A DNA stretch of 64,000 nucleotides from Nereocystis luetkeana (taxonomy: Eukaryota > Sar > Phaeophyceae > Laminariales > Laminariaceae). A model generated the notes under the pieces. The model was not told the origin of the DNA. It worked only from the letters and a program-made list of their open reading frames with translations, and searched no databases. The stretch is taken from positions 2,972,001-3,036,000 of the forward strand of contig JARUPZ010000021.1 of assembly GCA_031213475.1 (NCBI GenBank), read 5' to 3'. Positions 1 to 64,000 of this stretch are shown here, piece by piece (within the stretch, counting starts at the first letter, position 1; every line of letters starts with the position of its first letter). The position numbers and the translations under genes were made by a program.

Positions 1-127
1 CCCCCCCCCACCCCCCCCTCCTCCTCCCTATGACCACGGCCATGCATTATATGAGTACTCCCCCTTCCCGTACCCTCCTTCCTCCCCTCTTTCGTGCCGT
101 TGGCGCTGTGTCTGGTGTCCCTGGCAG

Positions 128-178
128 GACACTCTGCGCGTTCTGACGCTTTGGTTCGCCCATGGGGGTTACGAAGCG
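128..178 (+). CDS. TOR: TOR exon 1 of window (FAT domain)
   Basis: Seventeen codons, [17 protein letters not shown], match the FAT segment that reads [13 protein letters not shown] in human mTOR. The exon lies between a ccctggcag acceptor and a gtgagc donor, phase 0 at both ends. It is not the gene's first exon; upstream exons lie before the window. Confidence 0.93.
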
Positions 179-3100
179 GTGAGCTTCCCTTACCCCTTAC
201 CTCCTTACCTCCTTATCCTTGCCCTCGCCCTCGCTCTCACGTGTACCTTTACGTTTACCCTCTCGATTGAGCAAATGCCTTCTAAGGGTGGTGCCTTGCT
301 TTCACTGAGATCCTCGTGCGACATGAGGAGCTCGATATGTCACAGCCGAAAGGCGAGAACTTCGGAGTGAGGTTTTTTGTTTCGCGCAAGAAAGCAGCCC
401 GACCAGTACTTGTACCAGTGTGCCCTCAAGAAACGCAGTCCCGAAAACATGTACCTCGTGTCCGTAAATGTAAAGATCGCTCTATGATTGATGTTAAGGT
501 CCAGTCGTTTCTTATGTTTACGGTCGCGATGGCGTCCGCGTGCCTACTAAGATCAATTTCGTGGGTTCAAGTCTCTCACCGAGTGCATACTCGTAAGGAC
601 TTTATCTTGCGTAAAAATTGATTGGTTTGAAAGCACGAAAGCGTGAGTTAGCTACACATTCGATGAAAATCGACGAGCGGTGGGAACGCTGAACCCTATG
701 CGCGATTTGAAAAAAATATGAAAGCACGTGCCGGGGGGGGAGACGGGACGACACCCGTGACCACGGCTTGTCCAGAAGAAGCCCGCTGACTGGAAAAACT
801 CCCACGAGTTGACCTGGAAAGTGAAAGTGGTGATTAACCCTTTTAGAACCGCAGTCCCGTTTTGGGGACAAACTATTCAAATTTCAAGTAGTTTGTCCCC
901 AAAACGGGACTGCGGTTCTAAAGGGGTTAATATAACAAAAAAAAGTGGTACGATCGCTCGATTGAGGAGCTCAACCGGTCAGAAATTATCGACGCAACTT
1001 ATTGCAACCCCGACCGTGTGATGAGCCTTTTACCCGTACCCTAAATATTTCCCCTCGCCCTTACCCTTGCCCTCACTATTGCAGTGTATCCTTCTCCTAC
1101 CCTCAAGCCTTGCTCATTTTGTTTTTTTTTCCAAATTTTCCAAATTTCCATTTTTTTTTCCCCCAAATTTGTTTTCCCCGTTTTTTTTTATTTTTTATTT
1201 TTATGTTTCTTCGCCAGCAGCCCTTGGCGGTAAATTTGGAAATTTGTCTGCCCCGGCAAGATTGACCGTGAGCTGCGATAGCGATATACGAAGTACCTTC
1301 GGTTATCACGATTCGTCATTCGTCAGGACTCACCTGTTGAAAAACATATCAAGCGAGGAGTTTTGAGCACTTTCTGTATGTCGTTCTCTGCCGCCCCCCC
1401 CCCTCCCCGTCACTGCACGCCATGTAGTTTAGTGGTCTTCTCGTGGGATCCCGCGGGAACGGCTGGGATTACGCAGGGTGTACCGCGGGATACCGTGGAG
1501 TCTCGTGGGACGTGCCACGGGTTCCCACGGGAATAAACCCGATATTGCACGCCTAGACCTTCTAGGCAGATAGATATATCTATCCCTGATCTGCATGATC
1601 TGTATGATCTGTATAATCTAGCTCATGTTGCCGGGTGGGAGCCGTATAACCTGCATGATCTATTGCAGCACATGTTTCCTGGGTTGAATCTGTACTACTA
1701 TGCAGATCCTGCACAACTTCTCACAGCGGCAGGTGGGGATCTACTGTAGATCATCTAGATGATCTATGAATAGATGGATAGATCATGATTCGTCCGAGAT
1801 GTGAAAAACTGTTAGGCACACTGCCCCTTTTTTGTCGCTCCCTCTTACACCCTCTCTCTGTCTGTCTGTTTTGATGCTCTCTCTCTCTCTTTCTTGCCTA
1901 CCTCGCCGTCGGTATGCGTCGGTCTGCCTTTCTGTCTTGTTGATCGGCCTATCCGTCGGTCTCTCCGATAGGTGAACCGCGAGATGTCCCTTGGACTACA
2001 AGCGTGTGGCGTCGACACCTGGCTAGGAGTAGTGCCCCAGCTGATTGCCAGGGTGCACGCGGCCTCCCCTCGTGTGACGAAGCTTCTCAGAGAGCTCCTC
2101 GTCCGGATAGGCAGAAAGCACCCGCAGGTAAGTTTGGGGGGGGGGGACAAAACTAAACAGATCGGACCGAGCACGATCAAGATAGATCATCTGGATCTTA
2201 GAAAGTACCTGGTACCAGGTATGTCGTTATGAGATCAGACAGATCGCGATCTAGGGTATATTCATCTAGATCCCGTACTTGAAAAGTGTGCCGGTATGAG
2301 ATCGGAAAGATCGCCATCTAGAGTATATTCATCCAGATCCTGTACTCGCACTTGAAAGGCATGCCGTGTGAGATGGGGCAGATCGCGATCTACTGTAGAC
2401 CATCTATTACGGGGGACCATAGTAAATAGGACCAAATATTGTGAGGAGAAATAGGGAAATATGTAGATTTTTTTGTGTATGGTAGGTTCTACTTACTATG
2501 GACCCCCGTAATAGTAGATCCCGTACTTGAGAAATATACCATTTGTAGGGTTGGACAAATCACCATCTAGATCATCTAAATAATGTTCGAAAGCATGCCG
2601 TTGTGTGATGGTACAGATCACGATCTAGATCACATGGATTATGTACTTTAAACTATGCCGTTGTAAGATCGTACATATCACAATCTAGATCACCTAGTAT
2701 ATCCTATTTTTGGCAAGCATGCCGTTGGCAGCATCTGCGTTTTGCTGTAGTCTGGCCGTGAAACACGAAAAACATACCCTGCTACCTGTGATCGGTTCCT
2801 TGTGCATTTTTTTGCCGATTTGAAAACGAAAAAGTGTTGTATTCCGGATCTGAAAGAGTCCTAGACCTCAACCATCGTAAGCCTGACCCCTATTAAATGC
2901 GGCGCAATCGATTTAAATAAAGGGATAATTCGTCGAACCACGAAAAGCTCGTCCCGCCACGCACTTCAGCGTGGTCGTTTTAGTGGAGGTAGAATTTTGT
3001 CGTGTTATGACGAAATTTGTAATGAGGGTACAGCTCGCCTACCCTGGCCCGTCGATAACTAGGTTCCGCCGAATGCACTTAAGAAGCCACGAGCATGTAC

Positions 3101-6100
3101 GCTCGTCAGTACGTCATCCTATCGTACAGAACAACTTGCGGGTGCGCATATACCACGAGCCTCGTGATAAAGGGTTGCCGAAAACACACTTTTTTTTCTT
3201 CTCAATTTCGCCCGAATTCTTCCTGCCAGGTATTCACTTTTGAAGTTTTCTCGCTCATCCCCGGATCCCCGCTTTCCTGCGTTTTTGTATAATCCTGCGT
3301 AACATATATATATATATATATTATGAGCGGAAACCCAGCATCCAGCACCTCCCCGAAAAAAATGGAGGGGCGCGTGATACCACCTATTTAGTATTATTGA
3401 CAATTATTCCTCGGCTCCAGGAACTGAGTGTTCAGGCCGAATATACGCGTTTTACTCGGCGGGACTGTCAAAAACACCGGTAGACTCGTTAGAATGCTCC
3501 CCGGAGTTTTCCGAGAGTTTTCTGGAACGGTTCTCCATTTCTCCAGAGTCCTAGCTTGATTTTTGGAGCAGCCAATCACTTTTCTCTCGAGAGTCAGAAG
3601 TAATATTGTTTGTCAGAACTGGGGGCAGAAATAATGGATCTTTGGACATTTTTGGTGAAAAATGATCATGTCCTCAGAACTGGCGATATGCACGAACAGC
3701 CAAGCTACGAACGACTCTGGAGAAACGGAAAGTTGCTCAAGAAACCTCTCGGAAAATTAACGGTGGCATTCTGAGGAGTGTAGCGGTGTTTTTGACGCTC
3801 CCGCCGAGCAAATCGCGGGGTCTCCGCAAAAAACAAACTGTTCTTAGAGCCCTTCAAATTCTTCCTATAATAATTGGTATGAGACCCGTGGCCGCAAAAG
3901 AAGGCCTAAGGCCAGCTTGGATTCTTCGCTGGATCGGTGAAAAAAAAAGACTTTTCGAGGAAAAACAGGGTTTCACGGCCAGACTAGCGCGGTTACTGCC
4001 CATTGTGAGATGCTTATCGACCCCTCCCGGCGTATATTTTATAAAGTGCGCAAAAGGCGTTTGATACAAATCACCTTCGGAAAAGTGCGCGACCTGCAGT
4101 ACAGCAGTAGCTCTCGCGGATGAAATTGACATGGTCTGGTGGTGTTGGAAATCTTGCGGGCGATCAGCTGGAAAAAAAAAACAGTTCCTTGACTCGATGG
4201 TTGTCGTTATGATTATCTCACACCTCGGACATATCATTTACAGATAGATCATCTACAGATCATCTATATATCATATATATATCATCCACAGATCATCTAC
4301 AGGCCATGTACAGATTATCCACACCTCATCTACAGATCATCCACAGATCATCTACAGATCATCCTCGGATCATCCACAGATCATCCACGTATCATCTATA
4401 GATCATCTACAGATCATCCACAGATCATCTATAGATCATCTACAGATTATCTACAGATTATCTACAGATCTTCCACAGGCCATCTGCAGATCATCTACAG
4501 ACCATCTACAGATCATCTACAGATCATTCCCACTTCAAGGCGTACGTACCGTAGTCCCGATGTTGTATGATCTAGATCATGTTGCCGGGTGGGAGCCGTA
4601 AAATCTGCGTCATCTATCAATAGCACATGGTGGTTCCTGGGTTGGATTTATACTACACAGATCCTGCACGAACTCTCACAGCAGCAGGTAAGGAACTCGT
4701 TTATGTAGATGGCCTAGGTAATGGTCCAGTTGAGGTGTGAATTAGTCTGCCCCGAGAAATTTCCTAGGCGATGGAATGGGATCTGACCTTTAAGTATGGT
4801 GTGGGGAATGTTCTGTGAAGTCCGATCTCTGAATTTTTTTCTGCCCCCCCCTTTCCCGATGGTCGACGGAAACAGGCGCTGATCTACCCGATCACCGTGG
4901 CGAGCAAGACTTCCTCCCGGCCTCGACAAGAGGTAAGTGACCGACGCGTTGCAGCAGGTAGGGTACGGTGCTGCTACGGTGCACTTGCTCCCAGAGTGCA
5001 GCGGGATGGGGTGTGCTGTCGGGCGTTGGTTGGTAGTGACGATGGTGGTTTTAAATGACGGACAGTAGGTCCTGCGATGGGGTAGGGCATGCTACATTTG
5101 AGCGCAGTAGGGTGAGTGCAGTAGGGTGTTGTTGGTAGATGTTCATGAGATGGTATCAGATGGTAGTGGTGATGGTGGTGGTGGTGGTGGTAGTAATGTT
5201 GGGCGTCTGCTGCGATAGGGGTAGTGGCAGTGGTGTAACCGTTGTGACCCTTTTAGGGCAAACTGCTCATGTGCTGGCCCGTTTTGGGGACAAAATAACT
5301 CAAATTATATGCTAAAACCCATCCGTTTTAAGGCGATAGTAGAGATAAGACCATCCGGTTTAAGGCCACGGTAGAGATAAGACCATCCGTTTTAAGAACA
5401 TGGTTGAGATAAGACCATCCGTTTAAGGCCATCGTCGAGATGAGACCATACGGTTTAAGGCCATATTATAGATAAGACCATCCGTTTTAAGACCATAGTA
5501 GAGATAAGACCATCCGTTTAAGGCCATAGGATATATAAGACCATCCTTTTTAAGGCCATAGAAGAGGTAGAACCATATGGTTTAAGGCCATAGTAGAGAT
5601 AAAACCATCCGTTTTAAGACCATAGTAGAGGTACGACCATCCGTTTTAAGGCCATAGCAGAGATAAGGCCATCCGTTTAAGGCCGTAATAGAGGTAAGAC
5701 CATCCGTTTAAGGCGATAGTAGAGATAATACCACCCGTTTGAAGGCTATAGTAGAGATGAGACCATCCGTTTAAGGCCATAGTAGAGGTAAGACAACCCG
5801 TTTTAAGGCCATAGAGGTAAGACAACCCGTTTTAAGGCCATAGTATTGATAAGACCATCTGTTTAAGGCCATAATGTAGATAAGACCATCCGTTTTAAGG
5901 CCGTAGTAGAGATAAGACGATCCGTTTTGAGGCCAGTAGAGATAAGACCATCCTGTTTAAGGTCATGGTTGAGATAAGACCATCCGTTTAAGGCGATAGT
6001 AGAGATAAAACCATCCGTTTTAAGGCCATAGCTTAGATAAAACCATCCGGTTTAAGGCCACGGTAGAAATAATACCATGTAAGTCGGCTTAGCCACGAGA

Positions 6101-9100
6101 AAACAAACTGGTAGGTCTACGTAGTAGCATGGGATCGTATTTTTAGAACATGAGACCAAATCGGAGAGGAGACCACATCAAACTACAGTAGGTTTGCTTT
6201 CACGGGTGATTTAGAACCGCAGTCCCGTTTTGGGGGACAAACTACTCAAATTTCAAGTATTTGTTTTCCCCAAAACGGGGCTGCGGCTCTAAAGGGCCTA
6301 AAACGTTTCTGAGAAGCTACCCAATGAGGCACGACGTACATATCGGTGGTATCGCCTTCGTGTTTTTACAACACGATGCGTGTCAACACACTGGGCGGAA
6401 ATATAAGGACCATTTATATATCAATATGATTCCAAGCGGTCCTTATATTTACGCCCACAGTGGCAGGCACCAGTTTTTTTTGCGAGGGAGGTGACCAGTA
6501 TATATGGATACCAGGTAACAGGTACCAGTATATGTACCAGTATTTTTTAATACTGGTACATACACCGCCCTGGTCGGAAATGTAAGGATCTTTTATACAT
6601 TAATATCGATACTAAGCGGTCCTTACATTTACGCCCAGAGTGGTACATTTTGTTTGTGGTCTCGTCTTCGCCTTTGCTTTCTGTCCCTTTCGTGCTTGAT
6701 TTTTTTTTTTTTAGCTGTCCTCCTTCTTGTCGTCGTCGTCCAAGGAAGCCTTGTTGGACAGCGATGAGCCTGTTTCGTTTGTTTCCTGTTGCCTGGTGCA
6801 TCCTCTACCAGGATAGCAAGATACCAGACTGTCTATGCTACTCGTATCTGTCACAACCTGCTGTGGCTTCCTTTTGTTTCGTTTTTTTGTTGTGCTTCGG
6901 TTTGCTTGTTGTTTCCCCTCCGTTTTTATTGCTGCTCCGTGTAGATGTATATAGCTGTGTTGGTTTATTGCGCACGCTTTTCGTGTTGTCTGCCACTTGT
7001 CCTTCTGGGGGGCACGACACGTACGATGTATCGTGGGTTTGTTGTTGGGGATTGGGATTGAATTGCCCTGAAAGTATCGAAGTATTTTTGAAAATCTCGA
7101 GAGATTGAATTGGCGTTTTTGACGGCCGATCTTTCAGTGAAGATTGAGAATCGAAAGTTGGTTGATTCACTCTTCGTTCAATCTCAATGTTTTGTTTTTT
7201 TGTTTGGGAAGTGACCAGTATATATGAATGCCAGGTTACAGGTACCAGCCAGTATATATACCAGTAGTTCAATGCTGGTACATATACCACCCTGGTTGGG
7301 AATATAAGGATATTTTATGCACTAATATTTACACCAACCGTTCCTTATATTTACGGTCGGAGTGGTACGGGTACTGATCGGGTTATAACCTTTGCACCAC
7401 TGCAAACACGATGACGCTCTACTGTAATTACCTGGGGTACCGAAGTAAAGAGGGTATAGCTGAAATCGCACAGGGATGCGTGCGATCGTTTTTTTTTTTT
7501 TTTTTTAATCAGCACTCCTTCCTCGACGGCGGTCCGTGAGAAGGGTGCTGAAAAAAGTCGAACGATATACGTACATACCCTGGTAAATATTTGCGGAAGG
7601 GGGTCCCTCTCTCTCTTATCTCGATCTCTCGAGCATTTTTTTTTTGCCGGAAAACGCCTTTTCTCGGTTTTGGAGGCAACCTTATCAACCTTCCCGTTGT
7701 TAGAGCACTGAACAACGATCGTTCGTCGCCCCCCCCCCCCTGTACTGTGCGAGCGAATTGAACGCTCGTTTGGGGTATATATATACCAGGTATTAATAAA
7801 AAAATAGTAGTTTAGGGCACGACGATAAAAAGTGGCGTTTTTTTTTTTTTTTTTTTCCCTTCAAACGTCGGTTTTGGGGTGGGATATGTAGATAGCTCCT
7901 TTTAGAATGAGGAGCGAAGATAAATAAATCATGAGGACCCCCCCCCCAAGAAAATGTAAGTGCTTTCCCCTAGCCCAGCACACGTCGAGTGTTGTGGTGG
8001 TGGTGGTGGTGGTGGTGGAGGTGGTGGGGGTGGCGGTGATGAATGATGAGGATGGGGATGCGTGTGCCATGGTGGTGGCAGTAGTGGAGATCACGGCAAT
8101 GTGGATGATGGGGATGCGTGCCATGGTAGTGGTGGTGGTGGTGGTGGTGGTGTTAGTTAGTAAACATTAGGTTTTGTTTTTTTTTTGCGTATTTTTTTAT
8201 CCACCTACTTCGAAGTTTACCGTATACCAGTCGATCCCGAAATGTAAACGTCAACTTGGATTGTATAGTTATATACAATCGGTCGTTCTATTCCGGATAT
8301 AATGGTATAAAATGCGTGTCGTGTGTCGTGCAATGGTGATGATGATACCCACGCTGCCGGCGTGTCTGCAGTCCCCCACCCCCCACGCATGACATCGAGT
8401 ACCTCTCTCCTATCGAGTACACCCCCCCCCCCTCCCCACCACCCCACCCGCCGTCCATGCAACCCCATCATCGTCTGTGCGGCTTTTGCTTGGAAATTTC
8501 TCGTTTTTTTTCCGGAAAATATTTCAGGCGGCAGGGGCGGTAATGGCGGACATGCGGAAGCAGTATCCCGTGTTGGTCGAGGAGGCGTCTCTTTTTTCAA
8601 GGGCGATGATCAAGGTGGGGTACCACGCTCTGCTTCCTCTACTTGCTGTGCTTGCAGTGCTTGCCTTGGCTGCGCCTTTGCTTGCCTTGCTTTGCCTTGA
8701 TTTGCCTTGCTTGCCTTGCTTGCCTTGCTTGCCTTGCTTGCCTTGCTTGCCTTGCTTGCCTTGCTTGCCTTGCTTGCCTTGCTTGCCTTGCTTGCCTTGC
8801 TTGCCTTGCTTGCCTTGCTTGCCTTGCTTGCCTTGCTTGCCTTGCTTGCCTTGCTTGCCTTGCTTGCCTTGCTTGCCTTGCTTGCCTTGCTTGCCTTGCT
8901 TGCCTTGCTTGCCTTGCTTGCCTTGCTTGCCTTGCTTGCCTTGCTTGCCTTGCTTGCCTTGCTTGCCTTGCTTGCCTTGCTTGCCTTGCTTGCCTTGCTT
9001 GCCTTGCTTGCCTTGCTTGCCTTGCTTGCCTTGCTTGCCTTGCTTGCCTTGCTTCCGTTGTTTGTCTTGCTTGCCTTGCTTTGCCTTGCTTGTTTTGCTT

Positions 9101-12100
9101 GCCTTGCTTGTTTTGCTTGCATTGCTTTGCCTTGCTTTGCCTTGCTTTGCCTTGCTTGCCTTGCTTTGCCTTGCTTGCCTTGCTTGCCTTGCTTGCCTTG
9201 CTTTGCCTTGCTTGCCTTGCTTTGCCTTGCTTGCCTTGCTTTGCCTTGCTTGCCTTGCTTTGCCTTGCTTGCCTTGCTTGCCTTGCTTGCCTTGCTTCCG
9301 TTGTTCGTCTTGCTTGCCTGGCTTGCCTTGCTTGCCTTGCTTGCCTTGCTTGCCTTGCTTGCCTTGCTTGCCTTGCTTGCCTTGCTTGCCTTGCTTCCGT
9401 TGTTCGTCTTGCTTGCCTGGCTTGGCTTGCTTGGCTTGCTTGGCTTGCTTGCCTTGCTTTGCCTTGCTTGCCTTGCTTGCCTTGCTTTGCCTTGCTTGCC
9501 TTGCTTGCCTTGCTTGCCTTGCTTGCCTTGCTTTGCCTTGCTTGCCCTGCTTGCCTTGCTTGCTATGCCAGTGCATTCGTGGCTTAGTTTCTCAATTTGT
9601 ATCTCTCTGTTTTCGTTCGTTTTTTATTTTGTGCGGCCCTTCTGTGTTCTCTTATATTTTCTTCTTCTGTTCCACTCTCGTGTTGTGTTGTGTTGTGTGT
9701 GTGTTTTTTTTTTTTTCCTCCTTTTTCTCAAGGTGACGTTTTTTCTTTTTTTGTCGAGTTCCGAGTTTGTTTTCAATTGCCGCAATCAATCATCGCGGTT
9801 TATCTTCTGTTTTATTTCGGTTTGTTCGGTGAGCAGGTGGCCATGACGTGGTCGGAGGTCTGGCACGAGGGTCTGGAGGAGGCGTCACGCATGTACTTCG
9901 GAGACGACAACGTCGAGGGCATGCTCAATCGATTGCAGGTGAAGACAGTGCTGCTGTTGTTCGGTCATGTGTGCTGGTGCTGATGTTGGTGGTGTTGTTG
10001 GTGCTGTAGGTGTCTGTGTTGATGTTTTCGCCGTCGCTGTTGCGGTTGCTCTTGCTGCCTTTCTACATCTACGAGCTAGTCCTTGCCCATCTACGAGTCT
10101 GCCCTTGCCCATCTACGAGCCAGCCTTTGCCCATCAACGAGCCAACCCTTGCTCATCTACGTACGGCGGGGAACATGGAAGTACATGCCTGCGCCTTTTA
10201 TCGAGAAGGCTCTGCGGTAAAACCTATGTCCACACAGTTGCGCGTTTTGCATTCTGTTCTCTTGTTCTATGCGCTGCTAGTGGTAGCTATGGTATTCCTA
10301 TGCCTGTTGGTTAGCTTTTTTTTCCCCTACGATCTTTTTTTTTTTGCTGCTCTCTGTTTTTGTTCTATTTACTACTAATATTAACTTTATTTTTCCTACG
10401 CCGCCTATTGTTTAGCTTGTTCGTTCCCCTATGGCTATCTGTTTTCTTATATCATTTTCATCCCTATGTTTATTATATACCTCCTGGTAGCTTCTTAGTT
10501 TTCCCTATCATTTGTTTGTCTTCGGACGTGTTTTTTTCACCCCGGCTGCCCCCCCCCCCCCGCGCCCCTAAAACGCCGCCGCGGCCACAACCCCCGCCCC
10601 CGCCCTCCCAAAACAGATGCTACATGCCCTCCTACCCTGGACCGCCGCCGCCACCGCCGCCGCTGCAGCCTCCGCCGCGGCAGCAGGCGGTGGAGGGGGC
10701 GGAGGGGCGGGAGGGGCTACCTCGTGGGGCGCGCAGTACAATGCCGCGACCGGGCGGGGGGCGGAGTGGGGGGGGAAGGCTTACCCTGCTGCCCCCCACG
10801 GGGGGGGAGGGGCTGGTATTCACGCGTCCCCTCTTGGAGGCCTCGCCGCTGGTGACGGTCCGGCGGCGGACACGGTGCGAGGGGTGGCGTTTTTGCATCT
10901 GCACGGCAGGGACTTGGGGGAGGCGTGGGATTGGGTGCAGCGGTACTTGCGTTCGAGAAGGGAGGCCGATCTGTTGCAGGTACGCATTTATTAGACTTTG
11001 TGCGATACTCTTACGAGGGACCCTAGTAAATAGGACCTACGGTACACGCAAAATCCTATATATGAATCTATTTTTATTGTCACGGGGGACCATAGTTAAT
11101 GTTGTCACGGGGGACCATAGTTACCACTTTCCTGAAAGCTCAACATTAAAAATACGAGAGGCTGTCTGGTACCTGGTAATATTTATTATATTACGGGGGA
11201 CCATAGTTAATAGGACCTGTGGTGTACATAAAAACCTACATATTTAACCATTTTCACTAACAATATTTGGTCCTATTAGCTATGGTCCCCCGTAATAACA
11301 ACATTTGGTCCTATTTACTATGGTCCCCCGTAATAATGGGTTTTTTTTTCCGCTCATGGGTAACGGCGGGGGGTGTACTCATGTCATGCATGGCCGTAAT
11401 CGTATGGGGGGGGGGGGGGCGTACGCATGTGTTGCTTGCCTTAGTCATTCAGCCATCGACTACGCATCCCTTTCGAGACGGAGCATCGTTTCTACCTCTA
11501 AGACTGGTGGGGTGGGCAGGTGAGGGAGAGGAAGGAGGGCGGGGGGTGGGGTGGGTGTACTCGATATCATGCATGGCCGTAGTGGGGATGGAGAGGGGCG
11601 GCGGCGGGGGGGGGGGGAGATAGTCTTGTCTTTTTATTTTTTGTTTTTTATTCTTATGTTTTGTTTTCTCGCTGTGTGGTGTCCGTGCTTTAACCCCTTC
11701 TTCGGGTTTCTTCTTGTTGGCTTATCGCGAGCGGGCGGGGTAATAAAAGAAACGGGAGCCATCGCCATGTGCTATGATATCTCCGTCCGGACAACCTAAT
11801 CTTGTCTTTGCTGCTGCTCCTGCCCCCCCCCCCCCGCGCGCGCGCGCGCACGCACCTCCCCCCTTCCCCTCTTCCTCAGGCATGGGACATCTATTACCAC
11901 GTGTTCCGCAAGATTTCGCGGCAGTTGACCACTCTGAAGCACATCGAGTTGAGGCATGTGGCTCCCGCTCTGCGCCACGCGAGGGACCTGCAGCTTGCGG
12001 TGCCTGGCACGTACCGGTGAGGGGGGGTGGCGTTCTGGCGGAGATTTTGGGGCGTGTTGGAGGCGTTTTTGTCTTGTTTTTGCTGCGTACCGATGAGGGG

Positions 12101-13602
12101 GGTGGCGTTCTGGTGGAGATTTTAAGGCGTGTCTGGGGCGTTCTTGTCTTGTTTTTGCTGCGGTTTTAAGTCGATAGCGCTGTTGCAGGTGTGTTTTGAA
12201 GGGAGGGGAGGAGGGGGGGGGGCGGCGGGAGAGAGGGAGAAAGAGAGACAGAGGAAAGGAGAGCAGGAAGAAGAGTCTGTTTAGGTCGATTCTCTTGATT
12301 GATTCGGTTTTATTCAGTTGATTGATTCGATCCTTCCAGTTGGTTCGATTGATGCAGTTCGTTCGACTCGTTCCATCCGTTGAGCTCAGCCGATTAATTC
12401 GGTTTATTTTTTTATGCAGTTTACCGCTCCATGCGTGCATTTGCCTCAGAAATGTTAACTCGATCCGTTCGACTAATTCGATGCGGGAGGGGGGGTGGTG
12501 GCAGGCACTATTCATACTTCGACGAAGTCACATTTTTCCTGTACTGACATCCTTCAACTCAGCAGCTCCTCCAGGTTTTGGGTTGCTGATGTTTTCAAAC
12601 ATTTTTGTTGGTAAAGACCAGCGATTCGATGCTCAACACCTGAAACCAAAGAATATCCCCACAGTTCATGATCTAGCTCTTTCATGGCAGATGTATTCCT
12701 AATCTGTATGGTATGTATGATCTGTGCGATCTGTATGATTTTCGTGTGGTAGTTCATGTTGGCGGGTGGGAGCCGCGTCAGTTTCATGGTCTGGCACATA
12801 TTCTGTGGGCTGAATCTGTAGTGGACAGGTCCCGCAGTCTGGCACGTACTATGCAGATCCTCCACAACCTCTTAAATCGGTAGGTTAGGAGCTAGATGAT
12901 CTAGATATATAACTGCTGTAGATGATCTATCTATCATCTGCCCGACGGGTGACACGTTGTCTCGGCGCTTCTCAATACCTGGTACCGGGTATGTTTTATT
13001 TTCTTTCATGTGCTACCGCCCCTCATGCTTTCATGTTTTCATGTTTTGTGTGTGTGTTTGTTGCTTTTTTATGTTTATTTTTTTTCTTGCAGGGCCCATG
13101 CTGATGTCGTTCGTATTCAGTCCTTCGCGACTACCGTAGAAGTCATCACGTGGTCCAAGCAGCGCCCCAGGAGGATGACCATACACGGGGGTGAGACTGA
13201 CTGATTGATGGGAGCATAGACGTTGATAGTGATCGTGTTGTTGTCGTCGTGCGTTGTTGTTGCTGGTGTTGTTGCTTTTGAGTGTTACGTAGTAGCAGTA
13301 GTAGTGGTACTGTAGTAGTAGCAGTAGCAGTAGCAGTAGCAGTAGTAGTACTGTAGTAGTAGCAGTATTAGTAACAGTAGTAGTAGTAGTAGTAGCAGTA
13401 GCAGTAGCAGTAGCAGTAGCAGTAGTAGTACTGTAGTAGTAGCAGTATTAGTAACAGTAGTAGCAGTAGTAGTAGTAGCAGTAGCAGTAGCAGTAGTAGT
13501 ACTGTAGTAGTAGCAGTATTAGTAACAGTAGTAGCAGTAGTAGCAGCAGTAGTGGCAGTAGATATGGTAGCGATAGCAGCAGAGATGGTGACAGTAGCAG
13601 CG

Positions 13603-13644
<42 letters not shown>

Positions 13645-16600
13645 ACACACCGCCACCGCCCCGGCACACACAACACTCGGCACTCTACCAACCTGCGTTA
13701 CGCTACATCCACCCCCCCCCCACCCCCCCCCACCCCACTTCCCTGGCACTCTGTATCCCTGCGCCCTGCCCCCCGCCATCCCTACTTCACTCCCTCCGCC
13801 CTCATGGCTTGTGGCCGTTTCCTCTCTATTTTCCTGCGTTTGTCTTACTCTCTTGCTTGCATTTTTCTTGCCTTTTGTTTGTTTTCACGTTTTTTTCCCC
13901 CTTTGTCTTTTGCTTATTTTTGTTGTTGCTGTTGTTGCTGTTGCTGTGATCGTTCAAAAGCTGCTCGGTTCTTGTGTTTTATACGCGCTCTGCTGTGTTT
14001 TTTCTCTCATGTGATTCGTCTGTGTATGTTGTTGTTATATGTCAGGCGACGGAGTGCCCTACTTGTTTTTGCTCAAGGGTCGGGAGGACCTCAGGCAGGA
14101 CGAGAGGGTGATGCAGCTGTTCGGGCTTGTGAACGCCCTGCTGGCGAGCGAGAGGCGCACGGCAAGGGTCAACCTCAGCATCCAGCGTTACGCTATCCTG
14201 CCCCTGTCCAACAACTCCGGTCTCATCGGGTGGGTGCCCAGCTGCGATACGATGCACCAGCTCATCAAGCAGTACCGGGAGAGCAAGGTGGGTCCTTCCG
14301 GAAGGCTGTGTCGATGGCAGAAGCAGTAGAAAGGACTATTTTTTTTGGGCGTACGAACAGGAGAAGGAACGTATGACGGCGGTTAATGTTTTCGTCATGT
14401 GTTCATTCCGCGAACAAGCCTTGAAAAAAAAAGGGTGTTTGCCGACATCAGAAAATACTGTACGGTAGTGTTCGCCTATGTACTTCGAAGTATGGGCTCG
14501 TGTTTTAGGTGGTGGTGGTGGTGGTGGTTATTGTCCTCGCTGTTGTTGTTTTTTGCCGCTGGTGCTGTTACGGTTGTCGTGTTCGCTGTTTTTGCCGTTT
14601 TTGCTTCGTTCAGTGGTTGCCATGTACATACCTGGTAGAGTTTACCGCGTTTTTTTGTTCTTGGCTGCTGTTTGTGTGATTTCTCTCTCCCCCCCTCCCG
14701 CCCCTCTGCCGTTTCCCCGACCGCTTGAGAGCAGGAGATGCGCTTGAACATCGAGTACAAGATCATGACCAGCCTTGCGCCCGATTACGAGAAGCTGCCG
14801 CCGCTACACAAGCTCGAGGTGTTCGAGTGCGCCCTTTCGCAGACGGATGGTCAGGTACAACATCCCCTCCCCTCCCCAGATATCTATTTTAGTTTTTTCG
14901 ACTTTTATCAATCTTGCTATTATTTGATACGGCAAAAATTATGCCACACGAATCTTCCCGATAGTTTGTCCCCAAAAACTCATGATCGGTGTGCTACAGC
15001 GATTTCTTTTATGCGAGTCGTCTGCATTTTTCAGGAGCAGCGATTCATTTTTTGTCGCTCTGCGTATGCTTGCCTCCCGCTTCCCCTCTCCTCCCGACGG
15101 TAGCGAAGCGTAGCGGCGCGCGGCGGCCGGGGAGGCAGCAGCTGAAAACCTAGCTTAGTGCCGCCTATATACGACCCCCTCCCCCCCCTACTTCCGCCGT
15201 GTCCCCTACCCTATCCGGCTGTCTTTTCCCTTTCTCTGTCAACTCCGTAACCCACGCTATGCTCGCCCCCCCCCTTCCCCCCCCCCCCCCCCCCCCCATG
15301 CCTCTTCCCATTCGCTCGTCCGTCGCTCGCTCGTCCCTTCGCTCATCCTCCGTCCGACCTTGACCTCGTGGGGCTGGGGCGGGGTGGGCTCAGGACCTTG
15401 CGAGGATGCTTTGGCTCAAGAGTCAGAGTGCTGAGGCGTGGCTCGATCGCCGCACCAACTACTCCCAGTCGCTGTCGGTCATGTCTATGGCGGGATACAT
15501 ACTCGGACTGGGCGACAGGCACATGAGGTGCAGCGTTCGGTGTTGCCGTTGTCCTTTTGTCCTTGTCGTTGCAGGAATTTTTGATTTTTTTTTTCCGGCT
15601 GTCGGGTGGGGTGGGGGTGGGGGGTGGGAGTAGGGTGTTTGCGCCTTAGTGGTGCGCTCGCAGCACTTCGCTCCTTCTTCTGTATTTTGACGGATTGTCA
15701 TGGAATGGGCTGTCGTGTGACGGGATGGTCACGCGCTGGGCTTCGGTGTGGTGGTTCTTCGTGTGGTCGGGTATGGTGTGATGGTTCAACCGTGTGATGT
15801 TGGCCGCCGTCGTATGATTGTGGATGTCGTGCGGTGCGATACGCTGGGTGTACAAGCAGTGGGTTCGCGTTGACCCTCGCCCATTAGATCGCGTTTGGCG
15901 GGCGCAACGAGCGACATAAAACTGCTACCTGTCCCTCAAAAGACATGCGCTGGTAACCGGTACCTGGTAGCTGGTTACGGTAAAGCGGTAACCGCGGCGA
16001 TAACGGTCACTGTGGCGGTAACTGTGACCGTGACGGTAACTCTCACAGTAGCGGCAACGGTATCCGCGGCGGTAACGGTATCGGCGGCCGTAACGGTCAC
16101 TGTGGCGGTAACTGTGACCGTGATGGTAACTTTAACAGTAGCGGCAACGGTAACCGCAGCGGTAACGGTATCCGCGGTGGTACCGGTATCCGCGGCGGTA
16201 ACGATAACTGTGGCGGTAACTGTGACCGTGAGGGTAACTCTCACAGTAGCGGCAACTGCAGCCGTAACTAACCGAAACGCCGATGCCACAGCGAAGCCTT
16301 GAAAAAACTTCAACGCCACCGCTTCTTTTTTTCCACGTCGGGTAGACAGATGATCTATCGGATAGATCATGATCTATAGTAGATCGTCTGAATCCCAGTC
16401 CGCTTTATGTTATGCAGGGGCCTGTGTACGTGGTACAGTACACAGGCCCAAGGCAGGAAACATGCCCTATGGGTACAGCAGGTCGTGCGGGTGGTGGGTA
16501 CGGCTCCCACCTGCAATAGGTTTTGTACAGATGAAGGATACATGTTTCTGTCGGTGAAATATCTAGATCATGAAAAAACGGGGAATCGATGGCCTGTTCG

Positions 16601-19600
16601 ACGTGTGCAATTTGTTTGTCCACTGTGATGCGGGGGGGGTAGCTTAGTAATCGGAACCAAATACTGTGTGTAAACATTGGGGGATACCTGTTTTTTGGGT
16701 ACATCATGGGTTCTGATTACCGTGCCCTCCCGTGATAGCTACTATGCGGGGAGATAGCATAGCAATCGGAACCAAATACGGTGTGTAAACATTGGGGGAT
16801 GCCTGGTTTTTGGGTACATCGTGGGTTCTGATTACTGTGCCCTCCCGTGATAGCTACTATGCGGGAAGATAGCATAGCAATCGGAACCAAATACGGTGTG
16901 TAAACATTGGGTAATACCTGGTTTTTGGGTACATCCTGGGTTCTGATTACTGTGCCCTCCCGTGATAGCTACTGTGTGGGGAGATAGCATAGTAATCGGA
17001 ACCAAATACGGTGTGTAAACATTGGGGGATGCCTGGTTTTTGGGTGCTTCCTGGGTTCTGATTTTTACGTAGGACTATGTAGTATATACATCAGTAAATA
17101 GGGTGTGCAAACATGGCAGTAAGCAGTATTCACATTTTCAGTCGGCAGAATATTTCCGGGTATTTTTTTCGGAAGAAATGACTTGTCACTAATATTACGG
17201 GGGGGACCATAGTTAATAGGACCGAATATTGTTCGTAGAAATGGTTAACTATATATGTTTTTTATGTATACCACAGGTCCTATTAACTATGGTCCCCCGT
17301 AATAGGGTGAGGGGGGAAACTCGTGTTCGCAAGGTTCGGAATGACTTTTTTACAGAAAAAATGGGAAAACGGCGCCCCCGCGTTTCTCGCCGTTTTTTGG
17401 TCCGTTTTGGCTGCTGTTTGGGGTCAGGGTTCGGGTTAGAGGGGGGGTGGGTTGGATCTTCGCCCGTACCTTAATCCCACCAGCCCGCGAACGAGAAAAA
17501 TAACAGCTCGACCTCTGGAACATAGTCCATCGCTCGTCGGTTGCGAGTACTATGCATGACTATGTGCCCTGGTAGTATTACGGGGGAGCATAGTAAATAG
17601 GACCAGGTATTGTCAGTAAAAATAGGGGAATGTGTAGGTTTTCGTGTCAAACGTAGGTCCTATTCACTTTGGTCCCACCGTACTAGCGTGGCGTGGTCAA
17701 GTTGGTTGATTGGTCCCGCTCATCTTCGTCGCCGCCGCCCCTCTCGCCCTCACCGTGTGCCCCCCGCTCAGCAACATCATGGTCGACCGTGTGACGGGAA
17801 GGGTCGTGCACATCGACTTCGGCGACTGCTTCGAGGTGGCGATGCAGAGGGACAAGTTTCCCGAGAAGGTCCCCTTCCGCCTCACCAGAATGCTCGTCAA
17901 TGCTATGGAGGTGGGCAATTGGATTGGATTGGGTTGGGTTGGGGGAGGGGGGACGGGGGGCGAGAGGGGATAGGTGGGCTGGCGGGGGGGGGGGGGGGGG
18001 GGGGGGGGGCATTCGATAGGAGAGATGTACTCGATCTCATGGATGGCCGTAGTTCGTATGACCATTGACCCTCGCATCCCTACAATGTCGGCCGGGGGGG
18101 GGGGGAGGGGCGAGGATGAGCAGAGGGGTTGGATGAGTTGGATGGGTGGGTGGGTTGGTATTTGGGTGGGGTGTGGGGTGGATGGTGGCGGATGGGTGGG
18201 TTTCGACATATCAAGTGCCAACACCATTCGGGAACGATAGCGATATCCGGAGCAAGCGGTGTTGGCGGCGGTACTTGCGACGGTATCAACAAAACGACGC
18301 CCCCCCCCCCCCCCCCCCGATGCCCCCCGATGCCCCCCGATGCTACATATGTGAAAAAACAGGTGAGCCGGATAGAGGGAGTCTTCCGCTCGACGTGCGA
18401 GATGGTGATGTCCGTGCTGAGGGACCACAAGGATTCTCTCATGGCCATGCTGGAGGCGTTCGTGCACGACCCGCTCATCTCGTGGAGACTTCTCGCCAGC
18501 CGCGCATGTCTGCGTCCCCGCTGTAAGCCTGCTGTTGCCTCATACTGTAGGTACCGGTCGTCTCATGTAAGAAACCCGGAAACTACGCGCGGGCCTAGGA
18601 TATGATTTCTGATTGTTTGAAGGGGTATGTCCCACACTAATTTCAGCGTAGCCGTTCCCTAAATTATTGTTTCCCAGGAAATATCGAAGGTTATTTACGA
18701 GTTANNNNNNNNNNNNNNNNNNNNNNNNNNNNNNNNNNNNNNNNNNNNNNNNNNNNNNNNNNNNNNNNNNNNNNNNNNNNNNNNNNNNNNNNNNNNNNNN
18801 NNNNTATACCCGATGATCATGCCTATTTTTAAAAGGAAACACCCGGGAATACAGATGGCGACGACGATCTCATATTAGCTCTTTTTCCTGCAGTCTAGCC
18901 CGCGGTCATCACGTAGAACAGGGTAAGCGTCCCGTTAGGAGCTATCACACCCCAACCCTCTCCGGAAATTGAAGGAACGATTGGTATTGACATAAATACC
19001 CGAGCGGGACTTTGCGTTCCGGACAGAGAGTGCCATATATTAAGAACTACCGGTATTAATGTTTTTGTATATTTTACTTTCTTCCTCTTGGAGGAGTGCG
19101 TGTCGCCTGGACCGGACCGGACCGGACCGGACCGGACTGGACCGCACTGGACTGGACTGGGCTGGGTCTCATTTTTTGTTTTTCTTTCTTCGTTTTTGTT
19201 TTCTCTCTCATCCTCGTGACTTTTTTTTTTATTCCTCGTGTCGTTCGCGTTAAATGTTTTCCCCCCCGTCCCCCCTGTTGTATCCGTATCTAGAGCGTGT
19301 GTGTGTGTTTTTTTTTTCCACGTGTTTTTTTGTCGCCTGTACTGCCTGTATTTCGTTCAATGCTGGCGAATGCCCCCTCCCTCCCCTGTCCCTGTCGATA
19401 TCCACCGCCGCGAGAAAACGGTCGTTGTCCTAGGAGATATATGGTGGCCACAGACGGCGAAGCAAGAAGGGGATCGTACCATGATCCAGCAAGAAGTTTA
19501 TACGAGTATGTGGACGTATGGACAGAACCGTGACGAGTGCCCTAATGTGGAGGTGTTCTCTGTTGCTCTATACCGTATAACACACCGGGTGATAAGATAA

Positions 19601-20429
19601 CACACCCCCTGGGACCCGGGTGATAAGATAACACACTGGGTGATAATATAACACACTGGGTGATAATATAACACTCCCCCCTATCACACTGGGTGATAAG
19701 ATAACACACCCCCTGGGACCCGGGTGATAATATAGCACGCTGGGTGTAAGATAACACAACCCGCTGGGACGAATTTCAGACCCGGCTTCCTCCAAAAAAC
19801 ACGGGCGGCACACACGACGAAAATGGTGGCTTTCGAAAGGTTTCGTCGAGTTAAGGTTGCATATACGCATCATCGCTGGGCGTATTCAGTACGCCCTCCC
19901 CTTTGTCGAGAAACCAAGCCTTCAAAAATCGGCCGATGGGGTGTGTACGGTAGGAATAGGAACCGTGCTCCGTCTCGAAAGGGACGCGTGGTGAATTGCC
20001 AAATGACGCAGGCAAGCGACAAATGTGTACCCCCCCCCCCCCCCCCCCCTCCCCCTTGTAGGGATGCGAGGGTCTATGGTCATACGACTACAGCCATGCA
20101 TGAGATCGAGTACGCCCCCCTCCCCCCCCCCCCCCCCCCCCCCGCGCGCGCCCTGTCGGCCTCTGTTTGCAGACGGATGAAGATGGGGTGGACAGCGATG
20201 ACGAGGCGACGCAGGATGCCCACGTGGACGGATCGGAGGTGGGTATATGGTGGGGGTGCGAAAATCATTTTTGTTTTGTTTTTTCGGAGTGGTCGCACTT
20301 GACTCTTTTTGTTTTCAGCCCTGCGAAAATAAAAATTATATATACAAGTATACACTTCCGTACTCGTAGCTCGAAGTAGGTCGTCTCCGAAAAATGGTGT
20401 TAGAGAGCTCACCAGCAGTAGTATAGTAA

Positions 20430-20462
<33 letters not shown>

Positions 20463-20490
20463 AGGTTGTGGTAGTAGTAGTAGTAGTAGC

Positions 20491-20524
<34 letters not shown>

Positions 20525-20525
20525 A

Positions 20526-20575
<50 letters not shown>

Positions 20576-23500
20576 ATAGAAGTAGTAATTAGTACCTGGT
20601 AGTAGTTAGTAGTAGTAGTCGTAGTAGTAGCAGTAGTAGCAATAGTAGTAGTAGTAGTAGTAGTAGTAGCAGTAATAGTAGTAATAGCAGTAGCAGCAGT
20701 AGCAGTAGTAGTGGTAGTAGTAGTCGCAGTAGTAGTAGGCATAGTAATAGTATCTGTTGCGGATGATTTGCGTATATAGCAATCGTATTCCTGTTTAGGA
20801 GTATTTGGCGTTTTTTTCTGTCTGGTGAAAACACATTGAAATTCTTGATACACAATTCATATATATATTTGTAAGTGTTACGTGTGTTTGCTTCACTTCC
20901 TGGGTCTTCGAACCAATGATATTCTGATAGCAGCAGCGAGAAACAGCGTGATTTTGGTCGGTGCAACGCGCGTGTGCGGCAGGAGTGGCTGCACCTATTA
21001 CGGGGGACCATTGTAAACAGGACCAAATATTGCTGGTAAAAATAGTCAAATATGTAGGTTTTTGTGCGGACCGTAGGTCCTACCCTGGTACCTGGTATTT
21101 AATATGGTCCCCCGTGTTCATTTTTGGGGGCATGGTGCTCGCTCGAGGAGCTCCACGAAAAGCATGACCTTGAGAACAATGCGAGTGCAACAATGGTACG
21201 GCTTGGGTATTCAGCAGGGCTTGCCACTTGATGTACGTTTGGTCTGATTGGCTTAGGGTCGGGGTTAGGGCAGCTGTGATTGGCTTAGGGTCGGGGTTGA
21301 GGTTGCTCTGATTGGCTTAGGGCTGGGGTCGGGGGCTGCTCTGATTGGCTTAGTTCCAGGATTAGGGTTGCTCTGATTAGCCTATGCTTAGGGTTGGGGT
21401 TATTTTTTACAGTCTCGGTCACGGTGTGTGTCAAAACCATTTTCTTCATGCCAGGCAAAAAAGTGCTATGAGGCTTGCATGCCCTATCGCAGCACGCCTC
21501 TGTAGCACAGAACGGTGTCCTGGTGGTATGTAGACTGGCAGAACACGCGGTTGTTTTTTTGCCTTTGCGCGGCAGCTGTTTCTTGTGTATGCATAGGTTG
21601 AATGAAGTGTTTGAGTGTTTGTGCCTGTTTGCTGTGCGGTGAAGGGTGCTGATTGCCGAGGTCTCTGCCAATATGAATAGCAGAGGTGGAGGCGGAGGGG
21701 GTGGCGGCCATGGTGAGACGGGCTGAGCTGGGTTCCTTTCGTAGCCAAGTCAAGCTACGCCTAGACACCACCAAGCCTAGCCAAGCCAGGCCGAGTCAAG
21801 CCTAGCCTAGCTAAGCCTATCCCTCCCAACACTTACCCTCTCCCCTCACCCCCCACCGTCCTCAACCCCCCCCCCCCCCCTCCCCCCTACCACCACCACC
21901 TTACCCACCCCGCCCCACGCCACTCCACCTCGCCCCCCCACCCCCTCCCCTCCCCCCCTCCCACCTCGCCCCTACCGCCCCCTATCTGTCTCAAAAGGTG
22001 GGAGGGCACACCCGAACTTCCCGATCATCCCACTCTGATGCCGGCACTGCGCGGTCTGTGGCCAGCACGGCGGGCGTCGCGGGCGCCGCCGGAGGCGCCT
22101 CGGGACGCAGGGGAAGCTTTCGCCGAAGGGGGGGGAGACGGGGAGAGTCCAGGGGCTCTTGGGCGACAACAGGATCGGGCAAGGGAGCGGATCCGCTGGC
22201 TGAGGTGTGTATGATTTGGTGGTGCTACCTTGGGTTTTAGGGGGGGGGGGGGGAGGGGTGGCACTAAATCTTGTTTGCAATTCTGTTTTGTTTGTTTGCT
22301 TGTTTGTTTGTTTGTTTGTTTGTTGGTTTGCTTGTTTGTTTGTTTGTTTGTTTGTTTGCAAGCCTTTTTTTGCCTGCCTTGCAAGTTTTTGGTTGGTGTT
22401 TGTGTTCGCAAGATTTGTTGTGGTTCTGTTCCTGCAAGGTTGTTTTTATTGCCTGTTTGCAACTTTTGTTGTTTGTGTGTGTGTGTGTGTTTTTTGTTTT
22501 TTTTTGTTCGCTATCTTGTGCGCTGTGTTTCGAAGCTTGTCTTGTTTGCGAGCTTGTTGCAAGCCTGTGAAGAAGCGTGCTGAAAGCAGGAGGGGGGGAG
22601 GGCACAGGGTATGCGGGGTAGGGTGCGCTGACGTGGGGTGGGCAATATTGAACAAAAAATATATATGTAATGCGTACCGTCTTACCATACCTCCACGTCC
22701 CGCACGCATACAGAGCCCGTTTCCTCGTGTAATAAGCGGTGCGTTTCTTCGCTTCATGTACGGTGCCGCCCCCCCCCGTTGACCCCTCCCCAGATTGAAA
22801 CCCCTGCCCCCCCCCGCTCCCCATCCCGAGGCGCCTCCACATATTGACCCGCAGGAAGAGGATAAGATTAGCAACATATTTCTATGAAATATTTGGGGAA
22901 AACGTAGTGAGCGCCCCAATTGTTGGAGGTGTCCATGTTAGGAGTAGGAACGGTGCCCCGTCTCGAAAGGGGTGCGTGGTCCATGGGGGAATGACTAAGG
23001 CCAGCAACAAATGAGTACGGCGCTTCGCGCTTGGTGCAAGCAATGCCTGTCTGGACGGTGAAAACCCGACATGCTCCGTCCCGGCATTGTAGGCATGCGA
23101 GGGTCTACTGTACAACTACGGCCATGCATAATATCGAGTACACTCCCCCCACTCCCCTCCCCCGGCATTGTAGGGGTGCGAGGGTCTATGGTCATGCATG
23201 AGATCGAGTACATATCCCCTATCGGGTACACCCCCCCCCGCCCCCCCCCCCCTCTCGTCTCGGAATGGATGCGTGGTCAAATGACTAAGGCGAGCAACAA
23301 ATGAGAACACCCCCCCCCTCCCCCTCCCCCTCCCCCCCCCCCCCCCCTCCCTCATTTTCCTCCCCCTCCTGAAATCAAGTATCGAATACACCTCCCCCCC
23401 CCCCCCCGCTCACTCCTCCCACCCCCTCCCTTCTCCCAACTTCCCTGTCCAATGGTGCCCACCTCCGCCCCCCCCCCCCCCTCTCTCTCCATCTCTCCTT

Positions 23501-25538
23501 TGGCCATCGCACACTAACCGCTCGCGGACCGACTCTCGCAGCTCCTCACTCAGAGAGTGGCGGGGGAGTCAATAATGTATGGGATCGGGGGCACATCTAC
23601 TACGGGAGGCCCCGGGAACGACCTGGCTTCTGCTAGGGGAGGGGGTGGGGCTGGCTGGGCCGCGGGCCTCGACAACACCCACGACAAGCTTAACGAAAGG
23701 GCGGTCGCGGTGGTTCAGCGCATCCAGACCAAGCTTACGGGCAGGGACTTCAGCGACTCTGCTGGAGTGCTCTCCGTTAGCAAGCAGGTGTGTCGGCGTT
23801 TGGCTGGGGGTGGAGATGCCGCTTGGGGTGCAGTGTGTGTGTGGGGGGGGGTGGGGGGGGGGGGGGGGTACTCGATATCATGCATGGCCTTTGGTCGTAT
23901 GATCGTAGACCCTAGCATCCCTAAAATGCCGGGACGGAGCACGGTCGGGTTTTCACCGATCAGGCAGGCATTGCTTGCACCACGCGCGAAGCGAAACGTG
24001 AGGTGTTGAGGGAGTCGCATGGAGGGCGGGCTGCGTCGTACTAAGAACCGCCTGTGAGGCGGGTGTGGCATATAGACGGGGATCTTGAGTGAGTTGATTT
24101 ATTTCCCGGTTTGGCAACTTCCAGAGACAGCAGTGGAGGTGGTATGTAACTGCCTCGTGGGTGCCTTACCATAAACCCTACAGTACGTGATACGATCACT
24201 CCCCTCGTGCGGAGTATAAAATATCTAACTCGGCCGCCAGCTGTGACCGACCGCCAAAACAAAGAAACAAAAAAAAGCGGTACCCTGGTTGTCTAGCACT
24301 CGCAGTGAGCGGCATGTTTTACAGTGCCGTTGCCAACCGACGCCAACCCAACGTATCTATTATATGTGGGGGGCAGGGGGCGGGGGATGTGTACTCATAC
24401 CATGCATGGCCGTAAGACTGAGCCCCTTGTTTGGTGGTATCGCCTTGCGCTTGCTACAATAGGGGTGGTATTTTTTAGCTAAAATATTTTCTGAACGACG
24501 GAGATCCTTCACCGAAAAAATCGTCGGAAACTCGTTCTTTTTTTGTGTACCTAGGCCACATCGGCATGTGTTTTAGCGAGTTGCACCTAATTTTCTCCAG
24601 GTCAGGTTTTTGGTTGACGTCGTCATTATCGAGTTCGTAATATTAATAGTATACCTGATAGGGCTCAAGTCCTGAACTCCAGAAAAAAAAATGGTGCATG
24701 TCTACCTTAACATGTCCCGAGAAAAAATCGCCAGAAAATCCCCCCGAAAAATCACCAGACAGGTCACTACGAGAATTTAACCAGCTGCTGTCTACACGTT
24801 TAACAGCCAGAGACAAAAAAAAGATCAAAAACTTGTTGTCGCTGTTTTTTTTTTGTGTGTTTGTTTGTTGTCAACCCTACTACCCGCGACACAGCATCAT
24901 ACGAGGGTCAAGATGTTGCCGCACCTACCTCGTGTACGGCTCCGTGAGTCGTGTAGCTTGGGCTTGCGAAAAAAAAAAAAACTTACCAAGCAGTGGCCGA
25001 TGTTTTTCCATCCTCTCGCTTTTTTTGTCGTCGTTTCCCCCCCCCCTCTCAAGTCCCGCAAAAGTTACCGGTAATTACCGCATGTAGAGAGCGTTGCGTT
25101 CGCACAGGAGTGCGATCGTTTCTCAGTGCTCGTTTTTTTTTTTTTTTTTTTTCCCCGGAACGGGAAGGATGCCAGTACCAAACATTAAGGGCTTTTCGGA
25201 AGAATGTATATCTGGTCAAGAGCCTTCCGAAAATATGGCTGTTCGACTTTTAACACCCTTCCCCCCATTACGGAGAAACGGAGTGCTAAAAACACGATCG
25301 CATCCCTTGTGCGAGTTCAACGTTATTTACGGAATCTCCAGACGAAGGCTATAGCTCCCGCGCAGGCACACCTACGTCCGTTAATATGCTTACCCCCGCC
25401 CCCCACCCCGTCCCCACCCCTGCCCCCGCCTCCGCAACCCCCCGCCCTGCCTTTCGGCAGGTCGATCGGCTCATTCTTCAGGCGTCCGACATGGAAAACT
25501 TGTGTCAGCTTTTCGTGGGCTGGTGCCCTTTCTGGTAG
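128..25538 (+). CDS. TOR: TOR (target of rapamycin) protein kinase, C-terminal part, 17 exons
   Basis: This gene encodes the Ser/Thr kinase of the PI3K-related family that forms the core of TORC1/TORC2 and links nutrient state to growth. Seventeen exons give about 828 residues in register with human mTOR from about residue 1935 to the stop: end of FAT, FRB ([15 protein letters not shown] and [15 protein letters not shown]), kinase N-lobe ([19 protein letters not shown]), catalytic loop (GLGDRHMSNIM), Mg-binding [10 protein letters not shown], a low-complexity spacer and FATC ([13 protein letters not shown]-stop). Thirteen of 16 introns are phase 0. The 5' exons lie before the window. Coding exons are GC-rich while the introns are full of repeats and MITEs. 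Identity is certain from colinear family motifs. The least certain points are the exon 13 donor and whether an exon is lost in the 18,705-18,804 gap. Confidence 0.97.
500..833 (+). repeat. tRNA-related SINE-like repeat, family 2, copy 1
   Basis: A B-box-like GGGTTCAAGTCT lies at about 563-574. The following roughly 260 bp (lattgattgg-type segment, cgtgagttagctaca, then gaccacggcttgtccagaag) recur in the same order at 57,020-57,310. The head plus a shared body suggests a pol III retroposon. The left boundary is unclear. Confidence 0.6.
834..930. mobile_element. palindromic TTAA-flanked MITE (piggyBac-like), near-perfect copy
   Basis: Ninety-seven bases that fold almost completely on themselves, running from TTAACCCTTTTAGAACCGCA to its complement, with a short AAATTTC centre. 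TTAA at both ends and CCC termini are the hallmarks of piggyBac-type insertion. No coding capacity. Confidence 0.8.
1560..1800. repeat. GATC-rich dispersed repeat, copy 1
   Basis: Contains ccgggtgggagccgta, a gcacatg...ttcctgggttg block and cagatcctgcac, bordered by tgatctgtatgatctg-type repeats. The same blocks recur near 4,560, 12,750, 16,480 (inverted) and 39,240. Confidence 0.6.
1972..2127 (+). CDS. TOR: TOR exon 2 (FAT domain)
   Basis: Fifty-two codons including [16 protein letters not shown] and ending IGRKHPQ, colinear with human IDTWLQVIPQLIARI...IGRYHPQ. The acceptor is ccgatag and the donor gtaagt, phase 0/0. It is preceded by a pyrimidine-rich intron end. Confidence 0.97.
2206..2221. 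repeat. double TACCWGGTA micro-insertion
   Basis: TACCTGGTACCAGGTA: a CCTGG and a CCAGG copy share a central TA. One of 27 exact motif copies counted by eye in the window. Confidence 0.7.
2407..2511. mobile_element. TA-flanked MITE family A
   Basis: 105 bp with inverted ends TTACGGGGGACCATAG / complement and TA on both sides (2,405-2,406; 2,512-2,513), as in Tc1/mariner-type (Stowaway-like) MITEs. The interior is AT-rich with no ORF. Confidence 0.85.
3401..3876. mobile_element. 476-bp inverted-repeat (foldback) element
   Basis: The ends CAATTATT / AATAATTG and two arms of about 120 bp (about 3,450-3,575 and 3,690-3,825) are inverted copies of each other, sharing for example ctcggcggga, gtcaaaaacaccg and tttctccagagtc. 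No ORF of note, so it is a non-autonomous element. Confidence 0.65.
4235..4535. repeat. catctacagat minisatellite
   Basis: About 300 bp of imperfect gatcatctacagatcatcca units. The same unit recurs at 47,140-47,290 and 49,130-49,330. Confidence 0.9.
4560..4710. repeat. GATC-rich dispersed repeat, copy 2
   Basis: Shares catgttgccgggtgggagcc and tcctgggttgga then cagatcctgcac with the copy at 1,560-1,800. Confidence 0.6.
4876..4932 (+). CDS. TOR: TOR exon 3 (FAT domain, 19-codon exon)
   Basis: The exon encodes [19 protein letters not shown], directly following IGRKHPQ as in human HPQALIYPLTVASKS. The acceptor is aaacag and the donor gtaagt, phase 0/0. Introns of 2.7 and 3.6 kb flank this 57-bp exon. 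Confidence 0.96.
5247..5305. mobile_element. degenerate TTAA MITE fragment
   Basis: gacccttttagggc...cccgttttggggaca...ctcaaatt keeps about half of the TTAA MITE consensus; the other half is missing. Confidence 0.45.
5310..6085 (+). repeat. 33-bp minisatellite, about 24 units
   Basis: Tandem units of roughly aagaccatccgttttaaggc catagtagagat (32-36 bp) with many single-base differences. Units abut directly, with no unique spacers. Confidence 0.93.
6211..6300. mobile_element. TTAA MITE (piggyBac-like), diverged copy
   Basis: ttagaaccgcagtcccgttt ... ccaaaacggggctgcggctc; it folds as a hairpin like the 834-930 copy. The TTAA ends are no longer intact. Confidence 0.7.
6387..6464. mobile_element. 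TACCAC hairpin MITE family C
   Basis: The ends cactgggcggaaatataagg and cttatatttacgcccacagt are inverted copies with a short AT-rich loop. It recurs at 6,561, 7,285, 36,727, 53,428 and 59,971. Confidence 0.65.
6561..6646. mobile_element. TACCAC hairpin MITE family C
   Basis: Inverted ends around ggaaatgtaaggatc / ggtccttacatttacgcc. The 70 bp to its left (gaccagtatatatgga, ccaggtaacaggtaccag) are repeated left of the 7,285 copy, so the pair arose by duplication of a larger segment. Confidence 0.65.
7285..7367. mobile_element. TACCAC hairpin MITE family C
   Basis: Starts taccaccctggttggga and ends with the complement ...cggtcggagtggta; AT-rich middle. Confidence 0.65.
7982..8158. repeat. 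GGT/GTG-rich low-complexity sequence
   Basis: Imperfect gtggtggtg and gatgatg runs. Open frames here are composition artefacts. Confidence 0.8.
8528..8614 (+). CDS. TOR: TOR exon 4 (FAT/FRB junction)
   Basis: Twenty-nine codons, from [20 protein letters not shown] to the end FSRAMIK, align with human AANKILKNMCEHSNTLVQQA. Phase 0/0, acceptor atttcag, donor gtgggg. Conservation is weaker than in neighbouring exons, but position, phase and length agree with the family. Confidence 0.9.
8615..9836. other. TOR intron 4, mostly one minisatellite
   Basis: After gtgggg the intron passes into a 9-bp satellite for about 860 bp, then T-rich sequence to the gagcag acceptor. Confidence 0.85.
8698..9560 (+). 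repeat. 9-bp CTTGCCTTG minisatellite in TOR intron 4
   Basis: Nearly perfect 9-bp units from about 8,705 to 9,052, then units broken by cttccgttgttcgtcttg, tttgcc and gttttg variants to 9,560. Because the unit is a multiple of three, every frame stays open in both directions, giving long apparent proteins such as repeated Cys-Leu-Pro. These are not genes. Confidence 0.97.
9837..9938 (+). CDS. TOR: TOR exon 5 (start of FRB domain)
   Basis: Thirty-four codons containing [18 protein letters not shown], the first FRB helix that contacts FKBP12-rapamycin in human mTOR. The Ser equivalent to human S2035 and the Phe equivalent to F2039 are kept. Phase 0/0, acceptor gagcag, donor gtgaag. Confidence 0.97.
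10617..10979 (+). CDS. TOR: TOR exon 6 (FRB middle, with long Ala/Gly insertion)
   Basis: The largest exon here (121 codons). It opens MLHALLPW and closes [15 protein letters not shown]...READLLQ, matching human LHAM and YGRDLMEAQEWCRKY...VKDLTQ. Between these blocks lie about 90 residues where human has 16. The extra part is Ala then Gly runs followed by a Gly/Ala/Pro-rich stretch. The reading frame stays open and phase is 0/0 (acceptor aaacag, donor gtacgc), so the insertion looks translated. Leu stands where human mTOR has T2098. Confidence 0.95.
11022..11112. mobile_element. degenerate TA MITE family A
   Basis: ttacgagggaccctagtaaa begins a diverged copy. Its right part contains cacgggggaccatagttaat twice, 24 bp apart, a short duplication of the end. 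Confidence 0.55.
11191..11295. mobile_element. TA MITE family A
   Basis: 105 bp, TTACGGGGGACC ends, TA at 11,189-11,190 and 11,296-11,297. A second right half (11,298-11,333) follows at once, as if a copy had inserted or slipped at the TA. Confidence 0.85.
11880..12016 (+). CDS. TOR: TOR exon 7 (end of FRB, linker to kinase)
   Basis: Begins [15 protein letters not shown] (the last FRB helix, with W2101, D2102, Y2105 and F2108 equivalents kept) and ends LQLAVPGTY plus two bases of an Arg codon. Acceptor cctcag, donor gtgagg, ends in phase 2. The 76 bp around its donor are tandemly duplicated downstream (see 12,011-12,170). Confidence 0.97.
12011..12170 (+). repeat. 76-bp tandem duplication over the exon 7 donor
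   Basis: The sequence from gtaccggtgagg through ...cttgtttttgctgc is repeated 76 bp later as gtaccgatgagg.... The first copy holds the used GT donor; the second copy has AT at that position. Confidence 0.88.
12700..12915. repeat. GATC-rich dispersed repeat, copy 3
   Basis: gttggcgggtgggagccgcg, ctgtgggctgaatctgta and atgcagatcctccacaacct correspond in order to the copies at 1,560 and 4,560. Confidence 0.55.
13093..13190 (+). CDS. TOR: TOR exon 8 (kinase N-lobe start)
   Basis: Completes the split Arg codon and encodes [15 protein letters not shown] then [12 protein letters not shown], matching human IIRIQSIAPSLQVITSKQRPRKLTLMG. Acceptor cttgcag, donor gtgaga. It starts in phase 2 and ends in phase 1, and both junctions keep frame. 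Confidence 0.96.
13283..13640 (+). repeat. AGT/AGC trinucleotide array in TOR intron 8
   Basis: About 350 bp of agtagcagt units with a higher-order pattern (a block around actgtagtagtagcagtatt repeats three times). Confidence 0.95.
14046..14287 (+). CDS. TOR: TOR exon 9 (kinase N-lobe, ATP lysine)
   Basis: Eighty codons reading [20 protein letters not shown], then [20 protein letters not shown] and [19 protein letters not shown]. The Lys in LLKG is the ATP-binding lysine (human K2187). Nearly every position matches the TOR consensus. Acceptor tgtcag, donor gtgggt. Confidence 0.98.
14735..14854 (+). CDS. TOR: TOR exon 10 (kinase domain)
   Basis: Forty codons, including [20 protein letters not shown] and [10 protein letters not shown], colinear with human LLNIEHRIMLRMAPDYDHL...KVEVFEHAV. 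Phase 0/0, acceptor gagcag, donor gtacaa. Confidence 0.97.
15394..15527 (+). CDS. TOR: TOR exon 11 (catalytic loop, first half)
   Basis: [20 protein letters not shown] then [20 protein letters not shown] and DRHM, ending two bases into the next codon. The Asp of GDRH is the catalytic Asp (human D2338). The donor interrupts the DRHxxN motif itself. Acceptor gctcag, donor gtgcag, phase 0/2. Confidence 0.97.
15985..16265 (+). repeat. GTAAC/GGTATC hexamer-type array
   Basis: Imperfect units such as gcggtaacggtatccgcggc and gtaactgtgaccgtgacggt in TOR intron 11. A related array is at 25,660-25,970. Confidence 0.9.
16330..16620. repeat. GATC-rich dispersed repeat, inverted copy
   Basis: tacggctcccacctgc and tagatcatgatctatag are the inverse of blocks in the 1,560 copy; flanked by tagatcatg repeats. 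Confidence 0.45.
16632..17068 (+). repeat. 118-bp tandem array derived from a MITE
   Basis: Almost four head-to-tail units of about 118 bp. Each runs from a gatagc(a/t)tag-taatcggaaccaaata block through gtgtgtaaacattggg to ctgattactgtgccctcccg. The two ends of a unit are imperfect inverted repeats and resemble MITE family A ends, so a MITE seems to have been amplified in tandem. Confidence 0.85.
17195..17302. mobile_element. TA MITE family A
   Basis: 108 bp with TTACGGGGGGGACCATAG and TGGTCCCCCGTAA ends; TA on both sides. Confidence 0.85.
17578..17683. mobile_element. TA MITE family A, diverged
   Basis: 106 bp with TTACGGGGGAGCATAG to TTTGGTCCCACCGTAC ends; TA at both sides. Its accaggta is a substitution within accaaata, not an inserted motif. 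Confidence 0.75.
17772..17910 (+). CDS. TOR: TOR exon 12 (catalytic Asn, Mg-binding DFG)
   Basis: Completes Ser, then [40 protein letters not shown] and LVNAME. It contains the catalytic-loop Asn and the DFG Asp (human D2357). Acceptor gctcag, donor gtgggc, phase 2/0. The 2.2-kb intron before it splits the catalytic loop. Confidence 0.97.
17985..18095. repeat. G-run-linked repeat (homopolymer family), partial
   Basis: A run of about 24 G (interrupted once near its start), then gagatgtactcgatctcatg, gatggccgtag and accattgaccctcgcatccc. The same block next to a G run recurs at 23,868, 26,796 and 45,958. Confidence 0.7.
18363..18566 (+). CDS. TOR: TOR exon 13 (kinase C-lobe end); donor uncertain
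   Basis: Starts [20 protein letters not shown] and continues [20 protein letters not shown] then WRLL, matching human NAMEVTGLDGNYR...[22 protein letters not shown]. After WRLL no family conservation guides the end. The gtaaga donor after 18,566 leaves phase 0 and fits exon 14. A gtaagc at 18,523 would leave phase 1 and need another exon, possibly hidden in the assembly gap. The start after aaaaaacag is secure. Confidence 0.85.
18705..18804. other. assembly gap (100 N)
   Basis: Exactly 100 undetermined bases, the conventional length for a gap of unknown size. It lies in the intron between TOR exons 13 and 14, so a small exon could be missing. Confidence 1.
19096..19165 (+). repeat. GGACC pentamer run
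   Basis: ggaccggaccggaccggacc with diverging actgg units. Confidence 0.9.
19575..19945 (+). repeat. dispersed repeat J, copy 1 with ggtgataa minisatellite
   Basis: Five or more units of cactgggtgataagataaca, then a unique tail (gacgaatttcagacccggct, aaggtttcgtcgag, cagtacgccctcccctttgt). The tail and one unit recur at 40,388-40,625. Confidence 0.75.
19958..20118 (-). repeat. poly(C)-linked repeat, two modules
   Basis: In this orientation ccgtgctccgtctcgaaagg...acaaatgtgtac runs into about 20 C, then ggtctatggtcatacgacta...gagatcgagtac runs into another C run. Both modules end in poly(C). Confidence 0.7.
20173..20238 (+). CDS. TOR: TOR exon 14 (acidic spacer between kinase and FATC)
   Basis: Twenty-two codons starting [20 protein letters not shown]. 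This acidic stretch lies in the part that in mTOR links the kinase to FATC (the negative regulatory segment, poorly conserved). Acceptor ttgcag, donor gtgggt, phase 0/0. Supported by splice sites, phase, composition and position rather than by homology. Confidence 0.72.
20416..20752 (+). repeat. AGT trinucleotide array in TOR intron 14
   Basis: About 335 bp of agt units with scattered agc and aat variants, carrying one TACCTGGTA at 20,593. Confidence 0.95.
20998..21117. mobile_element. TA MITE family A carrying a double micro-insertion
   Basis: 120 bp instead of 105. The extra 15 bp are TACCCTGGTACCTGGTA less one TA, placed in the cctatt segment of the right arm. Confidence 0.8.
21240..21405 (+). 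repeat. ctgattggcttaggg minisatellite
   Basis: Five units of about 34 bp around ctctgattggcttagggtcg. TTAGGG-like words occur once per unit. Confidence 0.85.
21998..22204 (+). CDS. TOR: TOR exon 15 (Ser/Arg/Gly-rich spacer)
   Basis: Sixty-nine codons beginning [20 protein letters not shown] and followed by Ala/Gly and Arg/Gly-rich sequence up to GADPLAE. It is low complexity and probably a disordered, phosphorylatable linker (inference). A long pyrimidine tract and tcaaaag precede it; the donor is gtgtgt, phase 0/0. Like exon 14 it rests on splice signals, phase and position. Confidence 0.72.
22284..22361 (+). repeat. TTTG tetranucleotide array
   Basis: tttgtttgtttg with one cttg and one ggtttg change; just downstream of TOR exon 15. 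Confidence 0.95.
22940..23330 (-). repeat. poly(C)-linked repeats, three clustered copies
   Basis: Module 2 (ccccgtctcgaaaggggtgc to acaaatgag), module 1 (ggtgcaagcaatgcctgtct, acccgacatgctccgtcccg, ctacggccatgcat) and further partial copies, ending in C runs at 23,145, 23,228-23,250 and 23,309-23,345. Confidence 0.7.
23542..23787 (+). CDS. TOR: TOR exon 16 (pre-FATC helix)
   Basis: Begins [17 protein letters not shown] and ends with [20 protein letters not shown] then [13 protein letters not shown], matching human [26 protein letters not shown] Gly/Ala-rich insert lies in the middle. Acceptor tcgcag, donor gtgtgt, phase 0/0. Confidence 0.96.
23838..24060 (+). repeat. G-run-linked repeat, long copy
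   Basis: A G run, then actcgatatcatgcatggcc, gaccctagcatccctaaaat, gggttttcaccgatcaggca, gcttgcaccacgcgcgaagc and actaagaaccgcctgtgagg. Matches 45,945-46,190. Confidence 0.75.
25461..25538 (+). CDS. TOR: TOR exon 17 (FATC tail and stop)
   Basis: Encodes [25 protein letters not shown] followed by TAG. This is the invariant FATC tail. The two Cys seven residues apart that form a redox-sensitive pair in yeast Tor1 are both present. The acceptor is cggcag after a long C-rich tract. Confidence 0.98.
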
Positions 25539-26790
25539 ATTTCTTGAGCGTTGCCTCGCGGGGGGGGGGGTGGGGTGGGTAACTAGCCCCCCTCCCTTTT
25601 CCTTCTGAGAAAGGGTTTCCATCTCGTGATGAGACGGGGAGGGGGAGGGGGGTATTGATTGTGTTTGGTAAAGGTGGCGGTATCGGAAACGGTATCGGAT
25701 ACGGTGTCGGTAGTGGTGTCGGTGACGGTATCGGTGTCGGTATCGGTATCAATATGGGTATCGGTAACGCTATCGGTAACGGGAATGGCATCCGTAACAG
25801 TATCGGTCTCGGTACTCGTATCCGTAACGGTATCAATATCGGTATCTGTAACGGTATCGGTAGCGGTAACGGCACCCGTAACAATATCGGTATCGGTACT
25901 CGTATCCGTAACGGTATCAATATCGGTATCGGTAACGTTGTCGGTAGCGGTAACGGTATCGGTACCACTCATATTTTTTCCCGGGGTCCGAGGAGCGTAC
26001 TGCAGGCAGGTGTCTTTACCTCGTAGCAGCAGCTCTACATAGGCATCGAGAAATTAGTACTACTGTTGTAGATTAGGTTTGTCCCTTTGCTTCTAGTATT
26101 TTTAACCGCGCTATTCTTTTATCCGAAGGCTTCCCCCCCTCCCCCGACCCCTCGCCTCTACCCCACCCCCCATGGCTCCCCGTCGTTGTTGAGTGTCCCC
26201 AGAGACTGGGCTGTGGTCTCGTCGTGGTTGTTTACGGTAGTTAGTAACCGAGCGTTTTTTTAAACGATTTTTCAGCTAGTACTGTCGGTAGTCGATCGGT
26301 AGTGTCACCGAGGGGCGTTGGTCGCACAGTCAGCTCGGTTTATGGATTCCGATGTCGATCGAATCGGTTTCGGAATCCGATATCGATCGAATCGTTTTTT
26401 AGATTCCGATGTCATTCCGCTCGATTTTTGGATTCCGTGGTCGGTCGAATCGGCCTTGTTGATTCGGACGAATAGGTTTCGATTCACGGCTCCGGCCGGT
26501 TCGCCACGTTGTCTCGGAGGCTTTTATGGCCTGGGGTTCACGCACAATGCGAAAAGGAAAAAGTTCATGTCGGGGCACCGCACTCGCTTTTCATGGGTAT
26601 GATATGAGAAAGGCATTGTTTCATGCCCAGCCAGAGTTAGTCACTGGTCAAGATTTCTGGACAGAATATTCTGATGATTGATAGAAAAATCTCTGGTCGA
26701 TCGACCGTTTGGTGTCGTCATACAGGGTCTTCTCGGGGGCGTTTTGCCTATTTAGAAGCGAGGGGGAGGGAGAGCGGGGATGGGGGGGGG
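25539..26790. other. intergenic, downstream of TOR
   Basis: Begins with the TOR 3' flank. Contains a hexamer array (25,660-25,970) and cgatcgaatcggtttcgg-type repeats (26,335-26,480). Open frames here follow the repeats; no gene recognised. Confidence 0.6.
25660..25970 (+). repeat. GGTATC/GGTAAC hexamer array
   Basis: About 310 bp of ggtatcggtaacggtatcgg-type hexamers. All frames stay open in both directions. Confidence 0.95.
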
Positions 26791-26995
26791 AAGGTGCACT
26801 ATTGTCATGCATGGCCGTAGTCGTATGACCATAGACCCTCGCATCCCTACAATGCCGGGACGGGGGAAGTCGGGTTTTCACCGACCAGGCAGACATTGCT
26901 TCCACCAAGCGCGAAGCGCCGTGAGGTGTTAGGCGAGTGGCTTAAAGGGGGAAGGGGAGGTTGGGGAGGGTTGGGGGGGGGGGGGGGGGGGGGAG
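26775..26995 (+). repeat. G-run-linked repeat
   Basis: G run, ctattgtcatgcatggccgt, gaccatagaccctcgcatcc, gggttttcaccgaccaggca, gcgcgaagcgccgtgaggtg, then a second G run at 26,968-26,992. Confidence 0.75.
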
Positions 26996-26999
26996 GGGA

Positions 27000-28640
27000 G
27001 GGCACCGGGCATTTAGATGTAACGAGTTCATGCGTTCGTCGTGTTTGTGCATGCGTCTCGGGACGCGACTGTATTTAGCACCCTCACACGCGCGTGTTTT
27101 TTTTTTTTTGTTTCCCCGAGCGCCTAGCTTGATTGGCCAGTTCCTCGCTAAATATTGGCGAGTGCATTGCCTCGTTGCTAAAGTAAGATACCCTTTTTTT
27201 TTCAGGCGCGTCAAGGCCTATTTAGGCCTCAGTATACTGGTGCTAGTGAGGGGGCGATTAATCAAAGGGTCAAAGCGCGGTCTACTACCTCCGTTCCCCT
27301 CGCTGCCCCTGCAAGGCATGCTGCGAGGCATGCCCTATCGGGCTTATAGCGAGCGGGGTAGGTTTTTCTGGCGGGTGCAAGGGCGGACTCACCCTCAAGG
27401 AGTGGTACCGTCTTGCTGCTGCGTGTGGCGGCGAGGCTAAGTCGTGGCAGTAGAGTTGGGTCGTACGTGGTGCGTCAGGCACGGACATCTACGATTCGCG
27501 CGTCTTCTTTGAGGCAGCAGCGGCAGAGCAGCAATGCTCTATCGGGATGTCCGTGCGCGGAGGCAGGCGCCACCACAGACCAAACTACGGCACAGTCTAA
27601 TGCGCCTGTATGAGGTTGGATTCGACGACGAAGGAGGAGGGAGACAGAGCGTCGACGAGCGAGGAAGAGACGGGGGTAACTCACCCTGCGCGAGAATTTT
27701 TGTTTTTCAGATCACAACCGCAAGTGCCAGGAGCACGTTTTTTTTTTTTTGGGGACGGGGGAGAAGGGGAACCGACTAGAAGGGAGTGGCAACGAGAGCA
27801 CGTGCGAAGGAGCGGGCCGATTGGGCTAAGGCGATGAGGCTGCCATGGAGAACGGCAGCAGGACGGTACACGGAGGCCCACGACCGGCGCGCACACCATC
27901 ACGAGAGCAGCAGTCATGTTTTTTTTTCTGTTTTGTTTTACGAGGCAGTAATATGTACCTGTTATTTTCGTCACTGATATTTGTAGTGTTGGCGAGTTGT
28001 ATACCCTTCATGGGGAATGACCCCCACAATTACCAGGGACGTGGTATCATAGCTGTGCTGCACCTTTGGTCAGACAGTCCGGGAAGACATGGCGATTTTT
28101 TGTGCTTGCATGGTGGTTTTTGGCTCGATTGCTCTTTGTTCACTGCATGTCCGCGAGTCGTCACTCTGACAGCGCCCCAGACAGCAGGCGTGTTCCTCTC
28201 CGTGTTCACGACTACCGTGCGTTTCGTACGGCGCAGGCAGCACTCCAGATAGCAGCCGCTGTAGACAGTAGCCACGAGTTGGTTAGTTGTGGGAACGGGG
28301 GGAAACTCTATGCCGTAGCTGAGTGGATACCCGCGGCCATGTTTAGTTCAGTTTGCACGCTGTTTTCATTTTGATGTGTGCGTATTCTTCGTCTCGTGTA
28401 TTTTTTAGGTGGGAAGCGTCGTCCTTCCCAGCCGAACTTTGTTTCTTTTATGGTTTTTCGGATTTTCCTAGGGCTCCAACACCCTTTGTGTGACCACGGA
28501 CTCCTTGATTTTGAGAGTCAATGTGAGAACAACAACAACAACACCAGCAAGTACTGTTATAACTCTAAATGTCTTTGGTAGCGAGTGGCGAGCCAGTATG
28601 CTAACTATAGGAGACCGGCCTTTGGAACGCGTCAAGACGT
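27000..28640. other. intergenic, no recognised gene
   Basis: GC-rich stretches near 27,400-27,680, 27,790-27,910 and 28,140-28,280 keep short open frames, but I see no family, no consistent splice pairs and no frame carried across them. An unrecognised or decayed gene cannot be excluded. Confidence 0.35.
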
Positions 28641-28689
28641 ATTTTCCAGGCCCGTTTCACGGGTCGGGTCAAAGCTGGTGGATCGAGTC

Positions 28690-28815
28690 AGATGGGGTCA
28701 CATAACCCGACCCGACCCGACCCGACCCATGAGATTTGAAACACCTCCTGACCCGACCCGCGAGATTTCGAACACCTCTCGACCCGGCCCGACCTGACCC
28801 GGCCCGTGAGTTATG
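28690..28815 (-). repeat. GACCC pentamer minisatellite, copy 1
   Basis: acccgacccgacccgaccca with cgtgagttatgaaa-type interruptions. The flanking cacgggtcgg and gaaacacctcctgacccg recur at 63,650-64,000. Confidence 0.85.
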
Positions 28816-29827
28816 AAAGAGCCCCTGGTCGACCCGACCTGCGGTTGGGGTCATTACCCGTGAACAGCCCTGGTCTTTGTTTTTCATATGTTTCGTCCTT
28901 TCCATCTGCTGACTGGTATTATTGCACCGGGGCGATCAGTCAAAAGGCGGTCAAACTCCTGCGGGGTCTTCTCCTGGCGAGAGAGGGAGGATGCCTTATT
29001 GTTGGCGGGTTGCGAGCGAAGGTGCTGGGTATATCTATCTTGTTGAGGAAAACGGTCGATTGTGTTGGGTGCGTCAAGGCCTCGTTGGGTGTGAGGGGGG
29101 GCGGTCAGTGGAAGCGGTCAAACCCAGCGGTCAAACCCAGCGGTCAAACCCAGCGGTCTGCCGGGGGATATCGAGTGTGCCTCTTTCTGGCGAGTGTCGA
29201 GCGTGACTCATTGGCGATTGGCAAGCAAAGATATCACCGTAGGACACCGGCCTTTTCAGGCTCGTCAAAGCGCTGCTGCGGCTTTATGATGCTGTTTTTT
29301 GTCAAGGGGAGCGGTAAGTCAACGGGTCAAAACCGCGGGTTTCTATTATGCCTGGTACCTGGTAGCATATTTGGCGGCGATGCGTTTTTCTCGGGTGACA
29401 TATTTCGGGGGAGTGCCTGGTTCTTGCGACTCGGAAATGCGCCTGGTTCTTGTGAAGTGGTTCTTGTCAAGTTTTTTACCGCTGCCGAATCATGTGCTAC
29501 AATAATTTCAAGCTGTTTCCCCCCCCCCCAAAAACGTGGTTGCGGCTGTGAAAGGGTTCCAATGGCAAGTGTCTCGCCCAGTCATGTCAGTCTGAAGTGG
29601 CTTGTGCTGGGCATGTGGTAGATGGGGGAAAGCAGGGCCTTATTGGCAATTGACTCGCTCACTCTTTGACTTTATTTGAAAGGATTGGTTTTCCTTTTCG
29701 TGGCTTAACATGCAAAAGTAGTGCCATATTGGCGAGTGCCTCGCGCAAATTCAGTGAGTGACTCGCAAGTGGTTTGTTCTCGTCAAATGATAGAGGGAAA
29801 CACGGCAAGGGTGCGTTCAGTAGGTGG

Positions 29828-30235
29828 TATACTCTCGGGTCGCCGGGTACCAGACCTGATTGTTTGGGTCACACTCGGGTATGATGCTCCCGGGTATGCT
29901 CTGGGGTACCTGGGTACCAAGCCTGGTTCTTCGCGTCATACTCGGGTAATACGTACCCGGGTGTAATGTGGGGTACCCGGGTACAACACCTGGTTGTTTG
30001 GGCCTTTCAGGGGTATTACGTACCGGGTTATACTACGCGGTACCCGGGTACCAAACCTCGTTTTTTTGTAATACTCGGGTATTGTGTACCCGAGTATACA
30101 CGGGGGTACCCGAGTACCAAACCTGGTTGTTTGGGTTATACTCGAGTAATATGCACCCGGGTATACTCTGGAATACCCGAGTACACAACCTGGTTGTTTG
30201 GATCATACCTAGGTGTTACGTACCGGGTGTCCCTG
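29828..30235 (+). repeat. 90-bp minisatellite (ggtacccgggtac)
   Basis: Four to five diverged units, each with a ggggtacccgggtacaa block, ctggttgtttggg and a catactcgggtaata block. Confidence 0.8.
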
Positions 30236-30239
30236 CAGA

Positions 30240-31950
30240 GTACATACCCCACGGAACTCACCGCGAAAGTGGCTTGTTCTCGGGAAGCGATGGGTGGAAA
30301 TGGGTAAGGACAATATAGTTATAGAAGAAGAGCAGTCAGCCTGTTGGTCCTATCTGGATCTGGATGGAAGGCGGAGTGGAGTGGCGAGATGGGGCGGGGT
30401 GAGGTAAAGTGGGGTTCATGGTGGGAGTCGGGCGGGGTGGGGGTGCGCCGTGTGCATTGTACCGTGTGCCGCCGTGGTTGGCGTATTTTTGCTTTTCCGG
30501 GGTTTTATGACGCCATGCGGTGCGGTGCGGTGCGGTGTGCGTTGTGTACCCGGAAAAGGTGAAAATAATCACGCACAGCTAGAGCAGAAACAAGAAGACT
30601 ATTAATATTAACATGAGCAGTCATAAGGACAGGCACAAAAACCCAGGAACAACAGAAATAAGGATAGGAAGAAGTGAAATGCAGAGAGGAAGAAAAAGCT
30701 GACCCGAGCTTTTCTTTCGCACCCCTTTCTATTTCTTGTTATTTTTTCTCGAGTTCACGCTCACGACGATGACGACGAACATGAGGATTACGATGACGAT
30801 GATGATGATGATAATGATGATGATGATGATGATGGTGGTCGCGGATGGCGTTGTGTTTTGGTAGTTTTTATTCTTGTAGTTGCTGTTTTTGTACTCCCTC
30901 GAGGGCGGGAAAACTTGAAGGTTCCACTCGCGCGCACGATGCATGACTTTGATCGGACGGACGCGGGGGACAGCATCGCGCTGTACCATTTGTTTGGAGA
31001 ACGGAGAGCTTTGTTTCGCTACTACTGGAAAAATTAACTTTTATCTTAACTCCAGATAATCTGTCCCATCAAAAGTAGTTGTTGCAAATCGAAAGGGTTA
31101 GTGGCGGGACTGGCTGGGCTAGGCTCGGCTCGGCTGGGCTGGGCTACATGCCGAGCTAGGCTTGGCTATCGCCAGGCTATGCCCCCATATTATGTGCTTT
31201 CGATGGGTTCATATATTGCCCTCGCTAGCTGGTTGGCGCCGTAGCGGATGTCGGAGCGGCTTACTTGAGCCGGGCAGATGATGCTGCCGACGATGGGCTG
31301 GTACCGCTGCGTGTCTGATTTTTCTTGTGAGTGTGTTAGGTTTCCTTTCCCCTGGTTGATCAATAGCTAGCTCCGGGCCCGACTCCGACCGCGTTCGTAC
31401 ACCGGCCTGGACCAGGCTGGGCTTGGCTGGGTTAGGTTGGGCCGGGTGCACTCTTCGTATATTTTCGGTCGGGCCTCTGAATGTGAAAAGGGACGGTCGG
31501 CAGCTGGCTGTTGGCTCGCGGTCGATTTACCAATCACTCCATGGTTTGAGTGAGGTAGATACACGAATTAGTATTAACATTAACCGTTGTGAAAACTGAG
31601 AGGGAAAACGTGGTGTTGTTCTGGTGGATGGAAATACACGAACCGTTCGGACCGAGAACCTCCTGACAGATGTTTCCGTCCACCATAATGAATAATGTTC
31701 CTGGTGGGATCTACAGTAGTTAATGTTTTCTAGATGGTCCTCCTAGACAGTGTTCCTGTTAGATGTTTTCGTGGTTACCTCCTCGTGCGAGCGTCTCGCC
31801 TTGATGATTAAAGTACACTAGGGAACAGCAGGGCTGCGCATATCGTTGTCCCTGGTCCATAGTAATAAAGTCTGAAAGTTGAACTCTTGGTAGTCCTTGG
31901 AGCATCGGCCGCTGCTTCGGCTTGATTTCTTGGGGGCGATGTATTTCATG
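30240..31950. other. intergenic, no recognised gene
   Basis: G-rich ggcggagtggagtgg and ggtgcggtgcggtg stretches (30,360-30,540), a GAT array (30,760-30,835) and ggctgggctgg repeats (31,110-31,170; 31,410-31,450). Confidence 0.5.
30758..30835 (+). repeat. GAT trinucleotide array
   Basis: gatgatgatgatgataatga with few changes. Confidence 0.9.
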
Positions 31951-31952
31951 TA

Positions 31953-32057
31953 TTACGGGGGACCATAGTTAATGGGACCTATGGTATACATAAAAACCTA
32001 TATATTTAACCATTTTTACTAACAATATTTGGTCCTATTAACTATGGTCCCCCGCAA
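31953..32057. mobile_element. TA MITE family A, intact-length reference copy
   Basis: 105 bp, TTACGGGGGACCATAG to TGGTCCCCCGCAA, TA on both sides. Its interior reads aaaacctatatatttaacc and is the empty-site comparison for the 45,564 copy. Confidence 0.88.
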
Positions 32058-32299
32058 TAGTAACTGCACTGCATATATACGAGTATCAGATATTAATAGT
32101 AGTCTACATCTTATATGCTCCCATCCAATTCATTACCGGCGCCCTTCTTTTTCCCTCTCCCGATTATTATCAGCCAAACTTCAGTTTTGTTCCGGCCCAG
32201 ACTGATATATATGTACGAGTATACATACGTACAACATACGAGTATAAGCTTGAGATTTCCCAACATGTACTACTACTATCAAAATAAACAAAACGAAAA

Positions 32300-32500
32300 C
32301 AGCACGCCTCGCCGAGACATGACGCGAGCACGGCCGAGGCCGCCCCGGGCAAAGTCGGAAGATGCGAGCAAGGTGAAGCACGACAACGAGGGACTGCGCG
32401 CCGAGAGGTGGGCCTCATCGCCAGCAAACTCGTTTACGCGGCTCGCTCAAGACCTGGTCTACAAGTCACTTTTCGAGGCCTGATAGGACTCATCAACAAT
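32300..32500 (+). mobile_element. possible reverse-transcriptase relic
   Basis: A short open stretch reads like the block near the end of retroelement reverse transcriptases (REVGLIASKLVYAARSRPGL and after). It is isolated, with no neighbouring retroelement domains. A fossil at most; the family (DIRS/Ngaro-like?) is a guess. Confidence 0.22.
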
Positions 32501-32690
32501 ATAATATATATTTTTATGATGTACCAGGTTAAATAATACCAGATACTATCTTTGTAGCAGTCGGAGACGTCGATATGGTGGTTTTGGGGGCATTCAGAGC
32601 CATGGGGTGTGGGCACGCCGGAGGCTGACGCCAAAGAAAGGGCGCCTACACGCTGTAGAAGACCCAGCGACACGGTGTGTTCTGACTTAG

Positions 32691-33648
32691 TGTTGCTAAG
32701 TGGGAGGTAGTATGGACCTAGGGACCGATTACTGCTGTTGTAGCAGGTTGATGCCTTTGCCTCTGCTCTGGTCACTCACACGAGGTGCTTGACGATGGTT
32801 GATGTTGTGATAAGCTCTTCTTGTATTAGTTGCTGCTTGCCTCGCCAGATGTCTTCTGAACGGAGGGGCGAGGCGCTCATCAGAAAGGCAGGCGACAGCA
32901 CCTGTCAGATGTGATGAGGGGACGATTGCTACAAACCATAATGCCGCAACAGGGAAGAGGGGATACCATAACACTAGCCCACCCTGGAGAGTCGTATACA
33001 TAATATTTATGCAGATTCATAGAAAACTCAGGTAAGAACCAAACCAATCCGGAGAATTCGGAGAAGGGATCGAAGATGCGACACTTCACAACCCACTTCC
33101 ACACTTCTAACCTGCAAGGCAGTAGCCGATTACACGTGGACACTGCGAATTTCCAGTAGACAACAAGTCCGAAGGTACGGACACGCGAAAGCAGGCAAAA
33201 CAAGCTAGAACTACCTAGACGCTAAATCGAGGAACAAAACACTATAGGAAGCGGTGTGCCTAGTACGTGTAACCACAGGGGAGCAACATATTAAGCTAAG
33301 GCGAGTCAGCGGAAAAAGAAAAAGATCAGACCTCGAACAGGTGCCAAAAGCGTCCTGCCGACAACGCCAGTGTTAAGTGTAAGGGAGTATATGGACCTAG
33401 GGACCTACTACTGCCAGCAGGTTGATGCCTTTGGCTCTGCTCTGGTCACTCACATGAGGTGCTTGACGATAATAATAATATATGTTAGAAGTTGCAAGCT
33501 CTTAAAGACTTGTATTAGTTGCTGCTTGCCTCGTCAGATGTCTTCTGAACGGAGGGGCGAGACGCTCATCAGAAAGGCAGGCGATAACGCCTGCCAGGTA
33601 CAAACCATAGTGCCGCAACAACAACAGGGGAGAGGGGATGCCATAACA
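32691..33648. mobile_element. possible TRIM-type LTR relic
   Basis: Two direct repeats of about 280 bp (32,691-32,973 and 33,371-33,648) start TGTT and end AACA, and share ggttgatgcctttg, gtattagttgctgcttgcct and cttctgaacggaggggcga. The 400 bp between them have no coding capacity. The layout fits a miniature LTR element. No clear target duplication is visible, and the two repeats have drifted apart, so it is old. Confidence 0.5.
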
Positions 33649-33777
33649 GTAACAGTACTAGTTCTGTACTAGTTTTGGATATCACGGTCTCGAAAACTAC
33701 GATGCATCGAGATGTATATATCGTACTTCGTACAATACCTAAAAACGAAAAAAAACGAAAGGATGCCGATACAACTA

Positions 33778-33882
33778 TTCCGGGGGGCCATAGTTAACAG
33801 GACCAAATATTGTTAGTAAAAATGGTTAAACATATAGGTTGTTATTTGTACCATAGGTCCTGTTAACTATGGTCCCCCGTAA
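33778..33882. mobile_element. TA MITE family A, intact-length reference copy
   Basis: 105 bp, TA-flanked. Its interior reads ggttaaacatataggttgtt and is the empty-site comparison for the 51,558 copy. Confidence 0.87.
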
Positions 33883-34027
33883 TAAAAAGTTAATCGATAC
33901 GATACTACCGTTCGTTATACCAGGTATATGCAAAAGAAACTACCGATATGCGAAAGAAACTACTGTATGTAGTCGATACTATATCGGTATTCAATGCATG
34001 GTACATCAAATAAATCTTTCGTTCAAC

Positions 34028-34062
34028 ATATATATATATATATATATATATATCATATATAT
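34028..34062. repeat. TA dinucleotide run
   Basis: atatatat for about 35 bp with one tcatata break. Confidence 0.9.
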
Positions 34063-34237
34063 GATGTAACCTGCAAACAAAACACGGAGATGCCAGGGGC
34101 GGGGTGGAGGGCAAAAAACGGCCGATAAGATGAAATGATGCGGGGAATGGAAATTGGAAAACGGCTGGCAGAGAAGCGTATGATGAATACTGCTGATTTA
34201 CGGAAGGATATTCGGTTCATATTGGAATGACATCTAT

Positions 34238-34564
34238 CTTTTTCTTCTTTTTTTTCTCATCCCATTCATTATCTTCGCACATCTTCTTCTCTCTCTCCTT
34301 CCAACTCGTAACTCAGATCCGGGGTCACATAGCAGGCTCTTCTCCCCCCTTCCCGCTACGGTACGTGCCTTCATTTTTTATCGCGAGAAGATTTCAGCCT
34401 TTTCTTCCCTCGTCGACTCGCATCGAATTGTGCCTACCCACGCTGCAAGGCGCTCTCAACAATTGAATCCCTTTTTTTTTTTTTTTGCAAGTAAAGTCAA
34501 AGTACGACCCTCCTGGGGCTCGAACCCAGGACTCAAACAACTTGAACCACCGGGGCGACCGGCT
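34238..34564 (-). mobile_element. tRNA-derived SINE family 1, full copy
   Basis: Read on the minus strand: a tRNA-like head (ccccggtggttcaag, then the B box GGTTCGAGCCC at plus 34,516-34,526), an A-rich break, a body of about 200 bp and an A-rich tail. 85-90% like 34,811-35,140. Confidence 0.8.
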
Positions 34565-34810
34565 ACGCTATATTGTCGGAAGGCAAGCATAATAGTATTG
34601 ATAATATGATACGAAGTATTGTACGATACCCAGCAAGTACTTCTGACTTCTGACCCCCCATGTTGCTCAGTCTGTTGTTTTTTACTGATAATATGTTGTT
34701 GCTCCGTACTGATAATAATACAAGTTTGATGCTTGTTGCTCCGTATGTATGTATGGTTAAGTATGTATTAATAGTTGCTACCTGGTATATATATATATAT
34801 ATATATATAT

Positions 34811-35140
34811 TTTTTTTCCATCCCATTCATTATCTTCGCACATCTTCTTCTCTCTCTCCTTCCAACTCGTAACTCAGATCCGGGGTCACATAGCAGGCTC
34901 TTCTCCCCCCTTCCCGCTACGGTACGTGCCTTCATTTTTATCGCGAGAAGATTTCAGCCTTTTCTTCCCTCGTCGACTGGCATCGAATTGTGCCTACCCA
35001 CGCTGCAAGGCGCTCTCAACAATTGAATCCTTTTTACTTTTGCAAATAAAGTCAAAGTCCGACCCTCCTAGGGCTCGAACCCAGTACTCAAACAAGTAGA
35101 ATTCGAGGTTAACCACTTGAACCACCGGGGCGACCGGCCG
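34811..35140 (-). mobile_element. tRNA-derived SINE family 1, full copy
   Basis: Head on the minus strand has an A box (tggttcaagtggttaacc, with GGTT/AACC able to form a D stem) and B box GGTTCGAGCCC (plus 35,071-35,081) inside a T-arm. The acceptor strands do not pair well, so it is a retroposon head and not a functional tRNA. The body is the same as at 34,238 and the tail abuts a TA run. Confidence 0.83.
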
Positions 35141-35149
35141 TATATGGGA

Positions 35150-36313
35150 CGTATCGATCGAAAATTGATGGCCGTATCGACCGGTGCTTTGCACGCCGTA
35201 GAAGGGTGAACCCCGTGCCATGTAACGGTGAAAACCAACCCGAGAGGTTAGAAGCCGGTAAACCCTGACGTCGTTTGTAGTCACAGCTCTCCATACAGGG
35301 GTGTTTTGGCCAATCGATGATGAGCTGTGCCGACGATGCAAGGTGCTTCTTGTGACGGATTGCCGTAGTTGTACCGGCCAATGGCGTCAACCCCCCCCCC
35401 CCCCCCCCCCGCTATACCGTTTTATGGCGAAACATAACATAGCTATCTGGTATTTATTGCAGAGCAGAGAGCAGAGGCAACAAGTACATTTATGTATGCG
35501 TTGCCTTGCTGTTCCCCAGTGTACTGATCTGCAGTGGTATTTAAGAAGGTTGGACGCTCGCACGAGATCACCATGCCACCACGAAAGCATATGGAACGCT
35601 CATATAGCCCAAACGGTACTTATAATCCCGTCCAGAACGATACCACGTACTTGCAAAAGCACGTACGAAGTATAATACCAGGTACTACTGCGTAAAACAA
35701 TGCGAGTACAGCTGCAGGTTTTTAGAGCACAACTACTTTTTTCAGGATAATACTTCATGAAAATTTATCCCGAAGGCGCAAGAACAGTTGCGGTGATTTT
35801 GGGGGCAAACAAGCAGGAAAAGCTTAAGAGAAGTAACGATCGTTAGTCCTCTTGGCCCTTTTGACTTTCCATATCATTAGCCTACTACGAGCATATGCCC
35901 CAAGAGAAATAATCCGGGATTATTAATAAAAAATCCGATATAAATCAAGAAATGAACGCAAAAAACAAAAATGCACTTAAATGCTACATAAACAAGCTCA
36001 GTTACGACGAGCACTATTCTTAGATCACCCGTAAAAAATACGTGCAAAACGCAAGAAGAGCCTACTACGATGACCTTTGCAGATGCTGTAGATGCTCGCT
36101 TCTTTCATCATTGCTGACACACCTGCTGGTTTACATCCCTGCATAGGCATGCCTGCTTGCACGATGCGTGCTTGCATGCGTGCCTTCTTTACAGCTTGCA
36201 ATCACGAAACATGACCATTTCTATGTCGCCAGTACTACCGCTTGCCGATCCGCCACGTTCCAGCTACTGCTATTATTGCGGCGGCGGCCGCCGCCGCCGC
36301 CGCCGCCGCCGCA

Positions 36314-36344
<31 letters not shown>

Positions 36345-36720
36345 CGGCGGCGGAGGCAACAGCCGCGTCACGAAAAGACGCATTTCCGCGCCGCTGGTTA
36401 CCGCGCGCTTTTCTTCTTCTTCTGCTCAAAGCCCCATCCATGCAGGCCCGATTGAATGGCCAGTAGACCACCATCAGTCAGGCGCGCGCGTTCATAAAAA
36501 TAAAGCCATGCAAGCGCCCCCCTTTCTCTCACCAGCACCTATGTTATCACCAACGGTACGTGCCGCATAGGCTTTACCACCACCCGTCGCCATCGTGGCC
36601 ACAACGAACGGTCTACTGTCTCCAAGGTGAACAGCTCATTTCAGGCCGATCTGATCGAAAGAAGCCCTTAATAGGTGCATCGCGGCGATCAAAATGCCCC
36701 TTCATTTTTACGATCAGAGA
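35150..36720. other. intergenic, no recognised gene
   Basis: C run at 35,391-35,410; CGC/AGC trinucleotides at 36,279-36,350 that make poly-Ala, poly-Ser and poly-Gln frames. No splice-supported coding seen. Confidence 0.5.
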
Positions 36721-36726
36721 TGGGTG

Positions 36727-36813
36727 TACTACTCTGTCCGGAAATGCAAGGACCGTTTTGGATTATTACTTATTAATATCCAAAGGGTCCTCATATTTGC
36801 GGACAGAGTGGCA
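36727..36813. mobile_element. TACCAC hairpin MITE family C
   Basis: tactactctgtccggaaatg and catatttgcggacagagtgg are inverted copies. Followed by two 115-bp tandem units (36,825-37,030) that carry parts of the same end. Confidence 0.6.
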
Positions 36814-37029
36814 TCATCTCCTATCAACATCCCACCAGGAGCCGTAGGAATATCCAAACGGTCCTTACATATCGGGACGGAGGGGCATCATCTCCTATCA
36901 CATGCCCACCCGGAACCTTGGTGTAGCTGCAACATCCCACCCGGAGCCGTCGGAATATCCAAACGGTCCTTACAGATCGGGACGGAGGGGCATCATCTCT
37001 TATCACATGCCCACCCGAACCTTGGTCTA

Positions 37030-39150
37030 GCTGCAGTACGCTACGTTCTCGTAACGAATACTGGCACCACCGTGAAGCACCCAAGATGTCACACCCCTTC
37101 GGACGGATACTAAGTAAAAAAGCAGACTTGTCTGGGCAACGGAAAGGGAGCGCGCGCCGAGCGGTGCGTCCAAATCGATTGATCTCGACGGGATATTTCC
37201 AAAGTCTACCGATATATCGTACTCCTGTGTGCCGCCCAAGGCTTTTAGGAGAAGACAGTCGCGGAAAAAAAACATCCCACGAAGTGCGTTATCTTGCGTG
37301 TTATCGTACGGTAACGCGTGTCCTTTCAAAGGCATCAGCGGCTTATGAGAGCAACCAATGCATCGCGCCTTGAGGCGTGGGGGCTGAACACACGAACAGA
37401 CAGGTGCTGTTCGCGCGCGTGCACACCGAAAGCCCAGAGCCGAAATCAAATAAAATAACGAGAAGAAGCCAATCCGATGTTTATTATTAATAATTGTCAT
37501 ACGAAAATCCCATGGATCTTGCCACCTTGCTCCCATACTGGACGCCGGGGCTGTCTTGTCTGCTCGCCTGTATGCCTATTTGTCGCTTTCGGCGTTAGTA
37601 CTACCGATACTCGCACTGTAAAAAACAGTCCGCTGAGCCGGAGGAAGGAAGGAAGGAAGGAAGGACGTACAGAAGGAACAAAGGCGCTGTGCCGTGACGT
37701 TCGAAACTGTTAGCCTGCCACCGCTAAAAAGAGTGGAACAAATCAGGGCTAACACCCCAACAACTACACGACACATCACCCCCCCCCCCCTCCCCACCTG
37801 CCCCCCGCCCGCTCCCGTTCCAGCCAACGCAACTATTTCAAATGGAACCGTTTCTTTACGGATGGTCATCGTAAAAGGCACAGCAGTGTCATCAATGGTG
37901 TTTTTCTGTTTTTTCAAACCGACCCGGCTGACCGCACGCAAGCGTTTACCATTCGATCAATCGACCTAGCAACCGACCAGTCACCCATTTGTTCAATCGA
38001 TCGATCCATCAACCGATCAAACCTTCAAACCACGTCAATCAAGGATCAAACCGACCACGATCTCGACCAATTAACCGTCGATGAACCACACTCAGATCAA
38101 CCAACCACCGAGCTCCGCAACATCATCGCGCAACACGTAGCGCAGAAGCCCCCACGTACCTGCCTGCACAGTACTTCTCGCGAAGCTCTGTTTCTGGTTG
38201 AAACTCATGCTACCACACGCGCTATCTTGTACCATGCTGATGTGCACCTCATCATGATCATCTTCCACCAGATCATGATTTCCACTCGGTTTTATGTACA
38301 GTACAACGATGTCTCTAATTACGTACGTACACACGCACGCAATTTCGGGGGGGTAGAAACGGCAGCTGGCTTGACTGCTGTGGCCCACGCTATGATTCGT
38401 GGAGCAGGCGCCCTCTTCCCGAAACGAAAACACACCAACACCAACGACAGCGGCAACGACAGCAGCAACGACAGCAGCAACGAAGCGTTTTCTTTGTAAG
38501 GCGAAAAAAAAAACGAACGAGCGAAAAGGCAGAATAAAGCAAAACAAAAAAAAAAACGGCAAAGCAATACAAGGCCAAAAAAACAACCAACAAAAAACAT
38601 CGTTTTTTTTCTGCTCTTCTCCTCTCGCACCGATTGAGACCATTCGCAAACCAAAAATGGCGAATCGGGACAATGCCGGGCGCCGAAAACATGCAAACAG
38701 AATCCGCGCCATAATATACAGCCAAAGCAGCATGTAGCGTGAACGGTGGGTGAACGTGGAAAAGTAAAACGATAAAAAAAAAACCTCGTGCAACACAAGT
38801 ACGGTGGGCAGCAGCAGCACCACCGATCAAAGGTTTTGTTAACCGGGAATTCAATCCACATCGAGTCCTTCATGTTCCAAGGTCGCGCGAGCAAAGACAA
38901 AGCTCGAAGCAAACGCATGCAACGAAACGCGCTACCGAGCCCGGCATTTTGCCCCTCCGGCCCCCCTTCGATCTCTCCCAGATATCAACTCTCCCAACAC
39001 CACCGACGGGCAAAGTTTTCCTACAAAATTTCTGGAGGTCCTTTCAAATTTCTCGGAAAATACGGACACGAAGACACACACAAAAGAGGCAACGAAACAG
39101 ATATAAATAAATAGGAGCAAATCTCATGGGAACCAATACGGCATCCACCA
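37030..39150. other. intergenic, no recognised gene
   Basis: Contains an AAGG run (37,643-37,665), cgatcaa-rich sequence (37,950-38,110) and A-rich tracts (38,505-38,610). Nothing recognisable as coding. Confidence 0.5.
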
Positions 39151-39365
39151 TTCGGACAGATCATCTAAAGATAGATCATGATGCTAGACCTTTCAGGCCA
39201 GATAGCTAAACCCCTGATCTGTATGATCTGTATGATCCAGCTTATTTTGCCGTGTGGGAGCCGTACAATCTTCACGATTTACGACAGATTTTCTGGGTTG
39301 GATCTGTACTCTACGGCAGGTAACGATCTAGAGAGTTGATCTAGATCGCGATCTGCCCGACCTCG
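39150..39365. repeat. GATC-rich dispersed repeat, copy 4
   Basis: gatctgtatgatctgtatga, ttgccgtgtgggagccgta, ttttctgggttggatctgta correspond to the 1,560 copy; a C run follows at 39,383-39,405. Confidence 0.55.
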
Positions 39366-40169
39366 AGAGTATGCTGTCGTTACCCCCCCCCCCCCCCCCC
39401 CCCCCCTCCCTCTGCCTGATCCGATCTCACCCCACTTCACTCCACTCCCACCACCCTTCGGCCCACTCGAAAAAAAACGAAAAGAAATCGCGTCGACTTG
39501 GCACCTCTTTTTACCGCGAAACGTACGCGGGGCAATCGCATGTATTCCTCTTGTACACCCGCAGTCATGACACCGTGAGTTTCGTCTCCCACACCGGACA
39601 CGATCCGCTATATATATAGATCCACCTAGATCTGTTTGGAGATATTCGTGCACAAGCGGCGTCATACAGACAGATCCCGCCAGGTAAACATGCGCGTACA
39701 TACATACACACATACAAACATACGCACGCAATACGCCGTGTCACACAGGTCCCACCCAGCACACATGCTCCAGATCTTGCACATCACGTGAATCAGGATC
39801 TATCTGTTCCGAAATATCTAGATACGTAATGAAGTGAGGATCTGTCTGATCTGTCTGTCCTATGCGTGGGATACTTTCCTTGCCGTGGGGAAGCGAAAAA
39901 AACGCGCGTCCACACTACGCCTACCGACGCGCAAAAGCGTGCCCCCCTTCTCCCCACTCCCTTTTGTATGACGATGCCCAGCAGAAGCACTTGCTCCCCC
40001 GACACGAAGGAAGAACACAAAACACTAAAAAAAAACAAAAAAAAAACACAAAAAAAAAACAAAAATCGAGAAAAAACAAAACACGCGTTATTAGGCGCGA
40101 GCCAATCGCATTGTGAAAAAAAAAAATGCGGCACACACCAGCCAGGTCAGCAGAGGCTGCGGCAGTGCT

Positions 40170-41185
40170 GTATGTAGCACATCGATCAGACCGCGGTACG
40201 GCTGTGGCAGGCCAATCAGATCGTGTCTCACTATAGCTACACTCATCAGATCCTTGACAGCTGCGTCAATCAGACCGTAGAAATACTGCAGTATAACACA
40301 CCAATCAAACCGTGGCCCTACTCTAGCACACCAACCAGGTCGTGGTCTTAGTACAGCAACCCAATCATACCTCAATACTACCGTAGAACACTATCACACC
40401 GGGTGATAAATATATCATACTCCCTGGGACGAATTTCGGACCCGGTTTCCTCCAAAGCATGTCTTAAGGGGGGGACACCAAGCAACGAAAACGGTGGCTT
40501 TGGAAAGGTTCCGTCGAGAAGATTGCAAAGACGCATCATTGTTCGTCGTACTCAGTACGCCCTCTCCGTTGTCGAGAAACCCAGCCTTCCAAAATCGTCC
40601 GAGAGGGGGGGTGTTATCCTACGTGCTATACGGTACTATATAGCACACCAATCAAAACCGTGGCTCGACCGCAGCACACCAATCAGATTGCGGCCTTTAC
40701 TGCAGCTACGCCAATCAGGTCGCGAATCTTACTTATATTATAGCACACTCAAATTACCATATCGTAGTATAAATAGAACAGTGCTGCAGCGCGCACCACA
40801 AAAATACCAGGTCTTGCGTCAACCCACGAAAAACATAACGTCGCGGGGTGCTACTACGGCTGTCAAAACACACCCAAAAACACCAGATCGTGGTGCCTCA
40901 AGATCACACGGAATCATATCGCAGCACCACTACCTACCGTACGTACACAGCAGCTGGGGGCAGGCACAGCTACCTGGAATAAAAATAAAATGCACATGTC
41001 TGTAACCGCTGAATAACACCAATCGAGCACACCAATCAGATCGCGGTAAAAGAGAGAAAAGGATATACATATTCCACCGATCACAACAACTAAAAAAAAA
41101 TGGCCTGTTAAGAAAACTGCGGGAACAGACAGATATTTGTAACCGCCGTGGCGCACCAACCGAGCACACCAATCAGGTCGCGGGG
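40170..41185 (+). repeat. accaatcagatcg interspersed unit array plus repeat J copy 2
   Basis: Irregularly spaced caccaatcagatcgcgg words (about a dozen) with repeat J copy 2 (40,388-40,625) in the middle. Confidence 0.7.
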
Positions 41186-41788
41186 TACGTACGTACTTAC
41201 GTGAGAGAAAAGAGTTTTCCAAAACAAAACTGTCCTACCAGAAAACTGGGGGCACAACAAAATTTGTTTCGAAAAAAAAAAAAAAAATCTTTTTTTTTGT
41301 GCTTTTGCTTTGAAACGCCCAAAACAGCATTTTTTTTTCGACCAATCAGAAAACTGCCGCGGGCACACTGAAACAAAACAAAGAACCCCTCTTTCTCTCT
41401 CGCTTCCTTTTCGTTACGAAAAAGGGAAAAAAAAGAAAAAAAAAAAAAAGACACACCTGGCATGAAAGTAGTTTGCGGCAGAACCCACTCTACACAGCAG
41501 TAGGGGCCGACAATCATCACAGGACGCTCGATCGAGCGAGCGGGAGAGGAGGGTTCCATCGCGAACTTCGCTCGACTTCCAACAACTAGCGTGGGAACTA
41601 CATAACGCACATGCATGCATGCGTCCACCTCTATACAAAGCCACCAAACAGGTTGCCTGGCTGCCAATCCCAGCCATGTTTTCGTCTCAAGTCTCAAGCA
41701 TCCAATGTCTTGGTCCAGAATAATCAACTCGTGTCTTCGTGCCCCCCCGCCCCCCCGTCATCCCTCTTTCTCTCAGAAACATGCCTCT

Positions 41789-41906
41789 CTACAACACACC
41801 GAGAAGATCTCTGACGGTGTTGGGAGAAACGGATTCGAAGACGAGGTCGTGCAGAAATCTTTCCAGCAAGAAAGTTTTCAGGATGAGGTAGTCCCTGTCG
41901 AGACAT
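41789..41906 (-). CDS. PX gene exon h (PX C-terminal helices, stop)
   Basis: Completes Arg, then CLDRDYLILKTFLLERFLHD and LVFESVSPNTVRDLLGVL-stop, after a strong cttcttgttcttgcag acceptor. A frame open on the opposite strand here is a shadow. Confidence 0.87.
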
Positions 41907-44900
41907 CTGCAAGAACAAGAAGCCAAGACAGCACCAAGCACCAGCCAGCGGTGACGGCAGCGGAACAGCAGCGGCACGTTTATTTGATTCAAGCACAGCA
42001 TCAGATTGAGCAGAAACAGCAAAATTGGAAGCAAACCGCACACACATCCGCGAAAATTGCCACGCAAGCACAGCAACCCCCATTACCGAGCACGATGCCT
42101 AGCACCAATGCAATGCATATACCGCCATACACATACTTAAAGTTACCCTCTTCCTAAGATCACTTGATCATAAGCACCTGCCTCACGCTCAGCGAGTCTC
42201 CCACGGTTTTTTGTCGCTTCTACGATCTTTGCTTTCTTCGCGTTCTTTGCTTTCTTAGCGTGCTTGCTTGTCGTGCCACACTTTTTTTCCCGGAACAATA
42301 GAAAAAAAATCTCGGAAAAAGAAAACGTCGATTTTGTTTTTTCAGCGGTTTGGGAGGATCTCTTTCGCTTTTTTTCACCGGCTGGTTGAAATTTCTTTTG
42401 CACTTTCAGTTTTTTATCTTCCTGTTTTCTTCTTCCGTTTCGTGTGCGTGTGTGTAGTCGGTGCACGGTGACGCGGGCGAGCCCGGCGCCGTCGCGGGTG
42501 TCGGCGGATGCTGGCGGGTAGAGGGGGGGTTGCAAGGAGTGCGGTCGCGGTTTACGTGGCTAGGCGTCGTGTGTGCCTCGAGACACAAGGGAAGCATGAA
42601 TGGGCTCTGTTTTGCATCCATCTGAAAAATTAGACTGAGTATGTTCGAGTCCATAAGGGACGTTCGGGATTGCAAGCTAACATTCAAGCGGTGCTTATTT
42701 TTGCGACCATGCTGAACTATACAAAGAGGCGAACGCCCGTCTGTGACCATCGACATCGTCGAGCTGGCGAACGAGGGTCACGGTGAGCACCGACCAGGCT
42801 TCACGCGGGGCGGGCAACGGGGATTACTGTGACAGAGAGGGAGGAAAGCTTTACACGGACCAAATCGGTGGCGAGTTGGTCGAGAGAGGGGCGGGCGGCG
42901 TACGAGGCTGAGAGAGAAGCTCTGCTGTTCATTTCTTTTTTGTTTTTTTTCTTCTTTGACTGGTTGGTGCAAGGTGTTCCAGGGGCAGACAATTATTACA
43001 TGAGAGGGGACGGGGATTTTTTCTCGTTCCGATTTTTTCGGTTTCGTTTTCATAGTTTTTGCAGTGCTGCTGTGCTGCTGTGCTATGCCGCTGTGCCATG
43101 CTGTGCTTTCTCGTGCGTACATACCAGGTACATATCATAGAGCATATCGAAAGAAGAAAGTCAGTGCCCTACCTGGGGTATGTACGTACCAGTACGTACG
43201 GCATGTGACTCTTGGCATTATCAAGTCGTCAATTTGCAACTATACAACAATCATAAAAGCACACCTGGTATTAATACCAGGTATGTTCAATCATCGACCT
43301 TCTGTCCGCTTCGCGTAATTCGACATGTACTTTTTCTTCCAGAGCGAGCGTAGCGGGCGGCGTAGGCCGCCCGCGGAGCGAAGCGCCTCGTATCATGTAG
43401 TAATCGCTCTGGTGGGAAACCTGTGATACGAGTATTACTATGTAACAACACGGCCACTCAAACGGTCCTCACGTTCTTGGAGGTAAATCGGAGCAAACAT
43501 CGTAAAAAATCGAACAAGAAAATCGAAAAGTAGCAAAATCGGAACATACATGACAAAAAAAACGAAGAAAAAAAACAAAGACACTCAACAAGAAAAAAAA
43601 CTTTCATTAACAATCCCATGTTTTTGTTCTATCGTACCTGAACCACCTTTGTCGCTCCGTCAAGCACCTCCAGCTGCAGAGCGCGTTGTGGAACTGCTCC
43701 CGCCGACTTGACCTCCCCAGCTTCCTGGCCAACCGCTTGAACTCAGAAAAACGCCTCCACACCCCAAGGGTAACAGTGCCAAGCCCCACCTGCCCGTTGT
43801 AACGCATCACACATCGGACAGACCAGACCAGGTCAGGTCACATCAGATCAAATCGGCATTTCATGACCTAAATTTCCGGGTGGCTGACGCGGCTGACAGA
43901 TAGATAGATCCCTGACAGATAGTATCTGCATGATCTACACTACAGCAGCTCATGTATTACGGCCTAGATCGTTCGGGGCGGCAGATACAGATGCACATAA
44001 AAGACGCCATCTTCCACGATTTAACACCGGTGTGATAAGATAACACACTTAACTGTGTGATATAAAAGGATCACGTTGTATTATACACTGCAGATATTGC
44101 GCGGCGGCAGATGGATCCCTGATATATATCAACGTGCACGATCTAGACCATGTCTCATGATCTACTCGTATCAACAGATCTTTCGGTCCGATAGAGAGCT
44201 AGATCCCTGATAGCTGTTACCTGGTATATTTGAGGTGCACGATGTCGTATGACGTTAGCCGTCCGGATGACATCTATGGCACGGGTCTCTTGCACACATG
44301 CGCTTCGTGCTCAACGTCTCAGAATCGCGTAAAAAAAAACGGCGGCTATCGTCATAAACGGCTAAGGCAGGATGTATCTACATTATTTAGGTCGTGATCT
44401 GTCCGAGATGCGTGTGACGCATCGTGCGTAATGCATGAACCAACGCGTGCCTAGGGTCTAGATGACTTGCAGCAAAAATTGATCTAATAGATGAACTTAG
44501 ATCGTGATCTCGTAGATGATGATTTAGATCGTGATCTACAGTAGTGGATGCTTCAGATCGTGATCTACAGTAGTGGATGCTTCAGATCGTGATCTACATG
44601 ATCTAGATCGTGATCTACAGTAGTAGATGCTTTAGATCGTGATCGAGTAGATGAATAAATCGTTATCTAGTAGATGCTTCAGATCGTGATTTGGATGGTT
44701 TAGATCGTGATCTCGACGATTCAGATCGTGATATACTATTTATGGGTAATAAATGATGTAGATCGTGATTTCTCTGATGGGTGTAACGCATCGAACGCAC
44801 GAACCTATGAATACGCATGGGGAATACAGTCTAGATAATTCAGATCGTGATCTATTATAGTAGACGATTCAGATCGTCATCTCGATGATTCAGATCGCCA

Positions 44901-47828
44901 TCTGTCCTCGACGTGTGTAACGCACCGAATGCATCAACCAACGCATGCCGGCTCTGCCCTGTAATCAATTTCAGCCCCCCCCCCCCCCCTCCCCCGCCCG
45001 CTCGCCCAAAAACAAAGTTGTCTTCCCCAAATCCATCACCCCTCTTCTCTCGCCGCAACGCCATCTCTCCCACTCACCACGATCAAGTATTCCGCGTGCA
45101 CGTCCGATCCCGTCTTGAGATTAGAAGGGAGTTCCATCCGTCACACGGAGGAGGCAATGCCGAGGGGACAAGGATGGGTGGGGGGGGGGGGGGGGGGGGT
45201 ACTCATTTGTTCCTTGCCTTGAGTCATTCGACCATTGACCACACACGCCTTTCGAGACGGAGCACCGCTACTCATTTGTTGATTGCTTTAGTCGTTTGGC
45301 CATTGACATCCCTTTTGAGAAAGGGGTGCCCTTCCCACTCCTACTGCAGACACCTCCAATATTTGGGGGGTGGGGGCTGGGGGGGGGCGGACCCGCACAT
45401 GGAAATTACATTTAGAGGCAAGATGAGATAGATTCAATATCAACAGAATTGAATCCATGCTGGAGGGGGCAAATAACTAGGAGCAAGCGTAGGGAAAAAA
45501 AAAACTGCATGCATTGCTTTTCGATTGGTGGGGATGGCATCCCTTACGCGCAGAGACTTACTATTACGGGGGACCATAGTCAATAGGACCTATGGTATAC
45601 ATAAAAACCTACCAGGTATATATTTAACCATTTTTACTAACAATATTTGGTGCTATTAACTATGGTCCCCCGTAATATTAGTACTATAAGTATTACCTTG
45701 CGGGGGGGGGAGGGGGGGGGCTCATTTATTCCTTGCCTTAATTCATTTGACCATCGACCACGCATTCCTTTCGAGACGAAGCACCGTCGGGGAGGGGGGT
45801 TACCATAATGTCATGTCACCCTGTACAGGTAGGTATGTATGAAGGCTGCCATAAAATTAATAGCAGTGGTATATTATCCATTCATCGCCCGCCGTTCTCT
45901 ATTCGTTCCACCAAAAAAACAAAACGCACACAAAAAAAACATAGGGGGGGGGGGGGGGGGTGTACTCGATAGGAGAGATGTACTCGATCTCATGCATGGC
46001 CGTAGTCGTATGACCATAGACCCTCGCCTCCCTACAATGCCGGGACGGAGCATGTCGGGTTTTCACCGACCAGGCAGACATTGCTTGCACCTAGCGCGAA
46101 GCGCCGTGATGTATCCGGCGAGTCGCATGAAGGGTGAGCTGCATCCTCTACTAAGAACCGCTTATGAGGCGGCCTTGCATACGGACGACAGCTTCAACGA
46201 GTTAAAATCAATTTCCGGTGTAGGCATTTCCCGACATCGCTCGCACCAAGCGGTGCTCACTTTCACGCACGGCCGTAGTCGTATGACCATACACCCCCGT
46301 AATCCCTACAACGCCGGGACGGAGCACGTCGGGTTTCTCGTGGGGGGGGGGGGGGGCGTACGTACTCATTTGTTGCTTGCCTTGACCATTGAACACGCAT
46401 CCCTTTCGAGACGGAGCAACCTACCCCCTCCCCCCCCCCCCTCAATACCACCCCTGGAACCCCCATTCCCCCAGCCTCTTCCTTCCACCCCCCTCCTACC
46501 CCCGCGCCAGACCTGCAAGCAGCGCCCTGCCTTTTACCTGGACGATCTGAAACTTCGGGATGTGGACCATGATCGACGTGATCTGTCCGCAATGTTCGCA
46601 CTGGAAGGATTTGGAGACCGCCGACCCGAAGGGGCTGGTTGCTCGGTAGAGAACCGTCGAGGCCTTCCTCTTTTTCGCTCGCGGCGGCTCCGTTACCCGC
46701 AGCGGGGCCGTGTAGTCCACCTGCCCCGTGTGCCAACCAAAAAAGGGGGGGAAAAGAAAGAAAAAAAAGAAGAAAAAAGAAAAGAAAAAGGGAGGGGTAT
46801 AACAAGGAAAGTTAAAGATGATGATGTGGTGGTGTGTGGCGTGTGGTGTGTGGTGATTGTCTGGGCTGAAATGTAAAAAAAACGAATACTGGTAGATATC
46901 AATGTGAGGACCAGGCGGCCCTTGCATTGACGGCCAGGGTGGTGTGGTGTGGTGTTGCGTGGTACGGGACGGACTGATGTGTACAGGTAGTATGGTGCGG
47001 ACCGGTCAATTTTGAGCGCTGAGCGGTGCGGTGGGTAATACAGCCGTACAGTACAGCAGTAGAAAGTGGCATCACGCTGTGCGCACGTGGTAGATAATGC
47101 AGTAGATGCAAAACCTTCACACGACGGTCAGATAGGTCATTTGCAGACCATCTACAGATTATCTACAGACCATCTACAGGCCCTCTACAGATCATCTACA
47201 AATCGTCTACAAAATCATCTGCAGACCATCTACAGATTATCTACAGATCATAAACGCAGACCATCTACAGATCATCTACAGACATATCGCAACCCGCCGT
47301 TAAGGCTCGCTGTGCAGGATCTGTAAAGCGCAGATGCAACCCAGAAAAACCTGTCCCAGATCATGATCTACGAGTGTACAGATCATCTAGATCCCGAGCT
47401 GGCGCTATCAGACGCTGTGCAAGATCTGTATCGTACAGATCAAGCAGGCTCTGTATTGTACAGATCAAACCAGGGAAACATGCGCTACTGTAGACAATGC
47501 AGCTGGTCTGCCTCTCTCGCTTCATCGCACCTCTGAGCCGGAGAAATTCTTTGCCCACTGCTCCTCGAAGAACTGCCGCTCTAGGCTGGGCTGGCGCGGT
47601 CTTTGTCCCGCTGTTTCTCTCCATAACCTCTGCGATGACAACGATTCCTGAGTGCGGCGAACGAAAACAAGAAATAAAAAGTGACAAGGAGAGACGCAGA
47701 AGGAAAACTCGTTATAATTTGACGTTTTGCCTTTTTGCCACTACCACCACCCGTAGTATCGGCAACGGAAAAAACAAAACAAAAAAAGCAGCAGCAGCAG
47801 CAGCATCATCAACAGCAGAGACATCCTT

Positions 47829-47867
<39 letters not shown>

Positions 47868-50800
47868 GGCGTTAATAATAACAGCAGCAATACCACATAC
47901 CAACAACAGTGTGTCGTCACCTGCAACTACAACAACAGCAAAAAAAACAACCCAATCCCCACCCCCACCATCAAAAGCATCATCACCACCACCACCACCA
48001 CCACCACCACCAAAATTACCGTCAAAATATATGGAGGCGTCGCCTTCGTAGTGGATGGGCCAGCCGCGCCACTCCCCCCGCCCGCCTCTTCCATCTCATC
48101 GAACCACCCCCACGGCTCGCCCTCGCTCATTTTTCTGAATCACGATTTTTGATGTTCCGTTATATTTTCCCCGTTAAGATGAGAGAGCAAACGACGTGCC
48201 GAACCCGGACGAGTTTGCGGCGAAGGCGTTTAGTGGGGGAGGGGAGGGACATTTCTTTCCGTACAGAGGCGTAGCGGGAAAAAAAAGAGACGTGGGAAAT
48301 GAGTCACTTGGCGAGCGCGGGGTTATAACCCGTTCATACACTTAAGACGAAGTACTTGATTTTTTAGTGCTTTTTCTTTTTTCACAGTTACACATGGGTT
48401 ATAACCCTTTAAGCTGGGTTAACCCTTTAAGCACCGCAGTCCCATATGTGGGGACAAAGCACTCAAATTATCAAGTAGTTTGTCCCCAAAACGGGACTGG
48501 GTTGTCCTACACGAGTTGAGGGGGAGTCAACCCTACCCCAAAAACACCAATTCGTCGTCGAAGCGAACGCACACTCACTAGTCAGTGCTGTAGGCTGTGA
48601 GTCTTCATTGATCGAGCACCACCTTCCGACAAAACGAACACCCCGCCCCCCCCCCTAAACCTTCGCCCCTTCCCTACCTCCTCTTACGGGGGACCATACT
48701 AAATAGGAACTACGGTACACACAAAAACCTATACATTTCCTCATTTTTACTCACAACGTTTGGTTCTATTTACTATGGTCCCCCGTAATAGCCCCCCGCT
48801 CCCCTAGCTCCTAACCCCGCTCGCCCAACACCTCACGTTACGCTTCGCGCTTGGTGCAAGCAACGTCTGCCTGGCACGGTGAAAGCTCGACGTGCTCCGC
48901 GCCCCGATACTGAAGGGATGCGGGAGGGTCTACGGCCATTAGACTACGGCCACGCATGACATGAGTACACGCACACCCCTCACCCCCCTCCCCACCGCCG
49001 CCGCGCCGTTGCCGCAAAAATAGCCGTGGACTACTTACTCGCGGAGGGAGCAGAGACAACAACCGATAACTACTTTCGTCCCCGAAAATGTGGATGCAGT
49101 TTCCACACGGGCGGAAGTTGCACGCGTCGGACAGATCATCTACAGATAGATTATTTAGACCATCTACATATATATACAGATAGCTCATCTACATATAGTC
49201 TATCTACATATATACATATATCTACAGATAGATCATCTATAGATAGAGATCATCTACAGATAAATCGTCTACAGATAATCTACAGCTACATCATCAACAG
49301 ATAGATCATCTACAGATAGATCATGTACGTCCTAGCGTGCCGCTATGAGATGCTGTGCAAAATCTGTAGAGCAGAACCCATAGAATCCAGGAAACATTGT
49401 GCTACTGCCACAGATCACGCAGAATATGTACGAACTACTGGTTGTACCAGGTATATACACGAACTACCGCTTGTATATTTCGAGTTAAAACATAAACATG
49501 TAACAAATTCTTCAGGATTTGGAGTCGGTGTCACTATAGCTATTAATAGCTCTTCGGAAACAGCGCAACTGATGGACACCTTTTTGAAACAGCGCACAGC
49601 TACTGGTGACTAACAGCCTGAGGGAGTTCCCCTGATGGACACCTTTTCGAAACGGCGCACAGCTGCTGGTGACTAAAAGCCTGAGGGGCTTCCCTCTTGA
49701 GTGACGAACAGCGTGCGAGACTTGTGGATCCTTGTATGCTTCGACCCGCCTTCACCGCTTTCACCCGTTATTCGCGAACAGCTTGCGAGGCCTCTGGGCG
49801 CTTCTATTCTTCGACCCACCTCTACCGCTTTGACCCGTGATCAGCCGCCTGCGAATGGTTGGTTTGAAGGGCATTTTGACGCAAGTTGTCTCAGCGCGTC
49901 AAGACCCCAACCATCACACACACCACAGCGACCTCCGCCCTCTGTCCTTCCATCAAGAACATCACGATCGCCGCGAAGAAGTCGAGTTCGACCAGTTCGT
50001 CTCGCCGCGCATCAACATCCCGCAAAAAATCTGCCGCTGCAATCACGGCTGCCGCTGCACCAACGGCTGCATCAGTACTACGCGCATCGACAGAAGCTGC
50101 CGCTGCACTTGCGGGTGCATTCGCCGACCCAAAAAAAGGATGACGCCACCCCCTGGGCACGTGGGGTCTTCACAGGAGGCAAACGCCACCCGTTTGCCGG
50201 CCGGCGCACCGTTGTTCAAAAGGTGGGGATTGGAGCACCGGCCGCAGGTCTCCTGGAGCTCGGTCTTCGTCGAAGATCTTCGCGGAAGGGCGAGGACCAC
50301 GCGCCTGCTGGCGAATGAGAGGTAACGACCTTGGGCGGCGTCGGAAACGAATGAGCGATAGCACGCCCAATGCCGCTGGCGGAACCCGCTTCCCACCCGG
50401 CAGCAGCGGGACCAGCGGGATCAGCTTGGGCGCCAACGGCAGCGCCTTCAGCAGCAGTACCGGCAGGACCAGATAGGGGCGCCGAAAAGCAGCACCTTCA
50501 GCAGCCGCTTGCGAATGCAGCCGCAAGTGCAGCGGCAGCTTCTTTCGATGCGCGTAGTACTGACGCAACCGTAGTTGCAGCGGCAGCCGTAGGTGCAGCG
50601 GCAGCCGTGATTGCAGCGGCAGATTTTTTGCGGGATGTTGATGAGCGGCGAAACGAACTGGTCGAACTCGACTTCTTCGCGGCGATCGTGATGTTCTTGA
50701 TGGAAGGACAGAGGACGGAGGTCGCTGTGGTGTGTGTGATGGGTGGGGTCTTGACGCGCTGAGACAACTTGCGTCAAAATGCCCTTCAAACCAACCATTC

Positions 50801-53800
50801 GCAGGCGGCTGATCACGGGTCAAAGCGGTAGAGGTGGGTCGAAGAATAGAAGCGTCCAGAGGCCTCGCAAGCTGTTCGCGAATAACGGGTGAAAGCGGTG
50901 AAGGCGGGTCGAAGCATACAAGGATCCACAAGTCTCGCACGCTGTTCGTCACTCAAGAGGGAAGCCCCTCAGGCTTTTAGTCACCAGCAGCTGTGCGCCG
51001 TTTCCGAAGAGCTAGCAAGTGACACAGACCCCAATCCTGAGAAATTAGTCATATATCTATGTATGACAGGGCATACACGAGAGGAATGGATCGCTCATGC
51101 GGCGTGATCTCGTCAGACTGCATTGGATCTGAAACAGAACGACATTCCACATCCTTCAACGTTCGAGATCTGGGTTGCCGTTTGCTAATTATTGCCAACG
51201 GAGAGTACTACTGCTGCTGTGAGGCGTGCCCGCACAGAAACAAAGCGCGCGTGCGCGTGCAGTGACCATGTGAAGGCGGGCTCCTATTAATATTATAACC
51301 CTTTTAGGACCACGGTCCCTTTTCGGGGACAAATTATTCATAATTTGAGTGTTTGGTCCCCAAAACGGGACTGCAGTCCTAATCAAAAGCCATGATGGCG
51401 GCAGTGGCGGGGCACTGCTGTACATACGGTTCGTTCGAAACGCCCATGAATAAGCAAACACATCGTTATATCGTATAGACACCCAGCATGTACTACTCAG
51501 CATTCGGCATTCTATACAGCTTGTTGCAGCACCATTGCATTGTTCGGTACATACTATTTACGGGGGACCATAGTTAATAGGACCAAATATTGTTAGTAAA
51601 AATGCTTAAATATATACCAGGTAGGTTGTTATGTATACCATAGGTCCTTTCAACTATGGTCCCCCGTAATAATACTATCCTTACGTCGTTTGCGATGTAC
51701 TCTCTGCCTGTCTCGTAGTCTGGGACCAGAGCTTGTTCATGTATAGATACCTGGTGCACACGAACTACTGCTTGTGTAGATACATCATACGAACAACTCT
51801 TATATAGATACCTGGTATATACGAACTACTGCTTGTGTAGATACATACGAACGACTGCTTGTACCTGGTATATACATACATATATATATCAGTATATACG
51901 TGCATCTGACTTCCTCGCGGTAACGTGAGCTAGATCATACAGAACAGGGAGCTATCTATTCATATATCTATCTATCTGCCCAGAATGATCTAGATCATCA
52001 AGTGGGAATCGACGACCTGTGCGATCTGCGGGAAAAAGCTCGCTCACCCGTCCGAGCCCCCGTTGGACATTCCCGAGGAAGATCCGCTGGATGCCGAGGA
52101 GCCGTTGAGAGAGTCGTCGCTGCTCGTCACCTTACCTAGGGACAGCTCCGAGTCCCTCGCGTTGATTGCCTCCTCCTCTTGAAACTTGCCGCTCGAAAAT
52201 ATTCTCGATCTGTTTTGTTTTTTTTCCCCGGGAGATATATAGAATAATAAAAAAAAAACAATCATAAAAATGGCGGGGAGGAGGGGGGGGGGGGGGGGGG
52301 AGCGTGGGTAAGCGTGGGTGGGACCTACAGTATATCCACGACTACAGTATATCCACGAGTACGTCCGGTAAAATAATGGGGGGAAAAAACGCTAAGAAAC
52401 AAAAAAGTGTGGAAAAATATAACCCAATGTACGTACGTATGAATCAGGGTTAAAAAATACCAGGTGTATGTAACAAGCCTCGCCCACGGCACCTGCAGCG
52501 GTCCTGGAGGGGTCCGGAGCGCCGCCGCAGGCCTTCCCCAGACCAGGAGGATGCACCAAAGGGAACAAAAAAATGCCAAGAAACTACGGGCCAGGAACGC
52601 GGCAAATGTTTCCCAACTACGGGCCACGATAGAGTAGTGCTGTCCTCCCCAACTCCCTCCCCAACTCCCACTCCTTATCCATATGAGTACTGGGGAGAAG
52701 AAAACATTCCCGGAAAGTTCCGCCCCCCAAAAAGATCTTGTTGTCTATATATGAGGCCTCCCTCCGGCTAAGAAAAACTGCCGTACGTACGTACCATATT
52801 TTACATTTTACCGCAAACGAGTACGATGGCGAGAGCAAAAAAACAAAAAAAAAACGACGAGCGGAATGTGTTTTGCTTCGCGTGGATCGGACGGAGGAGT
52901 TCCTTGAGCAGGGCGAGGCGTGCACACTGCCATAAGCTGGAGAGACTTTTGGGTGACGGGGGTCTATTTAGCGGGGTCAACTTCCCTCACACGTCACACG
53001 CCTCGCCGGCTCTATAAACCGGGCGATCATTTCCACCGCGGGAGTTTCTTTTTGCTATTTTCCCCCCTCTTGTGTGCAGAACAACATCAGTATATATGTA
53101 CCTTGTACAGTCGTTGGGAACCCTTTTAGAACCGCAGTCCCGATTTGGGGACAAACTACTTGAACTTTGACTGGATTGTCCCCTAAATGAGACTGCAGTT
53201 CTAAAAGGGTTAATAGCCCGCTGGGGGTCGAGAGGGAACCAGACTGCGTGCTTGAAAGCCCTCGGATGTCGATGTGAGATTTGAGCGTGAGATCAGGAAT
53301 CTCGGCTTTTACACGTAGGTTCTCCGGCTCCCCGGTCCCTAAAAAATAAAAAAAGATTGCCTCGCCTTTCCAACGGTCTTTTCTTTGACAGGTCAGGACG
53401 TCAGGCGTCGATCATTGACTACATCCATACCACCATGTCCCTGAATATAACGAACGTTTTGATTGGATATTAGTATAAAAGCCCTTACATTTGGGGACAG
53501 AAGAGTAGATGATTAGACCTATGCCAATGGAAACGCGAAGTCCAAAAGTCATCTGTCAAATATATTGCTTTCAAATAACAGCCCAAACTTTCCTCGTACC
53601 GCCGCTGTGGGAAAAAAGAGAAAACATGTTCGATTGTTTCTTTTTTTTTTCCAACGGCTGCAGGCGGCGCAATTTACTTTTTCTGGTTGCAAATTGTCAA
53701 CACGCTGATAAAAACTAGCTCGTGCGACGATCGACGCTCGATCTCAACATACACTCAGCCCACGGCCAACCGCTCGGTGTCCGGCAAGGCCAACAAATAG

Positions 53801-56800
53801 ATATGACGGCCTCGAAGATAACAGGTGGATCCATGGTCTAGGAGGCAAGAGCTTGCCGGCGGCGTCCTACGGTATCCTCCCAAACCTGAAAAAACAACAA
53901 CTATTGTTTGCCTTTCGAGACGGATGGAGAAGTTTTGTCTTCTATTTTGTGCACACCAGCGGCCAATTGTTTTTTTATCATAGGCCTGGTCAGCTCCCGC
54001 CACAAAACACCGGCCATGGTGTGAACACGGTAACCCAAGGGCGGGTCGGAGCCCCAAACGAGGGCACTCTGTTCAGAATTCATGACGCAGTCGTTGGTCT
54101 TGTCGATCGATGTCTGTCAGGGGCTCGGAATCTCGACGCTTCGAACCAAAGATCCGCCCGAGTTTTACTCAAGCCGATGTTGGCCCAACATCGGCCCCCC
54201 AACATCGGCCCCAGATTTGCTTTTTTCGGGCTTCTTTTCCAAAACTTTGGGACCTTTTTTTTCTAAACGCGCCCATAGGAAGCGTGTTCTAATTTTTTTC
54301 GAAGGGGATCTTTGATATTCAAACTTTTTATTGATACTTCCCTTTCCCATTGGCATACCTGGTAGGTCTTACACGTCCTATGTAGGATCCTCTCGCCATG
54401 TATAACTAAAAATTAGTGTTGGATATAAAAATCGAACGGGTTTCGCCCTCAATCTCCTGGCATCTCCGTGTTTTTCTCTTGAACCTTTTAGGACCGCAGT
54501 GCCGTTTTGGGGGCAAACCAGTCAAACTCTACGTAATATGTCGCCGACACGAGACTGCGGTCCTAATAAAAGGGTGAAAAGCACATATACACTGAGCGAA
54601 ATCTTCCGTGTACCAGGTACCAAATATCGAGATCGAATGAAGCACAGAGGCTCGGGAGGTGTAGCTTGAGTATAATGCGGACGAGCGGCGTTGGATCGTG
54701 CCAGCGGGCCGCCGGCGGCCCGCTGCTATGGAACGCTCTCGCCCGCTTGGTGTCGTGGATGATGCGTCGTCCCGAAAGGATTCGCGCTCGTACTCGTGCT
54801 CGTACCGCCAGGCTTGTATGTAGAGTGCGACAGCATGACAGCTCGTGTATCATTCCAATTCCACCATGCTGCGGTAGCAGCAGCAGCAGCAATCGAAAAA
54901 TGGAAGCTGGTGCTGGTGCTGGTGCTTGTGCTGGTGCTGGTGCCGATGCTGTTTATTTTGTTGCTCAAGCTGATGCTGCCCGTAGCTGCGGCTAGCGCTA
55001 GCTAGCCGACACCGTTGCTGGGATGCCGTTGCTATTCGCACGCTACTTTTTGCTTTTCGATTTTTTTTTTGTTTGCCGCGTTGCCGCACATCCCCACTTC
55101 CCTCCGCAATTTCGGAGGCGTCGCCTGCAGCATTTGGTTTACCTCGTCCGCAGCAAACACACCAGACTCATTCATGATGGGAAGGGAAATCACTTTTTTA
55201 ACGAAAGGAAAACAAATTCCTGGAGTTTTCCCTTCTCTAAACACTCTACTAACCCTTTCAAGACTGCCTGATTGGAACACCTTACACCTGGTCAAAAAGA
55301 AGAAAACAAAAAAATCGAACAGAGGAGCTTCTCTCGCAGCCTCGTACGCCGCCCGCCCCTATCGCGACCACCTCGCCACCGATTCGGTCCGGGTAAAGCT
55401 TTTATCACTCTCTGCCACAATCCTCCCCGTCGCCCGCCTCGCGTGAAGCCCGGTGCTCACCGTGGCCGTCGTTCGTCAGCTCGATAACGTTGGTGTTCAA
55501 ACTGCACAGCTCCCTCTTACAACTTCAGCGTGGTCGCAAAAATAAGCACCGCTTGAACATTATCTTGAGATCCCGAACGACCCTTATAACTCGTACATAC
55601 TCTATCAAAAATCACAAATGGAGGCCAGACAAAGCTCGTTCATGCATCCCTCGTGTCTCGAGGCACACGCGACGCCTAGGCACGAAAGCGGTGACCGCGC
55701 TCCTTGCAACCCCCCCTTCTACCCGCCAGCACCCGCTGACACCCGCGACGGCGCCGGGCTCTCCCGCGGTGCCGTACTCGGAGTACACGCACGCACACGA
55801 AACGAAAGAAGAAAAAAGGAAGGAAGGACCGAGAGTGCCAAGAGAAATGGAGTAAACAAAGAACTGCTGGAAGGGTCCGGCACGTAGCGAAAGGAGGCGA
55901 TTTCGAAGTGGGAGCTCTGAGAGGCCAGGGATGTACCAACCGAGCACGCTCAGGAATTATATCTAAGTAAGTGGCTCTATTTTCGACTTTGAAAATAACA
56001 AAAACGGGACGGAGATGTCTCTGAAAACCATAATCCGAGGTGGCATTTTCTACATTTGACAACGAACAACTTGTTTTGTTTGTACCGGGTACAACACGAA
56101 AAAAGCAAGAAAACGATTCCTCGCGCAGCGCGTCGTACCGACACCAGACACCCCTGGCGTAGAATGCCATAAAAAAAAGACAACCCGACTGCGGCAAGAG
56201 ATTAACCCCTCGTACGTATTTCGGGCAGATCATCGATTCCCACCTCTCCCACCTTCGCATCATGGTCAGCTATAAGATCTACAGCAGTGCCAGTATTATA
56301 CATACCCTGGTATGAAATACGAGTCGTAATAGTACAATTAACAGTATGTGCATACGTAGATTCAGGGCAGCTATATTCCTGATCTATCATACTCGTATTA
56401 TACAGCAGCTATTATAAATATTAATAGTAGGTTGCTGGCGCATGTATGTACGTTTCTATGTTGTGCTCATCGTACCCTGCAGGACGATAGCATGACATTG
56501 GTTGTCTCGTCGGCTTGCGAGGACTGCATTTATTTACGATCTACCATGAATAACCCCCTTGGAACCGCAGTCCCGTGTTGGGGACAAACTACTTGAAATT
56601 CGAGAGCTTTGTCCCCAAAGCGGGACTGCGGTTCTAAAAGGCTGCATATCTGTGACATACGAGGTAGGTTAATAACCGCGTCACCACAGAGTAGTGATAT
56701 CGATCTACGTACAGCATCAATACTGGTATCTCTCTACGATGAAGAATCAGCATGGACACCGGGTGCGCTGGATGTCGGCAAGTACAAGATCGGTTTAAAC

Positions 56801-57882
56801 ATACGCATACTGCTGTCTCACATATACCAAAGGGTATATCTCCAAGTTTGCGTGTTGATACCTGGTACTATATACGGGGGACCATAGTAAATAGGACCAA
56901 CTATTGTTGGTAAAATTAGCGAAATAAGTTTTTGTCTGTACCGTAGGTCCTACTTTAATATGGTCCCCCGTAAATATTTCATACCGGGTATCTGGTATAA
57001 AATATCAGTATTAATAGGTGGTTCGCGTGCCTATCAAGATCAATTTCGTGGGTTCAAGTCTCACCGCGTCCATGCTCGTAGCTTTTTCTTGCAAGAAAGA
57101 AATTGATTAGCGGAAAGCGCGAGAGCGTGAGTTAGCTACATTCGATTAAAATCGACGAGCAGTGGGAATGCTGAATGAACCCTATGCGCGACAAAAAATA
57201 AAGGCACGTACGGGGGGGGGAGAAGCGACGACACCTGTGACCACGGCTTGTCCAGAAGATCGTTGAGGGTGAAAACCTCCCACCAGTAAAAGGCTGGAAA
57301 GTAAAAGCGATATTGAAAAAATATATATACGGAGTATATGATAAATACCAAACAGGTACCAGGTTCATGCGATCATTATTATTAATAATAATACCGGTAC
57401 GTATTAGGCCAAGTATTATGGGAAATTTTTGAGACGTTATTTCTGGCTTTTTCAGCGATCTCCGAAGCCCAAAAATCAGAACCATCTATTATGGGACAGG
57501 AAATCATCGATATTTTTGATCTCAGTTCCTGGAGGGGGCAAAAATCAGCAAAACCTCTCAGAACTGAGCTCAGTTCTGAGAGGTTTGGCTGATTTCTGAG
57601 AACTGAGATTTTTCGTATTTTGGGTGCTACATCTCACTACTACTGCCAGCCCACCTATCTACCTGCGCACCTGCCACCCGTCACCCACCACGCGAAAACA
57701 TCAAGCCGACGGCGGGCGGTAACTACGGCGCTTGTGTAAAGAGAGATGGCTTCTCCTTCACATGGAAGCAATATTAGCGGTGGCAGCAGCAGCTGCAACA
57801 GCGGCACCAGCAGTAGCAGAAGCAGCAGCAGCACCGCCAGCAGCAGCAGCAGCAACAGCAGCACCAGCAGCAGCAGCAGCAG

Positions 57883-57913
<31 letters not shown>

Positions 57914-60554
57914 GATGGCGACTCGATGTCGCCGGCGCTAATCCTCCCGTGTTTGGATGCTGAAACCACGCTCGCGGCCGCCGCTGCCTTCGCAACGTTT
58001 GAAGACGACGAGGAGGACGCTGAGACGCCTGCCGTAAAACGCTCGCGACGTGCCAAGCCACGCCCAGACTACAGAAAATCAACTTGGATGAAGATGCTAC
58101 AGGCCGAAGCCAGGCTGTTGGACCCCACCTCAGACGAAGCCACTTTTATACAAAACCACTTTTAAAAATCAGAACCCATAATACACGTTATATATTTTCA
58201 CCCACACTTTTCTGTAGCCCGAAAACTCACAAAATAAAAAGACAGAAATAACGTCTCAAAAATTTCCCATAATACTTGGCCTTAGCACGTACCTCGTACT
58301 CGCATTAACAATTGATAATACCTGGCACGGACACCTAAGATTCTTGGAAGGAACGGGACGACGATAACGCGCCCAGCATCAGGGTCACAGTGTACAACAG
58401 CAGCAGTCAGCAGTCAGCAATACCTGCACTGGTGCGCATCGTACGAAAATACCAGGTCTTGTACCAGTGTACCCGGTATTAATAATTGCCTTCAGAGTAC
58501 GAGCAAGGTCTGGAGAATGCAGACTTATCAAGTCCCTCATCATACGACTGACGATTTTTTTATTTCATTTTTTTCTTTGCTCATCCCATTTATTATCTTC
58601 GCCCATCTTTTTCTCTCTCTCCTTCCAACTCGTAACTCAGATCCGGGGTCACATAGCAGGCTCTTCTCCCCCCTTCCCGCTACGGTACATGCATAGGCGA
58701 TAGCCGACCGGCACGGCGAGTCAGGGAGCCATGTGCGACCAGTTTTGTGAACCTTTCTAGTACCTGCTTTCTGTTATATGGTACCAACAGGATTGAAGAA
58801 TCGGCACGGACACTGGTTGTGCGGGACAGGTGAAAAAAAACAGGAACAGGAACACACGAGAGTCGTAGCTACTGCTGCTGCTACTGCTACACTGCTACTG
58901 CTACTGCTACGCATAATTACTCTGCTGTGTGTACGTACTGATTCTGTGTCACATCTCCTTTGAGCTGCTCTATTCCGAACATTTTTTTTTTTTTTTTCTC
59001 ATCCCATTTATTTTCTTCGCTCATCTTCTTCTCTCTCTCCTTCCAACTCGTAACTCAGATCCGGGGTCACATAGCAGGCTCTTCTACCCCCTTCCCGCTA
59101 CGGTACGTGACTTCATTTTTATCGCGAGAAGATTTCAGCCTTTTCTTCCCTCGTCGACCCGCATCGAATTGGCACTGGGAGACAAAAAAGAAGGAATCAA
59201 TGCACATATATACTCGTACACGTGGTACATGTACCAGTGTACCAATATCAATCACAGGTTTGGTCATGATACAAGGCACTCGGGAGGGAGCCAACGAGCA
59301 GCACGCACGAACAAGAAAGGTGAGTACGAACCACTCCAACACCAGCACCAACGGCAGTAGCAGCAGTTGTCGCTTGGATTGCTTGGACCCGGCCCGGGCA
59401 AGGCGGTTCACAGACACCGATCTTTCGAATTTCTTCCACGAAGGCTACTGCTGTAGTCCTGCTGCTCCCTTGCTAGAACCACCTTTACACTGCTACCCAA
59501 CTATAATATTGACAATACGTGCCACGTACGTACGTACGCACGTAAAATAAATACCTGCGATTAATACTACCAGCTACTCTGCGAAGAAGAAACATTATTT
59601 TCGCTCATCAGACACAGCAGTCGTTCGATATGTTTTCCCCGGGACGAAGGCTCTCATACATAGCGGTTGGAAGGGGGGGGTCTGTTGTGGCCCTGTGGCT
59701 GGGTATTAATACTGCTGCACGTGTGGGCAGGCGCGGAGTTGTTACGCTTTGAACACGAAAGTGCAGAGGTCTGCTGCTGCAGCTGGCTGCTGCAGCTGCA
59801 GCTCTGCCTGCATGTAGCTTTTGACTTTTGACCCGCTCTGTGCTGTTGCTGCTGCCGACGAAACGTGCGTGGACACAACGCGAACCAACCTTGGAACAAT
59901 CCAGGATGAAATAATTGATACTGCCCCCAGTATTGATTGTACGTAAAATATTCGTTTCGTTTAGACTACGTACCACCATCGACAGATATGTAAGGATCGT
60001 TACATACTGATATTTATATACAAACGATCCCTACATTCCCGTCCAAAGTGGTACGTGCAAGGGACAGCAGCAGCACGAGGTACACACGTTGCGGAACAGC
60101 ACGAGCAGAAGCACACAGCAGTGATACAATCTTGGGGGGACGTGGTGAGACACAACGCAGCAGGTAACACTGGGGGGTACGTTCCGATAAGTATCTCGCA
60201 CGCGACTCACCCTACAAGCTTGAAGCTGTGCGAGCAGAAGGACTCGTCGAACAGAGACGAGAAGTACTCCGCCAGGGTCCCTGAGCTCTGCGTAGAATCC
60301 CTGTCTTCCTCATCAGTCTCACGTCGCCGGGAACGGCCCCCTCCTCCCACCCCCATCCCAGCCCCCGCCCTCCCGGCGCCGTCTGGTTGATCCTCACCGC
60401 CCGTGTTGTTAAGCGAAATGAAAATTCTCGACACGTCGTTCGTGTAGTCCGACTCGCTTGGTAACGAGGGCCTCGCATCGCTGCTCTCCGGTGACCTTCT
60501 CGAGTCCCCTTCGAAGTACCACGCCAACGCCATGAGAAACCACGAGCGGATAAC
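41789..60554 (-). CDS. PX-domain protein with Cys-rich N-terminal region, eight-exon model
   Basis: PX domains bind phosphoinositides, usually PI3P, on endosomal membranes. Minus-strand exons, 5' to 3': 60,554-60,211; 52,209-52,048; 50,304-50,210; 49,139-49,039; 46,720-46,538; 45,113-45,078; 43,789-43,638; 41,906-41,789. Reading phase agrees at all seven joins. The last four exons give a continuous PX domain: IMVHIPKFQIVQTGSDVHAE, YLIVVGLGTVTLGVWRRFSE, then LCSWRCLTERQRWFRCLDRD, YLILKTFLLERFLHDLVFES and a TAG stop. RRFSEF is the basic phosphate-binding motif. Before it lie Cys pairs (CGRC, CGNC, CEHC) that could bind zinc. The N-terminal exons are Ser/Gly/Asp-rich. The start codon was not found. 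It is convergent with TOR. Confidence 0.72.
42430..42990 (-). repeat. dispersed 560-bp repeat K, copy 1 (in PX intron)
   Basis: Matches 55,265-55,830 in inverse orientation: shared cgtgcgtgtgt...cgcgggtgtc, gaggcacac, gttcaagcggtgcttatttt, caccg...gtgagcaccg, aaatcggtggcgag. Parts stay open in one frame (GRSGLQANIQAVLIFAT), hinting at a captured or transposon-derived coding piece of unknown nature. Confidence 0.7.
43638..43789 (-). CDS. PX gene exon g (RRFSEF motif)
   Basis: VGLGTVTLGVWRRFSEFKRL, ARKLGRSSRREQFHNALCSW, RCLTERQRWF plus two bases. The acceptor gggcag has a weak pyrimidine tract; donor gtacga. RRFSEF matches the RRY/FxxF phosphoinositide motif of PX domains. Confidence 0.85.
43860..44905 (+). 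repeat. cagatcgtgatct interspersed array
   Basis: About twenty (t)agatcgtgatct words at 15-40 bp spacing, densest at 44,500-44,740, with two cgtgtaacgcatcgaacgca blocks (44,410; 44,775; 44,915). Confidence 0.85.
45078..45113 (-). CDS. PX gene exon f (12-codon microexon)
   Basis: TGSDVHAEYLIV between cttctaatctcaag and gtgagt, phase 0/0. It supplies the second PX beta strand and joins the neighbouring exons in frame. An in-frame Met eight codons upstream (45,137) could be an alternative start. Confidence 0.8.
45180..45440 (+). repeat. G-run-linked repeat, module 2
   Basis: A run of about 20 G, then tactcatttgttccttgcct, gaccattgaccacaca, cctttcgagacggagcaccg, and a second partial copy. Lies 70 bp upstream of PX exon f. 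Confidence 0.75.
45564..45675. mobile_element. TA MITE family A with a 7-bp micro-insertion
   Basis: 112 bp = 105 + 7. Interior aaaacctaccaggtatatat against aaaacctatatatttaacc in the 31,953 copy: CCAGGTA has been added at a TA. Confidence 0.9.
45703..46430 (+). repeat. G-run-linked repeats, modules 1 and 2, three copies
   Basis: Module 2 at 45,703-45,795, long module 1 at 45,945-46,190 (and a partial at 46,230-46,335), module 2 again at 46,340-46,425. Each copy starts at a G run. Confidence 0.78.
46538..46720 (-). CDS. PX gene exon e (CEHC motif and start of PX)
   Basis: Sixty-one codons: VDYTAPLRVTEPPRAKKRKA, STVLYRATSPFGSAVSKSFQ, CEHCGQITSIMVHIPKFQIV-Q. A long pyrimidine tract and ggggcag precede it; donor gtaaaa. 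The end is the first PX beta strand. KKRKA is a basic patch. Confidence 0.82.
47135..47290 (+). repeat. catctacagat minisatellite
   Basis: Same unit as at 4,235-4,535. Confidence 0.85.
47400..48400. other. PX intron: simple repeats, no coding
   Basis: GCA trinucleotides (47,787-47,870), caacaa and caccac runs (47,915-48,012). Open frames in several directions follow the repeats. Confidence 0.6.
48419..48503. mobile_element. TTAA MITE (piggyBac-like), right end lost
   Basis: ttaaccctttaagcaccgca ... gtccccaaaacgggactggg; the terminal part of the right arm is missing. Confidence 0.65.
48684..48788. mobile_element. TA MITE family A
   Basis: 105 bp, TTACGGGGGACCATAC to TGGTCCCCCGTAA. Confidence 0.85.
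48838..48975 (-). repeat. poly(C)-linked repeat, module 1
   Basis: gcttcgcgcttggtgcaagc, tgcctggcacggtgaaagct, gggtctacggccattagact, ending in a C-rich run; same family as 23,010-23,125. Confidence 0.7.
49039..49139 (-). CDS. PX gene exon d (Cys-rich)
   Basis: DLSDACNFRPCGNCIHIFGD then ESSYRLLSLLPPR, ending at a consensus gtaagt donor, phase 0. The acceptor ctgtag borders the catctacagat satellite, so the exact start is less sure. Confidence 0.65.
49130..49330 (+). repeat. catctacagatagat minisatellite
   Basis: Imperfect units bordering PX exon d on its 5' side. Confidence 0.85.
49505..50132 (+). repeat. left arm of a large inverted repeat
   Basis: Inverse of 50,508-51,045, over 90% alike by eye. 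The outer part carries a tandem duplication (gatggacacctttt...gcctgaggg repeated at 49,574 and 49,634). Confidence 0.88.
50210..50304 (-). CDS. PX gene, candidate exon c, inside a foldback loop
   Basis: RVVLALPRRSSTKTELQETC then GRCSNPHLLNN. It starts after cgccagcag with the one base needed by exon b and leaves phase 1 at gtgcgc, as exon d requires. A longer version ending at 50,150 keeps the same phase. It adds one Cys of the CGRC pair that precedes CNFRPCGNC of exon d. Lies in the loop between two 500-bp inverted repeats. Confidence 0.45.
50508..51045 (-). repeat. right arm of a large inverted repeat
   Basis: Inverse of the left arm. Ser/Ala/Arg-rich frames open in both arms are mirror artefacts. 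The 375-bp loop holds PX exon c. Confidence 0.88.
51295..51388. mobile_element. TTAA MITE (piggyBac-like)
   Basis: ataacccttttaggaccacg ... ccaaaacgggactgcagtcc, hairpin; TTAA has drifted to ATAA. Confidence 0.7.
51558..51669. mobile_element. TA MITE family A with a 7-bp micro-insertion
   Basis: 112 bp = 105 + 7. Interior atatataccaggtaggttg against acatataggttg in the 33,778 copy. Confidence 0.9.
52048..52209 (-). CDS. PX gene, candidate exon b
   Basis: Reads SRIFSSGKFQEEEAINARDS, ELSLGKVTSSDDSLNGSSAS and SGSSSGMSNGGSD between an aaaacag acceptor and a gtgagc donor. One base completes the Gly codon from exon a, and the exon ends in phase 2. Low-complexity Ser-rich composition. Confidence 0.5.
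52250..53110. other. PX intron, no recognised feature
   Basis: G run at 52,280-52,300. A GC-rich stretch at 52,470-52,650 keeps short open frames on both strands but has no recognisable family and no splice pair that keeps phase. Confidence 0.4.
53121..53213. mobile_element. TTAA MITE (piggyBac-like)
   Basis: cccttttagaaccgcagtcc ... gactgcagttctaaaagggt followed by TTAA. Confidence 0.75.
53428..53507. mobile_element. TACCAC hairpin MITE family C, diverged
   Basis: taccaccatgtccctgaata and cttacatttggggacagaag are inverted ends. Confidence 0.5.
54480..54576. mobile_element. TTAA MITE (piggyBac-like), diverged
   Basis: gaaccttttaggaccgcagt ... gagactgcggtcctaataaa; the centre differs from other copies. 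Confidence 0.65.
55265..55830 (+). repeat. dispersed 560-bp repeat K, copy 2 (in PX intron)
   Basis: Inverse counterpart of 42,430-42,990, about 80% alike by eye. Both copies lie in introns of the same gene. Confidence 0.7.
56551..56641. mobile_element. TTAA MITE (piggyBac-like)
   Basis: taacccccttggaaccgcag ... cgggactgcggttctaaaag; folds as a hairpin. Confidence 0.72.
56872..56973. mobile_element. TA MITE family A, with TACCTGGTA beside it
   Basis: 102 bp, atacgggggaccatag to tggtcccccgtaa. A TACCTGGTA lies five bases outside its left end (56,859). Confidence 0.8.
57012..57312 (+). repeat. tRNA-related SINE-like repeat, family 2, copy 2
   Basis: Matches 500-833 almost throughout (aagatcaatttcgtgggttc, gtgagttagctaca, gaccacggcttgtccagaag), with several small indels. 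It lies just left of the Harbinger-type element at 57,407. Confidence 0.6.
57407..58281 (+). mobile_element. 875-bp PIF/Harbinger-type DNA transposon, non-autonomous
   Basis: Terminal inverted repeats of about 38 bp, GGCCAAGTATTATGGGAAAT and onward to gacgttatttctg, are essentially perfect, flanked by TTA on both sides (57,404-57,406; 58,282-58,284). A 3-bp TTA/TAA duplication and GG start are typical of PIF/Harbinger. Too short for a DDE transposase; carries one 139-codon ORF. Confidence 0.85.
57746..58165 (+). CDS. ORF inside the Harbinger-type element (139 aa)
   Basis: Opens MASPSHGSNISGGSSS, followed by a poly-Ser tract coded by agc repeats (57,785-57,915), then SDGDSMSPALILPCLDAETT and DDEEDAETPAVKRSRRAKPR-PDYRKSTWMKML, ending IQNHF-stop. 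The KRSRRAKPRPDYRKSTW part resembles the region just before the DDE domain in Harbinger-type transposases of protists (from memory, moderate certainty). No catalytic domain follows, so it looks like an N-terminal stub kept in an internally deleted element. Confidence 0.5.
58561..58690 (-). mobile_element. SINE family 1, 5'-truncated copy
   Basis: Carries only the tail half of the body (tcatcccatt to cgctacggtacat); the tRNA head is absent, as in 5'-truncated retroposons. Confidence 0.75.
58981..59172 (-). mobile_element. SINE family 1, 5'-truncated copy
   Basis: Body from the poly-T (tail) through ctcgtcgacccgcatcgaat; no tRNA-like head. Confidence 0.75.
59971..60053. mobile_element. TACCAC hairpin MITE family C
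   Basis: taccaccatcgacagatatg and cattcccgtccaaagtggta are inverted ends. Confidence 0.6.
60211..60554 (-). CDS. PX gene, candidate exon a
   Basis: Encodes VIRSWFLMALAWYFEGDSRR, a Ser/Gly/Arg-rich stretch and TLAEYFSSLFDESFCSHSFK-LV, ending in phase 2 before gtgagt. The frame stays open another 170 bp upstream, so the gctcgtcag acceptor is only one choice of left border. Membership in the PX gene rests on the phase match with exon b. Confidence 0.5.
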
Positions 60555-61920
60555 CTGACGAGCTCTTGTTTTTGGCGAAAAGGTAAGATTGATGGAAACA
60601 AGGGCGCGTGTCGCACGGAGTGAAGCTTCCGTGTTACCCTCTGACCACCCGAGGAACTTATGACCTAGAGGGATTGTTCGCCTTACTACGTTGTATTCAG
60701 ACGAAGCAGGGATCGCCTGGAGTATCACTACTGCTGCTGTGAAGCCCGTGAACCTTTGCTGTAGACTTTGCTGGCGTGTGTGACAAAATTACTCTCTCCT
60801 CCCTTCCTCTCACAAACCACTTGCGGTTTGCATTTCCCATTCGGGATTCGGGATCTCGGATTGGACTCTGTCCTTCAAGTGCGGTACAAATACAGGCCAA
60901 TCAAACACTTGAACATTATTGGAACGACCAGCTGGCGCAAGTTCAAGGTTCAAGAGTCGGAGATGGGGAGTGGGAGGAGTCTTCCAGCAGTTATTTGCCA
61001 AGAGAGAGAGAGAGAGTTGTACTTGAAGTCAAGTGTGTTTGTTCGCAGCAAGCATCAGAACACGCATGCCCACAACGCCTCCTCCCCCCCCCCGCAGCGT
61101 TTATTTATAGACGTACTCTGCTGCTTGGTGTGGCGTGAATACTGCTTTCAAACTCGAAACAAAATAGAAATAATATACCACGTCGTACGAGGTAGTACGT
61201 ACGTATGTACTCGTACCAGTCAGTAGCAAGTGCAAGTAAGTGCCTGTGGAGCTACAAGCTACAAGTCAGTTACTGACTACCTGGTATAATAGAGATCACT
61301 GGTCAAACTATATTATGGGGGTCTTATTTCTTTACGCGACCTCGACCTCTATGAACTCTAAGACTTTTGTTTAGGATTTGTGGCAGGCTCACAACAAATA
61401 AATGTCTTAATTTTTTTCCGACATCGGTCTATCTATAACTCTTTCGTTTAGGATTTAGAGTTGGTCCAACACTTTATTAGTCTAAGAGCTGTGTTTCTTA
61501 ACCCAATTTTCTTGCTGTTCGTGCCGATCTGAGCCTATTTTTGTTCCTTATCTGCGACTCTATACGTACGCTGATCTCACCTTTTTTCTTCGTCGGGGTG
61601 TACCATGTGCAGTGAGTGGTGTTGGAAATTGCAAAGTTGAGTACTCTGTATATGTATATCAACTACTTAATCGTCGGGCGAACTCACAGCTGACGTATAC
61701 GTACCCAGGTATAAGATGATTTACAAAATCGAGCCAAGAAAAGTGCGATACGATGATATTATGATAATCGTCGTTATGAGTGATCCATGTTGAAGATCAT
61801 GCTGCACATTGTCGGAGGGCAAAATAAATAATAATGATGATCGTCGTCTTCTTGATTGAGTTTTTGATCGCGTGTGGGGTATTATACCTATATTGGGCTA
61901 TATATAGTGTGTGAAGGTCT
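60555..61920. other. upstream of PX exon a, no recognised feature
   Basis: Possible promoter or 5' exons of the PX gene on the minus strand; nothing I can assign. TACCTGGTA at 61,278 and TACCCAGGTA at 61,702. Confidence 0.35.
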
Positions 61921-61921
61921 T

Positions 61922-62280
61922 TAGTTAGTCCGTCGGGCTAAAGGTAAAAGGTTAACCAATCGCCTACCCACAATATAAGCCTCATAACACTCTCCCCCCC
62001 TGGAACGGACCGGATTCTAACGGGTCGACGCGCCACCATGCACACGCGGTTCTAATTTCTGGGGATCCAGAAGCATTTTTCAGGTTCTTGAAATAAATGA
62101 GGAAACTCACTTGATCTTTGAAAAAGCGATATTTCATGGTGGACGTGAGATTTGAACTCACGACCAACGACCCATGTCTTGCCGACGACGTCATTTGTGA
62201 AGCTCTTAGTCCGTTGGGCTCGTAAAGGTAAAAGGTTACCCAATCGCCTACACCCAATCTAAGCCTCATAACAATAGGGT
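61922..62280 (-). mobile_element. tRNA-related SINE-like repeat, family 3
   Basis: Minus strand: aacggactaagagcttcac, then a perfect T-arm (GTGAG TTCAAAT CTCAC) and ctgtccacca-like gtccaccatg. The left flank block (taaaggtaaaaggttaacca, atcgcctac) occurs at both 61,930 and 62,222, so two copies lie head to tail. Confidence 0.5.
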
Positions 62281-62469
62281 AACATATCGATCGATTATAT
62301 ATACCCAGCCCAGGGAAATCCTTGTAACACCCCCCCCCCCCCCTCTGACCGGCGTATACGACCGTAGGCTGACCTATACCCGCTTCGTTTCAATAATAAG
62401 TACCTGGGGAACCAGGGATGACGTGTCTTCAGGGACCGCACGCGCAAGCGTTTCTATAAAAGAAACGTT

Positions 62470-62610
62470 CGAAGTGCTGAGATTCGAACCCGTGTGACGA
62501 CGTCAAACGTGAAGGTAAAACGTTAAGGTAATATTACCTATTACTGAGCTCTAGGGGTAAAGACCGGTCGATTACCCAGCCCAAGGTAATCCTTATAAAA
62601 CGGGAGCGAC
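62470..62610 (-). mobile_element. tRNA-related SINE-like fragment
   Basis: A B-box-like gggttcgaatctcagcac on the minus strand and a ttaccttgggctgggtaatc block also found near 62,300. Weaker relative of the 61,922 unit. Confidence 0.4.
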
Positions 62611-63541
62611 TGTGACCGCAAACAAACGCAAAAGAAAAGCTCATCGCGATATACGGGCAGAAAGTGGTCCACATAAATAAAGAGGCGTCCGTCACAACTC
62701 ACAACCAACAAAACAAATGTTGACAAAAAATTGAAAACCAGGGTCTGAAGAGAATGTGTACAAGCATACACGAGATGCGAGTATTTGGTGAACATTGGAT
62801 TGAAGATGAGAGTTCCATGTCGCCAGCGAGAAGACGAAACAGGAAACAAAAATGTTGTGGTACTCGTAACGTTGCCCCTTTATGTAGTAATCTACATAGG
62901 GTTTCGGAGGAGTTTTTGCATTTCAAATAATATATTATCGTAATCACGTGGAGGTTTTCGCGAGCACGATTGTTTGATAGTATACGAAGTAATATAGCGA
63001 GTTATTGCGATTATATCGTGATGGCAAAACGCGATGTACAACACCGGCGATGTTCTTCAGTCCTCATCATCTGTCAGTGTATTCTACTTCGTACCTGGAA
63101 TTTTGTAAGTGGCACCTAAAAAGGCAGCAATTCGCTGCTGCGCTGATCGCACCACTTTTACTTTCGGGTCGGAATTGCGGTATAACCCAACACGCGCCGG
63201 AACGTGTATGTCCGGAGGTGTTTTTATACTCCGTACCAGGTATATGTTTAGGCACATTTGTATGCAATTCACTGCGGTGTTTGGTTCTCAGGCGTATGGT
63301 CACACGCATACATCACAAAAAACACCTCCGGCGACCCGTATGGGGGACCGGCCTCCAGTAGCCCCTACGGGAGGCAACACGCCTGCCGCTGCCCGATCGT
63401 TTTCGTACTTCAAGTTGCCCCAGAGAACGAGCTACTAAACAGAGAAAACGCAGGTTGTTTTTTGTTGTTGTTGATCTCACGTTCGCCCATTGCCACCATG
63501 CCGTAGGCTATTCTGTAGTCACGGAAAAGCACCAAGGTATT

Positions 63542-63638
63542 TCAACCCTTTAAGAACCGCAGTCCAGCTTTGGGGACAAACTACTTGGAATTTGACTGGT
63601 TAGCCCCCAAAACGGGACTGCGGTTCTAAAAGGGTTAA
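63542..63638. mobile_element. TTAA MITE (piggyBac-like)
   Basis: tcaaccctttaagaaccgca ... acgggactgcggttctaaaa then gggTTAA. Confidence 0.75.
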
Positions 63639-63639
63639 C

Positions 63640-64000
63640 AGGGCTGTTCACGGGTCGGATCGAAACACGCGGGTCAGGTCGGGTCGGGTAAGGGTAATCC
63701 GACCCTACCCGTGAAAGTTTGAAACCCTCCTGACACGACACCCGACCCGACCCGACCTAACCCGACCCAACCCGAGACCCGACCTAGCCCGACCCGGGAC
63801 CCGACCCGGGACCCGACCCGGGACCCGACCCGTCCCGCCCCGATCCGACACAGTCCGACCTGACACGGTCCGATCCGACCTGACACGGTCCGACCCGCCA
63901 CGGTCCCCGATCCGACACTGTCCGACCCGACACGGTCCGATCCGACACAGTCCGACCCGACACACGGTCCGATCCGACACAGTCCGACCCGACACACGGT
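63640..64000 (-). repeat. GACCC / CCGACACGGT minisatellite, copy 2, runs off the end
   Basis: acccgacccgacccgaccta, then units of about 21 bp (cgatccgacacagtccgacc). Shares flanks with 28,650-28,815. Confidence 0.9.

Follow-up and report, generated by a model that had tools for sequence, protein, structure and literature searches.

TACCWGGTA words as probable excision footprints of a TA-targeting cut-and-paste transposon

The footprint of Sleeping Beauty reads TAC(A/T)GTA, and its A or T in the middle arises from repair of a central mismatch. Passages in several studies of the Tc1/mariner and Stowaway elements describe excision footprints that consist of a few bases held between duplicated TAs (PMC1925063, PMC7913693, PMC7827188). 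As portrayed there, Sleeping Beauty inserts at TA and duplicates it, and the bases of its footprint are copied from ends that are cut with a three-base stagger (PMC7827188); the footprints of ZB and Passer are given as 0-4 bp and of mixed lengths (PMC7913693, PMC9976928). The relevant passages on Stowaway in grasses describe historical scars in an intron, in which short remnants (1-4 bp) of the inverted repeat stand between the duplicated TAs; some of these scars, such as TACTCC...AGTA, retain about six bases altogether (PMC1925063).

From algae, passages of a study of transposons list 17 Mariner-Tc1 families with 11,912 copies in Ectocarpus, mostly non-autonomous elements or MITEs (PMC12477816); the words footprint and excision are absent from the main text of that paper. 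A further element, Mariner-1_OLpv of an algal giant virus, is described as having a TA target and an EcoRII-like endonuclease, the match to EcoRII being weak (PMC3627910).

Here we describe a 9-bp word, TACCWGGTA, that is scattered through a 64-kb stretch of DNA (the whole of which we call the window). As far as the passages above go, it resembles the footprints of Sleeping Beauty and Tc1/mariner elements in the TA duplication and in having what would be transposon-end bases left between the two TAs, but differs in that theirs come from a three-base stagger or, for ZB and Passer, are of mixed 0-4 bp length, whereas here the 5-bp core is near-uniform. The Stowaway range includes about six bases, so that a five-base core does not lie outside it; those scars, in contrast, are a handful of variable ones at one locus, as against 27 exact copies in 64 kb. 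With the Mariner-Tc1 families of Ectocarpus the likeness is one of brown-algal host. Mariner-1_OLpv shares the TA target, and the recognition sequence of EcoRII, CCWGG, equals the core of the scar; that element, however, belongs to a virus of other algae and is likened here by its description. What is unusual against known footprints is the density and near-uniformity of the scars, rather than their length.

Among the matches listed in literature searches on footprints and on brown-algal transposons, none describes a scar of this kind, and searches for TACCTGGTA and TACCAGGTA led to 11 and 8 papers, by title and start of abstract unrelated experimental ones in which these words are presumably primers. 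Excision footprints are a familiar phenomenon; the novelty would lie in the density, the near-uniform form and the target preference. If the density holds genome-wide, scars could reveal cut-and-paste activity even in places from which every transposon has gone, and they could date that activity, show its choice of targets and foretell how the ends of the absent element read. Annotation of repeats as whole elements would miss scars of 7 bp entirely. A five-base scar of near-uniform form would depart from the short, mixed footprints of known TA-targeting transposons and would suggest that cutting or repair takes an unusual course in brown algae.

Abundance and form of the word

To judge from its sequence, the window looks like nuclear DNA of a brown alga. 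Two exons, at about 14045-14287 and 14735-14854, encode part of a TOR-kinase domain; the 120 listed of 685 matches are headed by a protein from the brown alga Hapterophycus canaliculatus, with 88% identity over 99%. Those of the others that span the full query stay at or below about 64% identity, and some fragments match at 83-93% over 60-67% of the query. An earlier note on this DNA had counted 27 exact copies of TACCWGGTA, 15 of TACCTGGTA and 12 of TACCAGGTA, and all 27 coordinates are exact. Its statement that they lie in none of the assigned exons holds for the two TOR exons compared, the copy at 14629..14637 (TACCTGGTA) falling in the intron between them (about 14288-14734). Where it had expected about 0.5 copies in 64 kb, 100 dinucleotide shuffles of the window give a mean of 0.42 and a maximum of 3, and an order-3 Markov formula gives 0.62. 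Composition-matched controls, here taken within the window, place TACCWGGTA first among 7560 canonical 9-mers of equal base composition (whose mean is 0.37), and in an order-3 over-representation table only homopolymer and tandem-array words stand above it. The 27 copies amount to one per 2.4 kb of the window.

The over-representation is confined to a narrow set of forms. CCWGG occurs 27 times between TAs, versus 0-2 times between each of 15 other repeated dinucleotides. Counts of TACC-Nk-GGTA for k=0 to 7 are 4, 31, 7, 2, 2, 1, 0 and 0, followed by 7 and 4 at k=8 and 9, part of which are tandem scars; a 5-bp core is thereby found in 31 of the 47 cases with k=0-5, and 27 of those have A or T at the centre (A in 12, T in 15). 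Exact copies centred on G or C number 4, against 0.42 expected. The seven six-base cores have CT (3), CG (2), TG (1) or CA (1) as their middle pair; they include the TACCC(A/T)GGTA variants, of which at least four had been claimed and all four are present (7576, 21081, 56303 and 61702), and the reverse type, TACCTGGGTA, has one copy. The motif is thus sharp at fixed positions and near-fixed in length. Single-mismatch copies with an A/T centre number 31, where 12 Markov simulations average 14.25; set against the intact copies, this excess of about 17 suggests a mean divergence of about 8% per site, as for neutral scars of mixed age.

No strand is assigned to any of the sites. Three places hold double units with a common TA (2206/2213, 12976/12983 and 21081/21089). 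At 2206..2221 two units read TA-CCTGG-TA-CCAGG-TA; at 12976..12991 TACCTGGTA has one TA in common with a G-centred TACCGGGTA (12983); and at 21081..21097 a double unit TA-CCCTGG-TA-CCTGG-TA stands in a MITE copy, near its end. Simple repeats also harbor the word, with TACCTGGTA within an AGT microsatellite at 20593..20601 and at the edge of a TA microsatellite at 34779..34787. Sites that offer no empty copy for comparison are those of TACCTGGTA at 11170..11178, 15961..15969, 29356..29364, 44218..44226, 54356..54364 and 61278..61286, and those of TACCAGGTA at 33918..33926, 35676..35684, 43122..43130, 54611..54619 and 63234..63242.

One way to account for the count is that the motif sits within longer repeats whose copying has inflated it. 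Motif-spanning alignments elsewhere in the window do exist for seven of the 27 sites (6509, 20593, 21089, 45610, 49445, 51615 and 51862), that of 20593 running through the AGT microsatellite. The TACCAGGTA at 6509..6517 lies in a duplicated segment that aligns within the window, and the copy of this segment at 7195-7368 has TGCCAGGTT in its place, a decayed version with an identical centre base. A 31-bp stretch around TACCAGGTA at 49445..49453 is paralogous to that around TACCTGGTA at 51862..51870, with the other centre base, and the latter site shares one local repeat with TACCTGGTA at 51809..51817. The remaining 20 sites, in a comparison that covers repeats with copies inside the window, have no alignment spanning the motif (E up to 1e-3), and the 24 sites that are left when three duplicates (51615, 51809 and 51862) are dropped still face an expectation of 0.4-0.6; we consider inflation by copying to be highly improbable. 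The question whether conservation ends with the 9 bp accordingly has a divided answer: it extends past them at the seven sites in duplicated stretches, and no alignment within the window spans the motif at the other 20.

Filled and empty copies of a MITE site

A family of short palindromic elements, here MITE1, has about a dozen copies of about 115 bp in the 64 kb, with TA on their outer sides and ends reading TTACGGGGGACCATAG (2405-2516, 11006-11058, 11189-11335, 17188-17305, 17573-17686, 20996-21115, 31951-32062, 33770-33890, 45559-45675, 48681-48790, 51558-51674 and 56865-56973). TA is adjacent at 16 of the 24 ends that a search with up to three mismatches yields, and one end adjoins the TACCTGGTA at 56859..56867. 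The motif stands at one and the same internal TA in two of the copies, 45559-45675 (TACCAGGTA at 45610..45618) and 51558-51674 (the site at 51615..51623); once the orientation of the MITEs is equalised, these two differ at the centre, A in one case and T in the second. When CCAGGTA is removed from the site at 45610, the joined flanks align gap-free to eight other copies of MITE1, all empty at this position; of the remaining MITE1 matches one has 1 gap base and one has 5, and the second carrier shows a gap of 7 bases. A tandem array and AT runs matched less well and were set aside. The copy at 31951..32062 (strand +), with a single TA at the empty site, offers the best comparison between filled and empty states. 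Likewise, removal of the double unit at 21081..21097 leaves flanks that align gap-free to ten copies, and to an eleventh with 1 gap base.

At two ancestral sites of MITE1, then, one TA received the motif and became two. The testable sites have gained CCWGG together with a duplicate of the TA; at one of them this happened twice, in one instance with CCCTGG. This bears out the earlier suggestion that the flanking TAs resemble a target-site duplication, since motif-free MITE copies have one TA and carriers TA-CCWGG-TA. The accompanying view of the word as a 9-bp element finds no support: excision footprints usually take just this form, a few bases with a copy of the TA on each side, and the element itself would therefore be gone. 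For sites that have no empty relative in the window, which are most of the 27, reading the word as a footprint would proceed by analogy with these.

The same comparisons bear on whether the word is a functional palindromic protein-binding site, or one kept by repair or methylation as has been proposed for the HIP1 word of cyanobacteria, in either case arising by point mutation and held by selection. A sharp, palindromic, dispersed and strongly over-represented motif is what such maintenance might produce, CCWGG is a known site of methylation and restriction, and the flanks show weak symmetrical preferences. In MITE1, however, the motif came by insertion and not by substitution, and the 7-bp length difference between copies is not expected of a maintained palindrome of the HIP1 kind; two units have a common TA in three places, and the motif is found in microsatellites, in MITEs and in the TOR intron. 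We judge a maintained site to be quite unlikely.

A predicted transposon and its targets

The TACCWGGTA words are most probably excision footprints of a TA-targeting cut-and-paste transposon with ends beginning CC(A/T)GG or similar. Each of them would record one excision of a DNA transposon that uses TA as its insertion site and doubles this TA on entry. A staggered cut by the transposase would leave a few terminal transposon bases on each side; the protruding ends, self-complementary except for the middle base, would anneal and be joined, after which correction of the A:A (or T:T) mismatch would put A or T in the middle. Protruding ends of CCAG or CCAGG (or the same with T) would in this way give TACC(A/T)GGTA, with A and T near equal. 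Among three paralogous pairs the centre base differs in two (45610/51615 and 49445/51862) and is the same in 6509/7195. Since staggered ends leave terminal bases behind, the parent is predicted to have a terminal inverted repeat that starts with CCAG(G) or CCTG(G), just inside the TA. Six-base cores might come from pairing one base out of register, while a simple extra C would explain most of them equally. An alternative route could be a stagger of three bases, CCW, after which a single base is lost on either side; it predicts some TACCATGGTA or TACCTAGGTA unless base loss is the rule, and both have zero copies in the window. With one left behind at each jump, scars would accumulate, and cut-and-paste movement need not raise the number of transposons.

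By mechanism the closest superfamily is IS630/Tc1/mariner, to which the TA target-site duplication points and which has this duplication in common with the sites described here. We class the motif as the footprint of some TA-targeting transposon and assign it to no named family.

A bolder version has the transposon leave by cutting its own CCWGG ends much as the restriction enzyme EcoRII would. The cut TA^CCWGG...CCWGG^TA would yield five-base protruding ends that religate cleanly, in place of the usual two- or three-base stagger of a transposase. If true, this would account for the fixed five-base length and for the A/T middle, would amount to a restriction-assisted transposon in a multicellular host, and would mean that the genes for an EcoRII-like endonuclease and a cytosine methylase reported from within the viral mariner (PMC3627910) have a role to play. 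We regard it as very unlikely. A pattern search for the end sequences of the viral mariner had 0 of 26 pattern matches confirmed, and a search with the end pattern of MITE1 in viral and prokaryote contigs had 0 matches.

The parent of the scars, on the favored reading of the words as transposon footprints, is predicted only. We found no element with TACCWGG...CCWGGTA ends in the window, in ungapped comparisons of the first 15-20 bases per end within 8-10 kb. The candidate pairs (TACCWGG...CCWGGTA at up to 10 kb and TACC...GGTA at up to 8 kb) were C-runs, the two MITE1 copies and the arms of a large inverted repeat, besides which there were a few weak ones (9-10 of 15 or 14 of 20 bases). Scans with Pfam of ten exon-like open frames, a small part of the frames in the window, found no transposase domain, and Rfam (at gathering thresholds) and tRNA scans of the window had no matches.

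That no parent was found in the window, and that the scars are unusually uniform, would suit a direct insertion of 7 bp without any transposon, for example through end-joining that adds a palindrome at a broken TA or through abortive integration of transposon ends. This would need an unknown CCWGG template along with an unknown cause of the TA duplication, both of which would follow at once from excision of a transposon; we consider a transposon-free origin quite unlikely.

Neither of the MITE families in the window qualifies as the parent. The ends of MITE1 begin with TTACGGGGG after the TA, not with CC, and those of MITE2, described below, begin with CCCTTTTAG after TTAA. Further, of 24 MITE1 ends 4 have a TA at an outward offset of 6/7 (1 among the 16 that adjoin a TA), versus 31 of 54 arms of the TACCWGGTA sites.

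This last figure comes from an examination of the flanks of the word. A or T is favored outward at positions 3, 6 and 7, in 39, 39 and 42 of 48 arms respectively (p-values of 1e-3, 1e-3 and 2e-5, uncorrected, among 24 positions). A further TA starting 6-7 bases outward, an offset picked post hoc once the data had been inspected, is present in the above 31 of 54 arms; sets of TAs drawn at random from the window (5000 draws) average 7.6, the highest reaching 19. With duplicates, tandem units and microsatellite sites removed the count is 15 of 34 arms versus 4.8 (maximum 14), and with all sites near simple repeats removed as well it is 10 of 24 versus 3.0, a value reached by 1 of the 5000 draws. 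The flanks would thus show a palindromic target preference, and, as it is not seen at the targets of MITE1, this would belong to whatever made the sites. Part of the outward TA preference could be older, decayed scars nearby.

Other repeated features of the window

An 8-bp word, TATTAATA, has 16 copies versus 1.5 expected under an order-3 Markov model (7791, 24641, 30600, 32091, 34766, 35921, 36771, 37485, 43269, 49541, 51285, 56419, 57009, 57380, 58477 and 59704). Among 17 other all-A/T 8-mers listed, 15 occur 0-9 times, and the pure TA repeats 36 and 40 times. Three of the 16 copies overlap a CCNGG unit, among them those at 7791 and 43269, which overlap the TACCAGGTA sites at 7784..7792 and 43275..43283. 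When TTAATA is removed from the copy at 49541..49548, its flank matches a paralog at 50994-51049 (83% over 59), with three gap bases, two of which end three bases from the junction. On this one comparison, with gaps nearby, TATTAATA is perhaps a second TA-flanked scar, that of MITE1, whose ends are TT...AA, with a short stagger. If so, it would support the general reading of these words as scars, because scars of two families would be present.

The second palindromic family, MITE2, has eight copies, at approximately 831-925, 6199-6296, 48416-48511, 51292-51386, 53114-53208, 54476-54570, 56547-56641 and 63539-63633. Several of them have TTAA followed by CCCTTTTAGAACCGCAGTCCCG, ends which we take to resemble those of piggyBac-type MITEs.

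The large inverted repeat spans 49649-51004, with arms of 422 bp that are 99% complementary and 512 bp between them. At 8649-9563 a 9-bp unit, TGCTTGCCT, is repeated in tandem about 100 times, and this array keeps several frames open over 300-450 codons.
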